DNA from: an uncultured Bacteroidales bacterium
Lineage (GTDB): Bacteria > Bacteroidota > Bacteroidia > Bacteroidales > Paludibacteraceae
DNA: 64,000 nucleotides
Assembly: GCA_902799705.1 (NCBI GenBank)
Contig: CADCBP010000002.1
Span: 92,181-156,180 of the forward strand
Direction of reading: 5' to 3'
Shown here: positions 1 to 64,000 of the stretch, one piece after another
How positions within the stretch are numbered: the stretch's first letter is position 1
How the letters are laid out: each line of letters opens with the position of its first letter
Notes under the pieces: model-generated
Told to the model about the DNA's origin: nothing
The model's database searches: none
What the model saw: the letters and a program-made list of their open reading frames with translations, nothing else
Made by a program: the position numbers and the translations under genes

Positions 1-209
1 GATTTTTTTCAAAAAAATCAGTTTGTGCTCGCACAAGTGTGAGTTTTTTTGCAAAAAAGATTGTTGTTTGCACGAAAGTGCGAACGTATTTTCGAAGGGG
101 CCCCTTTGGGGGAGAAGGTCGAAAGTACTACAAATTTTTCAAATACACAAGATTTTTTTCAAAAAAATCAGTTTGTGCTCGCACAAGCGTGTGTTTTTTG
201 CTAAAAAGA
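1..209. repeat. Pair of ~59-bp palindromic direct repeats
   Basis: Two nearly identical copies lie at 1-60 and 151-209, 150 bp apart. Each copy contains two adjacent palindromes: GATTTTTTT-C-AAAAAAATC and TTGTGC-TC-GCACAA. A third small dyad (GCAC-GAAA-GTGC) lies between them near 73-84. Short open frames run across the repeats but have no family resemblance and are not called. A REP-like or transcription-terminating element is an inference; only two copies are visible here. Confidence 0.6.
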
Positions 210-240
210 GGGTTGTTATTGTTTTTTTACTATGAAATAA

Positions 241-272
241 TTGTGTATGTCAAAAAAAAACAGTACTTTTGC
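241..272 (+). promoter_or_regulatory. Bacteroidetes-type promoter for the DUF4105-like gene
   Basis: TTG at 241-243 and TACTTTTGC at 264-272, separated by 20 bp, match the primary sigma consensus of Bacteroidetes. The gene starts 40 bp downstream. Confidence 0.7.
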
Positions 273-311
273 GGCGTAATTAAAATCCAATGTTGAAAGA
301 TTGCAATAACT

Positions 312-1208
312 ATGCTATTACGAAAGATTTACTCATTCCTGTCGTTGCTTTTGATAGCCACTACGGTATCTGCTCAGCAGCCTGAAATCTCTGTCGCGGA
401 GCGCAATGCTGCTCAGGGATTCAATGATACCATAGACCGTCTCGCTCCGGATTTCGTAAAAGTGAGCCTCTGTATCGCTGACCCGACTGATCAAAGCCAG
501 GATTATTTGGGAATAACTGGTCATGCTTTTCTGCGTTTGCAATGTCCGGCATTCGGATTGGATTATTGTTTCTCTTATGAGAGCGAAAAAATCAAAGGTC
601 AGTTATGGGATTACATTACAGGAAAACTTAAGATGGGCATGTTCGGTATCCATACGGAAGAATATATTCAGGATTACCAAATATGGCAACGCGCGGTGCA
701 TGAATACCGTATCAACATGCCACCCGATGCCGAGCAACGTCTTTGGGAGCAGATGGATAATCACATGCTCAACGAGAAAGATATGCAGATGAATCTATTT
801 AAGTTCGGTTGTGCAAATACTCTCCTTCGCTACGTCGAACGAGCCCTCGCTCCGACACAAATAGAGTATAACTGGCCCGAGAAATTCTATAATCTGTCAG
901 CTATCGAAATAGCAGAAGAACATCTGGAGTGCTACCCGTGGACGCTATTAGGGATGCGCCTGACGGCAGGAATGGAATATAACCAACTGACCACCCCAAA
1001 ACAGAAAGTAATTTTCCCTACCGACTTATTGGAAGTATGGTCGAATGCCACAATTAACGGAGAACCCATGTTGGCTTATATAGGAGATTTGGTAGAAGCA
1101 GAGCCGGTTGTCGCTGAGAGACCTTGGTTTACACCGCAATTATGCGGCATCTTATTGTTGATTATCATTGCTGGAGGAATAATATGGGCTATTATCCGTA
1201 AACGTTAA
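312..1208 (+). CDS. DUF4105-like (permuted NlpC/P60-type) exported membrane protein
   Basis: 298 residues. Residues 1-21 form a signal peptide ending in a VSA-Q type site, and residues about 273-294 are a strongly hydrophobic helix followed by IRKR, so the body should sit in the periplasm anchored at its C-terminus. Around residue 70 the motif GHAFLR, and around 165-171 the motif FGCANTL, resemble the histidine and N/C blocks of DUF4105 (Lnb N-terminal) and related permuted papain-like hydrolases; H71 and C167 are candidate catalytic residues. Only 13 bp separate it from the condensation-like gene, so it may share that operon. The family call rests on two short motifs, and an acyltransferase or amidase role is speculation. 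Confidence 0.55.
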   Translation: MLLRKIYSFLSLLLIATTVSAQQPEISVAERNAAQGFNDTIDRLAPDFVKVSLCIADPTDQSQDYLGITGHAFLRLQCPAFGLDYCFSYESEKIKGQLWDYITGKLKMGMFGIHTEEYIQDYQIWQRAVHEYRINMPPDAEQRLWEQMDNHMLNEKDMQMNLFKFGCANTLLRYVERALAPTQIEYNWPEKFYNLSAIEIAEEHLECYPWTLLGMRLTAGMEYNQLTTPKQKVIFPTDLLEVWSNATINGEPMLAYIGDLVEAEPVVAERPWFTPQLCGILLLIIIAGGIIWAIIRKR

Positions 1209-1255
1209 TCCTAAATCTCCAATGTCCAATTTCCAATCTTCAATAAAGAAATATC
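1208..1255 (+). repeat. 7-bp word array (CCAATnn) over a gene start
   Basis: Successive heptamers of the form CCAATGT, CCAATTT, CCAATCT, TCAATAA span the junction between the DUF4105-like gene and the condensation-like gene. The ATG at 1222 lies inside the array, so the first residues (MSNFQSSI) are array-encoded. Confidence 0.65.
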
Positions 1256-2379
1256 CTCTTCTCCCCTTCTCCCGACTCGTATATGATATAGTACGTTGGC
1301 TGCCAAGGGTATATCGTTTCCCATTAGCATGCAGATGGCGAAATGGGGCAAAAGAAAAAGCCCGTATTGAGCAAGCAATACGAATTGCTTTGGCGAATCA
1401 TCCTGCTTTTCAAATGCGTGTGGATGGACACGGCAACCATTATCCCTCGTCGTTGAAAGATATACTTCATGGTCCGTACCATGATTTTGACCTTTCCGTA
1501 CAAGGTGAGGATTTGATAATAAAAGTGCAGATAAGTCGCATTCTCGGCGATGGGCGCAGTGCTGAAATTTTATTGGATGATATTCAACGCGCCTATGTTG
1601 GTTTACCTTTAGAGCCGGATGCTTATTGGGAGTATGTAGAGAAATACGAGCGCTATAAAACGGATACGCATTATCTCTCCAGCCATGATTGGATGATTAA
1701 AGAGTTCGCAGATTCGTCTGTTCCTGTCCACCCGACGATGGATCGAAGATCTGTGTTAACGCTTCTTCCTCCAAAAGCCGGGTTGTTTGCGGATGATTAT
1801 ACATCTTTGCATGAACAGATAGATCGCTTGAAGATGGAGCAGTTTATCTCTTACGAAGGTCTCTTCTCGCTCTGCACTGCCTTGGCAATTGCCGACTATT
1901 GTAATACTGATTCAGCGGCAATCACATGGGCGTATGAAGGCCGCGAAGCACCGGAAGAGCAACGTATATTCGGAAGCCTTCATCGCGACGTACCGTTCAA
2001 AATAAATTATAAATCAAAAATCATAAATCATAAATCGGATTTGATTCGCGAAGCAAGGAATCAAATCCGTTCCGGTATTGCCCATAGCGATTATCCCTAT
2101 ACGCTGACGGCACCTTATAACAAGCGATGGAACTACGCCGTCAATGTGCTGCGCATCGCCGAACCGGAAAATATGCTCCGGAATTTCGACCTGCCCTTAG
2201 AGATAGTTTCTGTTCCGGAACAGAAATACGCCTATGCGCTCCTCGACGTAGAAATCCATGAGCATCAGGATGACTTATCCCTTTGGTTCCGCTATTCCGC
2301 TACCCATTATAAGGAATCTTCTATCCGACGCTTTGCATCCCTTGTCCGCAAATATGTCGAATGGCTGTTAAAAGAATAG
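1222..2379 (+). CDS. Condensation-domain-like protein (NRPS C-domain fold)
   Basis: 385 residues, a stand-alone protein about the size of one condensation domain. The N-terminal part has the pattern of such domains (L/Y-rich start, then ALANHPAFQMRV at about 56-67). The block ISRILGDGRS at 104-113 corresponds to the HHxxxDG motif, but both histidines are replaced by S105 and R106 while D110-G111 are kept. The C-terminal part (LSLWFRYSATHY, then a basic helix) also fits. Loss of the second His, normally important for amide formation, suggests altered chemistry or a structural role. Residues about 261-273 (INYKSKIINHKSD) are encoded by an ATAAATC repeat array. Downstream decarboxylase, carrier protein and ligase genes suggest it handles a carrier-bound acyl group; that is inference. 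Confidence 0.6.
   Translation: MSNFQSSIKKYPLLPFSRLVYDIVRWLPRVYRFPLACRWRNGAKEKARIEQAIRIALANHPAFQMRVDGHGNHYPSSLKDILHGPYHDFDLSVQGEDLIIKVQISRILGDGRSAEILLDDIQRAYVGLPLEPDAYWEYVEKYERYKTDTHYLSSHDWMIKEFADSSVPVHPTMDRRSVLTLLPPKAGLFADDYTSLHEQIDRLKMEQFISYEGLFSLCTALAIADYCNTDSAAITWAYEGREAPEEQRIFGSLHRDVPFKINYKSKIINHKSDLIREARNQIRSGIAHSDYPYTLTAPYNKRWNYAVNVLRIAEPENMLRNFDLPLEIVSVPEQKYAYALLDVEIHEHQDDLSLWFRYSATHYKESSIRRFASLVRKYVEWLLKE
2000..2037 (+). repeat. In-frame 7-bp array (ATAAATC) inside the condensation-like gene
   Basis: ATAAATT, ATAAATC, AAAAATC, ATAAATC, ATAAATC run in series and are translated as INYKSKIINHKS. The same word family recurs at 3355-3392 in the decarboxylase gene. Confidence 0.7.
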
Positions 2380-2380
2380 T

Positions 2381-2416
2381 TCGTCATCCCGTCATCCCGT
2401 CATTACGTCATTACGA
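2381..2416 (+). repeat. 8-bp array (CGTCATCC/CGTCATTA) between genes
   Basis: Four octamers CGTCATCC, CGTCATCC, CGTCATTA, CGTCATTA fill the gap between the condensation-like stop and the decarboxylase start. An open frame from 2361 reads through it, but the ATG at 2427 is preferred because everything upstream is array. Confidence 0.7.
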
Positions 2417-2426
2417 AAAAACACCT

Positions 2427-3515
2427 ATGACCGCCCTTATAAATGATATAGACCTCCGCGCTTTGCTCGAGCAGTCGCTTTTGCAGGCGGCTATCGCCAA
2501 TCCGCATCGGGAGACAAATCCCGTGCGGACAATAGACCAATGGCTCGCGTATGTAGAGCGCTTCGCGCATCTAATGCCGTGGCAAGGGATGGATATCGGC
2601 GAAGATGCTTCGTTCTTTCGACGCATCGACCAGAATATCGGCTATTTCTATTTCCTGCTCGACCAGCCTTTGGATGCCCTTCGCGACAAGGGCTACATCT
2701 ATCCCTCGCTTCAATACGAACCGCGAGTCGCGGCGTGGCTTAAGGCCTATAATAAAGCTTGGGGCGAATACCTCAGCAGTTCGGATAGTTGGAATGACTC
2801 CTATTATAATCTTGCGCGCACAGATGCGCGTTTTGAACTGGAAACCGATCGCTACGAATCGCCCAACCATTGGCATTCTTGGAATGACTTTTTTGCTCGA
2901 AAACTTCGTTCTGAATCCCGTCATCCCGTCATCCCGTCATCCCGTAATTCTGTTAACCCATTCCTTTCTCCTTGCGACGGGGAGATCGCGTTCTCGCCAA
3001 TCAAAACCGCTTCTATCGCTAACTGGCTGGATCTGCTCGGCGACAGCCCGTATCGCGATGCCTTTGCCGGCGGCGAGACGACTCATATTGTCCTCGATGT
3101 CTTTGACTATCATCGTTTCCATACGCCCTGCGACGGTACGGTGCTGGAGTGCAAAACGATAGAAGGCATCCATGCCGGCGGAGGTGTCATTATCTGGGAC
3201 GAAGAGCAGGGTAGGTATCGCTATGACCAACTCGGAGCCACGGATTTCCAGATGCTTGAGACGCGCGGCGTTCTTGTCCTCGAAACCCCCGCTTTCGGCA
3301 AAATCGCCCTTGTCGCCGTCGGTGTCCAGCAAGTCTCTTCCGTCCAGTGGACTTTCATAAATCATAAATCTGAAATCATAAATCATAAATTAACTCAGGG
3401 CACCGAGTTAGGTTCTTTCCTCTTCGGCGGCAGCGACGTCGTCCTTTTCTTTGAGCCAGGCCGTGCTCCGCATATTTCGCCCAAATCCATCAAAGCAGGT
3501 GACGGAATAGCGTAA
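2427..3515 (+). CDS. Phosphatidylserine-decarboxylase-like pyruvoyl enzyme
   Basis: 362 residues from the ATG at 2427. The N-terminal ~130 residues resemble the PSDC-associated domain found in fungal and bacterial PSD-like amino-acid decarboxylases such as the tryptophan decarboxylase PsiD; the rest is a PSD core. Visible core motifs are SPCDGEIAF, DYHRFHTPCDG (about 228-238), the GVQQVSSVQWT strand and FGGSDVVLFF, where G335-S336 is the expected self-cleavage site that makes the pyruvoyl group. Bacterial PSD usually has LGST here. There is no N-terminal membrane segment. Two repeat arrays are translated inside the gene (2912-2947 and 3355-3392), both in surface-loop positions between conserved blocks. 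Context argues for a decarboxylase of a small amino-acid-like substrate rather than the housekeeping phospholipid enzyme; substrate unknown. Confidence 0.75.
   Translation: MTALINDIDLRALLEQSLLQAAIANPHRETNPVRTIDQWLAYVERFAHLMPWQGMDIGEDASFFRRIDQNIGYFYFLLDQPLDALRDKGYIYPSLQYEPRVAAWLKAYNKAWGEYLSSSDSWNDSYYNLARTDARFELETDRYESPNHWHSWNDFFARKLRSESRHPVIPSSRNSVNPFLSPCDGEIAFSPIKTASIANWLDLLGDSPYRDAFAGGETTHIVLDVFDYHRFHTPCDGTVLECKTIEGIHAGGGVIIWDEEQGRYRYDQLGATDFQMLETRGVLVLETPAFGKIALVAVGVQQVSSVQWTFINHKSEIINHKLTQGTELGSFLFGGSDVVLFFEPGRAPHISPKSIKAGDGIA
2912..2947 (+). repeat. In-frame 8-bp array (CGTCATCC) inside the PSD-like gene
   Basis: Three CGTCATCC units and a partial fourth, translated as SRHPVIPSSRN between FFARKLR and the SPCDGE motif. 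All three forward frames of this octamer are stop-free, which lets it be tolerated in genes. Confidence 0.75.
3355..3392 (+). repeat. In-frame 7-bp array (ATAAATC) inside the PSD-like gene
   Basis: ATAAATC-type heptamers encode FINHKSEIINHKL between the VQQVSSVQWT strand and the GSFLFGGS cleavage motif, a loop in PSD enzymes. Confidence 0.7.
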
Positions 3516-3527
3516 AGCGTTTCGACT

Positions 3528-3563
3528 TCGTGATCACGTGGTTACGTAATCACGTTATTACGA
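3528..3563 (+). repeat. 8-bp palindromic-word array (CGTGATCA, CGTAATCA, CGTTATTA)
   Basis: Octamers of the CGTnATnA type follow the PSD-like stop. Each unit plus the next CG is a near-palindromic 10-mer (CGTGATCACG is perfect). Confidence 0.65.
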
Positions 3564-3593
3564 AAAAAAAGAAAACGTTTTTCTTCAAAAAAC

Positions 3594-3625
3594 TTGCATA
3601 ATTCAAAAAAAAGCAGTACCTTTGC
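3594..3625 (+). promoter_or_regulatory. Promoter for the carrier protein and ligase genes
   Basis: TTG at 3594-3596, 20 bp, TACCTTTGC at 3617-3625. It lies in the 157-bp gap before the carrier gene, so the set has at least two transcription starts. Heptamers AACTGAA, AACTGAA, TACGGAA follow at about 3634-3656. Confidence 0.7.
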
Positions 3626-3672
3626 CAATCGTAAACTGAAAACTGAATACGGAATACTTCTCATAATACGAT

Positions 3673-3924
3673 ATGACTAAGCAAGAAATCATAGAGCAAA
3701 CAAATGCCTTTTTCATTCATACGCTGGATTTTGACCCGGCGATGATAACTCCCAATACAGAGTTGAGACGCGATTTGGGTATCACTAGTGTGGATGCTGT
3801 CGCAATAGCCTCATTTGTGCAAAAGACATTCAGCTGCGCTATAATCATTCCTGAGATCAAAGCCCTCGTTACCCTCCAGGATCTCTACGACTACATTGAG
3901 CAGCACAAAAATGACCCTTCCTAA
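3673..3924 (+). CDS. Acyl carrier protein (stand-alone)
   Basis: 83 residues, normal ACP size. The phosphopantetheine attachment motif is DLGITSVDAV with Ser39 as the expected modified residue. It differs clearly from the housekeeping AcpP encoded at 50861-51103 (less acidic, ITSVD in place of ADSLD), so it is probably dedicated to the pathway of its neighbours. The acyl-AMP ligase follows after 86 bp. The substrate it carries cannot be read from the sequence. Confidence 0.85.
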   Translation: MTKQEIIEQTNAFFIHTLDFDPAMITPNTELRRDLGITSVDAVAIASFVQKTFSCAIIIPEIKALVTLQDLYDYIEQHKNDPS

Positions 3925-3925
3925 T

Positions 3926-3993
3926 CCGTCATTACGAATCCCGCCCTTCCTAATCCCGAATTACGAATAACGTCATTACGAATTACGTATTAC
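3926..3993 (+). repeat. 8-bp array between carrier and ligase genes
   Basis: CGTCATTA, AATTACG, CGTATTAC and AATCCCG words alternate through the gap. Confidence 0.6.
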
Positions 3994-4010
3994 AATAAAA
4001 TCTAACTAAT

Positions 4011-5534
4011 ATGACTGACAATTATCTCAATATCCTTGCGGAGACGATCCGCAATAACTGGGATGCTCCCGCCCTCACGGATTTCTACCTTACGGAGGAC
4101 GGTACTGCCCAAGACACCACCCGCGGCAACCATTATACCTACGGCGAGATGTATGCGGAGATCTGCCGCATAGCAGACCTCCTCACTGCCCTCGGTCTCC
4201 AAAAAGGCGACCATATAGCCATCTGCGGAACCAACTCCGCCCATTGGGTCATCGCCTATCTTGCCATTGCCAAGATGCAGGGTGTGTCGGTGTTGGTAAT
4301 GCATTCGCTGACGCCTGAGCAGAAGGCGCAGTTGTTGGGCTTCTCTGACTCTAAGGCGATAATCGTAGATCGCGAGTTGTGGCAGGAGATGCAAGTTCCT
4401 CAACTTCAGCATGTAATAGCCATGAACGATTGGTCAATTTTGTCCTCTGCACAGAATCATGAGCAAGGTAAAAATAATATGACCGTTGATAGGGAAAGCG
4501 TCTCCATATTACAATGCTCTCAGGATGAATTACAGACTATCTGTTTTACATCCGGTTCTACAGGAAGACCAAAAGGTGTTATGTTGTCGTATAGAAATGT
4601 AAGCGCTTCGTCTCATGGGGTTGCAGATGCGTGTGTGCTACATGCTAATAAAAGAGCAGTATCTTTCTTACCATTGTCCCATGCCTATGTACTAGGAGGA
4701 CAAGTATTAACTCCGCTTGCACATGGAGCATGTGTGTATTCGTTATGCGGCGTGTCATCTCCTGATTTTATGTTTGCCGCTATAGCGATGATTCAACCCT
4801 ATGCAGTATTCCTTGTTCCAATGCTTGTAGCCAAATTAGGCGATGAGAGATATCGTGCATTACTGCCGATATTACTGAAATCATTGGAATACATGGTGAT
4901 CGGTGGTGCAGATTTTCCTATTCAGACAGAAAAAGCCTTAGCTGCTATGCGTGTACCTATTGCACCTGGGTATGGTGTGACCGAAACAGCGGCCTTAATC
5001 AGTTTATCGCCGTTCTCTCAACATCGATTAGGCGCATCCGGTCGTGTCATATCCACGCTACAATGCCGCATCTCCCCTATAGGTGAGATTCTTGTCAAAG
5101 GAGAAAATGTCATGCTCGGCTATTACAAAGACCCCGAAGCCACAGCCGCCAAAATAGACTCCGACGGCTGGCTTCATACCGGCGACAAAGGCCATCTGGA
5201 CGAAGACGGCTATCTCTATGTAGAGGGCCGTCTGGAGCAGGACATCATCGTCCTGCCCAATGGCGAGAACATCCGCCCGGACAATATCGAATCCCTCATC
5301 AATGCCCTTCCCGAAGTCTCCGAATCCATCGTCCTTGCCCGCGACGGCAAATTGGTGGCTATTGCGGTGCTCTCGTCCCCTTCCCTTCAGGGGAGGGATA
5401 GGGTGAGGCTTTCTATCCTCCGCGCCGTCAATCCGCAGTTGCCGCTCTTTAGCCAACTCTACGATGTCGAGATTACGGATGTTCCTCTGCAAAGAACCGA
5501 AAAACAAACGATAAAAAGATATCTCTATTCGTAA
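4011..5534 (+). CDS. AMP-dependent acyl/aryl ligase (acyl-ACP or acyl-CoA synthetase family)
   Basis: 507 residues, full length for the ANL superfamily. The P-loop-like motif TSGSTGRPKGV is at about 182-192, the A5 motif GYGVTETAAL at about 322-331, the GWLHTGD and GRLEQDIIVLPNGENI blocks at about 386-421, and the C-terminal QRTEKQTIKR contains the expected catalytic Lys. LPNGENIxPxxIE is typical of fatty-acyl ligases more than of NRPS adenylation domains. Paired with the adjacent carrier protein it probably loads an acyl group as a thioester. The stretch 4430-5060 uses noticeably more A/T-ending codons than the two ends, suggesting a mosaic gene. A CCCCTTCCCTTCAGGGGAGGG inverted word near 5377 is read in frame as SPSLQGR. 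Confidence 0.8.
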   Translation: MTDNYLNILAETIRNNWDAPALTDFYLTEDGTAQDTTRGNHYTYGEMYAEICRIADLLTALGLQKGDHIAICGTNSAHWVIAYLAIAKMQGVSVLVMHSLTPEQKAQLLGFSDSKAIIVDRELWQEMQVPQLQHVIAMNDWSILSSAQNHEQGKNNMTVDRESVSILQCSQDELQTICFTSGSTGRPKGVMLSYRNVSASSHGVADACVLHANKRAVSFLPLSHAYVLGGQVLTPLAHGACVYSLCGVSSPDFMFAAIAMIQPYAVFLVPMLVAKLGDERYRALLPILLKSLEYMVIGGADFPIQTEKALAAMRVPIAPGYGVTETAALISLSPFSQHRLGASGRVISTLQCRISPIGEILVKGENVMLGYYKDPEATAAKIDSDGWLHTGDKGHLDEDGYLYVEGRLEQDIIVLPNGENIRPDNIESLINALPEVSESIVLARDGKLVAIAVLSSPSLQGRDRVRLSILRAVNPQLPLFSQLYDVEITDVPLQRTEKQTIKRYLYS

Positions 5535-5642
5535 TTGCGTCATTACGTAATAACGAGATCCCGAATCCCGTCATCCCGTCATCCCGAAAAAATTAACGGT
5601 TCGTAATTCCGTCATTCCGTCATTACGAATCCCGAAAAAACA
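5532..5642 (+). repeat. 8-bp array downstream of the ligase
   Basis: Long mixture of CGTCATTA, CGTAATAA, CGTCATCC and AATCCCG words filling the 137-bp gap to the next gene. No promoter is evident. Confidence 0.65.
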
Positions 5643-5671
5643 TCATCATTAACCCCTTAAATAAATCTTTT

Positions 5672-6424
5672 ATGAAAATAGGCACTGCCGGATATTATTG
5701 GTTAGACACATGGATCCTCGCGAATGTCATCCAACTCGCTACCCAGAACTTTTGTAAAACCTTTCTCAATCTGCAGAACGATCCCTGTGGACGGCAGTTT
5801 GACCAGATGACACAGGCGGCACGTTCCTGTACCGCCAATATCGCCGAGGGTAACTCGCGCCATTACACATCCCGCGAGACGGAAATGAAACTGACCGATG
5901 TCGCGCGCGCCAGTCTCTCTGAATTGGCGAATGACTATATCAACTGGCTCTTGCAATCCGATCAGTTGCCTTGGTCTAATCAATCATCGGAATATATCTC
6001 CATCGCCACTCTGCCTCTGGACGCTCCCGACTATAAGGACGATGTCCAATACCAGAGTTCTCGCCATATTCTTGCGCAAAAGCACAAGTTCGACCCCTGG
6101 CTCAAGACGACCGATTCCATGCAGGCTGCACGGTGCATTTTGGTACTCTGCAACCGTTTGACAGCCATGCTTAATAAGCAGATAGAGAAACAGTTATCAT
6201 CCTTCACGGAAGAGGGCGGTTTCACCGAGGCACTTACTGCCGAACGCCTCAAACAACGTACTGCCGACAGCCTCTCCGCGGACGCCCCGCAATGCCCCGT
6301 TTGCGGCAAACCGATGCTCAAGCGAATGGCGAAGAAAGGCCTCAACTCCGGCAAGCCCTTCTGGAGCTGCAGCGACTATCCCAACTGCACCGGAACAAGA
6401 AAATTTGAAAGTAACCCGTCCTAA
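5672..6424 (+). CDS. Four-helix-bundle protein with C-terminal zinc ribbon
   Basis: 250 residues. Residues ~10-190 match the pattern of four-helix-bundle (S23-type) proteins: long amphipathic helices with the motif CTANIAEGNSRH and TDVARASLSELAND. Residues ~205-245 form a topoisomerase-type C4 zinc finger: CPVCGKPM, then FWSCSDYPNC. The combination is known in Bacteroidetes as a four-helix-bundle suffix-domain protein. The function is not known; nucleic-acid binding is suggested by the zinc ribbon only. The region is flanked on both sides by octamer arrays. Start chosen at the ATG at 5672 (MKIGTAGYYWL). Confidence 0.75.
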   Translation: MKIGTAGYYWLDTWILANVIQLATQNFCKTFLNLQNDPCGRQFDQMTQAARSCTANIAEGNSRHYTSRETEMKLTDVARASLSELANDYINWLLQSDQLPWSNQSSEYISIATLPLDAPDYKDDVQYQSSRHILAQKHKFDPWLKTTDSMQAARCILVLCNRLTAMLNKQIEKQLSSFTEEGGFTEALTAERLKQRTADSLSADAPQCPVCGKPMLKRMAKKGLNSGKPFWSCSDYPNCTGTRKFESNPS

Positions 6425-6512
6425 TCCCGAGAAATTAAACCCTTCGTCATCCCGTCATTACGATATTTCCTCTTTCGTCATTACGTCATTACGAATCCCG
6501 TCACCCCGAAAA
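6422..6512 (+). repeat. 8-bp array, longer copy shared with 9105-9203
   Basis: From 6428 the words CGAGAAATTAAACCC, CGTCATCC, CGTCATTA and CGAATCCCGTCA occur in the same order as at 9105-9203. The second copy has an extra AATTACGTCATTACG. The two copies bracket the DUF3737 and hipBA genes. Confidence 0.75.
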
Positions 6513-6513
6513 A

Positions 6514-7290
6514 ATGAAAATCTCTGACCAAATACTCTCCGGCGAGCGTCCCTTGTACGCCTCCCGCGATCTTCAACTCTCCCGCGTCACCATCGGCGAA
6601 GGCGAGTCAGGACTCAAAGAGTCTCGCCATATTCTCGCTGAAAACTGCCGTTTCGAGGGCATGTACGTCATCTGGGAGTGTGAGGACGTCACCTGCCGCA
6701 ACTGCTATTTCGCGCCTTCTGACCGAGCTCCGCTCTGGTACTGCCGCGATCTCCGTCTCTTTGATTGCCTCATTGATGCGCCCAAAGCCTTCCGCGAGAT
6801 AGACCGGCTGACCCTTGAGCGTATCAAGATAACCGATGGCGCGGAAGCCTTATGGCACTGCCGTGGTGGACAGATCTCCGACCTCCGGATAGAGCAGGGT
6901 ACCTACGCTTTTATGCATGCTTCCCAATTTCAAATCTCCAATATCCAATTGCAAGGCAAATATATCTTCCAGTACGCCCGTAACATCGAGATTCATAATG
7001 CTATCCTTGATACCAAAGACGCTTTCTGGAATAGCGAGAACGTCACGGTCTATGACTCCGAAATCAAAGGAGAATACCTCGGTTGGTATTCCAAAAACCT
7101 TCATCTCGTCCGTTGCCGCATAGCCGGAACCCAACCGCTCTGCTATGCCGAGAACCTCGTTCTGGAGGACTGCTCTTTCGCGCCTGACGCTGACCGCGCC
7201 TTCGAGAAATCATCAGTCTACGCAACCATCCTCGGCGAGATTACCTCTATCGTTAACCCCCTCCCCGGTTCAGAAATCAGGAAAAGATAA
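6514..7290 (+). CDS. DUF3737 family beta-helix-like protein
   Basis: 258 residues with the short alternating repeats of DUF3737 proteins (for example CRFEGMYVIWECEDVTCRNC, then similar rungs with conserved W/Y, C and N). The fold is probably a right-handed parallel beta-helix; the role is unknown. There is no signal peptide, so it is likely cytoplasmic. The heptamer array at 6925-6957 is translated in frame as QFQISNIQLQ. The last residues (NPLPGSEIRKR) are encoded by a sequence that recurs after hipA at 9041-9076, and the protein appears to stop earlier than the usual DUF3737 C-terminus (judged from memory), so the end may have been replaced by repeat DNA. Confidence 0.75.
   Translation: MKISDQILSGERPLYASRDLQLSRVTIGEGESGLKESRHILAENCRFEGMYVIWECEDVTCRNCYFAPSDRAPLWYCRDLRLFDCLIDAPKAFREIDRLTLERIKITDGAEALWHCRGGQISDLRIEQGTYAFMHASQFQISNIQLQGKYIFQYARNIEIHNAILDTKDAFWNSENVTVYDSEIKGEYLGWYSKNLHLVRCRIAGTQPLCYAENLVLEDCSFAPDADRAFEKSSVYATILGEITSIVNPLPGSEIRKR
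6925..6957 (+). repeat. In-frame 7-bp array (CCAATnn) inside the DUF3737 gene
   Basis: CCAATTT, CAAATCT, CCAATAT, CCAATTG run in series and are translated as part of a beta-helix rung. Same family as the array at 1208-1255. Confidence 0.6.
7254..7290 (+). repeat. Left direct repeat bordering hipBA
   Basis: TAACCCCCTCCCCGG, then YTCAGAAAT and an A-rich tail; it matches 9041-9076 with a few differences. Here it encodes the last residues of the DUF3737 protein. Confidence 0.7.
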
Positions 7291-7356
7291 TGTTCGTTAT
7301 CCCGTAATTACGTCATTCCGTAATCCCGAGAAAATCTGACAACTGAATGCTAATCA

Positions 7357-7390
7357 CCAAAAAAATCGCATTTTGCTGCGATTTTTTTGG
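7357..7390 (+). terminator. Rho-independent terminator after DUF3737
   Basis: A perfect 14-bp stem (CCAAAAAAATCGCA / TGCGATTTTTTTGG) with a 6-nt loop at 7371-7376. It can act in both directions and separates the DUF3737 gene from the hipBA promoter. Confidence 0.8.
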
Positions 7391-7398
7391 TCCAATCC

Positions 7399-7430
7399 TT
7401 GCACAATTCAAAAAAAAGCAGTACTTTTGC
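7399..7430 (+). promoter_or_regulatory. Promoter of hipBA
   Basis: TTG at 7399-7401, 20 bp, TACTTTTGC at 7422-7430, 70 bp before hipB. HipB-type antitoxins commonly repress their own promoter; no clear operator dyad was found. Confidence 0.75.
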
Positions 7431-7499
7431 GGCGGATTCAAAATATCATAAAATATAGTATAGTTATTTTACTGCTTTATTATAAGATAGATTGCGATT

Positions 7500-7817
7500 A
7501 TGTCGAAGAGTACGAAGGGAAATAATTTGCCGCGAAGAGCGGAGCAAAACCTGCATATAGTGGGAGAACAGATCCGGCTGGCGCGCTTGCGTCGGGATCT
7601 AACCATAGCGCAGATAGCAGAACGGGCGGGTTGTAGCGAGTTGACCGTTATGCGCGTAGAGAAAGGAACACCGACGGTAGCTATCGGTATATACCTGCGT
7701 ATCCTTTTCGCACTCGGGCTGGATGAGAGTATTCTATTCCTTGCCAAAGATGATGATCTGGGCCGCACGCTGCAGGATCTGGACCTGAAACATCGCCAAA
7801 GAGCATCTAAGAAATGA
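7500..7817 (+). CDS. hipB: HipB-like antitoxin, XRE-family repressor
   Basis: 105 residues. A helix-turn-helix of the Cro/C1 class occupies ~18-75: IRLARLRRDLTIAQIAERAG, then SELTVMRVEKGTPTVAIG. The basic C-terminal tail (KHRQRASKK) is usual for this subfamily. It overlaps the hipA start by 4 bp (ATGA), a translational-coupling arrangement typical of hipBA operons. By family it should neutralise HipA and repress the operon. The start could also be slightly downstream, but the ATG at 7500 is well placed behind the promoter. Confidence 0.85.
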   Translation: MSKSTKGNNLPRRAEQNLHIVGEQIRLARLRRDLTIAQIAERAGCSELTVMRVEKGTPTVAIGIYLRILFALGLDESILFLAKDDDLGRTLQDLDLKHRQRASKK

Positions 7818-9043
7818 AATACATCCAAATCGATATGGACGCCAAGAGTCTCCCACAGGCAAAACCTGTAGGTGCGCTTGGCTATGACATGATACGCGGC
7901 AATGCGGCGTATCAATGGGAGTTCGATGCGCACTGGCTTCATGACCACCGAAATATTCAGTTAAGCGGAGATTTGTTGAATGCCGGTGGTTTGCAGTATG
8001 GCTCAGGACGTTTGTTCGGTTTCCTGCAGGACGCCATGCCGGATAGATGGGGCAGGAGACTGATTGACAAGCGCGAGCGAATACTGGCAGTGCGCGAAGG
8101 GCGCCCTGTTCGGCATCTGACCGACATCGATTATCTTACGCAGATTGATGATACGACCCGTATGGGAGCTTTGCGCTTACGCGAAAAGGAGCAATTATTA
8201 GGAACTCAGTTTGCCGATACCCCTGTTCCGCCTTTGGCTCATCTTCCGGAATTCGTGGACATGGCGCAGATGTATGAGCGACAGGATGAACAAGGAGGCG
8301 CAATTCGTGAGGAATGGTTGTTGAATTTGTATAAGCAGGGTTCCTCTTTAGGAGGTGCGCGTCCAAAAGCTAACGTGCGAGATGCGGATGGGGCCTTGTG
8401 GATTGCTAAAATTCCTTCCGTTAATGACGATTATGATGTGGCGTTATGGGAGTTTTGGGCGCATAAGATGGCGCGTGTAGCAGGGATAGAAGTGCCGGAG
8501 ATGCGGCTGTTGACGCTACCGGGTCAGAAGTACCATACCCTGTTATCCAAGCGTTTCGACAGAGACGGAGAGCAACGCATTCATTTCGCATCTGCAATGA
8601 CGCTTTGCGGATTGCAAGACGGGGCGGATGCCACAACAGGGAATGGTTATTTGGATATAGTCGATGTGATTGTCGGGAATGCCGGAATTGTGGATCCGCA
8701 GAGCGCGCTGGAGCAGTTATACCGGCGTGTGGCGTTCTCGATATGTATCCGTAACCACGATGACCATTTTCGTAATCACGGCTTTTTGTTAACAGAAAAA
8801 GGGTGGGTATGGTCTCCTGCTTATGATCTTAATCCGTCCGATTTTGACACGCAAAGTCTGCTTGTCTCGCGCGACAGTAACGATTCCTCTTTAGAGGTGC
8901 TGTCGGCTGCTGCAACCGATTATTTGCTGAGCGCTACCCAAGCAGAGCGGATTATTAACGAGGTGCGCGCAGCGATGACCCATATCCGCCGAATTGCCCG
9001 CCAATGCGGCATCTCCGATCGAGAAATGGCGCGATTCATCTAA
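7814..9043 (+). CDS. hipA: HipA-like serine/threonine kinase toxin
   Basis: 409 residues, normal for HipA. The N-terminal subdomain (GRLFGFLQDAMPDRWGRRLI) is followed by the Gly-rich ATP loop GSSLGGARPKANV (about 175-187), the catalytic loop NHDDHFRNHGFLL (about 312-324) and the metal-binding YDLNPS (about 336-341). All key HipA motifs are therefore present and the toxin looks intact. HipA of Escherichia coli phosphorylates glutamyl-tRNA synthetase and causes growth arrest; the target here is unknown. The stop codon TAA at 9041-9043 is the first three bases of a direct repeat also present at 7254. Confidence 0.9.
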   Translation: MKYIQIDMDAKSLPQAKPVGALGYDMIRGNAAYQWEFDAHWLHDHRNIQLSGDLLNAGGLQYGSGRLFGFLQDAMPDRWGRRLIDKRERILAVREGRPVRHLTDIDYLTQIDDTTRMGALRLREKEQLLGTQFADTPVPPLAHLPEFVDMAQMYERQDEQGGAIREEWLLNLYKQGSSLGGARPKANVRDADGALWIAKIPSVNDDYDVALWEFWAHKMARVAGIEVPEMRLLTLPGQKYHTLLSKRFDRDGEQRIHFASAMTLCGLQDGADATTGNGYLDIVDVIVGNAGIVDPQSALEQLYRRVAFSICIRNHDDHFRNHGFLLTEKGWVWSPAYDLNPSDFDTQSLLVSRDSNDSSLEVLSAAATDYLLSATQAERIINEVRAAMTHIRRIARQCGISDREMARFI

Positions 9044-9076
9044 CCCCCTCCCCGGCTCAGAAATTCGAAAAATAGA
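9041..9076 (+). repeat. Right direct repeat bordering hipBA
   Basis: TAACCCCCTCCCCGG then CTCAGAAATTCGAAAAA. It corresponds to 7254-7290, and its first triplet serves as the hipA stop. Confidence 0.7.
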
Positions 9077-9085
9077 AAAATAACC

Positions 9086-9295
9086 CTTATTCATCCCTTG
9101 ATTTCGAGAAATTAAACCCTTCGTCATCCCGTCATTACGAATTACGTCATTACGATATTCCCCTTTCGTCATTACGTCATTACGAATCCCGTCATTTCTA
9201 ATCCCGTAATTACGAATTACGTCATTACGATATTTCCTCCTCCCCCTAAGCCTCTAACCCTCTAACCCTCTAACCCTCCCCCTAACCCCCGACCC
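9086..9295 (+). repeat. 8-bp arrays downstream of hipA
   Basis: CGTCATTA/CGTCATCC words occupy 9120-9230 (9105-9203 being the longer copy shared with 6428-6510), followed by a CTCTAACC octamer run at about 9250-9285. The whole 250-bp gap is array DNA with no promoter motif that I can see. Confidence 0.7.
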
Positions 9296-10450
9296 ATGCT
9301 CCTCTCTGATCACATCTTCTCCCCCTCCATGCGCTATGAATCGCATCGATTTTATGTCAATCGCCCCGGCGACGAAGACGCTTTTGTCTTCGGCGGCATT
9401 CTCGGCGCGGCGCTTGCAGCGGTGTCTCTCGTCGATACAGACGAAGGAAATGCACGTGGCTTACGGCTCTATACGGATGACGAAAAAGAGGAGTTCTTCG
9501 CCCGCTACGACCGCGAAGTCCTGCATGACGACTGGGGATATCTTGATGCTGAAATAGACCAACTCCATGATGCCTATGTCCAACTGGCCGTAGCCGATGT
9601 GCCGCTCTCTGCTCTCTACCCTCATGTCCGATTACTGAACCTCGCGCTGGACCTCATGGTGTCCTATATGCATCGCTTGGCCGTAGAGCAGTATCGTGAA
9701 CATATATGGGATCTCATCCCATGGACGGAACCTTTCGCTCAATGGCTCTGGAGCGCTTCGCAGGTGGAGACCCGCCGCCAGCGATACCTCCAAACCGATT
9801 GGACCGATGTCATGGAGGTGGTTACGCTCGCGGATAAGAAAGAGGAACCGTTGGCGCCCGTCTTTTTCTTTGAAGGAGAAGGAGCGCAAGATATCATGTC
9901 ACGCTATCTGGAATGGCTGAATATGGAGTACGTAGCGATGGTTAAGGAGCACCCTGGTGCTAAAATCACCAATGCAGACCGCTCCTTCATCCTTTACCAA
10001 GAAACCGATTATGGCTTCCTCTCCGATGAAATAGCCGCCCTCTCTCCGGACGACCAAGCCTCCTTCCGCCAATGGATGACGGAGTGGGAGACCTTCCTTA
10101 CTGCGCAACTCAAACCGCAGGAAGAAATCCGTTTCTGGACCAAAGAAGTGCCGGAGAACTTGCGCGAAAAATTACTGGAATATCTTCGCTTGCAGGAAAA
10201 ACAACCTGCGCATTATCAGGCGCTTACTTCTGCCGTCTATGCGCTGCGACAATTGGGATATATCCCCTATAAATTAGGGCTCCGTTCCATGCGCCAATGG
10301 CTCTCGGATCATCTTTCTGAAAACTATATGCTCAAGAATACCGCCGCGCAGTTTAACCGGGCTTGGAAGGAACATGGCCGCTATACACCTGTCGTCCGAG
10401 AGCAGGTAGATATCCTCACCCAATACGGTATTAAAAAGATTTCCATCTAA
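9296..10450 (+). CDS. Unknown protein, mostly alpha-helical, 384 residues
   Basis: I do not recognise this family with confidence. The sequence is acidic, rich in Trp, Tyr and Leu, lacks a signal peptide and membrane helices, and looks soluble and helical. The C-terminal ~70 residues (LRQLGYIPYKLGL, then LSDHLSENYMLKN and FNRAWKEHGR) resemble the C-terminal helical region of small Bacteroidetes hypothetical proteins such as the DUF6043 type; that link is weak. It is preceded by array DNA and followed by its own terminator, so it is a single-gene unit. The first ATG at 9296 gives MLLSDHIFSPSMRYESHRF; the ATG at 9329 (MRYESHRF) is an alternative start. Confidence 0.5.
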   Translation: MLLSDHIFSPSMRYESHRFYVNRPGDEDAFVFGGILGAALAAVSLVDTDEGNARGLRLYTDDEKEEFFARYDREVLHDDWGYLDAEIDQLHDAYVQLAVADVPLSALYPHVRLLNLALDLMVSYMHRLAVEQYREHIWDLIPWTEPFAQWLWSASQVETRRQRYLQTDWTDVMEVVTLADKKEEPLAPVFFFEGEGAQDIMSRYLEWLNMEYVAMVKEHPGAKITNADRSFILYQETDYGFLSDEIAALSPDDQASFRQWMTEWETFLTAQLKPQEEIRFWTKEVPENLREKLLEYLRLQEKQPAHYQALTSAVYALRQLGYIPYKLGLRSMRQWLSDHLSENYMLKNTAAQFNRAWKEHGRYTPVVREQVDILTQYGIKKISI

Positions 10451-10479
10451 ATTTTCTACATCAGGAAATAGCTTTTTAT

Positions 10480-10502
10480 AACGCGCTGGTTCTCAGCGCG
10501 TT
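10480..10502 (+). terminator. Terminator after the unknown 384-residue gene
   Basis: AACGCGCTG / CAGCGCGTT, a 9-bp perfect stem with a 5-nt loop, followed by GTTTGTCATTTT. Confidence 0.7.
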
Positions 10503-10865
10503 GTTTGTCATTTTGCTGTAGGCTGTGTCTCCCGCTGTTTACACTCTTCAGGTAACTGGCTTACTTCCCTATTATAATACATAGAGAGGTATAAGAATTT
10601 ATTTAGGTTTACTACTGATGCGTTAACTTGCATTTATAATCGCATATCGTATTGACATTATAGTATCTTATGAAGGAATATTTGACTTTGCGATTTGATT
10701 TGAAATGTTTTTTATGTCTATTTCTTTGAGTGCTTTTACTCGTTAGAGTTGGCAAATTGGTAGTAAAAGCTGTCTGGAAGCTTGCTTACAAGCAGGTTTA
10801 ACTACCAATTTGTACAAGGAGTGTTTATTTTCTTTAATCCCTAATTCATTAACTCATTAAGCATT
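10503..10865. other. AT-rich gene-free stretch with an extended hairpin
   Basis: No gene is supported. The main feature is an imperfect long inverted repeat at 10753-10812: the outer arms CAAATTGGTAGT (10753-10764) and ACTACCAATTTG (10801-10812) are perfectly complementary, and inner CTTGCTTACAAG and AAGCTTGC words can pair further. There is no clear promoter before the DUF3987 gene at 10866. Confidence 0.55.
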
Positions 10866-12158
10866 ATGACTGAAATTCAAAACTTGAATCCGGAGGAGCA
10901 GGCTAACCTCCGCATCGTGGAAAACATGGATGCAAACAACCTGCCTCAACTAATCCAATCTGTTCTCGCGCTCGCCCAATCGCCTGCCGAGAAAGACATG
11001 TTGCTCATGGCTACCCTTACCGCCTGTGGAGCCGTCATGCCGAATCTTTATTTCAAGTACGGCGTAGGTTCCAAGCGCTATTATCCGAACCTCCAGCTCT
11101 TCATCGTCGGTTCGGCGGCCTGCGGCAAAGGTATCGCCAGCCTCGCCCTCGAACTCGTCAAACCTATCCATGAGCAAACACCGCTCATCATCCCGGGGGA
11201 TGCCACCTATCCGGCGTTCTACCAGACGCTCGCACGACAGCACGGACGCGGATATATCCATGAATCCGAAGGGTCCGTCATCACCGACATCTGGCGCTCC
11301 TCTACCGCGAACTACAACACAGCTCTCCGTAAGGCAGCAGAACATGAGACCATCTCGCGCAGCCGTTGCCGCGAAGCCTCCGTCATTGAGAATCCGCAAG
11401 TGTCCATGGTCCTCACCGGCACCTTCAGCCAGTACCATGCCCTTGTGCCATCTGTAGAAAACGGATATTTCTCCCGTCTCTTGACCCTCATCATCGACGA
11501 GCACCAGGCTTTCTCTTCGCGGTATGTACAACCCTCTGAGAACTCCGATGGCATTATCAGGAACGCTGCCGACCAACTCTTCCGACTCTATGAGCAACTG
11601 CTCTTTGCGCATCCGCGCGAGTTCCTTTTGACGCCAGCGCAACGCACGCGATTGGGGCAACACCTCGAGACGGCCTATCCGACACTCATCCGCATGCTCG
11701 GAGAAGAATTTCACTCCGTCATCCTGCGCATGGCCGTCTATATTGAGCGTATCGCCATGATCCTCACTGAGCTGAGAGGTATCTCTATTCCGTCCGAATT
11801 AAATACGGACTCCTCCTCTCCGTCTATTAGCCCGGAATTTGATTCCGGAACTCTCCTTTGCTCCGATATCGACTACGCTACCGCCGAACTTATCGGTAAC
11901 AAACTCATCCTTCACATGGCGCAGGCATATCAACTCATCAAAGGCACTCAGAAAGTCGAACTGCCTGCCGTCAAACCTCTTGACCAAAAGCAGATTTTGT
12001 TGAGTCTGTTGCCCGATGAGTTTGGACACGCTATCCTTGTTAAGGAGGCGGCAGCTCAGGGAATTCCTTCTCGTACAGCGGAAAGATGGAATGAAAATTG
12101 GCAGCAGCAAGGAATCGTTTGTCGCGTGAAATATGATTGTTATAAAAAAATCGCATGA
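10866..12158 (+). CDS. DUF3987 family P-loop protein
   Basis: 430 residues. The pattern fits DUF3987 proteins, often found in Bacteroidetes mobile or phage-related modules: an N-terminal helical region, a Walker A-like loop GSAACGKG at 82-89, then PGDATYPAF, ESEGSVITD and a core with LTGTFSQY and FSRLLTLIIDEH. There is no primase domain attached, so this is the ATPase-like part only. It may act in DNA replication or transfer of a mobile element; that is inferred from the family. The C-terminal ~50 residues contain a helix-turn-helix-like end (GIPSRTAERWNENW). A long inverted repeat follows its stop. Confidence 0.75.
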   Translation: MTEIQNLNPEEQANLRIVENMDANNLPQLIQSVLALAQSPAEKDMLLMATLTACGAVMPNLYFKYGVGSKRYYPNLQLFIVGSAACGKGIASLALELVKPIHEQTPLIIPGDATYPAFYQTLARQHGRGYIHESEGSVITDIWRSSTANYNTALRKAAEHETISRSRCREASVIENPQVSMVLTGTFSQYHALVPSVENGYFSRLLTLIIDEHQAFSSRYVQPSENSDGIIRNAADQLFRLYEQLLFAHPREFLLTPAQRTRLGQHLETAYPTLIRMLGEEFHSVILRMAVYIERIAMILTELRGISIPSELNTDSSSPSISPEFDSGTLLCSDIDYATAELIGNKLILHMAQAYQLIKGTQKVELPAVKPLDQKQILLSLLPDEFGHAILVKEAAAQGIPSRTAERWNENWQQQGIVCRVKYDCYKKIA

Positions 12159-12164
12159 CGATCT

Positions 12165-12205
12165 TGGCGAGGTTGGCGATATCGCCAAGATCGCCAACCT
12201 CGCCA
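12165..12205 (+). terminator. Large inverted repeat after the DUF3987 gene
   Basis: TGGCGAGGTTGGCGAT at 12165-12180 and its exact complement at 12190-12205, with loop ATCGCCAAG. A shorter alternative dyad GGCGATATCGCC overlaps it. AATTTTTCTTC follows, so a terminator is plausible; a protein-binding site or attachment site is an alternative. Confidence 0.6.
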
Positions 12206-12363
12206 GTGCTAATTTTTCTTCGTCAATTAACGCCGAATCCTATTCGGCATCTCAATCATTTTGCATTTCTGTTGTATTTTTGCAACAGCAACCATGCGCC
12301 TAATCGTTATAGATTAGTTAAATATTTGTTAATCATTTGTTAATCATTAAGCATAGTAAATAT

Positions 12364-12771
12364 ATGGCACACTTAAAGACTTGCGATGGCGTTCCTGCAC
12401 TCGCCGGAGCACTAAAAAAGAAAAAAACACAGGGAGTTAATCATCTCTCCGTTACTCGTATCAAATCATTTCGGGATCCGATTACTCGCGAGGTGGTTGT
12501 CTTTGGACCCAATGAGATGTATCTCATGGATAGAAGGGACTTGAAGGCCAACCCATATACCCCTGCAGAACAGGCGCAACATACCAAATGGCAACAAACC
12601 TGCCGGGAGGCTTTGGAAATCATCCGAGACCCCTCCCATCCACGGTATATGGAACTCTACCGCCGCTGGCGTACTCAACTCAAAAACAAACCGGATTCGA
12701 TTTTAGGTAAAAATCGTATCTGCAAGCAGTTCCCAAACTTCGTCAGGGCTGTATTGGCGAAAGAGGTTTAG
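12364..12771 (+). CDS. Unknown small basic protein, 135 residues
   Basis: No family recognised. The start at 12364 (MAHLKTCDGVPALAG) is preferred to the upstream in-frame ATG at 12337. The protein has a Lys-rich stretch (ALKKKKTQG) near the N-terminus, is soluble, and has a central region rich in Asp/Pro and Trp (YTPAEQAQHTKWQQTC, then YMELYRRWRTQ). It follows the DUF3987 gene, with a direct repeat of TTTGTTAATCA (12326-12347) just before it. Small hypothetical genes often accompany DUF3987 genes, so it probably belongs to the same accessory module. Confidence 0.6.
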   Translation: MAHLKTCDGVPALAGALKKKKTQGVNHLSVTRIKSFRDPITREVVVFGPNEMYLMDRRDLKANPYTPAEQAQHTKWQQTCREALEIIRDPSHPRYMELYRRWRTQLKNKPDSILGKNRICKQFPNFVRAVLAKEV

Positions 12772-12910
12772 AAGCTCATATTGGACTACGCTCTTCATTC
12801 GGAGTTTATCTGTCCCAATGGAAGAATTCTATTGTAGAGCAAAAATTAGACAATTTTGCTAAATAGAAGTGACAATTTCAACTTATTTTTCATTTTTGAT
12901 AAGAAGAAAG

Positions 12911-12942
12911 TTGTGTATGTCAAAAAAAAGCAGTACGTTTGC
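12911..12942 (+). promoter_or_regulatory. Promoter of the rhuM-like gene
   Basis: TTG at 12911-12913, 20 bp, TACGTTTGC at 12934-12942. Confidence 0.7.
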
Positions 12943-13005
12943 AGCGCTTTTTATCGGCTCATGTGCGAGTACGCATATATACGCGAAAAAAGAAATAAGA
13001 TCGAA

Positions 13006-14022
13006 ATGGCAAAAGATATAGCGTTCATATTGTACAACACTCCCGAGCATTCGGAGAAGGTGCAAGTAGTCGTCCGGGAGGAAACTCTATGGATGACGCA
13101 GAAGGCTATGTCTGAGTTATTTGGGGTGCAAGTTCCGGCGATTAGCAAGCACTTGAAGAATATCTTTGAGTCAGGAGAATTGCAGGAAGAAGTGGTTGTT
13201 TCCAAAATGGAAATTACCACTCCGCATGGAGCAATGGCTGGAAAAACTCAAAGTAGCGAGACTGCTTTTTACAATCTTGATGCGATCATCTCTGTGGGCT
13301 ATCGTGTGAACTCCGTGCAGGCTACCCGTTTTCGCCAGTGGGCGACGAAGGTGCTGAATGAGTATATCCGTAAAGGCTTTGTGCTGGATGATGAGCGGCT
13401 GAAGCAAGGGAAAGCGGCATTCGGGCAGGATTACTTCCGTGAGTTATTGGAGCGTGTGCGCTCCATCCGTGCTTCGGAACGCCGGATATGGCAACAGATT
13501 ACGGATATCTACGCGGAATGCAGTATTGATTACGACAGCGATTCGCAGACGACGCGCGACTTCTATGCAATGATACAGAATAAGTTCCATTATGCGATTA
13601 CGGGCAAGACGGCTGCGGAGATTGTATATGACGCGGCTGATCATACGAAACCGCACATGGGACTGACGACTTGGAAGAATTCCCCGGATGGACGTGTCTT
13701 GAAGTCAGACATAACGATAGCGAAGAATTATTTGGATGAACAGCAGATAAGGCGTCTGGAGCGTGCGGTAACAGGATTCTTTGATTATATTGAGGACTTG
13801 ATAGAGGAGGAGAATACTTTTACGATGCAGCAGTTTGCTAATAGCGTCAATGAGTTCTTGGAATTCCGCAAGTTCAAGATTCTGCCGAATAAAGGGCGCG
13901 TGTCTAAAGCGCAGGCAGAAGAGAAAGCGGGGCAAGAATATGAGATATTCAATAAGACACAACTAATCGAATCAGACTTCGATAAAGAAGTGAAGCAACT
14001 ATTAGAGAATAGCGATAAATAA
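13006..14022 (+). CDS. RhuM family protein
   Basis: 338 residues from the ATG at 13006 (MAKDIAFILYN); upstream in-frame starts at 12961 and 12856 exist, but the promoter at 12911-12942 lies inside the longest version and excludes it. The N-terminal ~110 residues have the winged-helix-like pattern of RhuM/ORF6N-type proteins (LWMTQKAMSELFGVQVPAIS, YNLDAIISVGYRVNS, RFRQWATKVLNEYI). The remainder is the helical RhuM C-terminal domain. Named after a Salmonella pathogenicity-island gene, the family has no firm function and is common in accessory regions. The giant surface gene starts only 28 bp downstream, so read-through is likely. Confidence 0.85.
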   Translation: MAKDIAFILYNTPEHSEKVQVVVREETLWMTQKAMSELFGVQVPAISKHLKNIFESGELQEEVVVSKMEITTPHGAMAGKTQSSETAFYNLDAIISVGYRVNSVQATRFRQWATKVLNEYIRKGFVLDDERLKQGKAAFGQDYFRELLERVRSIRASERRIWQQITDIYAECSIDYDSDSQTTRDFYAMIQNKFHYAITGKTAAEIVYDAADHTKPHMGLTTWKNSPDGRVLKSDITIAKNYLDEQQIRRLERAVTGFFDYIEDLIEEENTFTMQQFANSVNEFLEFRKFKILPNKGRVSKAQAEEKAGQEYEIFNKTQLIESDFDKEVKQLLENSDK

Positions 14023-14050
14023 CAACGATAATTTAAGATACAAAAAAGAT

Positions 14051-17000
14051 ATGGCAACAAATTTTGTTCAAACATGTAAAACGAGTGCTAATCGCATCAA
14101 CCTAAACCGCACAGCAATGCGTGTAGCGCTCATCGGTCTGTTTATCTCCCTCGGCATCGGAAATGCGTGGGCTGGACATGATCAGCATACCGCCACGTTA
14201 AATGTTGCAAAAGGAACAGGTAACGGTACTGTTTATGCCTCAACGAGTGGTAGCGCCACGAGCGGTTCCGCTTCTGCTTCGTTTGACTGCGGGAAAAGTG
14301 CTGATGGTCAGCATACGGGAACATTGTATGCCTATGCTACTCCGGCATCGGGATATACGTTCCTCGGCTGGACAACCAGTGCTTCCTCGTCCGCTGGCGC
14401 GGATAATGCTAATCCTAAGGGCGTGGCATTTGATGTGACCGATGGATCATCCACACAAACCCTCTATGCGCATTTCGTTGAGAAAGCAAAGGTAAATATT
14501 ACCTTCGAGGCTCCGTCTAACGGAACCTATACGATTGCTGTGAACGGTGGCTCCGCAGAGACGGTGTCGTCTGCTAATGTAGTAAAAAGCAATGTAACCG
14601 GCGTAACGCTGACTGCCACTCCGGCAAGCGGTTATGCCTTTGCCGGATGGTACAAACTGAATAGCGCGGGCGAGTTTGTGGAAGACCTTTCTATCGCAAG
14701 CCCCTATAATGCTTCGTTTACTACATCCGAAACTATCAAAATGGGTGCTCGGTTTGTGCCGACAACCTTGGGTAAATTCATCCTCAAGGGTAGTGAAACG
14801 CAGTATTATGGTTTGAAGGCGGCAACGATTGCTGCCGGCGGTAGCGGAACGATTGTACCGGTAGCGGATGAAACGCTTGTGGACGGCTCAGACCTAATGC
14901 CGTTTGATAATGGTACGTATACCATCAAAGCAGGTGCTACACTATTAGTGCCGTATAGTAGCGCCAACGAGGTTCAAACAAAACCGAAAGATATAGCATA
15001 TAATACAACCGGTTTGACGACAGCACTTTCTATGTACAAAAAATTGATTACAAGAGAAGGTGTTAGTATTAACATTATGTCTGGTGGTGTGTTATGTGTA
15101 GGAGGTCAGCTGGTTTCTTATAATGGAGGCAACCCATCGGCTTATCCTATCGGAGCGTGTGGTGTATTAGATATGAGTAACGGCGGACATATTGAGTTGA
15201 ATGGTACTATTTACTGCTGGGGATTTATTAAGGGTCAAGATATGGACCAGGGTAACAATACCACAGAAGTAGGAACCATTACAGCAAATAACGGATCTGT
15301 AATATGGGAAGATTTTGCAGTTGGAGACTGGCGCGGAGGTACGGCATGTTCAACAATAGCAGGTAATGCGTCTTCGTGGAAATTTTTCCCATTTCAGAGT
15401 TACACCATACAAAATGTAGAGGTCCCAACTACGTATCATTACGGTGCTACATTGAGTAACTACACCAACGTTTATGGTGGCGGAGGCAAGAATGAAGGTA
15501 CATTTTCACTTATCGGTAAGAGTAATACATTATTCCAATTGAAAGATGCCTCCTCATCGGTATGTAAATGGTATGACCCTACGACGGATTTGGTCAACTA
15601 TGAAATGAGAGGAACGGCTCAATTGGATGCACTTAATGTGGATGCGGGTATTACAACAGTCAGTTCAAGCAGTTATAATTTGCCTCTTTCTAGTAATATG
15701 CAGATTGTTTTAGCAGCTGGCTGCAATATGACCTTGTCTAAACCGATGGTGGTGCAACCAGGAGCTGTTGTAGAGGTTAAAAGCGGAGCCTCATTAACCC
15801 TATCTTCCAACACATACATATTCGATGTGGACAATTGGGGAATGTACTGCAACGGAAGATATTTTTATTCCATGTCTATTTTGACAAGTCATAAAAATAG
15901 GGGAACCGGAACGTCCAAGGATTTATTGGATGATGCGAAATTGATAGTTGACGGTACGCTAAATGTAACCGGTAAAATTTATGCCACCGATGGAGGCGCG
16001 AATATTATGGGAAACGGAGCGGGATCTATTTCGTTTAGTTCTGTAGGCAGCAATGGGAATATCGTAATGTGTACCGGGGTTTCTACGAACGAAAATGTTG
16101 CAATCGCTCAGGCCAACCTCTGCAATGAAGACGAATCATATACCAAATCCATTGCTTCTACTACTTTCCATAACGTGAACGGCCGTTGGTTTGCGGCTTC
16201 AGCCAAAGACGAAAAAGCCAACCACACCTATGACTTCACTTATATCAGTAGTGGAGCCGTGAGCGGTGCGGGAGGAACAAATACGACCACCGATGCTGTA
16301 TATTCCAATGATAAGACGGGTATGGAGGCTCGTATGAAATGGTTCAATGTAACAGCGGACGCTTGTGCCGATTGGTGGCATGGACAAGGAACACAAGCCG
16401 GTTGGTTCTATAACTGGACGATGAATTCGGCTTGGCATCAGTTCCAGTCCACGGAGACGGAAGGATTGTATAGCGGTTCGAACAACAAGATTTATACCAA
16501 GACGGATTGTAATTGGGAAGAGTTAGGAGAGACCGATGTTAACTGTCTCTATACGATCGATGGAAAGAAGAAGGCATTGGTGGACGGACATTTCATAGAG
16601 TTGGAGCCGAATAGCGATGATGCTGCATTCCACGAGGCCGCAGATCCTACTAAGTATTATATCTGCTTTGAGGGTTGTAACTGGCATGCGGCTACCAAAT
16701 ACGAAGGTGAAAAGAAAGCCTATGTGGTAGATGGGACTACGTTTATTTGGTTCGAAGAGAGGTGGATGGCAGTAGAACGCGAAGAACCGTTCTTCTATAC
16801 TAAAGACGAAACGAACGTAACAATTTACTACGAATATATCGGTAGTGAGTGGGTGTTGGCTCAACCGTATGTAGAAGTGACGGATGCGATAGAGACACGT
16901 CAGTTGCTCCGTTTCAATGAAGCCATAACAGTTGCCAGCGGTAAGAAGAATGCTACTATCACTCTATTGCGCGACCTTGTGAATATCACTACTCCGATGA

Positions 17001-20000
17001 CCTTTACGGCACAAAATACAACCTGTACGTTAGACCTGAATGGACATGTGGCAGAATTGCAAGTGAAAGGTAGTGGAACGACGGCAATATATATGCTTAC
17101 ACTCAATTGTGCGGGTACTACATTCACCATTACAGATAATACAGCTGACAAAAAAGGCGAATTAAAACTTATCACCTCTTTCACGACAGAGAACAATACC
17201 AAACGATGGGGAGGTATTTATTTGCAAAATGGTGCGCTGGTGATGGCAAATGGTAAACTACATGTAGAGAATCCTGTTCCATATACAAAATCTACTAAAG
17301 TGGGTTATATAGAAGCAATTCTTGTTGCATCAGGTAAAACACTTACAGTAAATGGTGGAACTATAGAGGCAAAGTCAGCATATAATCCCTATGGTATAGA
17401 AGCAGCATCCGGCACTCCTACGATCAATATCAATGGAGGAACAATCGAAACGATTGCTACGACCAATGATTCTCCATACGGTATCAGCGGCTATGGTACA
17501 ATAAATATTAAAGGAGGAGAGGTTCGGGCTATTGCTAGTGGTAGTTCAAGTTCACGAGGCGTGTCTGTGTCTGCAGGTTCGTCGTATCAAGGAACGGTAA
17601 ATGTAACCGGTGGTACGATTTATTCGGAGGCAACAGGTTCTGCTCAGGGTATTTATTGTGGAGGAACCGCAGTAGTAACTGGTGATTACAATGCTACAAC
17701 ACCAAACAACACCCCTAAAAACCGCTATTACGCAAGAACAATAACTGCAGTTTGTAGAACAAGCACGTCGAGTTATGGTGTCTTGTCTTATGGAACAACA
17801 ACCATTTCCGGTGGTACGATCACCTCTACGGTTCAAAAGAGTAACCAGAATACGGCATATGGTGTGTGCGCGAGTGGAGGTACAACCACTATTCAAAACG
17901 GAGCAAACATTACTGCTAATGCCCCGACAAAAGCATACGGCGTGACGGCTACCGGTGCCAATGGTGACAGCAACCGTGGTTGGCCTCATATAGGTGTTGT
18001 TAATATCACAGGGGGAACAATTACTGCGAATACGACCAATACGACAACGGCATATGGATTGCTCGTCACCGGCGCAACGTGGACGATTAATAAAACGAAT
18101 GACTATAAAGTATTTAACGGCGATTATGCAGCAGCAGGTACAGCAACAGTGACAGGTGGAACATTCAATGCGAATGCGAAAACCACGCTCGCCCGTGGTA
18201 TTGCGGTGGGGGCTACAAAAACTTTAAATGATGCGAGTGCGACACCTAAATGTACTATCAATGGCGGATACTATAAAATGACCGGAACCGGTGATGTGTT
18301 AGGATGTAATGCATCTGCTTTACCAGCCGATTTCCATATCAATGGCGGTTACTATAGCCACGATGGTAACTTAGCAACCTATGCAGCCTCTCCGAAACAT
18401 GTGCTGACCTTGGCAGCGGGAGATGCGAATCGTCCACCGTATTACTACAAGGTGGCTGAGGCGTATCAAGTAACATTCAAGACAGAGGATGGTACGGCTA
18501 ATATCATTGATCCAATTTATCAAGAAGTTAACACCAAACCGGTATGTAGTACGGAACCGACAAAGGCAAGTACATCTACCAACTCCTTTACCTTCGATGG
18601 TTGGGCGACGGCTGCCAATGGCGATAAAGTATATGAGAAGAATGGACTGCCGAATGTGACTTCAGCTGGTGCTACCTACTATGCTCATTTTGCAACCACT
18701 ACCCTCAAATACCGTGTACATTTCGATGCGGCTACGAACGGTGGCGATTGCGCAACAGAGAATATCTATGTAGATCCGGGTACGGCGGTAGGTTCCTTGC
18801 CTACGGCTACCAAATACGGCTATACCTTCAGCGGATGGTTCACAGCCGCTTCCGGAGGAACGAAATTGGAAGCAACGACAGTCATCAATGCGAACGCAGA
18901 TTATTATGCGCAGTTTACGGTGAATTCCCATACGCTGACATGGGATTTGGCTGGTGGTGCAGTTGGTACTGCCGGTAAGATAGGTTCTACCACATGGCCT
19001 GCGAAGAATGCTACCGGAACACAAAGCAGAAGTGTTGCGTATGGTACGGTTTTGACAACGATTCCTGTTGTGACTAAGGCCGGATATGTGTTCAATCGTT
19101 GGGATCCGGTACCGACAAGCAGCATGCCGGACAACGATGTAACTTATACCGCTTTATGGAATCCGGCAACCAATACTAAGTATTATGTAAAGCATTATCA
19201 GCAGAATATTGATGATGATAACTATACTTTAGTTGAGACGGATGAACTCACCGGAACAACGGATGCAACTGTTACTCCGGATCGTAAGAGTTACGATGGA
19301 TTCCTGACTCCTACACCTCAGCAGTTGACGATAGGTGCTGCAGGTACAACTGAATTGGCATATTATTACGATCGTGTAGTATATACTATTTATTGGAACG
19401 CGAGCGCAAATGGAGGCGCGTGCGCTACTGCCTCTACGGAAGTACGCCATGGTGCAAATATTGCGCTTCCCGCTGCCACTAAAGCAGGTCACATCTTAGA
19501 AGGATGGTACACCAAAGCAGAAGGCGGTAACAAAATAAGCGAAGGAGCAACCATTCTTCAGAACTATGGTACTTTGTACGCGCAGTTCGTGCCTACCTAT
19601 ACCATCATCTGGAATGATGAAAACGGCAACGAACTCAGCCGAGAAGAAAAACTGATAGGTGAGAGCCTTACGCCGCCGGATTATAGTAAAGAGGATACGC
19701 AAGAATGGGATTATACCTTCCATGGTTGGAATGACGGTACGACCACCTATGCGGCAAATGCTATTCCGGCTGTTAGCGGTGTGGCTACTTACACGGCTGA
19801 CGTGACGAAGGTAAAGAATAACTACACGCTGACAATAGGTGTCGTTGAGGCTGGTTATGGTAGTGTGAACGAGACATCCGTGACCGTGCCGTATGGTACA
19901 TCCGTTTCAACAAGTGGCAACGTGCTGACGATAGGTACTACCACCGTTACGGCTACTCCGACAGCAAGCAATGCTCAATACACCTACACGTTCAGTACAT

Positions 20001-23000
20001 GGCAGAATGTTCCTACTTCTGTAACAGGTAATGTGGATAATATCCAAGCTGTCTTCACACGTACACTCAATACCGTTACTGTTACTTGGAAGAATGGCGG
20101 TGATATTATCGAAACGGATGAAGGAGTTGTTATTGGCGCTACACCTTCCTTTGATGGCGAAACTCCGACTAAAGCAACGGACGAGAACTTTGGTTATACC
20201 TTCGATGGTTGGTCAACTACGGATGGTGGCGAAAAAGTAGATCCACTGCCTGCAGTGAGCGGTAATACTATTTATTATGCGCATTACAGCACAACGCCTA
20301 CCGTCGCTTCCGTAACCGTTGGTGGTAGTACAACGTATTATGCCGATTTTGCTACCGCCTGGGCATTTGTCAATGACCAGACAGCCAACACGACTATCAA
20401 ACTGCTGCAAGACGTAACCTCCGATGCTTCTTTGGTATTCACTCCTGCTGCGGCTATGACCTGTACGTTGGATCTGAACAATCATACCCTCTCAGGTGCT
20501 GTCAGCAAATTAATCGACATCAACCTTGCCGGAAGTACATTTGTCATTACGGATAACTCGGTAGCCAAGGGCGGTAAGGTAAGTAATAATTACAGCGAGA
20601 ACGCGCGTGTCTATGGAGTCGTTCTTACAGCGGGTACGTTGAAACTTCAGAGCGGAACCATCAGTTCAACCAACCCGCATACATATTCCACTGCCTCGGC
20701 AAATAAAAACTCGGCTGCCTCTGCCGTTTACGTTGCAGGAGGGCAGACATTCACGATGGAGAATGGTACGGTGGAGAGTGCGTCGCAGTATGCTTCGTAT
20801 GCTATCTATATGGCCGCTGGAGCATCTACGGTCACTATCGAGAACGGACTTGTCAAAGGTAGGACCACCGCATCTACTACCGCGGCCGGAATATGCAATC
20901 TTGGTAAGGGATTGACGATTAATGGAGGTCATATCATCGGGCATGCATATACAACCACCGCGTATGGTGTCTACCTTAATGGAGGACATGCCACTATTAA
21001 CGGCGGTACTATTGAAGCGACTAACGATACCACCAGTAATAAAGGCACAACGACTACATATGGTATCTACGTTGCTTACAAAAGCAGTACGTATAAAGGC
21101 GTTCTAACGATTCCGTCTACATCGTCCGTGAATGTGTTTGCAAAAGCGAGAACAACCACCGCGGCAGCTGTAACAGTAGGCGGATCTTCTACAGGTAGTA
21201 CGATTGCAGGAGGAACCTTCACTGCTAAGACCAAGACCAGTTCTACGGCCTATGGTGTGTATTCTAGTGGAAATATAACTATCTCGGGCGGAACGTTTAA
21301 TGTAATCCCTTGTACTAGCACGGGATATGGTATCTATTCGCTAAGAGGAAAAGTCACTATCAGTGGCAGCCCAACCTTTAATGTGACAACCGCTACGACT
21401 ACAGCGTATGGTGCGTTCGCGTATGGTACTATTGGTAAGAAAGGAACAGGAAAGTATTCCGGCACCATTGAGATTAATGGCGGTACTTTCAATGTCACAT
21501 CCACGAAGGAAACCGCTTACGGTGCGTACGCCGGATTAATGAAACGTGATTTAACGAAGTATAGTGCAACCAATGATACCGTTCCCGGTATGCACTATAT
21601 GCCGGGTGTTCTCGTAGTCAACGATGGTACGTTTAATGTCAAAGCAAAAACAACTGCTGCATACGGCATCGTTGTTGCCGCTGCTAAGTCAGAATCAGGA
21701 GCTGTAGGAACAACAGCAAGAACACCTACCGCTACCATTACCGGTGGTAAGTTCAAGGTAGAAAGTGCAGGTGATGATAATGCAACAGCGTATGCCATGA
21801 ACTCATCGGCGACAGCTACGAATCTTAAAGTACAAGGCGGTTGGTATAATACGGAAAAGACAAATGCTTCCTCTAAGCCTACTATCGGAGGCAAATATAC
21901 CGCTCCGACTAAAGATTGCAACTACCATGTTCTGCCGCTGACCGGCGAAGACCCGTACAAGTACGAAGTAGCCGAGGCATATACCATCACCTTCGTGGAC
22001 GGTGACGGCAATACATTGACCAACCCCGCTACTACAAACAATCTGTGGAAGAAAGGGGCAACTCCTATCTATTCCGGCGCAACCCCGGCCAAGACGGAAG
22101 ATGAGAATTATACGTACACCTTCAATAACTCCTGGTCGCCTGCGCTTGCGCCTGTAGCAGGTGAGCAAACCTATACGGCACAGTTTAGCAGCACACCGCG
22201 CACATACGCTGTCACGCTGCATACCAATGGTGGTACTATCAATGCGGGTGATGTAACGGAATATACCTATGGTACTGGCGCAACCCTGCCGACAAATGTT
22301 ACTAAAGATGGTCATGAGTTCGGCGGTTGGTTCGATAATAGCGGATTGACCGGAGATGCCGTTACCTCTATCTCCAACACCGCAACCGGTAATAAAGAGT
22401 ACTGGGCAAAGTGGACTGCAAGCATCGCTGACCGTGAACTGGATATCGTGGATTGGACAAGCAATTCGATTACCATCAATGTGACGAACCTCAAAGCGGT
22501 AAACGGAACAAATAAGAATAACTGGAAGATATATGTGAACGATAAGGATTATACCAGAACCAGTCAGGAGTGTAGTACACAATCACGTACGTTGACAATC
22601 TCCGGTTTGTCGCTTACGCCGAACGAGAACCTGCTTATCCAACTGAAGAATGACGCGGACGTTATAGAGAGTCAGCATAACTATAAGATTCCGCAGATAT
22701 ACAATGCCGAGAATGCAACGCTGAGCGGAACGACGTCTTCCAGTGTAGTCTATGTCTATGGCGGTAAGTTGACCATCTCCGGCGATATCACCCTGGCAGC
22801 ACTCTATGTATGTCCGGGTGCGGAAGTAGAGGTAACCGGAACGCTGAATGTGGGCAAACTCGTTCTCCGTACCAAGCCGTGGGCTACGGCTGCTATCAGC
22901 GGAAGCGTAACTGCAACGAACGTTTATTACACGCGTATCGCTCCGGATGGCTCGGCGTCCTATCCGACCGGCAAATACTACCAGTTCGGTCTGCCGTACG

Positions 23001-24076
23001 AGTGTGATATCAACGATGTTCGCTTGTCGGATGGCACGACGCCTGCTTATAACACAACATGGATACTGAAGAGCTATAACGAGGAGAAGCGTGCTACTAA
23101 TGGTGCGACCGGAGAAAACTGGGATGTATTGGCAAGCAGCGGAACGATTGCTGCAGGTAGAGGATACGAGATATTCTCCAGCTATAAATACTATCGTGAG
23201 TATTACTTCCCCGTTACGCCGACGGAAAACACCTCTGTAGCCGTAACACGCCATGGCGAAGACAAGAACAATTCCGGATGGAATATCGTCTGCTCGCCGC
23301 TGATGAGTGTATATGAGAACAAATCCAATCCGGTTGATGGCTTGAAAGTAAGTTGGCTTCTTGCTGATGGCTACTATGATCAGGCTTGGCCTGAAGTCAT
23401 TTGGCCGGCTCTGCCGTTCAGCTATCAGGCTTCTGCGACCGGGTATCTGGATTTCAGCACCAATAATCTCAACCAGACAGTTTCCGCTCCGCGCCGTGCG
23501 GCTTATAAAGAGAACATCCAAACCGAGTGGATCCATTTGGATGTGAAGGACGAAAACGGAGTAGGTGACCATACCAGTGTCTTTGTGCATCCGGACCGCT
23601 TCGAAGCTACCTATCAGACCGGTATCGACGTGGCAAAGCAATCGTTTACCGCTTCACGCGCGTTAATATATAGTTCGCATGCGTACGGAGAGATGGCGTT
23701 CGCCGGCGTAGCGGATGTACTGCTGGAGAATGGTGTTGCCCTAACGGTATATAGCCCGAAGGAGCAAGAGCTGACGATTTCTATGCGCGACAACGAATGG
23801 CTCGACCGTATGGCTTATGTATGGCTCATCGATAACGAGACCGGCGCGCAGATAGACCTGCTTGACTCGGATTATACTTTCGAAGCCGCTACCGGTACTA
23901 CGGACGGACGATTCATACTCATGGGACGATTCTTCGCGCCGCAGATCGCTACGGGTATCGATGAGGTTGATGGTGAGCAGGCAAAAGCCCGGAAGATAAT
24001 TATCCAGGATAAGATGTATATCCTTCTCAATGGTCAGTTATATGACGCAACTGGAAAACAGGTGAACAAAAAATAA
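14051..24076 (+). CDS. Giant exported surface protein with InlB-type repeats and two beta-helix arrays
   Basis: 3341 residues. Residues 1-41 form an extended signal peptide (hydrophobic core VALIGLFISLGIG, site near AWA-G). InlB/Listeria-Bacteroides repeats with the Y-x-F-x-G-W signature occur at ~45-240, ~1465-2080 and ~2635-2790. Two arrays of parallel-beta-helix rungs (T-I-N-G-G-T and A-Y-G-[IV] words) occupy ~985-1450 and ~2085-2607. Each array opens with a similar cap (TCTLDLNGH and TCTLDLNNH, then FxITDN). Residues ~240-985 are a less repetitive region rich in Trp/Tyr. The C-terminus (ATGIDEV, then KIIIQDKMYILLNGQLYDAT) resembles T9SS-associated tails. The protein probably sits on the cell surface as an adhesin-like fibre; the ligand is unknown. 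No promoter motif separates it from rhuM. Confidence 0.85.
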   Translation: MATNFVQTCKTSANRINLNRTAMRVALIGLFISLGIGNAWAGHDQHTATLNVAKGTGNGTVYASTSGSATSGSASASFDCGKSADGQHTGTLYAYATPASGYTFLGWTTSASSSAGADNANPKGVAFDVTDGSSTQTLYAHFVEKAKVNITFEAPSNGTYTIAVNGGSAETVSSANVVKSNVTGVTLTATPASGYAFAGWYKLNSAGEFVEDLSIASPYNASFTTSETIKMGARFVPTTLGKFILKGSETQYYGLKAATIAAGGSGTIVPVADETLVDGSDLMPFDNGTYTIKAGATLLVPYSSANEVQTKPKDIAYNTTGLTTALSMYKKLITREGVSINIMSGGVLCVGGQLVSYNGGNPSAYPIGACGVLDMSNGGHIELNGTIYCWGFIKGQDMDQGNNTTEVGTITANNGSVIWEDFAVGDWRGGTACSTIAGNASSWKFFPFQSYTIQNVEVPTTYHYGATLSNYTNVYGGGGKNEGTFSLIGKSNTLFQLKDASSSVCKWYDPTTDLVNYEMRGTAQLDALNVDAGITTVSSSSYNLPLSSNMQIVLAAGCNMTLSKPMVVQPGAVVEVKSGASLTLSSNTYIFDVDNWGMYCNGRYFYSMSILTSHKNRGTGTSKDLLDDAKLIVDGTLNVTGKIYATDGGANIMGNGAGSISFSSVGSNGNIVMCTGVSTNENVAIAQANLCNEDESYTKSIASTTFHNVNGRWFAASAKDEKANHTYDFTYISSGAVSGAGGTNTTTDAVYSNDKTGMEARMKWFNVTADACADWWHGQGTQAGWFYNWTMNSAWHQFQSTETEGLYSGSNNKIYTKTDCNWEELGETDVNCLYTIDGKKKALVDGHFIELEPNSDDAAFHEAADPTKYYICFEGCNWHAATKYEGEKKAYVVDGTTFIWFEERWMAVEREEPFFYTKDETNVTIYYEYIGSEWVLAQPYVEVTDAIETRQLLRFNEAITVASGKKNATITLLRDLVNITTPMTFTAQNTTCTLDLNGHVAELQVKGSGTTAIYMLTLNCAGTTFTITDNTADKKGELKLITSFTTENNTKRWGGIYLQNGALVMANGKLHVENPVPYTKSTKVGYIEAILVASGKTLTVNGGTIEAKSAYNPYGIEAASGTPTININGGTIETIATTNDSPYGISGYGTINIKGGEVRAIASGSSSSRGVSVSAGSSYQGTVNVTGGTIYSEATGSAQGIYCGGTAVVTGDYNATTPNNTPKNRYYARTITAVCRTSTSSYGVLSYGTTTISGGTITSTVQKSNQNTAYGVCASGGTTTIQNGANITANAPTKAYGVTATGANGDSNRGWPHIGVVNITGGTITANTTNTTTAYGLLVTGATWTINKTNDYKVFNGDYAAAGTATVTGGTFNANAKTTLARGIAVGATKTLNDASATPKCTINGGYYKMTGTGDVLGCNASALPADFHINGGYYSHDGNLATYAASPKHVLTLAAGDANRPPYYYKVAEAYQVTFKTEDGTANIIDPIYQEVNTKPVCSTEPTKASTSTNSFTFDGWATAANGDKVYEKNGLPNVTSAGATYYAHFATTTLKYRVHFDAATNGGDCATENIYVDPGTAVGSLPTATKYGYTFSGWFTAASGGTKLEATTVINANADYYAQFTVNSHTLTWDLAGGAVGTAGKIGSTTWPAKNATGTQSRSVAYGTVLTTIPVVTKAGYVFNRWDPVPTSSMPDNDVTYTALWNPATNTKYYVKHYQQNIDDDNYTLVETDELTGTTDATVTPDRKSYDGFLTPTPQQLTIGAAGTTELAYYYDRVVYTIYWNASANGGACATASTEVRHGANIALPAATKAGHILEGWYTKAEGGNKISEGATILQNYGTLYAQFVPTYTIIWNDENGNELSREEKLIGESLTPPDYSKEDTQEWDYTFHGWNDGTTTYAANAIPAVSGVATYTADVTKVKNNYTLTIGVVEAGYGSVNETSVTVPYGTSVSTSGNVLTIGTTTVTATPTASNAQYTYTFSTWQNVPTSVTGNVDNIQAVFTRTLNTVTVTWKNGGDIIETDEGVVIGATPSFDGETPTKATDENFGYTFDGWSTTDGGEKVDPLPAVSGNTIYYAHYSTTPTVASVTVGGSTTYYADFATAWAFVNDQTANTTIKLLQDVTSDASLVFTPAAAMTCTLDLNNHTLSGAVSKLIDINLAGSTFVITDNSVAKGGKVSNNYSENARVYGVVLTAGTLKLQSGTISSTNPHTYSTASANKNSAASAVYVAGGQTFTMENGTVESASQYASYAIYMAAGASTVTIENGLVKGRTTASTTAAGICNLGKGLTINGGHIIGHAYTTTAYGVYLNGGHATINGGTIEATNDTTSNKGTTTTYGIYVAYKSSTYKGVLTIPSTSSVNVFAKARTTTAAAVTVGGSSTGSTIAGGTFTAKTKTSSTAYGVYSSGNITISGGTFNVIPCTSTGYGIYSLRGKVTISGSPTFNVTTATTTAYGAFAYGTIGKKGTGKYSGTIEINGGTFNVTSTKETAYGAYAGLMKRDLTKYSATNDTVPGMHYMPGVLVVNDGTFNVKAKTTAAYGIVVAAAKSESGAVGTTARTPTATITGGKFKVESAGDDNATAYAMNSSATATNLKVQGGWYNTEKTNASSKPTIGGKYTAPTKDCNYHVLPLTGEDPYKYEVAEAYTITFVDGDGNTLTNPATTNNLWKKGATPIYSGATPAKTEDENYTYTFNNSWSPALAPVAGEQTYTAQFSSTPRTYAVTLHTNGGTINAGDVTEYTYGTGATLPTNVTKDGHEFGGWFDNSGLTGDAVTSISNTATGNKEYWAKWTASIADRELDIVDWTSNSITINVTNLKAVNGTNKNNWKIYVNDKDYTRTSQECSTQSRTLTISGLSLTPNENLLIQLKNDADVIESQHNYKIPQIYNAENATLSGTTSSSVVYVYGGKLTISGDITLAALYVCPGAEVEVTGTLNVGKLVLRTKPWATAAISGSVTATNVYYTRIAPDGSASYPTGKYYQFGLPYECDINDVRLSDGTTPAYNTTWILKSYNEEKRATNGATGENWDVLASSGTIAAGRGYEIFSSYKYYREYYFPVTPTENTSVAVTRHGEDKNNSGWNIVCSPLMSVYENKSNPVDGLKVSWLLADGYYDQAWPEVIWPALPFSYQASATGYLDFSTNNLNQTVSAPRRAAYKENIQTEWIHLDVKDENGVGDHTSVFVHPDRFEATYQTGIDVAKQSFTASRALIYSSHAYGEMAFAGVADVLLENGVALTVYSPKEQELTISMRDNEWLDRMAYVWLIDNETGAQIDLLDSDYTFEAATGTTDGRFILMGRFFAPQIATGIDEVDGEQAKARKIIIQDKMYILLNGQLYDATGKQVNKK

Positions 24077-24127
24077 ATAAGGTATTAGTTTGTTGAAAGA
24101 GCCTGTGAAGGCTGCAATAGGTAATCA

Positions 24128-24955
24128 ATGATGAAAAAAGAATTGAAGAATCCCATGGTTGGGATATTGGTTTTCGCGTGTATTGGCCTGATAGCATTAT
24201 GCTCAGAAGCCATGACGGAAAACGAGGACATTGACACAAAAGGCATCTATAATGTGCAGGTCAAACCGGGGTCGGTGACGTATGGCACCCACTCAACAGC
24301 CAGCGTACCGCCCTTGGCTATGCCGATGCAGCGTAGTTCGGCTCCGATGATTAGCGGAGGAACGGTGAGGAGCTACGCCCATCATGGACATGCTACTATG
24401 CCCGCACGTTCCGGATCGGTGTCCGGTAAAGGACTGTATGCCACATCCTCCGCCGAAGTGCGTACCGTCGGCTCCGGAGGAGGAGCAAACGCGGGGGGAG
24501 CAGTCGCTTCATCCGGAGCATCCTCTTCGCGCGGCATCAGTTATGGCGGTGGAGCCGTCGCATCCGTTGCTATGCCGGTACTGGCGGTAAACAGCTCGAT
24601 GATGGCTGCTCCCGTTGCCGCTGCCGAGTCATCTATGCCAAGCGCTATCGGACCAAGACGCGCAAAACCTACTGATCCTGGCTATGACGGACAATGGTCC
24701 GATGCAGGAGCCGGAGATGGAGATTGGTATTACTATGATGACTGGGCCGGTGATTGGATAGAACCATGGGAAGGTGCAACAAGATCTGCCGGAGTCGGTA
24801 ATTACTGGAAATACACAGGCGGAGAGTGGGTGTTAGTAAATGACCAAGGCGACCCCGTGAATCCGCAACCTCTCGGCGCTACGCCATGGCTGCTGATGAT
24901 GATCCTCGCATGTGCGTACGCGCTATATAAATACTATACACGAGTACATAACTAA
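24128..24955 (+). CDS. Low-complexity exported protein with C-terminal membrane tail
   Basis: 275 residues, family not recognised. An N-terminal hydrophobic helix (MVGILVFACIGLIALC) may be a signal peptide or anchor. The middle (~60-170) is rich in Ser, Gly, Ala and Met, probably disordered. A region rich in Trp/Tyr/Asp follows (GDWYYYDDWAGDW, then YWKYTGGEWVLV). The end is PLGATPWLLMMILACAYALY followed by KYYTRVHN, a short helix and basic tail that recalls C-terminal sorting or anchoring signals of Bacteroidetes surface proteins. It lies 51 bp behind the giant gene, so a partner or anchor for the giant is plausible but unproven. Confidence 0.6.
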   Translation: MMKKELKNPMVGILVFACIGLIALCSEAMTENEDIDTKGIYNVQVKPGSVTYGTHSTASVPPLAMPMQRSSAPMISGGTVRSYAHHGHATMPARSGSVSGKGLYATSSAEVRTVGSGGGANAGGAVASSGASSSRGISYGGGAVASVAMPVLAVNSSMMAAPVAAAESSMPSAIGPRRAKPTDPGYDGQWSDAGAGDGDWYYYDDWAGDWIEPWEGATRSAGVGNYWKYTGGEWVLVNDQGDPVNPQPLGATPWLLMMILACAYALYKYYTRVHN

Positions 24956-24973
24956 TCTAAATAGATATATACT

Positions 24974-26836
24974 ATGAGAAAAACAATGCTTTTGACGCTG
25001 ACGGCCCTGATGACGGGGATGATGCTCTTCGCGCAACAAGACGGACGTACTTGCTCGCGCGCTATCAAGATGACGAAAAATCCGGATCAAGAGTTTACAT
25101 ATACCGTCAATTCCGCATCGCCTTCTTCACCAAAGGAGGTGTGGTTCTCCGCGATGACATTCGACCTGCCGCTATCTGTCTATTTCGCACCGGATGGAGG
25201 GGTGAATACTCCTGCACCGGAGGTCGAGATGGATTTCAGCTGCATCTCCGGATACTATGAGAACGATATACTCTGTAGCCTCTTCTGTAAAACAGGAGGA
25301 AACAGCGGTATCGATGTGGATATGCCGTATAAAGCAACGCTGTCCACCAAGAAACTGGATGACGGCACTTTCGTCTATTTTATGCAACTTGGAGAACGCT
25401 ACCGTAATCTCCTTCTGCAGATGGGAATCTCCGAGAACCTGAAGGTCGTGGTGCGAGTCATTTTCAAGTCCACCGGAGTCCTAAAACTGGCACCGGATGA
25501 CTTCTTTACAAACTGTATGGATAATGCGAAGTTTATCCAGATTGGCGATACGGTACAAGTAAAGGGCAAAGACAAAGACCGTCACGTGACAGTGCCATAC
25601 GTACAATGGCAGGAAGATACAATCGTCTATTCATGGACCGGTACGAAACCATGCAAACTGGTTGTGGCTGCCACCGATTGCGAATTCGACCCTACTGTAG
25701 AAATTGCCAAACAGGAATTTGTACAATTCAACGAAATAGCGCCGGACGGGTCGCTCAAAGCTCACGCCGATGATATATATAAATGGGTACATAATAAGGA
25801 ATTCCCGCCGCAAGCCGGTATGTATTTCGCGAAGTTCTATAGTGAAGAAGACGGCGAAATGAAGATTACTAAAGCTCCTCAAGCAGCGCCGGAGGGTGGA
25901 GCAATCCTTATGCGCTACGGTACCTCCTATGCGTTGGACGCAAATTCACAAGCTGTTTATGCCATCCCACGCTCCTGGAATGTCAATACCATGTTCTCTA
26001 CGCCTACAGCACATCTCTTCACAATGCAGTTCTCATCCACTGCCGCGTTCGAAGAAACGGATATATTAGCCACATATACCTATAAAACTCTCCAAAACGG
26101 ACGGTGGCTTGGTCTAATGGGGAGCGAAATGGAAAACCTTTGGAAAAAAATACCGGCAAGCCGGCACTATATGTATGCCCGCTTTATCTGTACCGAAGCC
26201 ACTTCTGTCACCCCTGAACGATGGGCAATATCCGACTGCTATGAAAAAACAGCGGAATTTACTGTGCAGCCCGAACAAACCATTACAGTCAAAAAGACAT
26301 CTGCCCAAGTCTATCGGTTCTCTTACCCGCAATGGAAGGGAGGAGATATGACGATTAATTTTGCCATAAATTCAGACTGCGAGGTATATATTGCTGACAC
26401 ATGCGGTATGACGCGCACCAAGAAAGATGCACCGTATTGGCTGAAATACAAGGAGATTGTCAAAAGCTCAAAGCCGCTGGTAATAGAAGCCGGGGAAATA
26501 GAATCATGGAAGGACCGTATCGACGAAGAAGGTAACTTCTATGCCTTATTCTATACCGAGGCTAATAGCACGAATCGTAAACTCACATTCACTACCACTG
26601 CACCCGAGGAGAAAGACCCCGTCTATCCCGCCGCATCTATCGTAGTGACTTGTGACCAGGAGAATAAACCTTTTGTGCAAGTGAGTGTCGCTCAGACCAT
26701 CACGGTCATAGATGAAGCAGGCACTACGCAAATGACCATCTCAGCCGTTCCTGACGCAAAATATTCTCTTGGGGATTTACCCGCCGGAAAATACACATTG
26801 CTGGGAGAAACAGAAGAAATATTGGTGAATTTGTAG
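24974..26836 (+). CDS. Secreted multidomain protein, T9SS-like tail
   Basis: 620 residues. Signal peptide 1-20 (MRKTMLLTLTALMTGMMLFA-QQ). The first domain has the pattern W-F-S-A followed by D-L-x-x-Y-F, then cysteines at DFSCISGYY and SLFCK. A similar block occurs in the 427-residue neighbour at 28129. Further beta-rich repeats with a DxVxVKGKDKDRHVTVPYVQW type start follow, resembling pre-peptidase-C-like beta-sandwich modules. The last ~70 residues (ASIVVTCDQENKPFVQVSV to GKYTLLGETEEILVNL) look like a T9SS-type C-terminal Ig-like domain. No enzyme motif was seen. Probable surface or matrix protein; the family is not recognised. It follows its upstream neighbour by 18 bp. Confidence 0.6.
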   Translation: MRKTMLLTLTALMTGMMLFAQQDGRTCSRAIKMTKNPDQEFTYTVNSASPSSPKEVWFSAMTFDLPLSVYFAPDGGVNTPAPEVEMDFSCISGYYENDILCSLFCKTGGNSGIDVDMPYKATLSTKKLDDGTFVYFMQLGERYRNLLLQMGISENLKVVVRVIFKSTGVLKLAPDDFFTNCMDNAKFIQIGDTVQVKGKDKDRHVTVPYVQWQEDTIVYSWTGTKPCKLVVAATDCEFDPTVEIAKQEFVQFNEIAPDGSLKAHADDIYKWVHNKEFPPQAGMYFAKFYSEEDGEMKITKAPQAAPEGGAILMRYGTSYALDANSQAVYAIPRSWNVNTMFSTPTAHLFTMQFSSTAAFEETDILATYTYKTLQNGRWLGLMGSEMENLWKKIPASRHYMYARFICTEATSVTPERWAISDCYEKTAEFTVQPEQTITVKKTSAQVYRFSYPQWKGGDMTINFAINSDCEVYIADTCGMTRTKKDAPYWLKYKEIVKSSKPLVIEAGEIESWKDRIDEEGNFYALFYTEANSTNRKLTFTTTAPEEKDPVYPAASIVVTCDQENKPFVQVSVAQTITVIDEAGTTQMTISAVPDAKYSLGDLPAGKYTLLGETEEILVNL

Positions 26837-26873
26837 AAAAATTGACAAAAATAATATAAAAAAAACAATAAAT

Positions 26874-26905
26874 TTGCGTAATTGGAAAATTTTAGTTACC
26901 TTTGC
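26874..26905 (+). promoter_or_regulatory. Promoter inside the surface-protein locus
   Basis: TTG at 26874-26876, 20 bp, TACCTTTGC at 26897-26905, giving a second transcription unit that starts with the 398-residue gene. Confidence 0.7.
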
Positions 26906-26924
26906 GCCCTGAATTTGTATATAT

Positions 26925-28121
26925 ATGCGTAATGCGCCAATACATATGAGGTTTTGTGTGCCGTTTGTCGGCCTGCTGATGCTGTGTGTGGAGATGTCTG
27001 CCGCTGTGGCGGAGAAGGCCGGTACGACAATTGCTAACGCCCCGTATATCGTGGATACGATGGACTTGACGGTTCAGAGCGGCGCAAACTATATACGTAT
27101 AGAGCCGAAGTATTTGCCGGCTACGGTGATTTATATTCCGGACGCACTCTTCGGCTTAATACCCGAAGTGATTATCATGGGAGATACGCTCCCGAAGCAA
27201 TTGGTGTTCGATGATTGCTTGACAGTGTGGAAGTGGACGATTCCCGAACGTGAGACTACGGCTATGGTGGAGATAGCCGCCCATGAAGTTGCGCTGATTC
27301 AGGCCGCCCCGATGGTTGAGACCGTTGAAAACCGTATCACGGAGACCGCTTGCGATAGCTTTGTCTATGAGGGAGTCAAATATACCGAAAGCGGTGAATA
27401 TACGGTGAAAACAGAGAAATTGCCGTCGGGGGAAAACCAGGTGACAATCCTCGAACTGACTATCAACCATACTCTGTATGAGGAAGAAACGGTAGCTCAA
27501 TATACCCCCTATACGGCTCCGTCCGGTAAAGTCTTTGAAGAGAGCGGAATATATCTGGATACGGTGCCGATGAGCAACGGATGTAACCGCATCATCACAA
27601 TCAAATTGACCATCATGGCCGATGACGACCAGAAAGCGGATACGGTTTATTTCTGCAGAGGATTCAATACCGAGCACGATGAAATAGTAAGCGATGGTTA
27701 TGTACGTCGGTATCGTCCGTATGTTTTCCAGTCACCGGCGGAATGGGATTTTATGGAAGGGGTGATTTTGGATGGAGAACACGAACGTACGCTGCTCGAC
27801 CTGAAACGCGCTGAGAAGAATTTATACGACCACTATACGGGCGAGTTGACCCCGGTCAGCTCCATCCGCTGGAGTGTGCTGTATGACGGCCAGGGACAAT
27901 ATGTCCCCCTGACAGTAACAAACGATCCGCAATGGATAGCTACAGGTCATGTAGCAGTACAGGTTTATTTCCTCTGCGGCGAGATGTATAATACTGAATT
28001 CCCCACCGATATCGACCAGGTATCCTTGGAAACCGTATCAACCAAGCGAATTGAGGACGGCCGCGTCGTGATTATTCGCGGCGGCGCGAAATACGATGTT
28101 TTTGGTACTAAAATACAATAA
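26925..28121 (+). CDS. Secreted protein with SprB-like beta modules and T9SS-like tail
   Basis: 398 residues. The N-terminus is a signal peptide (hydrophobic FVGLLMLCVEMSAAVA) after a short basic region; alternative starts at MRNAPIHM or MRFCVPF are both possible. Two modules of the type T-x-C-D-S-F-x-Y-x-G-x-x-Y-x-x-S-G-E-Y (about 140-230) match the Cys/Tyr/Gly pattern of repeats common in Bacteroidetes gliding or adhesin proteins. The C-terminus RIEDGRVVIIRGGAKYDVFG is a clear T9SS-associated tail (basic, hydrophobic, KYDxxG). Surface display is likely; the function is unknown. It is followed after 7 bp by the 427-residue gene. Confidence 0.65.
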   Translation: MRNAPIHMRFCVPFVGLLMLCVEMSAAVAEKAGTTIANAPYIVDTMDLTVQSGANYIRIEPKYLPATVIYIPDALFGLIPEVIIMGDTLPKQLVFDDCLTVWKWTIPERETTAMVEIAAHEVALIQAAPMVETVENRITETACDSFVYEGVKYTESGEYTVKTEKLPSGENQVTILELTINHTLYEEETVAQYTPYTAPSGKVFEESGIYLDTVPMSNGCNRIITIKLTIMADDDQKADTVYFCRGFNTEHDEIVSDGYVRRYRPYVFQSPAEWDFMEGVILDGEHERTLLDLKRAEKNLYDHYTGELTPVSSIRWSVLYDGQGQYVPLTVTNDPQWIATGHVAVQVYFLCGEMYNTEFPTDIDQVSLETVSTKRIEDGRVVIIRGGAKYDVFGTKIQ

Positions 28122-28128
28122 CTGGACA

Positions 28129-29412
28129 ATGAAAACGAACAACTGGATCATAGGGCTGCTGCTTTTGCTCCCCCTGAACGCAATGGCGCAGACATCGTGT
28201 GCCGATGATGAGTTCTGGAAGATATACAAAGACTCACTGCCTGAGACGTATTGCGAGTGTACCTATAATACGATTCCTTTTGCATTCCCGATTGACACTG
28301 TTTTGACAGGATCAATGTGGTTCTCCGCTACGATGAATGATATCAAGCAGGGGCTTTCGGCTTATTGGTTCTCAACCGACTCGGTGGCTCTGGATGTCTA
28401 TGCGTTCTGCATCAGCCACCGTCCTGCGTTCTCGATGATCGTACCGCCGAACCGTATGTATGAGATGCCGGTGGAGGAAATCAACAAGAAACTCGACGAA
28501 CTGCCCGGTAGCGCGGAGTATATCAAGGCGCTTGAACCGCGTATTCATGCCTATTCGCTACATGGCGGTACGGGACAGGTGTATTGCTATCCCTATAACC
28601 ATGGACCGCACTCGACTTGCGAGAAAGTAATGGAACTCCGCTCGTGGATGACCTATGTTTGTGAGGATACGGAAAATGTGTACCGTCTGCCGTCGAAAAA
28701 CATCCCGTCAAAAGGTAAAGCCTTTTTGCGCTGGATCCATAAACCCGAACATTCGAATCAGAAGTGCCGGCCGGCTGACATCCGCTTGACATTGGACAGC
28801 TGTAACGGAGAAGAGGTGGGACGCACTACAATAGCGGACTCGATACATGTATATATGTTCGATTCTGCTATGTTGGTAAATACACGCAAAGCTGGTCGTG
28901 ATATCTGGGTCCACGTTTCGCACGAAGAAGGTATAGTCGGCCGCTTGCGGTATTTCTCCAATCCGAAATATGCGGAGGGACAACCTGAAATCAACCAGTC
29001 AACATGCTTGGGGAAGACACTGACCGTGAACGGCCGCGATTATACATCGGATACAACGTTTGTTGAAGGAGTTTACGTGAACCGCGATACGCTGTCAACA
29101 CAACATGTCACTTTGGTCTTCAGCGAACCGGCACCGATATATGACACCGTACTGGTTGACCCGAAAGACTTGAAACGGGGCATAGTACATAACCTCACAG
29201 GTGCGGTGTTGTTCAATTATGGCGATACGACCATCGATGTCATCGTTCCGAAACAATGCACAAAACGCTATCAGGTGACAGTGAAAGATCCGACACCGAT
29301 TGATAACGTGGATGCGGAGCAAAATGGAGCACGCAAACAAATACTTAACGGAAGAATAATCATCTTTGTTGATGAGCGAAAATACAACATCGTAGGGCAA
29401 CAAATTGATTAA
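28129..29412 (+). CDS. Secreted Cys-rich protein with T9SS-like tail
   Basis: 427 residues from the ATG at 28129 (MKTNNWIIGLLLLLPLNAMA-Q), a clean signal peptide; a start 33 bp upstream is overlapped by the previous gene and lacks sense. The first domain carries W-F-S-A-T-M-N-D and cysteine pairs (CECTYN, YAFCIS), resembling the first domain of the 620-residue protein, so the two are probably paralogous in part. A later block (STCLGKTLTVNGRDYTSDTT) resembles the Cys/Gly beta modules of the upstream gene. The tail KQILNGRIIIFVDERKYNIV is T9SS-associated. The function is unknown; probably a surface component. Confidence 0.65.
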   Translation: MKTNNWIIGLLLLLPLNAMAQTSCADDEFWKIYKDSLPETYCECTYNTIPFAFPIDTVLTGSMWFSATMNDIKQGLSAYWFSTDSVALDVYAFCISHRPAFSMIVPPNRMYEMPVEEINKKLDELPGSAEYIKALEPRIHAYSLHGGTGQVYCYPYNHGPHSTCEKVMELRSWMTYVCEDTENVYRLPSKNIPSKGKAFLRWIHKPEHSNQKCRPADIRLTLDSCNGEEVGRTTIADSIHVYMFDSAMLVNTRKAGRDIWVHVSHEEGIVGRLRYFSNPKYAEGQPEINQSTCLGKTLTVNGRDYTSDTTFVEGVYVNRDTLSTQHVTLVFSEPAPIYDTVLVDPKDLKRGIVHNLTGAVLFNYGDTTIDVIVPKQCTKRYQVTVKDPTPIDNVDAEQNGARKQILNGRIIIFVDERKYNIVGQQID

Positions 29413-29468
29413 TAATCAAATATCCAAACTAATTAACTTATTTTTATTAACTAACAACAATCAATCAC

Positions 29469-32400
29469 ATGAAGAAGTTATTCTTACTTATCATGGCGTC
29501 CATGGTGACCATCTTTATGATGGCTGCAGGAACAGGCGATGGTAGTACCAAAGCCAATGCCATTGAATTTGATTGGGACAAGGGTAATGTGCACCCAGGT
29601 GGTACCTTGTGGTATCATGTTGACTTGGCTCCCCTCTATGAGGAGGATAATCCAGCGTTGACACTGAATGTGGCCAACCCGAGTCGCGACAAATCGGTGA
29701 AAGCGAGTATGATGGCAACTATTGCCGGTCAGACGCAAACAAAGAATTATACGGTGTCTCCTCATGAGCACCAGTCTTTTTCGGAGGAAGCTTCTGCACT
29801 CGTTTTCATGCGTCAGACCGAGATTTACCTCACGCTGACCACTGACGGTGAAGTTCTCCTGAGCGCAAAAGTCTATGAGAGCACTGATCTCGATGAGACC
29901 TGTAAAAATGCGAAGGAACTCAAGTGGGACGTAGAAGCTACTCAGACAAAAGGGTATGCTGCATGGTGGAAAGTGAATCTGAGTAACATCAAAGACACGG
30001 TTAACTTTAGCAAAAAAGATGCAAGAGTGACCATCACCAACATTGGTAACGGTACGGTTAACCTCAAAGCAGGCCAGTCGCTTGACTGCCCGTCGTCCGG
30101 TTTGAACAAACGTAATTTCACGCTTCTTGCAGGACAGTCCATCGTGGATACCATCCCGCAGAGCATGATCTTGAGTGTATTCCCCGATGAACTCTATTTC
30201 AGTATTGAGAACGTAGAGCAACCGGTGAAGATTAAAGTTGAGATGGTAGATCGTCCTTCCGTTCCGGTCATTTCGGACAAAGAGACTTTCGTTGACCTCC
30301 ATGTTACCGACACCATCACTCCGTTGCTCATTGGTAAGACCTACTATCGTATCAAGGTGGCAGAAATGGATTCGCTGGCTAAGTTTGAGCCGGAGTTCAC
30401 CTATCGCAATGTAGGTACGAATGATGCCAAAGTGACCGTTAAGATGGCCTTTGAAGTACCTGCATTTGGTTCGACAAATAGCTCGTATGATTTGTCCGCA
30501 GGTGAAGAGCAAATCGTTGTTTACAAGAAGAACATGCTCGAGAACCTGGAAGGAATAGAGTATATCTACCTGCTTACTGAAGTACAAGGCAGTGACGTGA
30601 ACTTCTACGGCCGTTTCAAACACGTACGTGAAGGTAAAGCTTGTAAGACCAATATCGACTTCAACTGGGAGAACGGTCATGTGCAAGAGGCTCGCACCAC
30701 ACAATGGTATGCGGTGAACATTGCTGACGCGCGTGATAACATCCAGGATATCGAAGTTCACTTGGTGAACTATGGTAGTGAATCAGCTAAGGTGAAAGCA
30801 TCGTTGGCATTCTCCTGCCCGTATATCGATCTCCAGGAAGTAAGCCATTCGATTCCTGTTGGCAAAGAAGAAGTACGTACGTTACGTTATTCTTCCTACG
30901 CGATGATGTCCGACACTGTTTGGATCGGATTGGAGACCAACCGGGATATCAAGTTCTGGGCAACAACCAAACCGGCAAAGACCAAAGAACCGGATGCCGC
31001 TTGCGAAAAAGCAACTCCGTTCAGCTGGGAAAACGGTGTGGTACAAAAGAAAGACACTACCGTATGGTATGTAATCAATATGGAGGAAGCACGCCAGCAG
31101 GCGGCTAAATACCCGACCGTAGTAGTTCAGAATATGAGCTCTACCAACGAGGTGAAGATTACTGCTGAACTCTCGCTGGAATGTCCTGACTCGATTGAGA
31201 ACCAGTCGCGTGAATTGGTTATTCCTGCTAAGGGAGCGTATAGCAAGCAGATCGCACGTAACCTCTTTGAGAATATCTCGCAAAAAGAAATTTATTTGCG
31301 CGTTACCACAACAGAGGAAGTATCGATGCAGATCCGTTTGACTCAGGAAGCAGCAGGTACAAGTTGCTCTTCCGCTATCCCGTTCAACTGGGTTTCCGGA
31401 AACACACAAGCTGCTAATGCTAATCTCTGGTATTCAGTAGATTTGCATGCCGTTATCGAGAATGGTAGCGACGTAAAGGTTCATTTGCAGAACCGCGACA
31501 AAGCAGAGTGTACGGGCTTCGTCCAACTCGCATATTCGTGCCCGTTCGAGGATGCTACGTCAATCCGGAACTTTACACTGGCTCCTAATGATGAGAAAGA
31601 AGCTGTCATCCCCAATAGCGCTATTGAGGCGATGACTAACGGTTTGGTATATGTGAATATTCAGGGTTCTACTTCACTCCGCTTCTGGGCTGAAGCACAA
31701 GCTCCCGAACCGTTCGATACCATCTATCCTGATGGCATTAATCTCACCGAACTGAAGTGGAACGAAACCTATACACAGACGGAAGATACCGCATGGTATC
31801 TCATTCCGAAGTCGGAGATCGATTACGTCCGCAATCTGGAAGAGAAAATGACACCGGTTGCTCACCTCATTGACGCGTCTGCATCCGCAAAAACCGTTCG
31901 TGCCGAGGCTGCTTTCGCCTTCCCGATCGGAAAGAGAATGATGGGTAAATCGAAAGAATTGAAGGCTAATCAACACTTCTTTGATACGGTTCCTGCCGGA
32001 ACGTTCGATCAGGTGTTGAATCCGGATATGAAACGCGATTCGATCATCCTGCGTGTCATCCGTACGAAAGGTACCGGCGCATTCCAGTTCAAAGCTGAAC
32101 TCGTGAAAGCGTTCAACGGTAACAGCCCGAGAGATGCTGTTCCTGTTCGCCTGAATGCACTCTATACCCAAGGTGCTAATACCGAGATGTGGTATAAAGT
32201 AAAGACAGAAACCTTGAAGCAGGATAAAAACTTATTTAATAAGGTACTGCGCGTAATGGGTAAGAACGCCGGCAAAGGCGATACGAAAGTAAAAGTAGCC
32301 GTTTATGAAGGATACAAAGCGAAATATGAGGAGAAAGATGATCTGCTCATGAACCGCGGCGAAAAAACTATCAAGAAAGGGCTGTCGAAATCGCATAATA

Positions 32401-34550
32401 TCCCTGCACAGGCAATTTACGCTGTAGGCGATAGTATTGAGTTGTACATCAAGGTACGCACAACGGACTCGCTCGTTTTTGAGACGAAGTTTGTCGGCGA
32501 GTATGCTCCATTGGAGAACATCGATCCCGATCAGCAAAAAGCTAAACTCGTAGTTCCGAACGTAGAGTATACAATTAAGGGTGATAACCAAGCGCACTGG
32601 TATCAGATTTGTATCCCGTATATCCAGAATAACTACAAGTATATTGATAATGCTTTGGATAGTACGAATCTGGAATATGAATTGGAGGGAACAGCTACTA
32701 TTGAAGTTACCGCTACCTTCCAGGATACAATGGATTGCAAAATGCCGGTTCGCCAGCGTACAATCAACAAGAGCAACAAATCCTACAAAGGAAGAAAATC
32801 GCTCCGATCCTTGATTGAAAAGGCAATTAAGAAAGCCGGTCATACGTTTGATCTCTCCAGCACGGATCCTGCTTTCATTGATAGCATGCTCCATCGCTTC
32901 ATCACGAAGGATTCCATTACCCTGTATGTTCGCGTTAAATCGGACAAGGAAATTAAGGCAAAACTTAATACTCCGCAAACGAAGGGTGACGACTGCATCA
33001 ATGCAATGTCCTTCGACTGGGAACACGGTAATGTGAACCCGAAAGATCAACATACTTGGTATGTTGTTGCACTGGATACCACACAGTTGTATAAAGAGAA
33101 CAAGGGCTTGCGTCTCCACGTGGACAACTGGTCTGAGACGAATGCATCAGATGTATCTGCATCGCTCTATTTCAAGTGCGATGACAAGTCGCAAGGTGAT
33201 ATCTCGAAGACTATTGCTGCCAACGATAGCTTGACGAAAGATATCTCTCTTGACTTCATCAAGGCTTCCAGCCCGCAACTGATGTTCATTGAGTTCCACT
33301 CAACAGAGGTAACTCATATCTGGATCGAGAAGGTAGACGTGAAACATGACACCGTTTACGCAGACACTACATTCTTCGTATGTAAGGGCGCAAGTGTTCT
33401 GGGTCATGTTATCAACGAAGATACCGAATGGAACGATACCATCCGTAATATCAAGGATGAGCAGAAACTCGCGTTGTACGACTCGATTACCACTATACAT
33501 GCTTTTGTTCTCCATGAGCCGCAAGTATATGACGTCTCGTCTCTGGTGAATATTGAGCGTGGTGCGGTGCTCGATCTTGCCGCTGCTGATACCTGGCTGA
33601 AGGAACAGTATGCTGCAGATGACAATGATACGATTCAGAATCTAACGAGTATCAAATGGCAATACGCTGTTTATCCTGATGAAACCTTTAAGGATGTTGA
33701 TTTGGCTAATCAGCCGATCATAGCTTCCGAGCGTATTAAAGTAAGGTATTTCGCATTTACGGAATGTACGGAAGGTCTTGATCCGGATCCGTCCAAAGGT
33801 CTCGTAGTGTATAAGAATTATTTGAATATCGCACGTGATACCGCAAAGGTAGACACCTGTAACTACTATACATGGCCGGAGAATGATTCGCTTTATGTCC
33901 TGCCGACAACGGCTAATCCTGACTCGGTTGTATTCCCTGGCGGTGTCAATTGGGGTGATAGTGTTCTCTATCTGAGTCTGACGTTGAGCAACCCGGCTAA
34001 GATGGATCTCCCGTACGAAGTGATGTACGGTAACCGTCTGTTGGTCCTCAACCGTAACAAGATCAACCAGACTGCTGGATGGGAGAACGTACTTGATTCC
34101 ATCTACACTCCGGGTGGTAAAGTAAAGGTAGAGTGGTTCAACGCCAACGATCCGAATACTCCGCTGACGAATCCGAACTATTACTACAACAACTTGGACG
34201 GTTCGCCGCTGGTAGGTACGTTCTATGCTGTTATTACAGTAGATAACGGAAGCGCTTGCGGTCTGTACGGTCGCACGCCGGACATCGTTCTGGGTAATGT
34301 AGCTTCCGGTATTGCTCCGGTTCTCGCTCCGAGCATCGTAATGCCGGGTGAGGATATCAAAGTCCTCAACCTTGATCCGGAGAAAGAAACCATCATCCGC
34401 ATCTTTACAACAGAGGGTCTGCTCCAGCATACGTACAATGTAAGCGGACAAGAGACCTTCACGATCAAGGCTGCGAATGCCCAGGGCTTCTATCTGGTAG
34501 AGCTGTTGAGCGGCAATGAGAAATCCGCCTTACGTTATATTGTTAAATAA
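29469..34550 (+). CDS. Giant tandem beta-sandwich surface protein with T9SS sorting domain
   Basis: 1693 residues. Signal peptide 1-20 (MKKLFLLIMASMVTIFMMAA). About eight repeats of ~110-170 residues follow, each opening with a C-x-x-A-x-x-F-x-W-x-x-G-x-x-x-x-x-x-x-W-Y-x-V block (FDWDKGN, FNWENGHVQ, FSWENGVVQ, FNWVSGNTQ, FDWEHGNVN). This looks like pre-peptidase-C-type sandwich modules. The C-terminal ~80 residues (IKVLNLDPEKETIIRIFTTE to SALRYIVK) form a canonical T9SS type A sorting domain. A fibrous surface or matrix protein is the best guess. It is followed by 17 bp and a Shine-Dalgarno-led outer-membrane gene, suggesting the barrel partner may bind it. No enzyme motif was seen. Confidence 0.75.
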   Translation: MKKLFLLIMASMVTIFMMAAGTGDGSTKANAIEFDWDKGNVHPGGTLWYHVDLAPLYEEDNPALTLNVANPSRDKSVKASMMATIAGQTQTKNYTVSPHEHQSFSEEASALVFMRQTEIYLTLTTDGEVLLSAKVYESTDLDETCKNAKELKWDVEATQTKGYAAWWKVNLSNIKDTVNFSKKDARVTITNIGNGTVNLKAGQSLDCPSSGLNKRNFTLLAGQSIVDTIPQSMILSVFPDELYFSIENVEQPVKIKVEMVDRPSVPVISDKETFVDLHVTDTITPLLIGKTYYRIKVAEMDSLAKFEPEFTYRNVGTNDAKVTVKMAFEVPAFGSTNSSYDLSAGEEQIVVYKKNMLENLEGIEYIYLLTEVQGSDVNFYGRFKHVREGKACKTNIDFNWENGHVQEARTTQWYAVNIADARDNIQDIEVHLVNYGSESAKVKASLAFSCPYIDLQEVSHSIPVGKEEVRTLRYSSYAMMSDTVWIGLETNRDIKFWATTKPAKTKEPDAACEKATPFSWENGVVQKKDTTVWYVINMEEARQQAAKYPTVVVQNMSSTNEVKITAELSLECPDSIENQSRELVIPAKGAYSKQIARNLFENISQKEIYLRVTTTEEVSMQIRLTQEAAGTSCSSAIPFNWVSGNTQAANANLWYSVDLHAVIENGSDVKVHLQNRDKAECTGFVQLAYSCPFEDATSIRNFTLAPNDEKEAVIPNSAIEAMTNGLVYVNIQGSTSLRFWAEAQAPEPFDTIYPDGINLTELKWNETYTQTEDTAWYLIPKSEIDYVRNLEEKMTPVAHLIDASASAKTVRAEAAFAFPIGKRMMGKSKELKANQHFFDTVPAGTFDQVLNPDMKRDSIILRVIRTKGTGAFQFKAELVKAFNGNSPRDAVPVRLNALYTQGANTEMWYKVKTETLKQDKNLFNKVLRVMGKNAGKGDTKVKVAVYEGYKAKYEEKDDLLMNRGEKTIKKGLSKSHNIPAQAIYAVGDSIELYIKVRTTDSLVFETKFVGEYAPLENIDPDQQKAKLVVPNVEYTIKGDNQAHWYQICIPYIQNNYKYIDNALDSTNLEYELEGTATIEVTATFQDTMDCKMPVRQRTINKSNKSYKGRKSLRSLIEKAIKKAGHTFDLSSTDPAFIDSMLHRFITKDSITLYVRVKSDKEIKAKLNTPQTKGDDCINAMSFDWEHGNVNPKDQHTWYVVALDTTQLYKENKGLRLHVDNWSETNASDVSASLYFKCDDKSQGDISKTIAANDSLTKDISLDFIKASSPQLMFIEFHSTEVTHIWIEKVDVKHDTVYADTTFFVCKGASVLGHVINEDTEWNDTIRNIKDEQKLALYDSITTIHAFVLHEPQVYDVSSLVNIERGAVLDLAAADTWLKEQYAADDNDTIQNLTSIKWQYAVYPDETFKDVDLANQPIIASERIKVRYFAFTECTEGLDPDPSKGLVVYKNYLNIARDTAKVDTCNYYTWPENDSLYVLPTTANPDSVVFPGGVNWGDSVLYLSLTLSNPAKMDLPYEVMYGNRLLVLNRNKINQTAGWENVLDSIYTPGGKVKVEWFNANDPNTPLTNPNYYYNNLDGSPLVGTFYAVITVDNGSACGLYGRTPDIVLGNVASGIAPVLAPSIVMPGEDIKVLNLDPEKETIIRIFTTEGLLQHTYNVSGQETFTIKAANAQGFYLVELLSGNEKSALRYIVK

Positions 34551-34554
34551 GAAT

Positions 34555-34560
34555 AGGAGG
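34555..34560 (+). promoter_or_regulatory. Classical Shine-Dalgarno AGGAGG
   Basis: AGGAGG ends 7 nt before the ATG at 34568. Most genes in the window lack such a site, so it is a marked exception and supports that start. Confidence 0.75.
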
Positions 34561-34567
34561 TAGCTCT

Positions 34568-35998
34568 ATGAAAACTATTAAATCAATTTTAATTGCAGCC
34601 ACCATGATTTGTGCGACGGCCGTATCGGCACAAGAGGCACAAGCTCCGAAACATGAGTTTAAAGTGGCAATCGGCGACTCCGTAATGATTAAGCGTGAGT
34701 GCCAAAAGTACTGCACGGGTGAGACACCTTCTGTTTGGGTATGGGATAAAGTACATACGGTACGCCAATTGGGTACCAAGCGCTTCCCCGACGGTGTTCT
34801 GTTGATGAACATTTATTCGTGGATGTGCGAGGAGTGTTTGATCCCGGTAAACGGAAATGCTAATGAGCAGGCTGAGCAAGCCAAGAAAGAGCAAGCCGGC
34901 CAGAAAAAGGCATACGAGCAGGCAGTGAAGGAAGGTAAAGATCCGAATGCTGCAGCTGAGAAAGCCAAAACTGAAGAGGCAAAGAAAGTTGAAAAGCCCG
35001 AGCCTCAAGTTGCTCCGGTACCTGTAAAGGAAGAGCCCAAAGCAGAGGAACCGAAGCCTGCAGAGGAACCGAAGCCTGCAGAAGAAGCTAAGCCGGAAGA
35101 AGCAGAAACCGTAAAGCACGAAAGTGCCAAGGGTGACTCGATTCACTCGCAGCAGCACTTCAAGCACAACTACCATCGTTTCACCATCGGTGTTCGCGGC
35201 GGTGCGGCTTCCCAGTTGCACCAAGCTGTAGCCGGTTCAGATGCTAAGTGGGGTGTCGGCGGCGACGTACTGCTCGATCTCCAGTATGCACACTATTGGG
35301 CAAAGAACGGCCGTCCGGTGGACCTCGGTCTTATCGTAGGCTTGAGCGCCGGTTATGCGCAAGGTAGTTTTGCCGGTAATGTGAACAACTCATTCAGAAA
35401 AGGCGACTTGAATTACAACGTTGTTGCTCCGAATATCAAAGAGACGGATCATCAGGTTCAACTTGAGATCCCGTTGATGTTCTCCTTGATTCATGATTGC
35501 GGTTTCTTCTTCAACGTAGGTCCGCGCTTCATGTTACCGGTTTACACACCGTTCAAGCAGACTATTGACCCCGCAAACACGGTTATCTCCGCGTATAACG
35601 ATTTGACCGGTGTAACGATGGTAAACAACCCTGTTACCGGTGTGTACAACGGTGAGGCTCCGACGGAGGGCAACAACCTGCAAATGAAGATTAACATCAT
35701 GCTGACCGCAGAACTCGGTTATGAGTGGCTTCTCAAGAGCGGTAACTCGCTGGGTCTGGGTGTGTATGCAGACTACTGCGTATATAACTCACGTCCGGTA
35801 CTGAATGCGGCTAAGTATGCTTCCTTGCTGGATATTTCCAATCCTCCGAGTGCAGGTGGTACAGCTAACGTAGATATTCACTCCGCTACGGACACCTATG
35901 CAGGCCGTGTTGGTTTCTTCGATGCCGGTATCAAGTTGGCTTACCACTTCAACTGGCCGAAGAAGAAAGCAGAGGTACGTGAAGAAAAGTTGTTCTAA
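34568..35998 (+). CDS. Outer-membrane beta-barrel protein with Glu/Pro/Lys-rich linker
   Basis: 476 residues. Signal peptide 1-21 (SILIAATMICATAVSA-QE). Residues ~25-100 are a small domain with several cysteines (ECQKYCTG, WMCEECLIP). Residues ~100-200 are a Glu/Lys/Pro/Ala-rich linker that contains an 18-bp tandem repeat (EEPKPA, 35045-35092). Residues ~210-476 alternate as amphipathic strands ending in a Phe-rich segment, as in an eight- to ten-stranded barrel. It probably sits in the outer membrane with the linker and Cys domain on one side. It could anchor the giant protein upstream; that is inference. Confidence 0.7.
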   Translation: MKTIKSILIAATMICATAVSAQEAQAPKHEFKVAIGDSVMIKRECQKYCTGETPSVWVWDKVHTVRQLGTKRFPDGVLLMNIYSWMCEECLIPVNGNANEQAEQAKKEQAGQKKAYEQAVKEGKDPNAAAEKAKTEEAKKVEKPEPQVAPVPVKEEPKAEEPKPAEEPKPAEEAKPEEAETVKHESAKGDSIHSQQHFKHNYHRFTIGVRGGAASQLHQAVAGSDAKWGVGGDVLLDLQYAHYWAKNGRPVDLGLIVGLSAGYAQGSFAGNVNNSFRKGDLNYNVVAPNIKETDHQVQLEIPLMFSLIHDCGFFFNVGPRFMLPVYTPFKQTIDPANTVISAYNDLTGVTMVNNPVTGVYNGEAPTEGNNLQMKINIMLTAELGYEWLLKSGNSLGLGVYADYCVYNSRPVLNAAKYASLLDISNPPSAGGTANVDIHSATDTYAGRVGFFDAGIKLAYHFNWPKKKAEVREEKLF

Positions 35999-36005
35999 TG
36001 CAAGT

Positions 36006-36707
36006 ATGACGATACTATGTATCGAAACTAGTACATCGGTTTGTTCGGCCGCCATCTGCAAGGATGGCGAGCCGTTTAAACAATGTATATGCCGTGAAGG
36101 TAGCAACCATGCCCGGTTGCTACCTCGCTATATAGAGGAATTGCTCTCGTTCGCGCGTGAGCATGACCTCTCTATAGAGGCGGTGGCACTTTCTGAAGGA
36201 CCGGGTAGTTATACCGGTCTCCGAATTGGAACCAGTACCGCGAAAGGACTATGCTACGGACTGAATATACCGCTTATTCCTGTCCCAACCTTGGAAATTC
36301 TTTGTGAGGCGGCAAAGCAGCAATCCACAAACTGTATTCAGCCGTCAGCCGTTCTTATCCCGATGATCGATGCCCGCCGGATGGAAGTATATACGACGGT
36401 AATGAAGAACGGTGAAAGGCCGAATGGCGAAAAAGCCCGCGCAGTAGTAGTAGAAAACGAAGCAAGTCTGTACGATGGCGACGAAGAAGTGTATTACTTC
36501 GGAGACGGGGCAGAGAAATGCTCAAAAATCTTTACGAAACCGAACTGGCACTATGTTCCGGGGATAGTACCGGAAGCACAATTCATGGCTTTGACTGTCG
36601 GTTCACCGTCGGTTGACCGTCGGGAAAACCAGCAACTTGCCTACTACGAACCCTTTTATCTCAAAGAGTTCATAGCCGCGCAGAGTCACGTGAAAGGACT
36701 AGTTTAA
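36006..36707 (+). CDS. tsaB: TsaB, tRNA threonylcarbamoyladenosine biosynthesis partner
   Basis: 233 residues from the ATG at 36006 (MTILCIETSTSVCS). Family motifs are visible: IETSTSVCSAAI at the start, NHARLLPRYIEELL, and the signature ALSEGPGSYTGLRIGTSTAKGL (about 60-81). TsaB is an inactive ASKHA paralogue that stabilises TsaD for t6A37 formation in tRNAs reading ANN codons. Length is normal. It begins 7 bp after the barrel gene and is followed by a heptamer array and porW-like gene. The words GGTTCACCGTCGGTTGACCG near 36600 are translated as GSPSVDRR. Confidence 0.9.
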   Translation: MTILCIETSTSVCSAAICKDGEPFKQCICREGSNHARLLPRYIEELLSFAREHDLSIEAVALSEGPGSYTGLRIGTSTAKGLCYGLNIPLIPVPTLEILCEAAKQQSTNCIQPSAVLIPMIDARRMEVYTTVMKNGERPNGEKARAVVVENEASLYDGDEEVYYFGDGAEKCSKIFTKPNWHYVPGIVPEAQFMALTVGSPSVDRRENQQLAYYEPFYLKEFIAAQSHVKGLV

Positions 36708-36757
36708 AGTGAAAAGTGAAAGGTGAAAAGTGAAAGGTGAAAGGTGAAAGGTGAAAG
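36708..36757 (+). repeat. 7-bp array (GTGAAAR) at the tsaB-porW junction
   Basis: Seven heptamers GTGAAAA or GTGAAAG in tandem. The chosen GTG start of the downstream gene is one of them. Confidence 0.85.
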
Positions 36758-39356
36758 AAGGACATATCGGAGTGTGTTGAGAGGGTTACTGATCCTTTCT
36801 GTTTTCAGTTTGCAATTTTCAATTGTCTCCTGTTCGACCCAGAAAAACACATGGGCGACACGTTCGTTCCATCAGACGAAAGTCAAATATAATATTCTGT
36901 ATAATGGAAACATTGCGTATGAAGAGGGCCTGAAAGCCATCCGTGACGCCAATACGGATGACTATACCCAAATCCTGAACCTATATCCTGTTTCCAACCA
37001 TAAAGCAGCTGAAGCCAGTGCATCGCAGATGGATAAGACCATCGAAAAATGCCGTAAGTGCATCAAGTTGCATTCCATCAAATCGAAACCGAAACGCGAC
37101 CCCAAAAAGGCGAGCGATCCAAAATATAAACTATGGCTCAAATCCGAAGAATTTAACGCCAATATGGGTTTGGCGTGGATTCGTTTGGGTGAGGCGGAGT
37201 TCCATAAAGGAGACTTCCTCGGAGCTGTAAGTACGTTCAATTATATTATCAACCATTATTCCAACGATGCCGACATGATTGCGCAATGCCAGTTGTGGGT
37301 GGCACGTGCGTATGCCGAAATGGGCTGGCAATACGAGGCGGAGGATATGTTGCAACGTGTCAATATCGATGCGCTCACGAAGAAGCATGCCCGCCTCTAC
37401 TCCGCGGTGAAAGCCGATGTGCTGCTGAAAGGTGAACATTACCATGAGGCTATACCGTTTGTGAAGATTGCCATCCCTTACGAGAAACGCAAGATATATC
37501 GTCCGCGCTTTGCGTATGTGTTAGGTCAGTTGTATGAGTTGGAAGGTAATAAACAAGAGGCAACCGATGCGTATAAGACCGTCGTGCGTCTGGCTCCTCC
37601 AACGGAGATGGAATTCAATGCGCGCGTACGTATCGCCGAGTTAGGCGGCAAGAATGCCATCCGGCAGTTGCGCTCCATGACCAAGCAATCCAAGTACCAG
37701 GACAAACTGGATCAATTATATGGCGCGATGGGAAATATCTATCTGACGCAGAAAGATACCACGAAAGCGTTGGAGATGTACGAGAAAGCCATTGCAGAGG
37801 CTACTCAGGCCGGGACTGCCAAGGCGGCTGTTCTTGTGCGCGCAGGTGACATATACTATGAAATACGCGCGTATGAGAAAGCGCAACCGTGCTATCGCGA
37901 AGCAGTAACGATTCTCTCGATGGAAAACCCCGATTATGCACGAATACAAAAGCGTTCGGAAGTGCTTGACGAATTAGTGTCGGCGTATAATCAGGCGCAA
38001 CTGCAAGACTCGCTGCAAGCACTCAGCCGTAAGAGCGAAGAAGAGCAGCGGGCGGTCGTTGATAAGATCATAGCCGACCTGATTGAATCAGAGAAAGCGG
38101 ACTCCTTGAAACAAGAGCAAGAAACCCGCGATATTGCAATTGGCAGAAAAGGAGGCGGTCCGAAAAGCGTCAATACCGCCAATATGTTAGGCGGAGGCGG
38201 CCCGCAGAAAGCGGAGTGGTATTTCTATAACCCCCAGTTGATTAAGCAAGGCCAGCAGGAATGGCGTCGCCGTTGGGGCAATCGCCCGTTGGAAGACAAC
38301 TGGCGCCGCCAGAACAAGCAAGTCGTATCCACCTATCCCGAAGAGATGATGGAAGAGGGGACGGATACCATGGCTCTGGCGACGGATACGGTCTCACGTC
38401 CCGCTCCGATAGAGACGGACAATCACAAGCCCGAATATTACCTCCAGCAAATACCACGTACTCCGCAAGACTTTGCGGCCAGCGACAGTTTGTGGCGCGA
38501 AGCGATGGTTGCGCTATATTATATCTATCGCGACAAAGTAGAAGATGAATCCTTGGCGGAAGAGGCGTTGCGCAAACTGACGGAACGCTTTAGCGGGCAC
38601 CCTTGTCTGAATGACATTGCCGAGGACCTGAAGTTGCGCGCATTGCGTAATGACGAAGCATATATAGCAAAGATGCGCCGCATGTTAGCAGAGCAAGATT
38701 CGCTTTATGCAGCTACCTATGCGGCCTACTCCAAAGGCGAGTATGCACAAGTAAAGGCAAACAAGCGCTACGCCGAAACCGAGTTCCCGCAAAGCGATCT
38801 TATGTCGCGTTTCCTCTTCCTCAATGCCGTCTCTGTGGCGCGTACTGAAGGGCAAGCAGCTTTTATTAACGAACTCCAAGCGTTGGTAACCAACTATCCT
38901 ACTACCGAGTTGGGTTCCATGGCAAAAGATATGCTCGCCATGATGGGTCAAGGTATGGAGAGTCAGACCGGCGGAGCAACCGGCTCATTAGCCGACCGCC
39001 GTGGTCAGACAGAAGAGGAAACCCCGGAGGAAGTAACCGAGCAACAATGGAGCGATGATCGCAAGCAACCCAGTATCGTGTTGTTACGTTTGCCGAAAGC
39101 AGAAGAAGAGGCACTGAACGAATTACTATACGAAGTGGCACTCTTTAACTTCTCGCAGTTCCTTATTCGTGATTTCGATCTGCAGAAGATGCCTGTCTTA
39201 GGTGAAGGGTGTGCGTTACGCGTAAGCGGATTCGCCGACATGGATGAAGCCGAGTGGTGGGTCGATATGATTCGGAAGAATGCAGAAATGCAGTCTGTGC
39301 TTGCAGGGGTAGAGATCCAAGCACTGGCGGAAGTGAACCTCTCGCTGGTAAAGTAA
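36744..39356 (+). CDS. porW: PorW/SprE-like T9SS lipoprotein with TPR repeats
   Basis: 870 residues. A lipoprotein signal peptide ends in FSIVSC with Cys30 as the lipid-modified residue. The segment after it (TRSFHQTKVKYNILYNGNIA) is the family hallmark. Tetratricopeptide repeats cover ~130-400, and later a coiled region and a C-terminal domain follow. PorW/SprE is an outer-membrane-associated component needed for T9SS secretion and, in gliding species, motility. It lies downstream of a locus encoding T9SS-tailed proteins, so it may serve them. The start is uncertain: GTG at 36744 gives a good signal peptide but lies inside the repeat array; GTG or TTG at 36774-36779 is an alternative. Heptamers at 36802-36829 encode the signal peptide core. 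Confidence 0.8.
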   Translation: MKGERRTYRSVLRGLLILSVFSLQFSIVSCSTQKNTWATRSFHQTKVKYNILYNGNIAYEEGLKAIRDANTDDYTQILNLYPVSNHKAAEASASQMDKTIEKCRKCIKLHSIKSKPKRDPKKASDPKYKLWLKSEEFNANMGLAWIRLGEAEFHKGDFLGAVSTFNYIINHYSNDADMIAQCQLWVARAYAEMGWQYEAEDMLQRVNIDALTKKHARLYSAVKADVLLKGEHYHEAIPFVKIAIPYEKRKIYRPRFAYVLGQLYELEGNKQEATDAYKTVVRLAPPTEMEFNARVRIAELGGKNAIRQLRSMTKQSKYQDKLDQLYGAMGNIYLTQKDTTKALEMYEKAIAEATQAGTAKAAVLVRAGDIYYEIRAYEKAQPCYREAVTILSMENPDYARIQKRSEVLDELVSAYNQAQLQDSLQALSRKSEEEQRAVVDKIIADLIESEKADSLKQEQETRDIAIGRKGGGPKSVNTANMLGGGGPQKAEWYFYNPQLIKQGQQEWRRRWGNRPLEDNWRRQNKQVVSTYPEEMMEEGTDTMALATDTVSRPAPIETDNHKPEYYLQQIPRTPQDFAASDSLWREAMVALYYIYRDKVEDESLAEEALRKLTERFSGHPCLNDIAEDLKLRALRNDEAYIAKMRRMLAEQDSLYAATYAAYSKGEYAQVKANKRYAETEFPQSDLMSRFLFLNAVSVARTEGQAAFINELQALVTNYPTTELGSMAKDMLAMMGQGMESQTGGATGSLADRRGQTEEETPEEVTEQQWSDDRKQPSIVLLRLPKAEEEALNELLYEVALFNFSQFLIRDFDLQKMPVLGEGCALRVSGFADMDEAEWWVDMIRKNAEMQSVLAGVEIQALAEVNLSLVK

Positions 39357-39376
39357 AAAGAGGATCGAAGTCCTCT
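39354..39376 (-). terminator. Terminator beside the tRNA-Pro remnant
   Basis: On the minus strand AGAGGA-CTTCGA-TCCTCT followed by TTTTTA. It lies just downstream of the 3' tRNA fragment, repeating the tRNA-terminator order found at 39476-39579. Confidence 0.65.
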
Positions 39377-39378
39377 AA

Positions 39379-39456
39379 TGTCGGGAAGACGTGATTCGAA
39401 GATTGCGTGCGTGACGCCGCAATAATCGTTCGAGCGTAGCGAAATAAGAACACGCG
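39379..39456 (-). pseudogene. Partial duplicate of the tRNA-Pro gene
   Basis: A 22-bp block at 39379-39400 is identical to the 3' end of tRNA-Pro (39504-39525). A further 9-bp match (GAACACGCG at 39448-39456, real copy 39523-39531) lies beyond a 47-bp insertion. No acceptor 5' half or anticodon is present, so it is a remnant. Confidence 0.65.
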
Positions 39457-39475
39457 GGTGAGGGTCCGTACTTCC

Positions 39476-39499
39476 ACAAAAAAAACAGCCGAAGCTGTT
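39476..39499 (-). terminator. Terminator of tRNA-Pro
   Basis: On the minus strand AACAGC-TTCG-GCTGTT followed by eight T residues, a few nucleotides behind the tRNA 3' end. Confidence 0.85.
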
Positions 39500-39505
39500 C
39501 TTTTG

Positions 39506-39579
39506 TCGGGAAGACGTGATTCGAACACGCGACCTCCGGTCCCCCAGACCGTTGCGCTACCGGGCTGCGCCACTTCCCG
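39506..39579 (-). tRNA. tRNA-Pro (anticodon GGG)
   Basis: 74 nt without the CCA end, which is not encoded. The acceptor stem CGGGAAG/CTTCCCG is perfect with discriminator A; the D arm (GGCGCAGCCCGGTAGCGC), anticodon loop CTGGGGG and T arm with TTCGAAT are in place. The anticodon stem has one mismatch at its base (A27-G43). The promoter at 39599-39630 and a terminator frame it as a single unit. It is transcribed away from miaB, whose start lies 77 bp to the right. Confidence 0.95.
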
Positions 39580-39598
39580 CGCTTTTTCAAAAGCGGGT

Positions 39599-39630
39599 GC
39601 AAAATTACTACAAAAAAATGACATACGCAA
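39599..39630 (-). promoter_or_regulatory. Promoter of tRNA-Pro
   Basis: On the minus strand TTG (39628-39630), 20 bp, TAATTTTGC (39599-39607). Confidence 0.7.
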
Positions 39631-39655
39631 ATTTATTGCGCTTTTTTTAACGAAA

Positions 39656-40993
39656 ATGGCAAAAAAATTCTACATAGAGACATACGGCTGCCAAATGAAC
39701 GTGGCTGATAGCGAGGTTGTCGCTGCTATTATGCAGACAACAGAAGCTGTTATGACGGAGAAATGGGAAGAGGCGGACATCCTGTTAATCAATACCTGTT
39801 CGATTCGTGATAACGCCGAACAAAAGGTGGAGTCACGCTTACGGGAACTCAAGGCGCATCTCCATAATCGCAAATCAAATATCGAGAACAGGAATAAGAT
39901 TATCGGTGTGATTGGCTGTATGGCTGAGCGCATGGGGCAGGAATTGATCCAAGATTATGGAGTCGATTTTGTGGCAGGGTCGGATGCATACCTCGATATC
40001 CCCAATCTGCTGGCACAATGTGAGCAAGGACATAAGGCCATGAATGTGGAGTTGAGCACGACAGAGACGTACCGCCAGATCATCCCTGCCCGCATAGGCC
40101 GTTCCATCAGCGGTTTCGTATCCATCATGCGCGGTTGCAATAACTTCTGCTCTTATTGTGTGGTACCTTATACCCGCGGTCGCGAGCGGAGTCGCGACGT
40201 GGAATCGATATTAGGCGAAGTGCGTGATTTGCAAACACGCGGCTACAAAGAAGTAACGCTCTTGGGACAGAACGTCAATTCGTACCGTTATATACGCGAG
40301 GACGGAACAATAGTCGATTTTGCGGATCTGTTAGAGATTGTCGCAGAGGCAGTTCCGGATATGCGTATCCGCTTTACAACCAGTCATCCGAAAGACATGA
40401 GCGACAAAACACTCGAGGCAATCAGCCGGCATAAGAACCTTTGCAAATTCATTCATCTGGCGGTGCAATCCGGGTCGAATCATATTCTCAAACTAATGAA
40501 CCGCAAATATACCCGCGAATGGTATTTGGAGCGCATTGCCGCTATTCGCCGAATCCTGCCGACAGCCGCCATTAGCACGGATATCTTCTGCGGATTTCAT
40601 GACGAGACCCCGGAGGATCATGCGCAGACTCTCAGTCTGATGAGAGAAGTGGGTTTTGACTCCGCCTTTATGTTCAAATACTCCGAGCGCCCGGGTACGT
40701 ATGCTCAAAAACATCTGCCGGATAATATCCCCGAAGAGGAGAAAGTGAGACGGCTCAATGAAATCATCGCGCTTCAAAACCAATTATCGTTGGCATCCAA
40801 CCAACGCGAGGTCGGCAAGACCGTCGAAGTGCTTGTCGAAGGGTTCTCCAAACGCAGCCACGATGACATGTTCGGACGCACCGAACAATACAAGACGGTC
40901 GTCTTTCCGCGTACCGATCAGAAGATCGGAGACATTGTCAAAGTGACCATCCGCGAAGCCTCTGCAGCTACATTACGAGGCGAAATAGCGTAA
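39656..40993 (+). CDS. miaB: MiaB, tRNA-2-methylthio-N6-dimethylallyladenosine synthase
   Basis: 445 residues from the ATG at 39656 (MAKKFYIETYGCQMN); an open frame that begins at 39458 runs over the tRNA gene and is rejected. The N-terminal methylthiotransferase domain has Cys12 and two further cluster cysteines (INTCSIRD, IGCMAER). The radical SAM motif CNNFCSYC has C161, C165 and C168. The TRAM domain is at the C-terminus (VEVLVEGFSKRS to LRGEIA). It adds the methylthio group to ms2i6A37 in tRNA. A small word array near 39862 is translated as HNRKSNIENRNK in a variable loop. Confidence 0.95.
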   Translation: MAKKFYIETYGCQMNVADSEVVAAIMQTTEAVMTEKWEEADILLINTCSIRDNAEQKVESRLRELKAHLHNRKSNIENRNKIIGVIGCMAERMGQELIQDYGVDFVAGSDAYLDIPNLLAQCEQGHKAMNVELSTTETYRQIIPARIGRSISGFVSIMRGCNNFCSYCVVPYTRGRERSRDVESILGEVRDLQTRGYKEVTLLGQNVNSYRYIREDGTIVDFADLLEIVAEAVPDMRIRFTTSHPKDMSDKTLEAISRHKNLCKFIHLAVQSGSNHILKLMNRKYTREWYLERIAAIRRILPTAAISTDIFCGFHDETPEDHAQTLSLMREVGFDSAFMFKYSERPGTYAQKHLPDNIPEEEKVRRLNEIIALQNQLSLASNQREVGKTVEVLVEGFSKRSHDDMFGRTEQYKTVVFPRTDQKIGDIVKVTIREASAATLRGEIA

Positions 40994-41028
40994 AAATAAA
41001 GAAAAATTGAATTTTTTTGTTTAAAAAT

Positions 41029-41060
41029 TTGGTTATATCAAATAAAAGCAGTACTTTTGC
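41029..41060 (+). promoter_or_regulatory. Promoter of the small RNA candidate before greA
   Basis: TTG at 41029-41031, 20 bp, TACTTTTGC at 41052-41060. Confidence 0.75.
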
Positions 41061-41066
41061 ACTGAA

Positions 41067-41140
41067 AACAAATAAATTTTCATAGTTAAGGTTTAGGTTT
41101 AATGGCAATAGGAGGCTGTGAAGTTTCCTATTGTTTTTAA
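41067..41140 (+). ncRNA. Small RNA or leader candidate upstream of greA
   Basis: The transcript from the promoter would start near 41067 and run to a hairpin AATAGGA (41107-41113) / TCCTATT (41126-41132) followed by GTTTTTAAAC, about 74 nt. It has no convincing coding frame. A related word (CTATTGTTTTTAAA) recurs near 41193 with another weak hairpin, so the region could instead be a two-step attenuator for the downstream genes. The similar candidate at 44131-44202 shares a TTAAGGTT word. Confidence 0.5.
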
Positions 41141-41235
41141 ACAAAAGCGAATTTATTGCGTTTTCAGGATAAAAAGAATAGCATATAAAAGTCTATTGTT
41201 TTTAAAACCTCATGAGGCAAATGCCTTCTTTTTTT

Positions 41236-41343
41236 ATGACTGACGAAACAAAAAACACAGAAATACAAGTTCCGGACATGACGGATACAGATGAAGTTCG
41301 CAAGGTAATAATCGCGAACGAGATACTCAATCGAAAATACTAA
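41236..41343 (+). CDS. Small conserved-looking protein, 35 residues
   Basis: The frame MTDETKNTEIQVPDMTD to ANEILNRKY is 35 residues, acidic, ending in a motif (RKVIIANEILNRKY) that I associate with C-terminal ends of short Bacteroidetes proteins. It starts 11 bp before greA (stop 41341-41343, greA ATG at 41355), so it is probably cotranscribed. No function can be proposed. Confidence 0.55.
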   Translation: MTDETKNTEIQVPDMTDTDEVRKVIIANEILNRKY

Positions 41344-41354
41344 AACACAATATT

Positions 41355-41825
41355 ATGGCAGTAACGTACATGACCGAAGAAGGTCTGCAAAAATTGAAAG
41401 AGGAGCTCCAGTTCTTAGAGACTATAGAGCGCCCACGTGTGATTGCCGCTATTGCGGAGGCACGTGAGAAAGGTGATTTGAGTGAGAATGCGGAGTATGA
41501 TGCAGCGAAAGAGGAGCAAGGTGTCCTCGAGAGTAAGATTGCACATATCAAAGCCAAATTGATGGATGCACGCGTGCTCAATACCGCGGATATTAAAACG
41601 GATGAGGTGCAAATCCTGACTCGTGTACGCGTTCGCGTACGTAGCACCGGCAAGGAAAAAACGTACCAACTGGTAACCGAAGGCGAGGCGAACTCGCTGG
41701 AAGGCAAGATCTCTGTGACGACTCCGATAGCAAAGGGTCTGATGGGAAAGCGGGTAGGTGACGTAGCGCAGGTACAAGTGCCCGCAGGACTTATGGAATA
41801 CGAAATATTGGAGATTTCTCGTTAA
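41355..41825 (+). CDS. greA: GreA transcript cleavage factor
   Basis: 156 residues, normal length. The N-terminal coiled-coil has the tip acidic residues (GDLSENAEYDAAKEEQ), and the C-terminal FKBP-like domain ends with VGDVAQVQVPAGLMEYEIL. GreA rescues backtracked RNA polymerase by stimulating 3' cleavage. The HIT gene follows after 11 bp. Confidence 0.95.
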   Translation: MAVTYMTEEGLQKLKEELQFLETIERPRVIAAIAEAREKGDLSENAEYDAAKEEQGVLESKIAHIKAKLMDARVLNTADIKTDEVQILTRVRVRVRSTGKEKTYQLVTEGEANSLEGKISVTTPIAKGLMGKRVGDVAQVQVPAGLMEYEILEISR

Positions 41826-41836
41826 GTGAAACGGTT

Positions 41837-42244
41837 ATGACAATCTTTACCCGTATTATCAAAGGTGAGATTCCCAGTTACAAAGTAGCTGAGGATGATA
41901 AGAATTACGCGTTTCTGGATATCAATCCGCTGGTAAAGGGCCACACGCTTGTAGTGCCGAAATTATCGGAGCCGGAGAGCGATTATCTCTTCGACCTTGC
42001 GGATGACCAGTACGCCAGTCTGATGTGCTTTGCCAAGAAAGTTGCGAAAGGACTGAAGGCGGCTACGGGTTGCAAACGTGTAGGAGTAGCGGTGCTGGGT
42101 ATGGAGGTGAATCATGTGCACATCCATCTTGTCCCGCTGAATTCGGAGAAAGACATGCTCTTCTCCAATCCCAAACTCAGCCTGCCGGCAGAGGAGATGG
42201 CTATCATTGCCAACTCCATCGCCGAGGCTATAGACAAAATTTAA
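41837..42244 (+). CDS. HIT family nucleotide hydrolase
   Basis: 135 residues. The histidine triad HVHIHLVP is at about 93-100, and the N-terminal IFTRIIKGEIPSYKVAEDD is typical of bacterial HIT proteins of the HinT/YcfF type. Its substrate is probably an AMP-linked nucleotide or aminoacyl-adenylate. The stop overlaps the 3' end of psuG on the opposite strand by 4 bp. Confidence 0.9.
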   Translation: MTIFTRIIKGEIPSYKVAEDDKNYAFLDINPLVKGHTLVVPKLSEPESDYLFDLADDQYASLMCFAKKVAKGLKAATGCKRVGVAVLGMEVNHVHIHLVPLNSEKDMLFSNPKLSLPAEEMAIIANSIAEAIDKI

Positions 42245-43149
42245 CACATGGCTGCGGCTGTCAAAGCTGCCAAACGGGCATTATTGAGAACCAACTGGAT
42301 ATTGGCATCCAAACTGTCCCCACCGGTTAAGTCTTTGACCTTAGCAAGCAAGAATGGCGTACATTGTTTACCATGTACGCCTTTTTTGTCGGCTTCCCGA
42401 AGCGCTTGTTCGATAGCGGAATTGATTACGTCTGCCGGCATTGAGAACTGCTCCGGAATAGGATTGGTCACGAGCATTCCACCTTTCAAGCCGCAATCCA
42501 GCTTCGCTTTGAAAGCGGCGGCTAACTCTTCCGGCGTGTCAATGCGGTAATCCACTCCGAACCCGCTGTGACGCGTATAGAAAGCCGGTAATTCGTCTGT
42601 GCCATAACCAATCACGGGAACGCCTTTGGTTTCCAGATATTCGAGTGTAAGACCTAAGTCCAGAATTGACTTGGCACCGGCGCATATCACCATCACTGGT
42701 GTCTGCGCCAGTTCCTCCAAGTCGGCTGAGATGTCAAAGGTTTGTTGAGCACCGCGGTGTACACCGCCTATTCCTCCGGTAGCGAACACTTTGATGCCTG
42801 CCATCGCGGCGATAATCATGGTGGTGGTGACGGTGGTGGCGCCATCTTCCTTGCGCGCCAAGAGCACAGGTAAGTCACGTCGCGAGGCTTTGGTGACGGC
42901 TTGCCCTTTCTTACCCAGATACTCAATCTCTTCGCGCGTGCATCCCGCTTTTAGTTTTCCGCCGATGATGGCGATAGTGGCCGGAATGGCACCATTGTCG
43001 CGGATAGTCTGCTCTACGCGCAGCGCCGTCTCTACGTTCTGCGGGTACGGCATGCCGTGACTGATGATAGTGGACTCGAGGGCTACTACAGGCTTGCCCT
43101 CATGAAGCGCCTGTTGCACTTCTTCGGAAACAGAAAGATATTTATTCAT
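42241..43149 (-). CDS. psuG: Pseudouridine-5'-phosphate glycosidase
   Basis: 302 residues. Family blocks are visible: ALESTIISHGMPYPQN, GAIPATIAIIGGKLKAG, FATGGIGGVHRGA and LVTNPIPEQ. The enzyme splits pseudouridine 5'-phosphate to uracil and ribose 5-phosphate. It is encoded 1 bp downstream of the kinase gene and lacks its own promoter. It is tail to tail with the HIT gene. Confidence 0.95.
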   Translation of the reverse strand: MNKYLSVSEEVQQALHEGKPVVALESTIISHGMPYPQNVETALRVEQTIRDNGAIPATIAIIGGKLKAGCTREEIEYLGKKGQAVTKASRRDLPVLLARKEDGATTVTTTMIIAAMAGIKVFATGGIGGVHRGAQQTFDISADLEELAQTPVMVICAGAKSILDLGLTLEYLETKGVPVIGYGTDELPAFYTRHSGFGVDYRIDTPEELAAAFKAKLDCGLKGGMLVTNPIPEQFSMPADVINSAIEQALREADKKGVHGKQCTPFLLAKVKDLTGGDSLDANIQLVLNNARLAALTAAAMC

Positions 43150-43150
43150 G

Positions 43151-44047
43151 TCATAAAAGGATATTAGCTATATTCGGATTAACGGCCTTTGGACTCATCA
43201 GTGTGGCTCGCGCCGCCATCAGGCCGTATTGTGCAGTCTGCGGGAAAGGAATCTCTTTAGCTAGCGCATAGATTACTCCGGCGAGGAAGGCATCACCGGC
43301 ACCGGTAGTATTGACCACCTCGCCCGGCAGGGCGGGGAAGAGCCATTCCTCGGCTGCGTTCCGGCAGTAAACGCCCTCACTTCCCAAAGTAATATATACA
43401 TGTGCCACCCCCATGTCCAGCAGGCGTTGTGCCGCCTCGGCGTAGGTAGCCGTTTGCGTCACCGCGAGTGCTTCTTTGAGATTCAGTTTGAGTGTATGGA
43501 GATAGGGTAACTTGCATTTCTGCAAGGCATTTACGACACGATGGGCTTTCGTGGTACTGACACCATCGATGAAAAGTGGCACGGTACTGTTTTCCATCAG
43601 GTAGCGAATAGCCTCCTCACTGATATTCGTGTCTGCCACGATATAATCGGAATGATTGATTTCCCCGATGCGTTTGGCTAACCACTCCGGAGTGATCTCG
43701 CGGATGGCCTCTGTGTCCGCTACGGCGGCAATCATCTCGCCGCCGTGATTATTGATACAAAGATAGATGCCGCTGCGGAGCGGAGAGATTTTTTCCGAGA
43801 GATGGATGTCAATGTTTTGCTGTTTGCAGTAGTCATGCAACAATCCTCCGAAGAGGTCTCCACCAAAGATAGTGAGCAGTTGCGCTTTGGCACCTAACAG
43901 GACTAAGTTATGCGCGATATTACGCGCTACACCTCCGTAACCCACCTCGATGTGACCGGGATTGGAGTCTGCTGCAATAAATGCATCGGACAGGGTAGCC
44001 GACAAATCCACATTCGACCCCCCGATAACTGAAATACGCGTTTCCAT
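43151..44047 (-). CDS. psuK: PfkB-type pseudouridine kinase
   Basis: 298 residues of the ribokinase/PfkB family: GGSNVDLSATL at the start, GYGGVARNIAHNL, and the C-terminal signature NTTGAGDAFLAGVIYAL with the catalytic Asp. Pairing with psuG identifies the substrate as pseudouridine: the kinase makes the phosphate that PsuG splits. Length is normal. The promoter at 44080-44111 is well formed; its initial transcribed sequence (AGTCGCAAAAGTTTT) is shared with ychF. Confidence 0.9.
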   Translation of the reverse strand: METRISVIGGSNVDLSATLSDAFIAADSNPGHIEVGYGGVARNIAHNLVLLGAKAQLLTIFGGDLFGGLLHDYCKQQNIDIHLSEKISPLRSGIYLCINNHGGEMIAAVADTEAIREITPEWLAKRIGEINHSDYIVADTNISEEAIRYLMENSTVPLFIDGVSTTKAHRVVNALQKCKLPYLHTLKLNLKEALAVTQTATYAEAAQRLLDMGVAHVYITLGSEGVYCRNAAEEWLFPALPGEVVNTTGAGDAFLAGVIYALAKEIPFPQTAQYGLMAARATLMSPKAVNPNIANILL

Positions 44048-44079
44048 GGTATCTCTTTTTTATGAAAACTTTTGCGACT

Positions 44080-44111
44080 GCAAAGGTACGAATTTTTTTT
44101 AAATTACACAA
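44080..44111 (-). promoter_or_regulatory. Promoter of psuKG
   Basis: On the minus strand TTG (44109-44111), 20 bp, TACCTTTGC (44080-44088). Confidence 0.75.
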
Positions 44112-44130
44112 ATTTATTTTGGTAATTGTA

Positions 44131-44202
44131 TAAAAAACAAAGAAGGTTGTCTCCCGACAACCCAATCTTTTTACTTAACCTTAAATCTAATACCATGAAA
44201 AA
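44131..44202 (-). ncRNA. Small RNA candidate between trmD and psuKG
   Basis: On the minus strand the promoter at 44209-44240 would start transcription near 44202. About 40 nt later is a hairpin GGTTGTC-GGGA-GACAACC (44145-44162) followed by TTCTTTGTTTTTT, a strong terminator. The ~70-nt product contains no persuasive gene: a 30-codon frame from 44196 runs through the terminator and is not called. Confidence 0.6.
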
Positions 44203-44208
44203 CACGGT

Positions 44209-44240
44209 GCAAAAGTACTGCTTTTTTTCAAACCAGCCAA
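44209..44240 (-). promoter_or_regulatory. Promoter of the small RNA candidate
   Basis: On the minus strand TTG (44238-44240), 20 bp, TACTTTTGC (44209-44217), as strong as any in the window, with no protein gene directly downstream. Confidence 0.75.
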
Positions 44241-44323
44241 ATTTTTTGCAAAAAATATGTTATAAAACACAATTTTGTAAAGTAGAAATTGCAAAACGAG
44301 TGCTTTTTGCAGGAACTATGCTG

Positions 44324-45004
44324 TTATTCTTCCTCCAGCAGATCCGGTCGGCGTGCTTTCGTATGCGCGAGTGACTGCTCATACATCCATTCTTCTATTT
44401 TCGCCTGATGTCCGCTGAGCAGAATTTCCGGCACTTTCCATCCCTTGTATTCTGCGGGGCGGGTGTAGATTCCAGCTTCCAGCAGTCCGTCTTGGAAAGA
44501 ATCATTGAGTGCGCTCTCCACGTCTCCCAGAGCTCCCGGTAGCAGTCGTACGATGGCGTCAGTCATCATGGCAGCAGGCATTTCGCCACCGGTTAGAACA
44601 AAATCACCGATGGAGTATTCCTTCGTAATGAGATGATCGCGTACGCGTTGGTCAACGCCTTTATAGTGCCCGCAAAGGATGATGATATTCTCTTTGAGCG
44701 AGAGGGTGTTGGCGGCTTTCTGGTCAAACCGCTCCCCATCCGGTGCTGTGAAGATAATCTCATCATAATGCCGCTCCGATTGCAGGTGGGTGATGAGGCG
44801 GTCGATGGGTTCGATCTGCAGTACCATTCCGGCACTGAAACCGAAAGCGTAGTCATCGATCTTACGGTGTTTGTCCAGCGTCCAGTCACGCAAGTTATGC
44901 ACGTATATCTCGCAAAGACCTTTTGTCTTCGCGCGCTGGATGATCGAGTGATTGAGTGGTGACTCCAACAACTCCGGACAAGCGGAAATAATATCAATTC
45001 TCAT
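44324..45004 (-). CDS. trmD: TrmD, tRNA (guanine37-N1)-methyltransferase
   Basis: 226 residues. The SPOUT-knot motifs are present: [12 protein letters not shown] and [16 protein letters not shown], and [12 protein letters not shown] near the end. The loop usually written DDYPYGGGAGMVL reads [13 protein letters not shown] here, a change in the glycine triplet. TrmD makes m1G37 in tRNAs with G36 and prevents frameshifting. Its operon partners are yidD, rnpA and hemD upstream. Confidence 0.95.
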
Positions 45005-45039
45005 ATACCTCTATACACTATATCAAAAATCTTAAATAC

Positions 45040-45285
45040 TTACGGCACCGGGTCATAGCCGCTTCCACCCCAGGGATGGCAGCGCAGAATACGCTTGACG
45101 CCTAACCAACCTCCCTTGAAGATTCCGTATTTCAGCACGGCCTCTACCATATATTGACTGCATGTAGGTGTGTAGCGGCAGGAAGGCGGAGTAAGCGGAG
45201 AGATGAATATCCGGTAGAAATATACCGGAAGGAGGAAGGCTTTCCGCACGATTATTTTCCACTTATTTTCTTCAGCGCTTTGCAT
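45040..45285 (-). CDS. yidD: YidD membrane-insertion factor
   Basis: 81 residues. The hallmark Cys-rich core [16 protein letters not shown] and [17 protein letters not shown] is complete. Its start overlaps the end of rnpA by 34 bp, the usual rnpA-yidD arrangement. It sits at the inner membrane and helps insertion by YidC. Confidence 0.95.
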
Positions 45286-45593
45286 ACAGCTTTTTCGATC
45301 ACGATGTAGGGTTGTTCTTCCTTGTCCAGATAATTGAATGCTATGGTATAGTGTGCGTCTCCTAACAGGTCTTGGTGCAATCGGTACGCCTCGCGCATGA
45401 GCCGTCTCAGGTGGTTACGTTGCACGGCGTGCTTGAAGAGCGACTTAGGTGCCCATACCAGTATTTTTGTCTCTTCTTCCGTCGGAGTCCATGACACGCG
45501 CAAAGGCCACGCTACAAAGCGCTTGCTCTCGCGAAAGAACTGCTCTATACGCATCTTTCCGCATAACTTGTTCTGTTTAGGGAAGCGATACAC
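45252..45593 (-). CDS. rnpA: RnpA, ribonuclease P protein subunit
   Basis: 113 residues. The RNR-like motif appears as [16 protein letters not shown], with [17 protein letters not shown] at the N-terminus. It binds the M1-type RNA and helps process pre-tRNA 5' ends. The RNA subunit gene is not in the window. Confidence 0.95.
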
Positions 45594-45599
45594 AGGTGC

Positions 45600-46346
45600 T
45601 TATTGATGGTTCTCCAAGTAATCCGCGATAGCCATGGGAAGCGAGGGGAAAGTCTTACCTTGGCCGGCTTCGATATCTACGCGGAATCCTTCGTCCTGCA
45701 AGGCCCGGATCGTTCCTTCGCCAAAGGCGGCGAGCAAGGTGTCGCCTTGTTGCCACTCGGGGAAGTTCTCCTTGAGGGCTTTTGCGCCGGCGGGTGTAAA
45801 CAATGCAATCATGTCATAGTCGAAGGGCTTCTCTGCCGGCCATGGAGTGGTGACGGTGCGGTACATGATTGCCGGAGTCACTTCTATACCATTCTCCGCA
45901 AACATGTTGATCTGATCCTGTGTGTGGATATCCGATACAACCATCATATATTTCTCGTTGGGCCGACGGTGCATGGCTGGTAACAGGTCCTCGAATTTAT
46001 TTCCGGTCTCAGGGAAGAAAACCTTGCGCTTGCGGTACTGAATGTATTTCTGCAGGTACAAGCCTACCTGCTCGGAATTACAGTAGTAATGCATTGTATC
46101 CGGCACATTCAGGCGCAACTCCTCGCATAGACGGAAATAATGCTCGATACCCAAACGGGAGTTCAGGATTACGGCCGTGTAATCAAGCGGATTGATACGC
46201 TGCTGACGGAATTCACGCGCTTCAAGGCCTTCAATATGGATGAATTGGTAGAAATCACATTGAACGCCAAATTGGTCTTCCAAACGGGTGTACGGATTGT
46301 GCTCCGTTGCCGGACGGGGTTGCGAAAATAGAATCTTTTGTATCAT
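45600..46346 (-). CDS. hemD: Uroporphyrinogen-III synthase
   Basis: 248 residues, normal length. HemD is poorly conserved; recognisable here are MIQKILFSQPRP at the start, DYTAVILNSRLGIEHYFRLC, MIALFTPAGAKAL and FGEGTIRALQDEG. It closes hydroxymethylbilane to uroporphyrinogen III in haem and corrin biosynthesis. It overlaps the DUF4271 gene by 4 bp, a standard Bacteroidetes neighbourhood that supports the call. Confidence 0.85.
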   Translation of the reverse strand: MIQKILFSQPRPATEHNPYTRLEDQFGVQCDFYQFIHIEGLEAREFRQQRINPLDYTAVILNSRLGIEHYFRLCEELRLNVPDTMHYYCNSEQVGLYLQKYIQYRKRKVFFPETGNKFEDLLPAMHRRPNEKYMMVVSDIHTQDQINMFAENGIEVTPAIMYRTVTTPWPAEKPFDYDMIALFTPAGAKALKENFPEWQQGDTLLAAFGEGTIRALQDEGFRVDIEAGQGKTFPSLPMAIADYLENHQ

Positions 46347-46996
46347 AGACAGTTAATCGTTTGCGAAGATAGGTAGAGTAACAAACCCAAGGGCAGGAAC
46401 TCCAAGGTACAGATATAGAGTATAAAATACAGGACGGCCTGCGGAGAGTTGACAAAATGCCGCGAGGCGCGATAAATCCATAGTATAAAGAAGATGATGA
46501 TCGTTGCGCCCAACACCCAACGGCTCGCTACAACGTTTCCGAACCGTAGCAGCACCAATACACATGGATAGAGGATGCAGGAGGTAATGGTGAGGATATT
46601 GGCATAATGCTCATAAGCCGGCGAAAAACGTCGGGAGAGCATGAAGGTATAGTCTGCCAGTTCGTCACCGGCCATCTTCACAAGAGCCGTGACGAAGGTG
46701 ATGCCGCATAAAATAGCGAAGATACCGAAAGAAAAGTGTCCGCCGGAATAGAAACTCAGGTATATCGCGATGGCAAGCGTGCCGATACGGAAGATGGTGA
46801 TCAGGAACTGGCTTATGAAGTTAGTAGGCGCATCTTTGTACACACGCTCTGTACGAACGCGCAGGGAAGCACCTGCCTGACTGATCACACCCGGTTGCAT
46901 CATTTCGCTGATGACGGCGCATAGCATAAGGAACAGCATTGTCCATCCGCACCATGCCGCATTCAACGGAGTGAATATGTGCGCTACGCCTTCCAT
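46343..46996 (-). CDS. DUF4271 integral membrane protein
   Basis: 217 residues with about six hydrophobic helices (WTMLFLMLCAVI, FLITIFRIGTLAIAIYLSF, FGIFAILCGITFVTALV, ILTITSCILYPCVLVLL, VLGATIIIFFILWI, AVLYFILYICTLEFLPLGLL). The family is found beside hemD in Bacteroidetes; its role is unknown. It overlaps hemD by 4 bp and the U32 gene by 13 bp, so the three are translated from one message. Confidence 0.85.
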   Translation of the reverse strand: MEGVAHIFTPLNAAWCGWTMLFLMLCAVISEMMQPGVISQAGASLRVRTERVYKDAPTNFISQFLITIFRIGTLAIAIYLSFYSGGHFSFGIFAILCGITFVTALVKMAGDELADYTFMLSRRFSPAYEHYANILTITSCILYPCVLVLLRFGNVVASRWVLGATIIIFFILWIYRASRHFVNSPQAVLYFILYICTLEFLPLGLLLYLSSQTINCL

Positions 46997-48249
46997 AGAT
47001 AGAGTTTGTCTCCTCGATGAATCAGTTTATCGGTTTTGAGGGAGAAGTACTCCCCTTTCTTAATGTGTTTGGTAGGCTTGCCCTCCGCGTCACGCATCCC
47101 TTCCGCGCGGCACTCATACACACCGGTGGTCTCACCCGTAACCAGCAAATCAGCGCCTTCTTCTATCGCCTCGACAGCTTCCACCAGAAACTCCGCCACA
47201 CTCAACTGCTTGAAGAAATTGGTGCATTTAGCTGCGTATATCTTTGTGCGGGTCGCTTTATTGCCGTAAGTATGGGTCCACTCGCCAAGACGTTGCCCCT
47301 GATAATAACCATCCCAGAAACCGCGGTTAAAGACCTTGCTAAGGCGTTCGTTCCAGTCGGCTATCTTCGGTTCAATGACGGCATCGTTGTTGTACTCGCC
47401 GCGTTGCCATGCTTCCACCGCTTCACGGTAACAGCGCACAACGGTATCGACATATTCGGCTCCGCGCGCACGGCCTTCAATCTTCAGCACCCGCACACCG
47501 GCATCCAGCATCTTGTTGAGGAAGTGGATGGTCTTTAGGTCCTTGGGCGACATGATATATTGGTTGTCAATGTCCAACTCAAGATCAGAAGACTTGTCTT
47601 TGACGGTGTATCCGCGCCGGCATACTTGCACGCACGCGCCGCGGTTGGCACTGAGACCGTAGTTATTCAGGCTCAGGTAACATTTGCCGCTCACGGCCAT
47701 GCAGAGCGCGCCGTGGCAGAACATCTCGATGCGTATCGGTTGACCGTTGCGGCCGCATATATGTTGTTCACTGATGTCATGATAGATGGATGCCACCTGC
47801 TCCATGTTCAACTCGCGGGCTAACACGACCACGTCGGCGAACTGCGCATAGAATTTCAGCGCCTCGGTGTTGGCGATATTCAGTTGGGTGGACAGATGCA
47901 CTTCCTGCCCGATGCTGTTGGCGTACTGCATCACGGCGATGTCGCTGGCGATGATTGCATCGACTCCTACGGTGTGCGCATGATCCACAATCTGGCGCAT
48001 CAACGGCAGGTCTTCGGGATACATCACGGTGTTCACCGTCAGGTAGGTTTTTACCCCTGCCTCGCGACAACGCGCCACGATAGTGCTCATGTCTTCCGTT
48101 GTGAAGTTGACAGAACTGCGGGCACGCATGTTCAGGTGCTCGATACCGAAATAGACACTCGTAGCACCGGCCTCTATCGCTGCGGCCAAACTCTCCCAGC
48201 ATCCTACAGGAGCCATGATTTCAATATCTGAGTGGTCAGTTTTCAGCAT
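46984..48249 (-). CDS. U32 family peptidase-like protein (TrhP/YegQ type)
   Basis: 421 residues. The family signature is visible: [19 protein letters not shown]-like start, [11 protein letters not shown], and the Cys cluster [16 protein letters not shown], then [12 protein letters not shown]32 members such as TrhP and RlhA hydroxylate RNA bases (ho5U34 in tRNA), and the proposed peptidase activity is doubtful. Its start overlaps asd by 7 bp, and the junction is built of heptamers (48230-48265), so MLKTDHSD is array-encoded. Confidence 0.85.
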
Positions 48250-48265
48250 TCGGTATTCAGTAGAT
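48230..48265 (-). repeat. 7-bp array across the asd-U32 junction
   Basis: On the minus strand ACTGAAT, ACCGAAT, GCTGAAA, ACTGACC, ACTCAGA run in series. They encode both the last residues of Asd (NTEC) and the first of the U32 protein. Confidence 0.7.
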
Positions 48266-49247
48266 ATTCTGCTATTTGCACGGCATTGAGCGCTGCCCCT
48301 TTGCGAATCTGGTCACTTACGCACCAGAAACTCAGTCCGTTCTCATTCGTGAGATCTTTGCGGATACGTCCTACAAACACCTCGTCTTTGCCGCTGAGGA
48401 ACAGCGGCATAGGGTATATCTTTTTCTCCGGTTCGTCCATCAACACACATCCTTTCGCGTTGGCAAAAGCTTCTTTGGCTTCTGCTACGCTGATGGGTCG
48501 CTTCGTCTCCACCCAGATACTCTCACTATGCGCGCGCAGAGAAGGCACACGTACGCAGGTGGCACTCACCTTCACGTCCGAATGCATGATCTTACGCGTC
48601 TCGTTATACATCTTCATCTCCTCTTTGGTGTAGCCGTTGTCGGTGAACACATCAATGTGCGGGATGAGGTTGTATGCCAACTGGTATGCGAATTTCTCCA
48701 CGGTGGGTTGTTCGCCGTTCAGCACCTGGCGATATTGGTTCTCCAACTCTTTCATTGCCTGTGCACCGGCTCCCGATGCCGCCTGATAGGTGGAGACGTG
48801 AACGCGCGTAATGTGACTAAGCGCTTCTATCGCCTGCAGTGCCACGACCATCTGTATCGTTGTGCAGTTGGGATTGGCGATGATGTTTCGCGGGCGGTTG
48901 AGCGCATCGGATGCATTCACTTCGGGAACAACCAACGGTACATCCTCATCCATGCGGAAGGCGGATGAGTTATCTATCATGATGGCGCCGTAACGGGTGA
49001 TATCTTCCGCGTACGAGCGTGACACGCCCGCGCCCGCGGAAGTAAAAGCAATATCGACGCCTTTGAAAGCGTTGTCGTGTTGCAAAAGGCGAACCGTATG
49101 TTCTTTGCCTTTGAATAGGTATGTCTTGCCGGCACTTCGTTCCGACCCGAATAAGCGGAGTTCGGAGACGGGGAATTGCCGCTGTTCAAGAACAGCGAGC
49201 AACTCCTGTCCGACGGCGCCTGAAGCGCCTACGATTGCAATGACCAT
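48243..49247 (-). CDS. asd: Aspartate-semialdehyde dehydrogenase
   Basis: 334 residues. NADP-binding [11 protein letters not shown] is at 7-17, catalytic Cys128 in [13 protein letters not shown], and the substrate-binding [10 protein letters not shown] block near 244-253. It reduces aspartyl phosphate for Lys, Met, Thr and diaminopimelate synthesis. The gene follows the winged-helix gene by 2 bp. The last residues (LLNTEC) are encoded by a word array. Confidence 0.95.
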
Positions 49248-49249
49248 AA

Positions 49250-49444
49250 TTAAGCTAATGCAATGATTGTGTCGGCCTCTGTCTCGGTGAAGGATATTTT
49301 ACCTTCGCGAGCGAGCCAACCAAGTGCCAAGAAAAGCTCCTCATTCTTCAGCTTGGTAGCTTTCTTGAGAGCTTTCAAACCCTGAGCACCATTCTGCAGG
49401 GCACCCCATACGAGGCCTGCATTCTCGCCAATTTTCGTAATCAT
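49250..49444 (-). CDS. Winged helix-turn-helix small protein (DUF2582-like)
   Basis: 64 residues: [20 protein letters not shown], then [28 protein letters not shown]. This matches the small winged-helix family common in Bacteroidetes, of unknown function. It lies 2 bp before asd and is probably part of the same transcript. Confidence 0.85.
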
Positions 49445-49499
49445 AATACCTTATTTTTTTGTGACTAATACAGGGACTTTTTAGGGAGCCCCCATTCCC

Positions 49500-49520
49500 T
49501 TATTCTCTAAACTCTAAACA
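49500..49520 (-). repeat. 7-bp array (TTTAGAG) behind fabF
   Basis: Heptamers CTCTAAA (plus-strand reading), related to the array at 53846-53866, lie directly after the fabF stop. Confidence 0.6.
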
Positions 49521-49521
49521 T

Positions 49522-50781
49522 TCACTCATCCCATTTCTTGAATACGAGGCAGGCGTTGTGGCCTCCGAAACCGAAGGTGTTGCTCAACGCATATTTGATA
49601 TCGCGTTTCTGCGCCTTGTCGAAGGTGAAGTTAATGCGGTAGTCGATGTTCTCGTCGAGATCTTCCGGGTCATGGTTGATGGTGGGGGGGATGATACCGT
49701 CTTTGAGTGCCATCACGCATGCGATTGCTTCCACGGCACCGGTAGCGCCTATCAGATGACCGGTCATCGATTTGGTGGAATCCAGATTCATGTCATAGAC
49801 ATGTTCGCCGAACACGCGCTGGATAGCTTTCACTTCCGTCACATCGCCAAGCGGGGTGGAAGTGCCGTGTGTGTTGATGAAATCCACTTGCTCGGGTTGC
49901 AACCCCGCATCGCGGAGCGCCAGACGCATCACGCGTTCCGCACCTTTCCCTTCGGGGTCGGGTGCCGTCATGTGGTAGGCATCTGAAGTCATTCCCTCGC
50001 CGATGATCTCTGCGTATATCTTTGCGCCGCGCGCTTTGGCGTGCTCGTAGTCCTCGAGAATGAGACAAGCTGCTCCTTCGCCCAGAACGAACCCGTCGCG
50101 CGATTTCGAGAAGGGGCGGCTGGCAGTCTCCGGACTCTCGTTACGCGTAGAGAGGGCATGCAGCGAGTTGAAGCCGCCGATGCCGGTATATGTCACATCT
50201 GCGTCGGCTCCGCCCGTCAGCAGTACGTCCGCATGACCCAGACGAATCTGGTCGAAAGCGGTTCCAACGGCGTGTGATGAAGAAGAACAAGCGGTGGAAA
50301 CAGAGAAACTCGGGCCACCGAGACCGAAACGGATGGATATATGTCCGGCTGCGATGCTCGGAATAGCCTTCGGAATCATGAAGGGGTTGAAACGCGGTAC
50401 ACCGTCGCCTTTGGCGAAATCGATTATCTCTTCTTCGGTGGACTGCAAACCTCCCATGCCGCTTCCCCATATCACACCCACGCGGCTGCGGTCCTCTTTC
50501 TCGAGATCCAAACCGCTGTCACGCAGTGCTTCATCGGCCACGTACACGGAGAATTGCGAGTAGCGGTCCATCTTACGTGCCTCTTTGCGGTCCATTACTG
50601 TGGTGGGGTCAAAATCCTTGACTTCACCCGCAAAATGCGTCTTGAAAAGACTCGCATCGAAGGCGGTGATCAGGCCGATACCATTCTTACCTGCCACTAA
50701 GGCTTTCCATGTCTCCGGAGCGGAATTGCCAACAGGTGTAACCGCACCGAGACCCGTTATTACTACGCGTCGTAATTGCAT
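49522..50781 (-). CDS. fabF: FabF, 3-oxoacyl-ACP synthase II
   Basis: 419 residues. The catalytic triad is Cys165 (STACSSSSH), His305 (NTHGTSTPLGD) and His342 (MTGHLIGATG). It elongates fatty acyl-ACP in fatty-acid synthesis. It is encoded 79 bp downstream of acpP, the usual order. Confidence 0.98.
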   Translation of the reverse strand: MQLRRVVITGLGAVTPVGNSAPETWKALVAGKNGIGLITAFDASLFKTHFAGEVKDFDPTTVMDRKEARKMDRYSQFSVYVADEALRDSGLDLEKEDRSRVGVIWGSGMGGLQSTEEEIIDFAKGDGVPRFNPFMIPKAIPSIAAGHISIRFGLGGPSFSVSTACSSSSHAVGTAFDQIRLGHADVLLTGGADADVTYTGIGGFNSLHALSTRNESPETASRPFSKSRDGFVLGEGAACLILEDYEHAKARGAKIYAEIIGEGMTSDAYHMTAPDPEGKGAERVMRLALRDAGLQPEQVDFINTHGTSTPLGDVTEVKAIQRVFGEHVYDMNLDSTKSMTGHLIGATGAVEAIACVMALKDGIIPPTINHDPEDLDENIDYRINFTFDKAQKRDIKYALSNTFGFGGHNACLVFKKWDE

Positions 50782-50860
50782 CTGAATAGGGTTGTATTAT
50801 ATAAAAGCATACGAGTTTACAGTATTAGCCGTAAACTCGCAAACTCAAGTGAAGAGGAAT

Positions 50861-51103
50861 TTATTTTCCGTTGATTTTCTCTTCCACATAAGCGATTGCG
50901 TCGCCTACGGTACCGATCTTCTGAGTGTCCTCGTCAGGAATAGAGATTCCGAACTCTTTCTCAAACTCCATGATCATCTCTACGGTATCCAGAGAATCTG
51001 CGCCCAGGTCTGTTTGGAAATTTGCTTCGTTAGTCACCTGAGACTCTTCTACGCCAAGCTTATCAACGATGATTGCTTTTACTTTTGCGTCAATTTCTGC
51101 CAT
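50861..51103 (-). CDS. acpP: AcpP, housekeeping acyl carrier protein
   Basis: 80 residues, acidic, with the attachment motif [16 protein letters not shown] and Ser37 as the phosphopantetheine site. It is the first gene of the acpP-fabF unit behind the promoter at 51144-51175. Confidence 0.98.
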
Positions 51104-51143
51104 AATATTGAATCGATTAAGTTAATATTTTTCAAATGTGGGT

Positions 51144-51175
51144 GCAAAGGTACTGCTTTTTTTTGAAATGTGCAA
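51144..51175 (-). promoter_or_regulatory. Promoter of acpP-fabF
   Basis: On the minus strand TTG (51173-51175), 20 bp, TACCTTTGC (51144-51152). Confidence 0.75.
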
Positions 51176-51186
51176 ATTTTTTTGCG

Positions 51187-52017
51187 TTATTTTATGTTTT
51201 TGTCATTTAAATGTAGCACAATCTTGCCTAAAAACTCTCCGCTTTTCGCCATTTGGCATACAGGAATACTGTCTCCGTCCAAATTGGCAACCCGTAAATT
51301 ATCATATAATTTATGGGTGTGTCCTCCAATCACTACGTCAATGCCCCGGGTGTGTGAAACGAGGGCGGTGTCGCATACATCTTCCGGTGCTTTTCCGAAG
51401 GTTCCGAGGTGGCTGAGACATACAATAATGTCGCATTTTTCCGCCCGCAGCAAATCCGCCTGTTCTTGAGCCACAGTGTAGGGCGCAAGATAGCGTGCCG
51501 GAAGGAAGTTCTTGTCGGAAATCAGGCCTTTCGGGTCGCATCCCAGGCCGAAGATACCGATCTTCAGTCCGCCTTTACGCACCGTTGTGTTCGCTTGCAC
51601 GATGCCTTCCAATGGGGTGCCTGTGAAGTCGTAATTGGCACAAACAACAGGAAATTGTGCCGTCTTGAGGACGGCTGCGAGCGTGTCGAGACCGTTATCG
51701 AACTCATGGTTGCCGAGTGTGACGGCATCGTATCCCATACGGTTCAGTGCGGCGATCTCCACGCGGCCGTGGAAGAAATTGAAATAGGGTGTGCCTTGAC
51801 AGAAGTCACCGGCATCGACTAAAAGCAGGTGTTTGTCCAATGCCCGTTCCTGCCGGATCAGTCCCATGCGGCGGGCATAGCCTGCACGACCGTTGGACTT
51901 TGGTTCTACCTGGGAATGGGTGTCATTCGTGTGAAGAATGGTCAGATGGTCTTGCGGCGTGCAAGACAGCAGAAGGAAAAAAGGACAAAGTACAATGTAC
52001 AAAGAAATTCGTTTCAT
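51187..52017 (-). CDS. Lipoprotein 5'-nucleotidase-type metallophosphoesterase
   Basis: 276 residues. Lipoprotein signal (LCPFFLLLSC, lipid Cys near 19). Metal-binding motifs of the calcineurin/UshA family: LHTNDTHSQ, DAGDFCQGTP, LGNHEFDNG, CLSHLG and GGHTHK. Only the catalytic domain is present; the usual C-terminal 5'-nucleotidase substrate domain is absent from this gene and not encoded next to it. It should act in the periplasm or at the outer membrane on nucleotides or related phosphoesters. The gene ends 84 bp from the acpP start and lies 13 bp behind mutL. Confidence 0.85.
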   Translation of the reverse strand: MKRISLYIVLCPFFLLLSCTPQDHLTILHTNDTHSQVEPKSNGRAGYARRMGLIRQERALDKHLLLVDAGDFCQGTPYFNFFHGRVEIAALNRMGYDAVTLGNHEFDNGLDTLAAVLKTAQFPVVCANYDFTGTPLEGIVQANTTVRKGGLKIGIFGLGCDPKGLISDKNFLPARYLAPYTVAQEQADLLRAEKCDIIVCLSHLGTFGKAPEDVCDTALVSHTRGIDVVIGGHTHKLYDNLRVANLDGDSIPVCQMAKSGEFLGKIVLHLNDKNIK

Positions 52018-52030
52018 GGTATGTCGAATC

Positions 52031-53839
52031 TTAAAATCTCTTCTCTATCTCCTCGTCCGTGACGAGTGAGACAATGATTTTGCCGTCGGTTGTACGACGG
52101 AAGTCAGGCAGCGCCGTCAGGCGTTTGAGAAGGTCGCGCATTTCGCTGTCCGTCAGTGTCTTACCGCTTGGGATGGCGGAATGTTCTGCTAAAGAAGCAG
52201 CGATCTGTCTGCGCCATTCCTCCTGTGTGTCGGCACCGCGGCTGCGCACTTGATGAATGATATCCTGAAGAACCGGTATGGGGGACTGGCCTGCCGTTTG
52301 CGCCGGAACACCTTGGATGCTATAACTGTCGGGACTGAGTTGCTCCAGGTCAAAACCGATGGATTGCAAGTCCGGAAGAATCTGTGCGATCAATACCATC
52401 TCGTCCGGCTGGAGGGGGAGTACTTCGGGGAAGAGCAGTTGTTGCATAGTGCCTTTCGCGTGCGCGAGTTGTTCTATAAACTGCGCGTATAGCACGGCTG
52501 CGTGCGCGCGATGGGGATGAATGAGTAGCACCCCCTCCGTTGTGGACATAAACAGGTATCGCCCGTGTTGCCACAGCGGTGCCTGCTCCGTGTCCGGAAT
52601 CATCAATCCATCATCAGGCAGCAAAGTTGCATTATTGAGTCCGCCCTGCGGACGCTCGTTTCTCATTCCCTCGTACAGCGTTTCCCATCCCTGCACCGGT
52701 TGCTTGTCCGGATAGATCGCACCACGTGTTCGGAAGGGGTTGTATTGCGGATCAACGCTCACCCTCGGCCGGTCAACAGGACGGTTCGTGGGTAGCGGGA
52801 TGTCGATATTGCCGGAGGTGTCGAAATCGATTTGCGGGGCGAGGGTGAACTTGCCAAGAGCCTCACGGACGGACGCCATGAGTATCTGGAAGACAGCCTG
52901 CTCGTCCGCGAATTTGATCTCCGTCTTTGTCGGGTGGATATTGACGTCGATGGCTTCGGGGGCGATATCGAAATAGATGAAGAAAGAGGGTTGGTAGTCG
53001 GCTGTCAGCATGCCGGAATAGGCGGTCTGAACGGCTTTCAGGAAATAAGGATGGCGCATGTAGCGGCCGTTGACGAAGAAGAACTGCTCCGCTTTGCGTG
53101 TCGCTGACTCTGGCTTGATGACAAAGCCGCGGATGGAGACCAACTCCGTCTCGGTGTTGATGTCCACGAAGTTGGAGGTGAACACATTCCGTTTGGGATT
53201 TCCGAAGACAGCCTCAATGCGTTGTTTCTCTGTGCCTGTCGGCAGTTCAAGGAGAATCTCGTCGTTATGCACGAAGGTGAACGACACTTTCGGATAAACC
53301 AGTACGATGTGGTAGAACTCCGTCATTAGGTTGCGCAGTTCCGTCTGGTCGGACTTGAGGAACTTGCGTCGGACGGGAACGTTAAAGAAGAGGTTGCTTA
53401 CCTTGATGTTCGTGCCCACGGGGCAGGAGCATACCTCCTGTCGTACGACGTCCGAACCGTGTATCTCGATGAGTGTGCCGGTTTCGTCTTCGGCGCGTCG
53501 CGTTGTCATCTCCACTTGCGCCACGGCACATATACTCGCCAATGCTTCGCCGCGGAAACCCATCGTACGCAGACTGAAGAGATCCTGCGCCTCGCGTATC
53601 TTGCTGGTCGCATGGCGTTCGAAAGCCAGACGGGCATCCATCTCGCTCATGCCGATACCGTTGTCAATCACCTGCAGCAGAGTCCGGCCGGCGTCACGGA
53701 CAATCACCTGAATGCGGTCAGCGCCCGCGTCCAGGCTGTTCTCCACCAGCTCCTTCAGACACGACGAAGGGCGTTGGATGACCTCGCCCGCCGCGATCTG
53801 GTTGGCTACGCTATCCGGTAACAGATGAATGATATCCAC
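52031..53839 (-). CDS. mutL: MutL mismatch-repair ATPase
   Basis: 602 residues. The N-terminal GHKL ATPase motifs are ELVENSLDAGA (Glu33), IDNGIGM and MGFRGEALASI. The C-terminal dimerisation domain has, in place of the DQHAxxER-type metal motif of endonuclease MutLs, the block IHPHRAHAAVLYAQF, so the aspartate is His. MutL links MutS to downstream nicking or excision. The C-terminal half is less conserved. It is encoded by the middle gene of a lipoprotein-mutL-phosphoesterase run. Confidence 0.93.
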   Translation of the reverse strand: MDIIHLLPDSVANQIAAGEVIQRPSSCLKELVENSLDAGADRIQVIVRDAGRTLLQVIDNGIGMSEMDARLAFERHATSKIREAQDLFSLRTMGFRGEALASICAVAQVEMTTRRAEDETGTLIEIHGSDVVRQEVCSCPVGTNIKVSNLFFNVPVRRKFLKSDQTELRNLMTEFYHIVLVYPKVSFTFVHNDEILLELPTGTEKQRIEAVFGNPKRNVFTSNFVDINTETELVSIRGFVIKPESATRKAEQFFFVNGRYMRHPYFLKAVQTAYSGMLTADYQPSFFIYFDIAPEAIDVNIHPTKTEIKFADEQAVFQILMASVREALGKFTLAPQIDFDTSGNIDIPLPTNRPVDRPRVSVDPQYNPFRTRGAIYPDKQPVQGWETLYEGMRNERPQGGLNNATLLPDDGLMIPDTEQAPLWQHGRYLFMSTTEGVLLIHPHRAHAAVLYAQFIEQLAHAKGTMQQLLFPEVLPLQPDEMVLIAQILPDLQSIGFDLEQLSPDSYSIQGVPAQTAGQSPIPVLQDIIHQVRSRGADTQEEWRRQIAASLAEHSAIPSGKTLTDSEMRDLLKRLTALPDFRRTTDGKIIVSLVTDEEIEKRF

Positions 53840-53845
53840 GATTGT

Positions 53846-53866
53846 AAAGTTTAGAGTTTAGAGGAG
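53846..53866 (-). repeat. 7-bp array (CTCTAAA) before mutL
   Basis: On the minus strand CTCTAAA, CTCTAAA, CTTTACA fill the 18-bp gap between the 78-residue gene and mutL. Confidence 0.6.
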
Positions 53867-54094
53867 TACGTAGAAAACTACGATGAGTAGTCCGAGCAAG
53901 ACGAGCCAGAAGGCCAGTCGCGATTGTTTCTTCTTCCGCAACTCGGTCATGTTCTTCTCGTGTTCTTCACGAAAAGCCCCGCGATGAAGACGCGCAAGTT
54001 TTCTATCCTTGCGCGCCTCCTTTTCCTCGTCGTAGTAAATGGGGCGATAGTCCCACTCACGGGGTTTTTGTACTTTTGGGAAAAGTACGGACAT
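53858..54094 (-). CDS. Small membrane protein beside mutL
   Basis: 78 residues. A charged, Arg/Lys/Glu-rich N-terminal part (YYDEEKEARKDRKLARLHRG) is followed by one C-terminal helix (LAFWLVLLGLLIVVFYVLL). Proteins of this kind are found next to mutL in Bacteroidetes, with unknown function. Its start overlaps the upstream stop by 1 bp (TAATG). Confidence 0.75.
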   Translation of the reverse strand: MSVLFPKVQKPREWDYRPIYYDEEKEARKDRKLARLHRGAFREEHEKNMTELRKKKQSRLAFWLVLLGLLIVVFYVLL

Positions 54095-55779
54095 TACTTA
54101 ACGATTGCCTTGAATTCAGCTTCCTCGGCGAACTTGGCGAACTCGATATCCTGAGCAGCGCGGTTCTTGAGGGCAGCGTCCTGAGCGATTGCTGATTTGA
54201 GGTTCTCGATCACAGCAGCTTTGTCGTTGGTGCGGGCACCTACTACAGCTTTCAGGTATGCGGTCGTTGCGTTCGGCTCTTTGATGTTAGCCAGCGTCTT
54301 GGCTGCTCCTGCATAGTCCTCGCTGAGAATCTGCTGAACGGCTGCGTTGTTGGTAGCGTTGTCTGCGTATGCTTTCTTTGCTGCAGCATAGTCACCCTTC
54401 TTCGTGTAGAGGGTACCGAGAGCGGCATTGAGGTTGCCCTTCGTGCCGGCTGCTTTGCCGAAGAACTCTTCTGCTTTCTCCAGGTCACCGTCAGCCATGG
54501 CAGCGATGCCGGCGTTGTAGTTCACGTCCGGGTCGTTCGGTTGTATCTCCAGTGCGTGCCCGAAACAACGGCGAGCCTCTGCGATGTTACCGTCCTCCAG
54601 ATAGAGTTGGCCCAGGCCGTTCCATGCGCGGTAGTCGTTGTAGAGGTTGGCTGCTTTGGCGAAGCACTCGGTCTTCTCTGCGCGGTCATTGGTCAGCGTT
54701 GCGGCATAGAGCAACTCTTCTACGCTCAGTTGAGCCGGGTCTTTCTTTGCCAGTTCGCGGATCTCGTCATCGCTCTTGCCGATCAGGTCGGTGGTGAGGA
54801 TGAGACGGCTGCGACGGAGGGCAGGAAGGATCTCCTCGGCGATTGTGCCATATACGTTGCTCAGGTTCTTGATCTGTGCCTCGCGCTCCTCAGGATCGCT
54901 GTACATCGACAATACGCGGAGGACAAGGTCTTTGTCCTGCATGTTGCTGTTCTCCATTGCTTTCTGGAAGCCTTCCCAGTCCTCTGCGGTGATGTTAGAC
55001 TCGATGGCGTTGTTCAACTTGTTCTTCTTGAGGTCTTTCTTGAGGAAGTTAGCTGCTGCTTTCTGACGGTTCTGTGCGAGTTTCTCGTTCAGGTCCATGC
55101 CGCCATCCGGAGATGCGTAACCGGAAACCTCAATCTTGTTGATCTCTTTCTTCTCGTTGTTCTTTGCGTCTTTGATGGCTGCCTGAAGGGCTTTTACCTC
55201 ATCGCTCTTTGTCTCTTTGGAGCGAAGTTCTGCACTCTGGATGAGGAACTTGATGTCAGCCTCGGTCAGCTCCTGGATTACGCGTTGGAACTTGTCCGGT
55301 GTGGTTGCACTCTTGTTGTCGCGGGCGTCAGCCAACTCGTCGGTTGCGATTACGCCATCTGCAACCTTCAGGTCAGGAATCTCAATCACTTTCTTTCCTA
55401 CACGTGCCTCGAAGCGAAGATAGAGCTCCGACTGACGCATAGCGGGAACATAGTCGAAAGAGCAGTTCTGGCGGTACTTGCCACCTTCACGGTAGTTAAC
55501 GGTCTTGCCGTTCTCTTTTGCTTTTTCACCAACATAGGTGACGGACTCGCCTAATACCTCTTGCCCTGCAAACTTGAGAACAGGGGTAACGGTGAGAACA
55601 CCTTTCTTAGCGAATTTCTTCTCAGGGAAAGTACCAACGATCTCAGCGTCCACTTTGTTGCCCACCTTTACCAGCGGATTAGGGTTAACGCTAAGTTGCT
55701 CGGGGTTCGGTAACGTCTTGTTACACGATGCCAACAATGCTACTGCAGCAATGAGGCTCAGGAATAAACCTTTCTTCAT
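54094..55779 (-). CDS. OmpA-like/TPR lipoprotein
   Basis: 561 residues. Lipoprotein signal with lipid Cys near 19 (VALLASCNK). The middle contains an OmpA-type peptidoglycan-binding block (EVSGYASPDGGMDLNEKLAQ), and the C-terminal half (about 380-555) is tetratricopeptide-like (AWNGLGQLYLEDGNIAEARR and later copies). Such lipoproteins tie the outer membrane to the cell wall. The gene is highly expressed-looking: strong promoter at 55849-55880 and AT-light, uniform codons. Confidence 0.8.
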   Translation of the reverse strand: MKKGLFLSLIAAVALLASCNKTLPNPEQLSVNPNPLVKVGNKVDAEIVGTFPEKKFAKKGVLTVTPVLKFAGQEVLGESVTYVGEKAKENGKTVNYREGGKYRQNCSFDYVPAMRQSELYLRFEARVGKKVIEIPDLKVADGVIATDELADARDNKSATTPDKFQRVIQELTEADIKFLIQSAELRSKETKSDEVKALQAAIKDAKNNEKKEINKIEVSGYASPDGGMDLNEKLAQNRQKAAANFLKKDLKKNKLNNAIESNITAEDWEGFQKAMENSNMQDKDLVLRVLSMYSDPEEREAQIKNLSNVYGTIAEEILPALRRSRLILTTDLIGKSDDEIRELAKKDPAQLSVEELLYAATLTNDRAEKTECFAKAANLYNDYRAWNGLGQLYLEDGNIAEARRCFGHALEIQPNDPDVNYNAGIAAMADGDLEKAEEFFGKAAGTKGNLNAALGTLYTKKGDYAAAKKAYADNATNNAAVQQILSEDYAGAAKTLANIKEPNATTAYLKAVVGARTNDKAAVIENLKSAIAQDAALKNRAAQDIEFAKFAEEAEFKAIVK

Positions 55780-55848
55780 AGTGTCTATAAATTAGTTAAT
55801 TTATGTTGATTGTTCGTATCAAAATGCGCCATCAGCACATTTTACGCC

Positions 55849-55880
55849 GCAAAGGTACAACAAATATTTGGAATATACAA
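55849..55880 (-). promoter_or_regulatory. Promoter of the OmpA/TPR lipoprotein gene
   Basis: On the minus strand TTG (55878-55880), 20 bp, TACCTTTGC (55849-55857). Confidence 0.75.
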
Positions 55881-56005
55881 GAATTTTAACAAGAAAATGC
55901 AAAATTATTTGAATTTTATTCAAAAAAGCCTGCTCATCATCATCTTCTTCCTCCCCTGTTATCGCTTACTCCTTGCATACAATATAGTCAAAGTACAGGT
56001 CCGAA

Positions 56006-56038
56006 AGAGGCGGTAGCCCGTTTTGGATTACCGCCTCT
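56006..56038 (-). terminator. Hairpin behind the 31-codon gene
   Basis: AGAGGCGGTA (56006-56015) and TACCGCCTCT (56029-56038), 10-bp perfect stem. The T tail is short on the minus strand (TTTC) and longer on the plus strand (CCCTTTTTT), so the direction is ambiguous. Confidence 0.55.
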
Positions 56039-56051
56039 CTGACTCCCTTTT

Positions 56052-56147
56052 TTAGAGGGTGTTTATTTCACCTCTGTGTGCATGCTGAGCCTTGCGCCAT
56101 TGAGCCTCTTCTTGAGCACTCATTTCTTGCTTTTTGGATTGTTTCAT
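56052..56147 (-). CDS. Small hydrophilic protein, 31 residues
   Basis: The minus-strand frame MKQSKKQEMSAQEEAQWRKA to INTL is 31 residues; it starts at the ATG whose complement is 56145-56147. It is Gln/Glu/Lys-rich with an EEAQWRKAQHA motif. GAAGAG lies just before the start, and a hairpin follows the stop. No family is recognised, but the balanced composition and the framing by signals suggest a real gene. Confidence 0.55.
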   Translation of the reverse strand: MKQSKKQEMSAQEEAQWRKAQHAHRGEINTL

Positions 56148-56185
56148 AATCTCTTCATTATTAATATGTTACAAAATAGATATCG

Positions 56186-56240
56186 GAGGCAACTCAGAGG
56201 CAACTCAGAGGCGAGTCAGAGGCAAGTCAGAGGCAATGCC
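56186..56240 (+). repeat. Five tandem 11-bp repeats (GAGGCAACTCA)
   Basis: Units at 56186, 56197, 56208, 56219 and 56230: GAGGCAACTCA twice, then GAGGCGAGTCA, GAGGCAAGTCA and GAGGCAATGCC. They sit upstream of the small minus-strand gene. Confidence 0.85.
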
Positions 56241-56353
56241 TGCTCAAATTCATTTTTCCTCTCGTCTTTTCCTTCTCACACATCGTTGCGCGAGCCCTTT
56301 CACCTTTCACCATCCATTGCGGGTAATAGGAAAAGACAATATGCAAATTTATT

Positions 56354-56390
56354 CAAAAAAAGAGAGTGTGTCAACCGGTGACACACTCTC
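56354..56390 (-). terminator. Terminator after the 275-residue lipoprotein gene
   Basis: Stem GAGAGTGTGTCA / TGACACACTCTC (56362-56373 and 56379-56390), loop 5 nt. On the minus strand it is followed by CTTTTTTTG. Confidence 0.85.
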
Positions 56391-56420
56391 CCCCAAATGA
56401 GATTGTCTGTAAAAGAGGAT

Positions 56421-56504
56421 TATTTCACCTCTGTGCCAAGAGCGTTGTAGGTCTGTAAGTTGGTGTAAGCTTGCTTACATTCAACTTGTACGAACCGCCA
56501 AAAA
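56421..56504 (-). pseudogene. Remnant of a T9SS-like C-terminal tail
   Basis: Behind the lipoprotein stop, the minus strand has an open frame without a start that ends QAYTNLQTYNALGTEVK and a stop at 56421-56423. The end YNALGxEVK is the usual ending of T9SS-associated tails in this window (compare KYDVFG and KYNIVG). The frame is too short to be a gene, so a relic of a lost surface-protein gene is likely. GTAAGC-AA-GCTTAC inside it is a small dyad. Confidence 0.5.
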
Positions 56505-57332
56505 TTATTTGAGCATAGCGTTGAATACGAGGTACACTTGTGTTTCTTTCTCGTCATCGCTTCCGAAGTGCATATTGAACGTCGTTTGCTGCTCATCCAT
56601 CACTGCGTAAGCAAAGGATTTCGGGAATGGCTTGTAGGGCGATCCGTCCTCTAACACAAGGTTGATGTGCACGTTTCCACTGTTGAGCGGCATGTTGCGA
56701 ATATAGATATCCTGCGGAGTCTCCTCTTCGGAAGCGATACGCGCCTGTACAAACTTCACATCCACGGTATTGGCCTTGGGGTGCAAGGTGATAACCGCCT
56801 GCTGCTGTGGGTTTCGTATAGGGAACATCACTCCGCGCAGTTCTCCGGTTACCCTGAAGGTGACTGCGTCTTTGTCTTCCGGCTCATTGCCGTTGTCTTT
56901 TACTCTTTCACCGTCAAAGATACCCATTGTACCGCCGTTGATGTGGTAGTCGAAACTGCAGGTCTCCTCTTTACACCATCCATCGATGTCAAACGACTCC
57001 CATTCTTTGAAGGGCTTGCCGTCGGGCAGTTGGGGCAGTGCATCGCAATGGATATGATATCCTTCTTGTTCGTTTCCTTCCCATTCTCCATTATAGAGAT
57101 ACAGGGTCACAGGCTCTGCATCCTTCGTTGCCTTCACACCAACCCACTTCATGGTCATCTTGCCATTGTCCTCAATGGAGATATAGACATCGTGTTCATA
57201 TTCGAACTCCGCGTGTGAGATGCCATGATAGTGATATACTTTGCCTTTCAGTTCAGGCTCATTGCCTTTTTCACATGAAGTGAATGCCAATACGCCGGCT
57301 ACCAGCGTGAGGGCGAAAAATAGCTTTTTCAT
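56505..57332 (-). CDS. Secreted lipoprotein of unknown function, 275 residues
   Basis: Signal peptide with lipobox AFTSCEKG (lipid Cys near 20). The mature part is beta-rich with many Asp, Glu and Gly residues and two regions of FDYHINGGTMGIFDG and VTFRVTGELRGVMFP type. No enzyme motif was seen. The next gene to the right (57429-58163) encodes another small lipoprotein, and the two may be coexpressed. The family is not recognised. Confidence 0.65.
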   Translation of the reverse strand: MKKLFFALTLVAGVLAFTSCEKGNEPELKGKVYHYHGISHAEFEYEHDVYISIEDNGKMTMKWVGVKATKDAEPVTLYLYNGEWEGNEQEGYHIHCDALPQLPDGKPFKEWESFDIDGWCKEETCSFDYHINGGTMGIFDGERVKDNGNEPEDKDAVTFRVTGELRGVMFPIRNPQQQAVITLHPKANTVDVKFVQARIASEEETPQDIYIRNMPLNSGNVHINLVLEDGSPYKPFPKSFAYAVMDEQQTTFNMHFGSDDEKETQVYLVFNAMLK

Positions 57333-57428
57333 AAATTAAATAAGTCAATTATATTTGCGGAACTTACGCTCCTTGTCGTTAACGTATTCCTTTTTCACCG
57401 GATACTATCCGAAGTAAGAGACGAAGTG

Positions 57429-58163
57429 TTATTTCACGCGAACAAAGAACCATTGGTAATCGGTGTTACCATCTTTGCACACGAAGCCCATCCAGTTCTT
57501 GGTGAGGGGTTGCACGGTGATGCGGCCGTCTTCTCCACCTATGTGGCTTCTTGCTGGATTCTTCACCATCTGCATGCCGTTCTCAAAGTTCCATGAACCG
57601 TTCTGGGTTTCTTTAAAGAAAGTGCTATGATATGTGGCGGAGCCATCTGCGCGGAGTTCCCAAGTCTCTACACCAGGATTCGTTCCGGCTCTATACCAGC
57701 GACCTTGGTAAGTAGTGGAGTTCATGGTGTAATACGCTAATTTCCAAGTGCCTACAAAATTAGAGGCCTTGGGCTCCAAGATCTGACTTTGCCAATCCCA
57801 ATCGGGCAGTTTGCTAACGTATATTTCGAAATTTTGGCCGGTGGTAGCTTTGAGTATAGCTGTCTCTCCATAGAAAGCGGTGACGTCGTATTCCCCGCGG
57901 TTACAAATCAGTCTGTTGCCGTTGAAATGATATGAAACGGTGTCTCCGTTCAACTCCGCTTTGTCCGCAGCGAAGATGTTCAGGAAGAAATGCGGACCGG
58001 AGCCGCCGTCGACGAATACGCTATCGGCACGCCACATGGTATTGACGAGGTCGGCAGGTTTGAAATCTGCTTGCGACGGTTGTTTCGGATCGTTGGGTTC
58101 GCAACTTGAGAAAGCCAGTGCGCCGGCTGCCAGCGCGATGGCGAAGAATAAGATTTTTTTCAT
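57429..58163 (-). CDS. Lipoprotein of unknown function, lipocalin-like size
   Basis: 244 residues from the ATG at 58163 (MKKILFFAIALAAGALAFSS-C); a start 33 bp upstream gives an untypical N-terminus and is not preferred. Lipid Cys near 21. The mature protein has repeating beta strands with FVGTWKLAYYTMNS and QNGSWNFENG, which resembles lipocalin-like domains of Bacteroidetes lipoproteins. Function unknown. Promoter-like TACTTTTGT at 58227-58235 on the minus strand lies 64 bp upstream. Confidence 0.65.
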   Translation of the reverse strand: MKKILFFAIALAAGALAFSSCEPNDPKQPSQADFKPADLVNTMWRADSVFVDGGSGPHFFLNIFAADKAELNGDTVSYHFNGNRLICNRGEYDVTAFYGETAILKATTGQNFEIYVSKLPDWDWQSQILEPKASNFVGTWKLAYYTMNSTTYQGRWYRAGTNPGVETWELRADGSATYHSTFFKETQNGSWNFENGMQMVKNPARSHIGGEDGRITVQPLTKNWMGFVCKDGNTDYQWFFVRVK

Positions 58164-58226
58164 ATTGTTGATAATTTGATGTATATTGGTTTTCACGAGT
58201 TTGTAGGCTTACATCCCAAAGAGCGC

Positions 58227-58235
58227 ACAAAAGTA
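58227..58235 (-). promoter_or_regulatory. Weak promoter of the 244-residue lipoprotein gene
   Basis: TACTTTTGT on the minus strand matches the -7 element, but the -33 TTG is not at the usual 20-bp distance. Confidence 0.4.
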
Positions 58236-58295
58236 CTGCTTTTCTTTGAAAAAGCATTCGCAAATCGTACAAATCGACTCTCAAATCGTACAAAT

Positions 58296-59411
58296 TTACA
58301 TTTTGGGGGTATTTTGTTTCCTATATTGGAGAGGTGTCATCCCTGCCATTTCCTTGAACACGCGGTAGAATGTCTGGTCCGACGTGAAGCCACTGAGTGC
58401 GATGGCATTTGAAATAGCCTCGTGGTCGGAGTGATAGCGTGTGTCAGCAAGAAGCATCTTGGCGTTCTCTACACGGTATTGTATGACGAGTTGTGAGAAG
58501 CTGAAGTTCGTGCGCCGGTTGATACATGCGGAGACATACGTACGGTTGGATCCCACAGCCGTAGCGAGATCCTGGATAGTGAGGTTCGGGTTGGTGAACA
58601 ACTTGTCTTCGCGTAAAGCGGTAGTGATCTTGTTGAACAGTTCATCCGTTTCAGCGGTCGTTGCACGGCGAGCTTTCTCTTCTTCATCTTCCTCGACCTG
58701 CGCGATGGTATCTTCCGGCATGAAAGTATGCGCGGCAACGTAGCCTAAACCATACAAGAGAACCGACATCAGCACCGCAGGAATAGAGACGAGAACCGAG
58801 CCGTCGAACGTATCTCTCCCGAGGAGGTTAAGCAGCATAGAGACAAAAGCGGTGAAACCGACGAAAAGTAAGAGGATGTGCGTCGGTTGCAGAAGGTAAC
58901 TGCGGTCGTCTGTATAGTTGTTATCCAAACGTCGTTGAGTATCCCGAATCAGACGGTAGCCGCGCACCAACACCCAAACGACTTGTACGGCAAAGCAAAG
59001 ACGGGCGACCAGATGAATACTGTTTTCAATCCCCCAATGCAAGCGCACGTTCAGCGGGAAGATGACGGTCATCAACACCGCCGGTAGAAGCAAAAGCGGC
59101 ACTTCGAACGAGATTTTCGTGCGCGTGAGGGCGCGTAAGTACGAATAATATATAGGATATACACACAAGTTGACCACGGAGTAACTCCATTCTCCGCAGA
59201 AACTCGGATGGCCGGAGAAATACAACCAATGGTCGGTGTAGAGAACCGTAGTAACAAGGTAGAAAAGCAAAATCGTACCCGTCACACGCGGCTCGGCATT
59301 ACCGCGAAGGAAGCGTACAGCGAAGAAAATGCTCCAAAAGAAGCAAAGCATCATCGGCAGCGATATAATCCATTGGTACAACATTTTCTTGCTCTTTGCG
59401 GTGGGGTGCAT
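58296..59411 (-). CDS. Membrane-bound AraC-type regulator
   Basis: 371 residues. The first ~230 residues form about six hydrophobic helices (for example MLYQWIISLPMMLCFFWSIF, VPLLLLPAVLMTVIFP and VLVSIPAVLMSVLLYGLG). Residues ~265-365 are an AraC DNA-binding domain: LTIQDLATAVGSNRTYVSAC and SGFTSDQTFYRVFKEMAGMT. It is typical of Bacteroidetes membrane-sensor AraC proteins, which sense an unknown signal. It starts directly after the HAD stop (TGAATG), so is translated with it; its target may be the lipoprotein genes at 56505 and 57429. Confidence 0.85.
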   Translation of the reverse strand: MHPTAKSKKMLYQWIISLPMMLCFFWSIFFAVRFLRGNAEPRVTGTILLFYLVTTVLYTDHWLYFSGHPSFCGEWSYSVVNLCVYPIYYSYLRALTRTKISFEVPLLLLPAVLMTVIFPLNVRLHWGIENSIHLVARLCFAVQVVWVLVRGYRLIRDTQRRLDNNYTDDRSYLLQPTHILLLFVGFTAFVSMLLNLLGRDTFDGSVLVSIPAVLMSVLLYGLGYVAAHTFMPEDTIAQVEEDEEEKARRATTAETDELFNKITTALREDKLFTNPNLTIQDLATAVGSNRTYVSACINRRTNFSFSQLVIQYRVENAKMLLADTRYHSDHEAISNAIALSGFTSDQTFYRVFKEMAGMTPLQYRKQNTPKM

Positions 59412-60038
59412 TCAAAAGGGGTAAGGCAGTTCGTCCAAGCTGCCGAGAGTGTGCCAGGCGACTGTCTGTTCGGCGGCAAGGCGGTTGACGGCGATGTCAT
59501 CAATGAAGACGACGGGGCAGTTCTGGCGGTGAATCGCTTCGTCCACCGTACGGAAGATCTCCGGTTCGGGTTTGGCCATGTGCATTTCCTGTGAGAGGAA
59601 GAGCCGGTCGAAATGGCGGTCGAGACCGTAGGTGCGGTTAATGAAGTGGAAATGGAGATCATTCCCGTTGCTCAACAGATAAACCATGTGTCCCTTTGCG
59701 CGCAGCCGGTCCACTACCTCAAGTCGTTCCTGCGGAAGGTCGTCCAACATGGACATCCAGGCGTCCGACACCTCTTGAAGACTTGTTCCTGGACGGCAGA
59801 AAGCCTGCACCTGTGTAAGGAATTCATTGGAAGTGATCAGTCCGCGCTCAAAATCCGCCATGAGTTGTTTGCTTGCTACGCTGACGGCTTTGATACCTTC
59901 TCCGCGACTGTCCATGCCCAAGACGGCACGCATGTTCTCTTCGCCCATCAACGCCTCGAAAGCCTGCATGCAACGGGCAACGTTGAGACGGATGAGTACT
60001 CCGCCGAGATCGAACACATAGATAGGGGGCACGGTCAT
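59412..60038 (-). CDS. HAD family phosphatase (subfamily IA)
   Basis: 208 residues. Motif I FDLGGVLI has nucleophile Asp10 with Gly12 at the second Asp position, as in several HAD-IA members; motif II is LLSNGNDLH, motif III Lys in MAKPEPEIF and motif IV IDDIAVN. Substrate is unknown, probably a small phosphorylated metabolite. It lies between the SDR gene (22 bp gap) and the AraC gene (adjacent). Confidence 0.88.
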   Translation of the reverse strand: MTVPPIYVFDLGGVLIRLNVARCMQAFEALMGEENMRAVLGMDSRGEGIKAVSVASKQLMADFERGLITSNEFLTQVQAFCRPGTSLQEVSDAWMSMLDDLPQERLEVVDRLRAKGHMVYLLSNGNDLHFHFINRTYGLDRHFDRLFLSQEMHMAKPEPEIFRTVDEAIHRQNCPVVFIDDIAVNRLAAEQTVAWHTLGSLDELPYPF

Positions 60039-60060
60039 AACGCTGGATGTCTTTTCCGGT

Positions 60061-60840
60061 TCAATACAATCGTCCTACGATCCAATTGACAAAGCGTTTA
60101 GGCAGAATGCGGTCGAGGAAACAGAACACCGCATATTGCGTTCCGCCTACGTATTGCGGTGCCGGACAACGGCGGGTGGCGATACGATAGAGTTGTAGTG
60201 CCATGCTGCGCGGGCTCATGCCGCCTTGCTCGTCTTTCTCCATTGCTGCAACCGCCTTACGGATGTTGCCGTATGCGTCCATGCCATCCTCGGATTTCTT
60301 GCGTGCTGCGGTGAAACCGGTGGATACATCACCGGGCATCAGGACGCTGACGTGGATGCCGAACGCGCGCACTTCGTTTTGAAGCGCCAATGCCAATGCA
60401 TTGATGGCGGCCTTCGAGGCACTATAGAAACTCTGGTACGGAATACTCAAGACAGCCGCTACACTACTGGTGAAGATGATGCGACCTGCTTTTCGTTCGC
60501 GCATGTGAGGAAGAACTGCTTGAACACTATTGAGCGCACCAAAGAAATTAACCTCCATCTGACGGTGGGCGTCTTCCGGAGTGGTGAACTCCACGGCACC
60601 GCTGATACCAAACCCTGCATTCGAAATAAAGACATCAATCTGCCCCGCTTGCGCCAAAACTTGTTGGACGGCCGCCTTGGTATCTGCCGGTTTGGTCACG
60701 TCGCAAGATATATGCGTCACTTTGTCCGTGGATGTACCGCTGCGAGACCACTCAAAAACCTGCCAACCTTTTTCTGCAAATAACTCTGCCGTCGCTTTAC
60801 CTATGCCCGACGACCCTCCTGTAATAACAACTGTCTTCAT
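60061..60840 (-). CDS. Short-chain dehydrogenase/reductase
   Basis: 259 residues. The cofactor loop TGGSSGIG is at 7-14, NAGFGISG at 74-81, the catalytic Ser126, Tyr139 and Lys143 (SFYSASKAA) are present. The substrate is unknown; the family includes sugar, steroid and lipid reductases. The gene is the first of an SDR-HAD-AraC run. Confidence 0.9.
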   Translation of the reverse strand: MKTVVITGGSSGIGKATAELFAEKGWQVFEWSRSGTSTDKVTHISCDVTKPADTKAAVQQVLAQAGQIDVFISNAGFGISGAVEFTTPEDAHRQMEVNFFGALNSVQAVLPHMRERKAGRIIFTSSVAAVLSIPYQSFYSASKAAINALALALQNEVRAFGIHVSVLMPGDVSTGFTAARKKSEDGMDAYGNIRKAVAAMEKDEQGGMSPRSMALQLYRIATRRCPAPQYVGGTQYAVFCFLDRILPKRFVNWIVGRLY

Positions 60841-60872
60841 ATTGTATATTATCTACTGCACGCAAATCGCGT

Positions 60873-60904
60873 GCAAAGGTACGGCAAAAAATTGACATAC
60901 GCAA
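60873..60904 (-). promoter_or_regulatory. Promoter of the SDR-HAD-AraC unit
   Basis: On the minus strand TTG (60902-60904), 20 bp, TACCTTTGC (60873-60881). Confidence 0.75.
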
Positions 60905-60953
60905 GGAAATTTGAAAAATACTCGGTCCGAAGGACAAGAAAAACACAAAATAT

Positions 60954-60985
60954 TTGCGTATGTCAGGGAAAAGTAGTACTTTTGC
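60954..60985 (+). promoter_or_regulatory. Promoter of ychF
   Basis: TTG at 60954-60956, 20 bp, TACTTTTGC at 60977-60985. The following AGTCGCAAAAGTTTT also follows the psuK promoter. Confidence 0.75.
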
Positions 60986-61012
60986 AGTCGCAAAAGTTTT
61001 TAAAATACAGAT

Positions 61013-62119
61013 ATGAGTTTACAATGTGGAATAGTAGGGTTGCCGAATGTAGGCAAGAGTACCCTCTTTAACTGTCTTAGTAACGCGAAAGCGCAGAGCG
61101 CTAATTTCCCCTTCTGCACGATTGAACCGAACGTGGGAGTCATCACGGTTCCGGATGAGCGGCTGATCAAGTTAGGCGAGATATGCAAACCCGAGCGCGG
61201 TGTCATACCTACAACGGTGGAAATAGTTGATATCGCCGGATTGGTCAAAGGCGCCAGCAAAGGTGAAGGGCTGGGTAATAAGTTCCTTGCGAACATCCGT
61301 GAAACGGACGCCATCATCCATGTGCTCCGTTGTTTCGATGATGAGAACGTAGTGCATGTTGACGGAACAGTCGATCCTGTGCGTGATAAAGAGATCATCG
61401 ATGCAGAGTTGCAACTAAAGGATCTCGAGACCGTAGAGAGCCGAATCCAGAAATGTGAGAAAGCGGCAAAAGCAGGCGGTGACAAGTTTGCAAAACTGCA
61501 ACTTGAGGTATTGGTAAAGTACAGGGAAGCCCTTTCACAAGGACGCAACGCCCGTACCGTGGAGTTGGATAACAAAGACCAGGAAGCTGCGGCGCGTGAC
61601 CTTTTCCTGCTGACCAACAAACCCGTGATGTACGTTTGTAACGTCGATGAAGCTTCGGCGGTGACGGGTAACGCGTATGTGGAAAAGGTAAAAGAGGCGG
61701 TAAAGGACGAAGATGCGCAAGTGCTGGTGTTAGCGGCGAAGATAGAGAGTGAAATAGCGGAACTGGAGACCTACGAAGAGCGGCAGATGTTCCTCGAAGA
61801 GATCGGTTTGCAAGAGTCCGGAGTTAACAGGCTCATCAAAGCGGCATACGCCCTGCTCAACCTTCGTACGTTCCTTACCGCCGGTAGCGACGAGGTACGC
61901 GCTTGGACCTTCAAGGCAGGAGCTAAGGCTCCTCAGTGCGCTGGGGTTATACACACGGATTTCGAACGCGGGTTCATCCGTGCCGAAGTAATAAAATATG
62001 CCGATTTCATCGCCCTTGGAGGCGAAGCGCAATGCCGTGCCGCCGGAAAGTTGGCTACCGAAGGAAAGGACTACCTTGTACAAGACGGCGATATAATGCA
62101 TTTCCTGTTTAATGTATAA
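61013..62119 (+). CDS. ychF: YchF, Obg-family ATPase
   Basis: 368 residues. G1 motif GLPNVGKS at 9-16, then DIAGLVKGASKGEGLGNKFL, and the altered G4 motif NVDE that explains ATP over GTP preference. The C-terminal TGS domain is present (LRTFLTAGSDEVRAWTF). It binds ribosomes and is involved in stress and translation control. Its gene is followed by an octamer array and the antiporter gene. Confidence 0.97.
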   Translation: MSLQCGIVGLPNVGKSTLFNCLSNAKAQSANFPFCTIEPNVGVITVPDERLIKLGEICKPERGVIPTTVEIVDIAGLVKGASKGEGLGNKFLANIRETDAIIHVLRCFDDENVVHVDGTVDPVRDKEIIDAELQLKDLETVESRIQKCEKAAKAGGDKFAKLQLEVLVKYREALSQGRNARTVELDNKDQEAAARDLFLLTNKPVMYVCNVDEASAVTGNAYVEKVKEAVKDEDAQVLVLAAKIESEIAELETYEERQMFLEEIGLQESGVNRLIKAAYALLNLRTFLTAGSDEVRAWTFKAGAKAPQCAGVIHTDFERGFIRAEVIKYADFIALGGEAQCRAAGKLATEGKDYLVQDGDIMHFLFNV

Positions 62120-62155
62120 CGTAATAACGGAATCACGTAATTACGTAATAACGAA
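62117..62155 (+). repeat. 8-bp array (CGTAATTA) between ychF and the antiporter gene
   Basis: CGTAATAA, CGGAATCA, CGTAATTA, CGTAATAA, CGAAGAAA fill the 47-bp junction. Confidence 0.75.
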
Positions 62156-62166
62156 GAAACGAACAA

Positions 62167-63168
62167 ATGGATATTATCAATAACTTGTTAGCGTGTGGAT
62201 GGTGGGTCGGTGCGGCGTTCATCGTCATCGGCTTTGTAGCTTTGGTCAAAGGTGCGGATTGGCTGGTGGATGGTGCGTCAGCCATCGCTAAACAATTCGG
62301 CATTTCGGATCTCGTGATCGGTCTGACCGTAGTGGCCTTTGGTACCTCGATGCCGGAGTTTGTGGTGAACATGGTGTCCGTGGTGGAAGGTTCTACCGAC
62401 CTTGCTATTACCAATGTGTTAGGGTCGAACATCATCAATACCTTCGTCATACTCGGTTTGACCGCCTTGGTCTATCCGATTGCCTCGCAGAAACGGAGTC
62501 GTGATTTTGATATACCGATGTCTATCATCGCCGGTGTACTGGTGTTGATCTTTGTAGCTATCCAGTTGCCGTTCGGCGAAGAGACCCGTGGTATAGGTCG
62601 TATCGGAGGTGTTGTGTTGTTGCTGCTCTTCGGCTATTTCCTTTATAATACCTTCCGTCATGCCAAAGAACATCCGGAAGAAAACGAGTTGGCGAATGAA
62701 GAGGTGAAAGCAATCCCGACAAGACGTGCGGTGGCACTCATTCTCGGCGGACTCATCGGACTTTGTGTAGGTGGAGAACTGATTGTGAAGAGCGCGGTGG
62801 ATATAGCCATGCGCATGGGCGTGAGTGAGGCAATTATCGGCCTGACCATTGTGGCGCTCGGCACTTCATTGCCGGAACTGGCAACCTCCGTTATTGCTGC
62901 AACGAAGCATAACTCAGATATTGCATTAGGCAACGTCTTCGGATCGAATATCTTCAATGTCTTCTTCGTGCTTGCAACCAGCGCAATGGTAAATCCCTTA
63001 CCGGCATACGAGGGTATCGAACTGGACGCGGTGATGGCAGCCCTCGGAAGTATCATCGTTTGGATGGCGGTGAAGACCAACAAAGAACGTGCGGTAAAAC
63101 GCTGGGCAGGTGTGTTACTGCTACTCGTTTATGCGGGATACCTGACCTATCGGTTAATGTCGCTATAA
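62167..63168 (+). CDS. Calcium/sodium antiporter (YrbG/CaCA type)
   Basis: 333 residues with ten or so hydrophobic helices. The two alpha-repeats carry the ion-site motifs VVAFGTSMPEFVVNM and IVALGTSLPELATS. A polar loop lies between the halves (KEHPEENELANEEVKAIPTR). It exports Ca2+ in exchange for Na+ or H+ across the inner membrane. Confidence 0.93.
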   Translation: MDIINNLLACGWWVGAAFIVIGFVALVKGADWLVDGASAIAKQFGISDLVIGLTVVAFGTSMPEFVVNMVSVVEGSTDLAITNVLGSNIINTFVILGLTALVYPIASQKRSRDFDIPMSIIAGVLVLIFVAIQLPFGEETRGIGRIGGVVLLLLFGYFLYNTFRHAKEHPEENELANEEVKAIPTRRAVALILGGLIGLCVGGELIVKSAVDIAMRMGVSEAIIGLTIVALGTSLPELATSVIAATKHNSDIALGNVFGSNIFNVFFVLATSAMVNPLPAYEGIELDAVMAALGSIIVWMAVKTNKERAVKRWAGVLLLLVYAGYLTYRLMSL

Positions 63169-63175
63169 GAATCGT

Positions 63176-63970
63176 TTAGATGTACGTATTGAAGGTGCGG
63201 CGTTCGTGATCGAAGAGCCAACCCCATTTGTTGAAGTAAAGGCACATGTTTCGGATATGAATCCGGAGCATGTGTTTATTTTTATAGGAATCGCGTGCGT
63301 GCGCATGGACGATGGTCCATTCCGGATAATAGAGCGTCAGATAATTGCGGTGAATCGTGCGCGTGAGATCAATATCTTCAGGATACATGAAATAGCGCTC
63401 GTCGAACAGTCCCGCTTCTACAGCCGCTTTGGTGCGGAGGAACATAAAGCATCCGCTCAGGTACGGAGCATTGACAGGGCGCGTTAAGTCCATGTCGCGT
63501 AATTCATACCTTCTGTTACGGCATGCTATCAGGCTTGCAGGAAAGAAGCGACGGCCGAAGACATCGAGCGGAGTGGGAAGACGTTTGGCTAAATACTGCT
63601 GCGTTCCGTCAGGATACACCACTTTCGGCATCAGTAATCCCACTGCCGGGTTGGCAAGCATCCAATCATGCATGGCATCGATGTCTTCCGCTTTTACGCG
63701 GATATCGCTATTCATCACCAGATGAAAACTGGTTTTATAGTACGCACTCTCCCGCAGGGCGATGTTATGCGCCTTGCCGTATCCGAGATTAGAGCCCATA
63801 TACATATAGCGCAGTTTCTCCGATTTCATCGGGAAATTCTGCTCCTTTTCTTCGGAGTTGTCCAATAGGTATATCTTGCGTAAGTTTTTTACACGCAGCA
63901 GTTCTTGGACCAGCGGAAGAACTTCCTGTTCCCAATTCGGATGATAGAGTACAATAGAGATATTAAGCAT
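63176..63970 (-). CDS. Family 2 glycosyltransferase
   Basis: 264 residues, GT-A fold. The N-terminal strand ISIVLYHPNWEQEVLPLV, the metal site NSDIRV (DxD-like), LMPKVVYPDGTQQYL and the C-terminal FDERYFMYPEDIDLTRT block match rhamnosyltransferase-like GT2 proteins. It probably adds a sugar to a cell-surface glycan; acceptor unknown. It converges with the antiporter gene. Confidence 0.9.
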   Translation of the reverse strand: MLNISIVLYHPNWEQEVLPLVQELLRVKNLRKIYLLDNSEEKEQNFPMKSEKLRYMYMGSNLGYGKAHNIALRESAYYKTSFHLVMNSDIRVKAEDIDAMHDWMLANPAVGLLMPKVVYPDGTQQYLAKRLPTPLDVFGRRFFPASLIACRNRRYELRDMDLTRPVNAPYLSGCFMFLRTKAAVEAGLFDERYFMYPEDIDLTRTIHRNYLTLYYPEWTIVHAHARDSYKNKHMLRIHIRNMCLYFNKWGWLFDHERRTFNTYI

Positions 63971-64000
63971 CGCCGTAAACAGTTAATAGTGAATATAGTT

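Follow-up and report, generated by a model that had tools for sequence, protein, structure and literature searches.

Tandem arrays of 7 and 8 bp with different words at the same gene sites in a rumen Paludibacteraceae genus

Tandem arrays with periods of 7, 8, and 11 bp are greatly in excess in most sampled members of one rumen Paludibacteraceae genus. In aligned sequences, orthologous coding sites retain an array whose word is swapped in register, often at constant length. Heptamer repeats are already known; what is new is how they evolve, with species using different same-period words at orthologous sites within genes. The material compared was 450 kb of the genome of an uncultured Bacteroidales bacterium, including the 64,000-nucleotide stretch that was analysed as a whole (the window), plus selected loci of other species. 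The arrays occupy the gaps between a stop codon and the next start, as well as coding positions that tolerate them, namely loops, linkers, and signal peptides.

Arrays of the window and period spectrum

TRF rows of period 7 or 8, some overlapping each other, numbered 30 in the window compared with 1.93 per shuffle over 40 dinucleotide shuffles, and 15 of the 30 scored at least 36 compared with 0.1 per shuffle; shuffled rows score up to 37, which marks the chance level. With a stricter run score of at least 12, five runs of period 7 and six of period 8 were found and none in 30 shuffles. The shuffles rule out chance or base composition as the source of the arrays. The word arrays that the preliminary description had listed are real, by TRF or run scores, at 1208, 2381, 3528, 3926, 5532, 6422, 9086, 36708, and 62117, but not at 48230 (row 48236-48262, score 33) or 53846 (row 53848-53863, 2.3 copies, score 32), nor for a CTCTAAA run (49505-49519, 2.1 copies, score 30), all of which lie at chance level.

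The arrays are given here on the + strand. Between an Lnb_N-like gene (312-1208) and a condensation-domain gene lies a 7-bp AATCTCC/CCAATnn array of 4.4 copies (1214-1244; TRF score 41, run score 12), and the ATG of the latter gene (1222) falls within its variant unit AATGTCC; in relatives, this position is without length change in L040 and has a 3-nt change in L044. Inside the condensation-domain ORF (1222-2379) is a 7-bp ATAAATC array (site B, 2002-2036; TRF 56). The junction preceding the phosphatidylserine decarboxylase (PSD) gene carries an 8-bp CGTCATCC/CGTCATTA array (2382-2415; TRF 46, run score 20); the PSD start listed at 2361 is probably false, the next ATG being 2427. Within PSD, an 8-bp ATCCCGTC array (site D, 2915-2945; run score 23) and a 7-bp TCATAAA array (site E, 3355-3390; run score 17) are in frame, and the variant unit TGAAATC leaves the latter without an in-frame stop. 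On the 3' side of PSD is an 8/16-bp CGTGATCA/CGTAATCA array (3529-3562) with a period-16 row scoring 47 and a period-8 row at the chance level of 33. It is followed by a 7-bp AAACTGA array of 3.7 copies (3633-3657; run score 12) upstream of ORF 3674-3925; in L039 this array is 7 nt shorter.

A mixed 7/8 (15-bp) array of CGTCATTACGAATTA and AATCCCG units (3915-3998; TRF scores of 53, 55, and 44 at periods 15 and 7) fills the junction preceding an AMP-binding gene (4011-5534). Two 8-bp arrays, ATCCCGTC and CGTCATTC, share junction 5534-5672 (5558-5624; TRF 37-44 and 39, run scores 14 and 12), and an 8-bp CGTCATTA array lies in junction 6424-6514 (6445-6493; TRF 42) and looks, by eye, like 9121-9200. 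A weak 7-bp CCAATAT array (6924-6949; TRF 31) is inside a DUF3737 ORF (6514-7290). In junction 9043-9296 a 15-bp (7+8) CGTCATTACGAATTA array is followed by an 8-bp CCCTCTAA array (9130-9278; TRF 93 and 60). Seven copies of the 7-bp word GTGAAAG begin where ORF 35898-36707 has its stop codon (36706-36757; TRF 84, run score 36), and an 8-bp ATAACGTA array bridges ORFs 61013-62119 and 62167-63168, reaching from the end of the former to the ATG of the latter (62116-62167; TRF 55, run score 17). The words carry a trinucleotide signature, with AAT, TAA, and TCA enriched and CG and GC steps avoided. Period-7 arrays most frequently have four to five units.

A scan of 450 kb of the genome and of loci from relatives, along the lines that the preliminary description had proposed as a check, found the excess again in most sampled genus members. 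Over 35 genus loci (643 kb) there were 93 arrays of period 7, 19 of period 8, 19 of period 11, 14 of period 9, three of period 6, and two of period 10, with no such arrays in one shuffle of each locus. The 450 kb of this genome gave 49, 23, 17, 5, 0, and 1, respectively, and none in ten shuffles. The excess of periods 7, 8, and 11 is absent from 139 kb sampled from eight other families. Stretches L257-L272 from other families were mostly chosen for the word AAAGKTG, which biases their spectra; the controls in which AAAGKTG was read backwards are not independent because reversed AAAGTTG is a rotation of itself. Period-7 arrays have 72 distinct words among 173 arrays. As period-11 arrays have 48 words among 53, period 11 was handled as a separate behaviour.

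Word and length change at orthologous sites

Arrays were present at site B in 12 of 27 aligned orthologues (weak in three), at site D in 20 of 33 (weak in four; 17 different words of period 7 or 8), and at site E in 19 of 33 (weak in three; 14 different words), in an orthologue set to which two genomes were entered twice (L172/L186 and L099/L220). In 77 equal-length pairs with different words, identity was 0.65 at shift 0 compared with 0.25-0.33 at shifts 1-3, and shift 0 was the best register in 66; the pairs are not independent, since the species are related and two sites in a single gene supply 59 of the 84 pairs of equal length. Units differed together in 673 of 762 cases, in part a consequence of selecting clean arrays. 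The word diversity, and the keeping of place, period, and often length under word change, support the earlier proposal of a single word-independent process rather than one repeat family.

Length was often indifferent to the array. Exact matches to a length occurring in array-less orthologues were found for 47 of 93 array-bearing sequences, and the DUF3737 site measures 36 nt in all 23 orthologues, with or without an array. The signal peptide of L138, which contains a TCCTTTG array, and that of array-less L128 are both 23 aa long and have the first two units in common, which fits an array arising at constant length; the array is absent from the signal peptide of ten more distant orthologues. 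Plain insertions also occur, in two of 33 PSD orthologues (+60/69 nt), at another in-gene site that measures 60 nt where the array is present (4 of 18) compared with 12-51 nt, and at one further site that is 21 nt longer in a single genome.

Our preferred reading, to which we give an even chance, is that these are heptamer repeats of the known kind that arise and are homogenised locally when replication slips out of alignment by 7-8 nt, as a rule coming back into register inside genes. During replication the nascent strand would misalign by one unit and copy the adjacent unit. It would usually realign, leaving the length unchanged although a letter or an entire unit has been replaced, and failed realignment would give gain or loss of a unit. 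Inside genes, selection would retain outcomes that are stop-free, in frame, and length-preserving, and the ~30-nt gaps between co-directional genes would tolerate nearly any word. Note that register 0 may be favoured simply by the conservation of flanking codons and by similar demands on the peptide. In a stronger version, which we offer only tentatively, copying that is independent of the word and preserves register, through a 7-8 nt misalignment that realigns, would be unusually active in the genus; it would make arrays from non-repeat coding sequence and rewrite them at constant length, providing protein loops and signal-peptide cores with new sequence.

Mismatch repair would clear loops of 1-4 nt and not those of 7-8 nt. 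MutS_I is encoded in this genome and in 140 of 151 genus genomes; its presence here sets aside mismatch-repair loss as the cause, and a repair system that spares 7-8 nt loops could account for the missing short units, because only loops of 1-4 nt would be cleared. Reverse transcriptase was rejected as the array writer, as RVT_1 is absent from this genome (G000) as assembled (94% complete) and the words are too many for one template; 31 of 151 genus genomes have an RVT_1 gene.

In ordinary unit slippage, single-unit birth and death would turn the words over and selection on frame and loop length would later restore length. Slippage is already the published hypothesis for heptamers, and Cyanothece strains are reported to differ mainly in 7-nt steps (PMC4679880). 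Here, junctions holding a period-7 array were compared between species 47 times: 12 comparisons had no length change and ten of the other 35 differed by a multiple of 7, compared with five expected if remainders were even, all ten coming from only four arrays. Within genes, however, one step shifts the frame, and only five of 276 unequal-length pairs differed by a multiple of 21 where ~39 would be expected if in-frame differences were even; moreover, length often stays unchanged across several word changes. The tolerance of slippage suggested in the preliminary description thus receives weak support, and a contrast in which junctions step by units and genes do not was softened on recount. We regard slippage of this kind as possible but rather doubtful. 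Outside arrays, two-copy 7-mers (124 vs 89) and 8-mers (41 vs 21) are slightly raised, and the birth step of arrays is not visible among these 7-mers; 6-mers (655 vs 340) and 9-mers (39 vs 6.6) are raised as well, probably through codon structure.

Copying between loci and position at junctions

Ready-made arrays might instead be copied between loci, as a mobile repeat or by gene conversion, and land repeatedly in the same tolerant loops. True insertions, as above, would fit this, as would the near-identity of junctions 6424-6493 and 9112-9200 (compared by eye), a hairpin element within arrays at two different sites in two species, and TTTTCAA words common to several signal peptides of this genome. 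Array edges are also sharp: identity to the word is 0.95/0.94 in the first/last unit and 0.34/0.33 in the upstream/downstream flanking unit (0.342 vs 0.333, with no polarity of homogenisation seen along the gene). Against copying, words at the five sites tested were no closer within than between genomes (one of 47 within-genome site pairs identical vs 5.0% of those between genomes; for mean distance, 340 of 2000 permutations), leaving genome-wide copying of words unsupported, and the words of one site agree in register. No terminal repeats or target duplications were noticed in an unsystematic look. Nor do 72 words in 173 arrays form the one genome-wide sequence family of a mobile element. We consider copying between loci improbable.

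The preliminary description had put the arrays at gene junctions. Per base, junctions are favoured by a rate ratio of 10.2 in 1.16 Mb (the window, 20 stretches of this genome, and 37 of relatives), but about half of the arrays sit inside genes: 113 were in junctions and 107 in genes, in a set largely selected via PSD, whose in-gene sites raise the in-gene count. Greedy longest-ORF calls, some with false upstream starts, put 44 of the 98 period-7/8 arrays in the 450 kb of this genome within genes and divided the rest equally, 27 each, between gene edges and junctions. The in-ORF arrays of the window are those at 2002-2036, 2915-2945, and 3355-3390 and the weak one at 6924-6949.

Among co-directional arrays, 33 of 99 start at or over the upstream stop codon and finish at most 25 nt from the next ATG, an arrangement compatible with the spacing role proposed earlier. 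A stop codon is made by the sense word in 55 of 65 co-directional period-7 arrays and by the antisense word in 35 of 65. Divergent junctions are poor in arrays (6 of 105; expected share 14.9%; P=0.003), which is also consistent with promoter-region avoidance. The proposed termination role finds no support, as period-7 density at convergent junctions (0.56/kb, five arrays) is not above that at co-directional junctions (0.77/kb, 65 arrays). A selected junction function (cistron spacer, translation leader, or terminator) that maintains the arrays could draw on the stop-to-start layout, the sense-strand stops, and the divergent depletion, but is improbable given that half of the arrays are within genes, one word can stand in for another, convergent junctions hold no surplus of period-7 arrays, and the same junction gains or loses arrays between species.

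Known heptamer repeats and the meaning of word change

The arrays lie beside tiny dispersed hairpins and in this resemble, by description only, the cyanobacterial STRR heptamers with small dispersed repeats that Elhai is said to have treated in 2008. Heptanucleotide long simple-sequence repeats of prokaryotes were described in 2007 by Mrazek and co-workers, who proposed slippage as the cause and 7 nt as the polymerase-contact length (as related in PMC4679880 and PMC4692102). As in that account, the 7-nt unit is far above chance here; unlike it, 8-mers accompany the 7-mers within one genome, genes contain roughly half of the arrays, and word replacement can be traced at orthologous coding sites in some 30 species.

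The GGGNATC and GGGGA(C/T)T heptamers of Xanthomonas and Nostoc prefer four units, overlap stop codons, are few between divergent genes (7-8% in two Xanthomonas), and keep their gene context in 83% of cases when two species are compared, the four-unit preference being explained there by G-quadruplex formation (PMC4692102). Our arrays likewise overlap stop codons, prefer four to five units, and avoid divergent junctions, but they comprise 72 words rather than the one word family reported there. At most one period-7 array among 169 contains four tracts of GGG or CCC, and the preference here holds with words unable to form a G-quadruplex.

TAACTGA direct repeats are reported from Beggiatoaceae, cyanobacteria, and five Bacteroidetes, including Paludibacter propionicigenes WB4, a cultured namesake of the family, which is listed with two sets; a regulatory role or rearrangement is discussed (PMC4679880). 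They too occupy junctions and some ORFs. They differ in having one word where many occur here and in lying, when in genes, mostly at protein ends, and the passages of PMC4679880 drawn on here describe no in-register word change of the kind seen in this genus. The canonical AACTGAT is the word of one of our 173 period-7 arrays. Mixed ACTGAnn arrays exist here.

The bacterial preference for 7-nt repeats is an open question for which the slippage hypothesis dates from 2007. Different words at the same coding sites in many species separate period from sequence and make the mechanism testable, as word, length, and register can each be traced separately. The quadruplex explanation of the four-unit preference is weakened. 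In related species a run frequently stays where it is and is spelled with another word, which suggests that the arrays arise by local copying instead of being mobile elements or fixed signals. Enzymes and signal peptides here are partly encoded by repeat DNA, and there is reason to regard such arrays as filler that evolves, not as signals.

Abundance and spread of the arrays

The tandem runs (arrays) of degenerate 7- and 8-nt words noted in the preliminary description exceeded chance expectation in the window. A tandem repeat search (TRF) returned 30 rows of period 7 or 8 versus 1.93 per dinucleotide-shuffled window (15 versus 0.1 for rows scoring at least 36), and a stricter run score (at least 12) gave five period-7 and six period-8 runs versus none in 30 shuffles. 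Two of the junctions named there, 48230 and 53846, fell away, their scores being at the level reached by chance in shuffles. The window occupies C2:92181-156180 of its genome (G000; 2.3 Mb in 45 contigs). In a 450-kb sample of that genome, composed of the window plus 20 stretches, period 7 accounted for 49 runs, period 8 for 23, period 11 for 17, period 9 for five, period 10 for one and period 6 for none; ten shuffles of this sample gave no runs.

The scan of related genomes that had been suggested extended the finding to the rumen Paludibacteraceae genus, where 35 loci (643 kb) gave 93 runs of period 7, 19 each of periods 8 and 11, 14 of period 9, two of period 10 and three of period 6. No period-7 or -8 runs were found in 139 kb from eight other families of the order (one stretch each). 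The trait is uneven within the genus, the 20-kb stretches of certain members having no arrays. The array AAAGKTG x3.6 was found in 125 of 151 genus genomes; heptamer arrays are also scattered beyond the genus, as 35 of the 394 genomes searched across the phylum, from 24 of 172 genera, have this array. Period-11 arrays lie at window positions 56186-56236, 36597-36623 and 12306-12348 and in loci L079, L080, L083 and L093; their words are nearly unique (48 words in 53 arrays) and their density is highest in convergent junctions (0.78/kb). The window also contains a direct repeat, GATTTTTTTCAAAAAAATCAGTTTGTGCTCGCACAAG, within positions 1-200 (copies at 1 and ~150, read by eye) and a FopS paralogous sRNA (RF04319, 73.3 bits; 44131-44205, minus strand).

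Heptamer repeats as such are already known. The accessible text of PMC4692102 describes a Xanthomonas G-rich heptamer that favours four units, overlaps stop codons, is seldom placed between divergent genes and is 83% conserved in position, and cites polymerase slippage; that of PMC4679880 describes TAACTGA repeats with five Bacteroidetes among the carriers.

Placement in junctions and in genes

The proposed bias toward gene junctions held per base but not by count. Over 1.16 Mb the pooled period-7 and -8 density in junctions was 10.2-fold that of genes, whereas raw counts were 113 in junctions and 107 in genes, and 44 of 98 arrays in the G000 sample lay within ORFs. Densities per kb in co-directional, convergent and divergent junctions and genes were 0.77, 0.56, 0.34 and 0.09 for period 7 and 0.40, 0.34, 0.07 and 0.01 for period 8; divergent junctions held 6 of 105 arrays versus an expected share of 14.9%. 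Of 99 co-directional arrays, 58 started at or across the stop codon of the upstream gene and 52 ended no more than 25 nt from the following ATG; 33 combined the two. Junction arrays often provide the stop codon, and coding sites take mostly stop-free orientations of the words: the sense word makes a stop in 24 of 94 in-gene versus 55 of 65 co-directional period-7 arrays, and the antisense word in 67 of 94 versus 35 of 65. Most period-7 arrays had four to five units, 79 of 94 in genes and 51 of 75 in junctions, counts from which the threshold excludes arrays below about 2.7 units; at a lower threshold the excess over shuffles had a plateau at 24-35 nt and fell at 36 nt.

The protein segments that in-gene arrays encode are loops, linkers, termini and, in signal peptides, the hydrophobic core (e.g., LSIFSFQFSIY in L091:7159-8391). 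The first 40 aa of the latter gene, array plus signal peptide, have similar counterparts (55-68% identity) at the beginnings of several other genes in that genome; these regions are G000:C10:9786-9905, C11:20711-20812 and C11:49198-49305, two with an in-frame TGA. The phosphatidylserine decarboxylase gene of the window (PSD; PF02666) has two sites, D (2915-2945, between WNDFFxRxL and PCDG) and E (3355-3390, between QQVSSVxW and ELGxF), at which most genus members have an array whose word changes with species. At site D, 20 of 33 orthologues have an array, four a weak one and nine none, and 17 words occur, five of them of period 8. The corresponding counts are 19, three and 11 of 33 at site E, with 14 words, and 12, three and 12 of 27 at site B (2002-2036), in the adjoining condensation-domain gene. 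Distant PSD orthologues (e.g., L067) lack arrays at D and E. The 35 PSD orthologues came from Paludibacteraceae bacterium (12) and (uncultured) Bacteroidales bacterium (23), ruminant rumen, reticulum or abomasum being the named source of several of the genomes.

Hairpins occur within some arrays or at a site that carries arrays in other species. A dispersed 26-nt hairpin, ATAATCGTRCCC-NNNN-GGGYTAAGAA, is present in 75 of 151 genus genomes (its read-backwards control had zero matches in the 151) with covarying stem variants (GCCC/GGGC, ACCC/GGGT and TCCC/GGGA), and two distinct coding sites (L045:11066-11110 and L062:9680-9725) have near-copies embedded in their heptamer arrays. A GC-rich hairpin, CCCCTTCCCTTCAGGGGAGGGATAGGGTGAGG, lies at window 5377-5418 within the AMP-binding ORF 4011-5534, in a loop that in other species has heptamer arrays or 9-bp repeats. 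A further short hairpin-like insert, of the GACCGCTTCGCTGAAGGAACAAAG type, lies within AAAG-word arrays of L070 and L073 (PSD), L129 and L163-L164.

Replacement of words in register

Array-bearing orthologues with differing 7-mers gave 360 pairs, 84 of equal and 276 of unequal length. In the 77 equal-length pairs with sufficient overlap, identity was 0.65 in register, whereas shifts of 1-3 nt gave 0.25-0.33; the unshifted alignment fitted best in 66. Where words differed, each array's own letter was present in 673 of 762 units, partly because clean arrays had been selected. Only 5 of the 276 unequal pairs differed by a multiple of 21. The abstracts and passages of openly licensed papers covered by the search contained no description of in-register word replacement.

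About half of the array-bearing sequences (47 of 93) had the same length as some array-less orthologue. Some cases are clearly length-neutral. The signal peptides of L128 (array-less) and L138 (array) are both 23 aa, with L132 and L137 intermediate, and ten more distant orthologues have no array there. At a receiver-domain site, the members 12 residues long carry CAGCAGT, ACCCATC or weaker arrays, or none, and a DUF3737 site is 36 nt in 23 of 23 orthologues. Some arrays are instead insertions, counter to the length-neutral pattern: +60/69 nt in 2 of 33 PSD orthologues, 60 nt in four and 12-51 nt in 14 for an L086 gene, and +21 nt in one genome. Of 47 junction comparisons with a period-7 array, length was kept in 12; the other 35 differed by a multiple of 7 in 10 (from four arrays) and by other amounts in 25.

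Local evolution of sites and a candidate process

Different sites within one genome had identical words in 1 of 47 pairs versus 5.0% between genomes, label permutation reached the observed mean word distance in 340 of 2000 trials, and, across genomes, words from one site were only slightly closer (mean distance 2.23 versus 2.64). Therefore, each array site evolves on its own, drawing on a limited vocabulary.

No RVT_1 reverse transcriptase was found in G000 as assembled; MutS is encoded. Mismatch repair is not known to correct loops of 7-8 nt. These observations call for a process that is offset-specific (7-8 nt), word-blind, local and often length-neutral; a one-unit misalignment with subsequent realignment is a candidate that would have all four properties.
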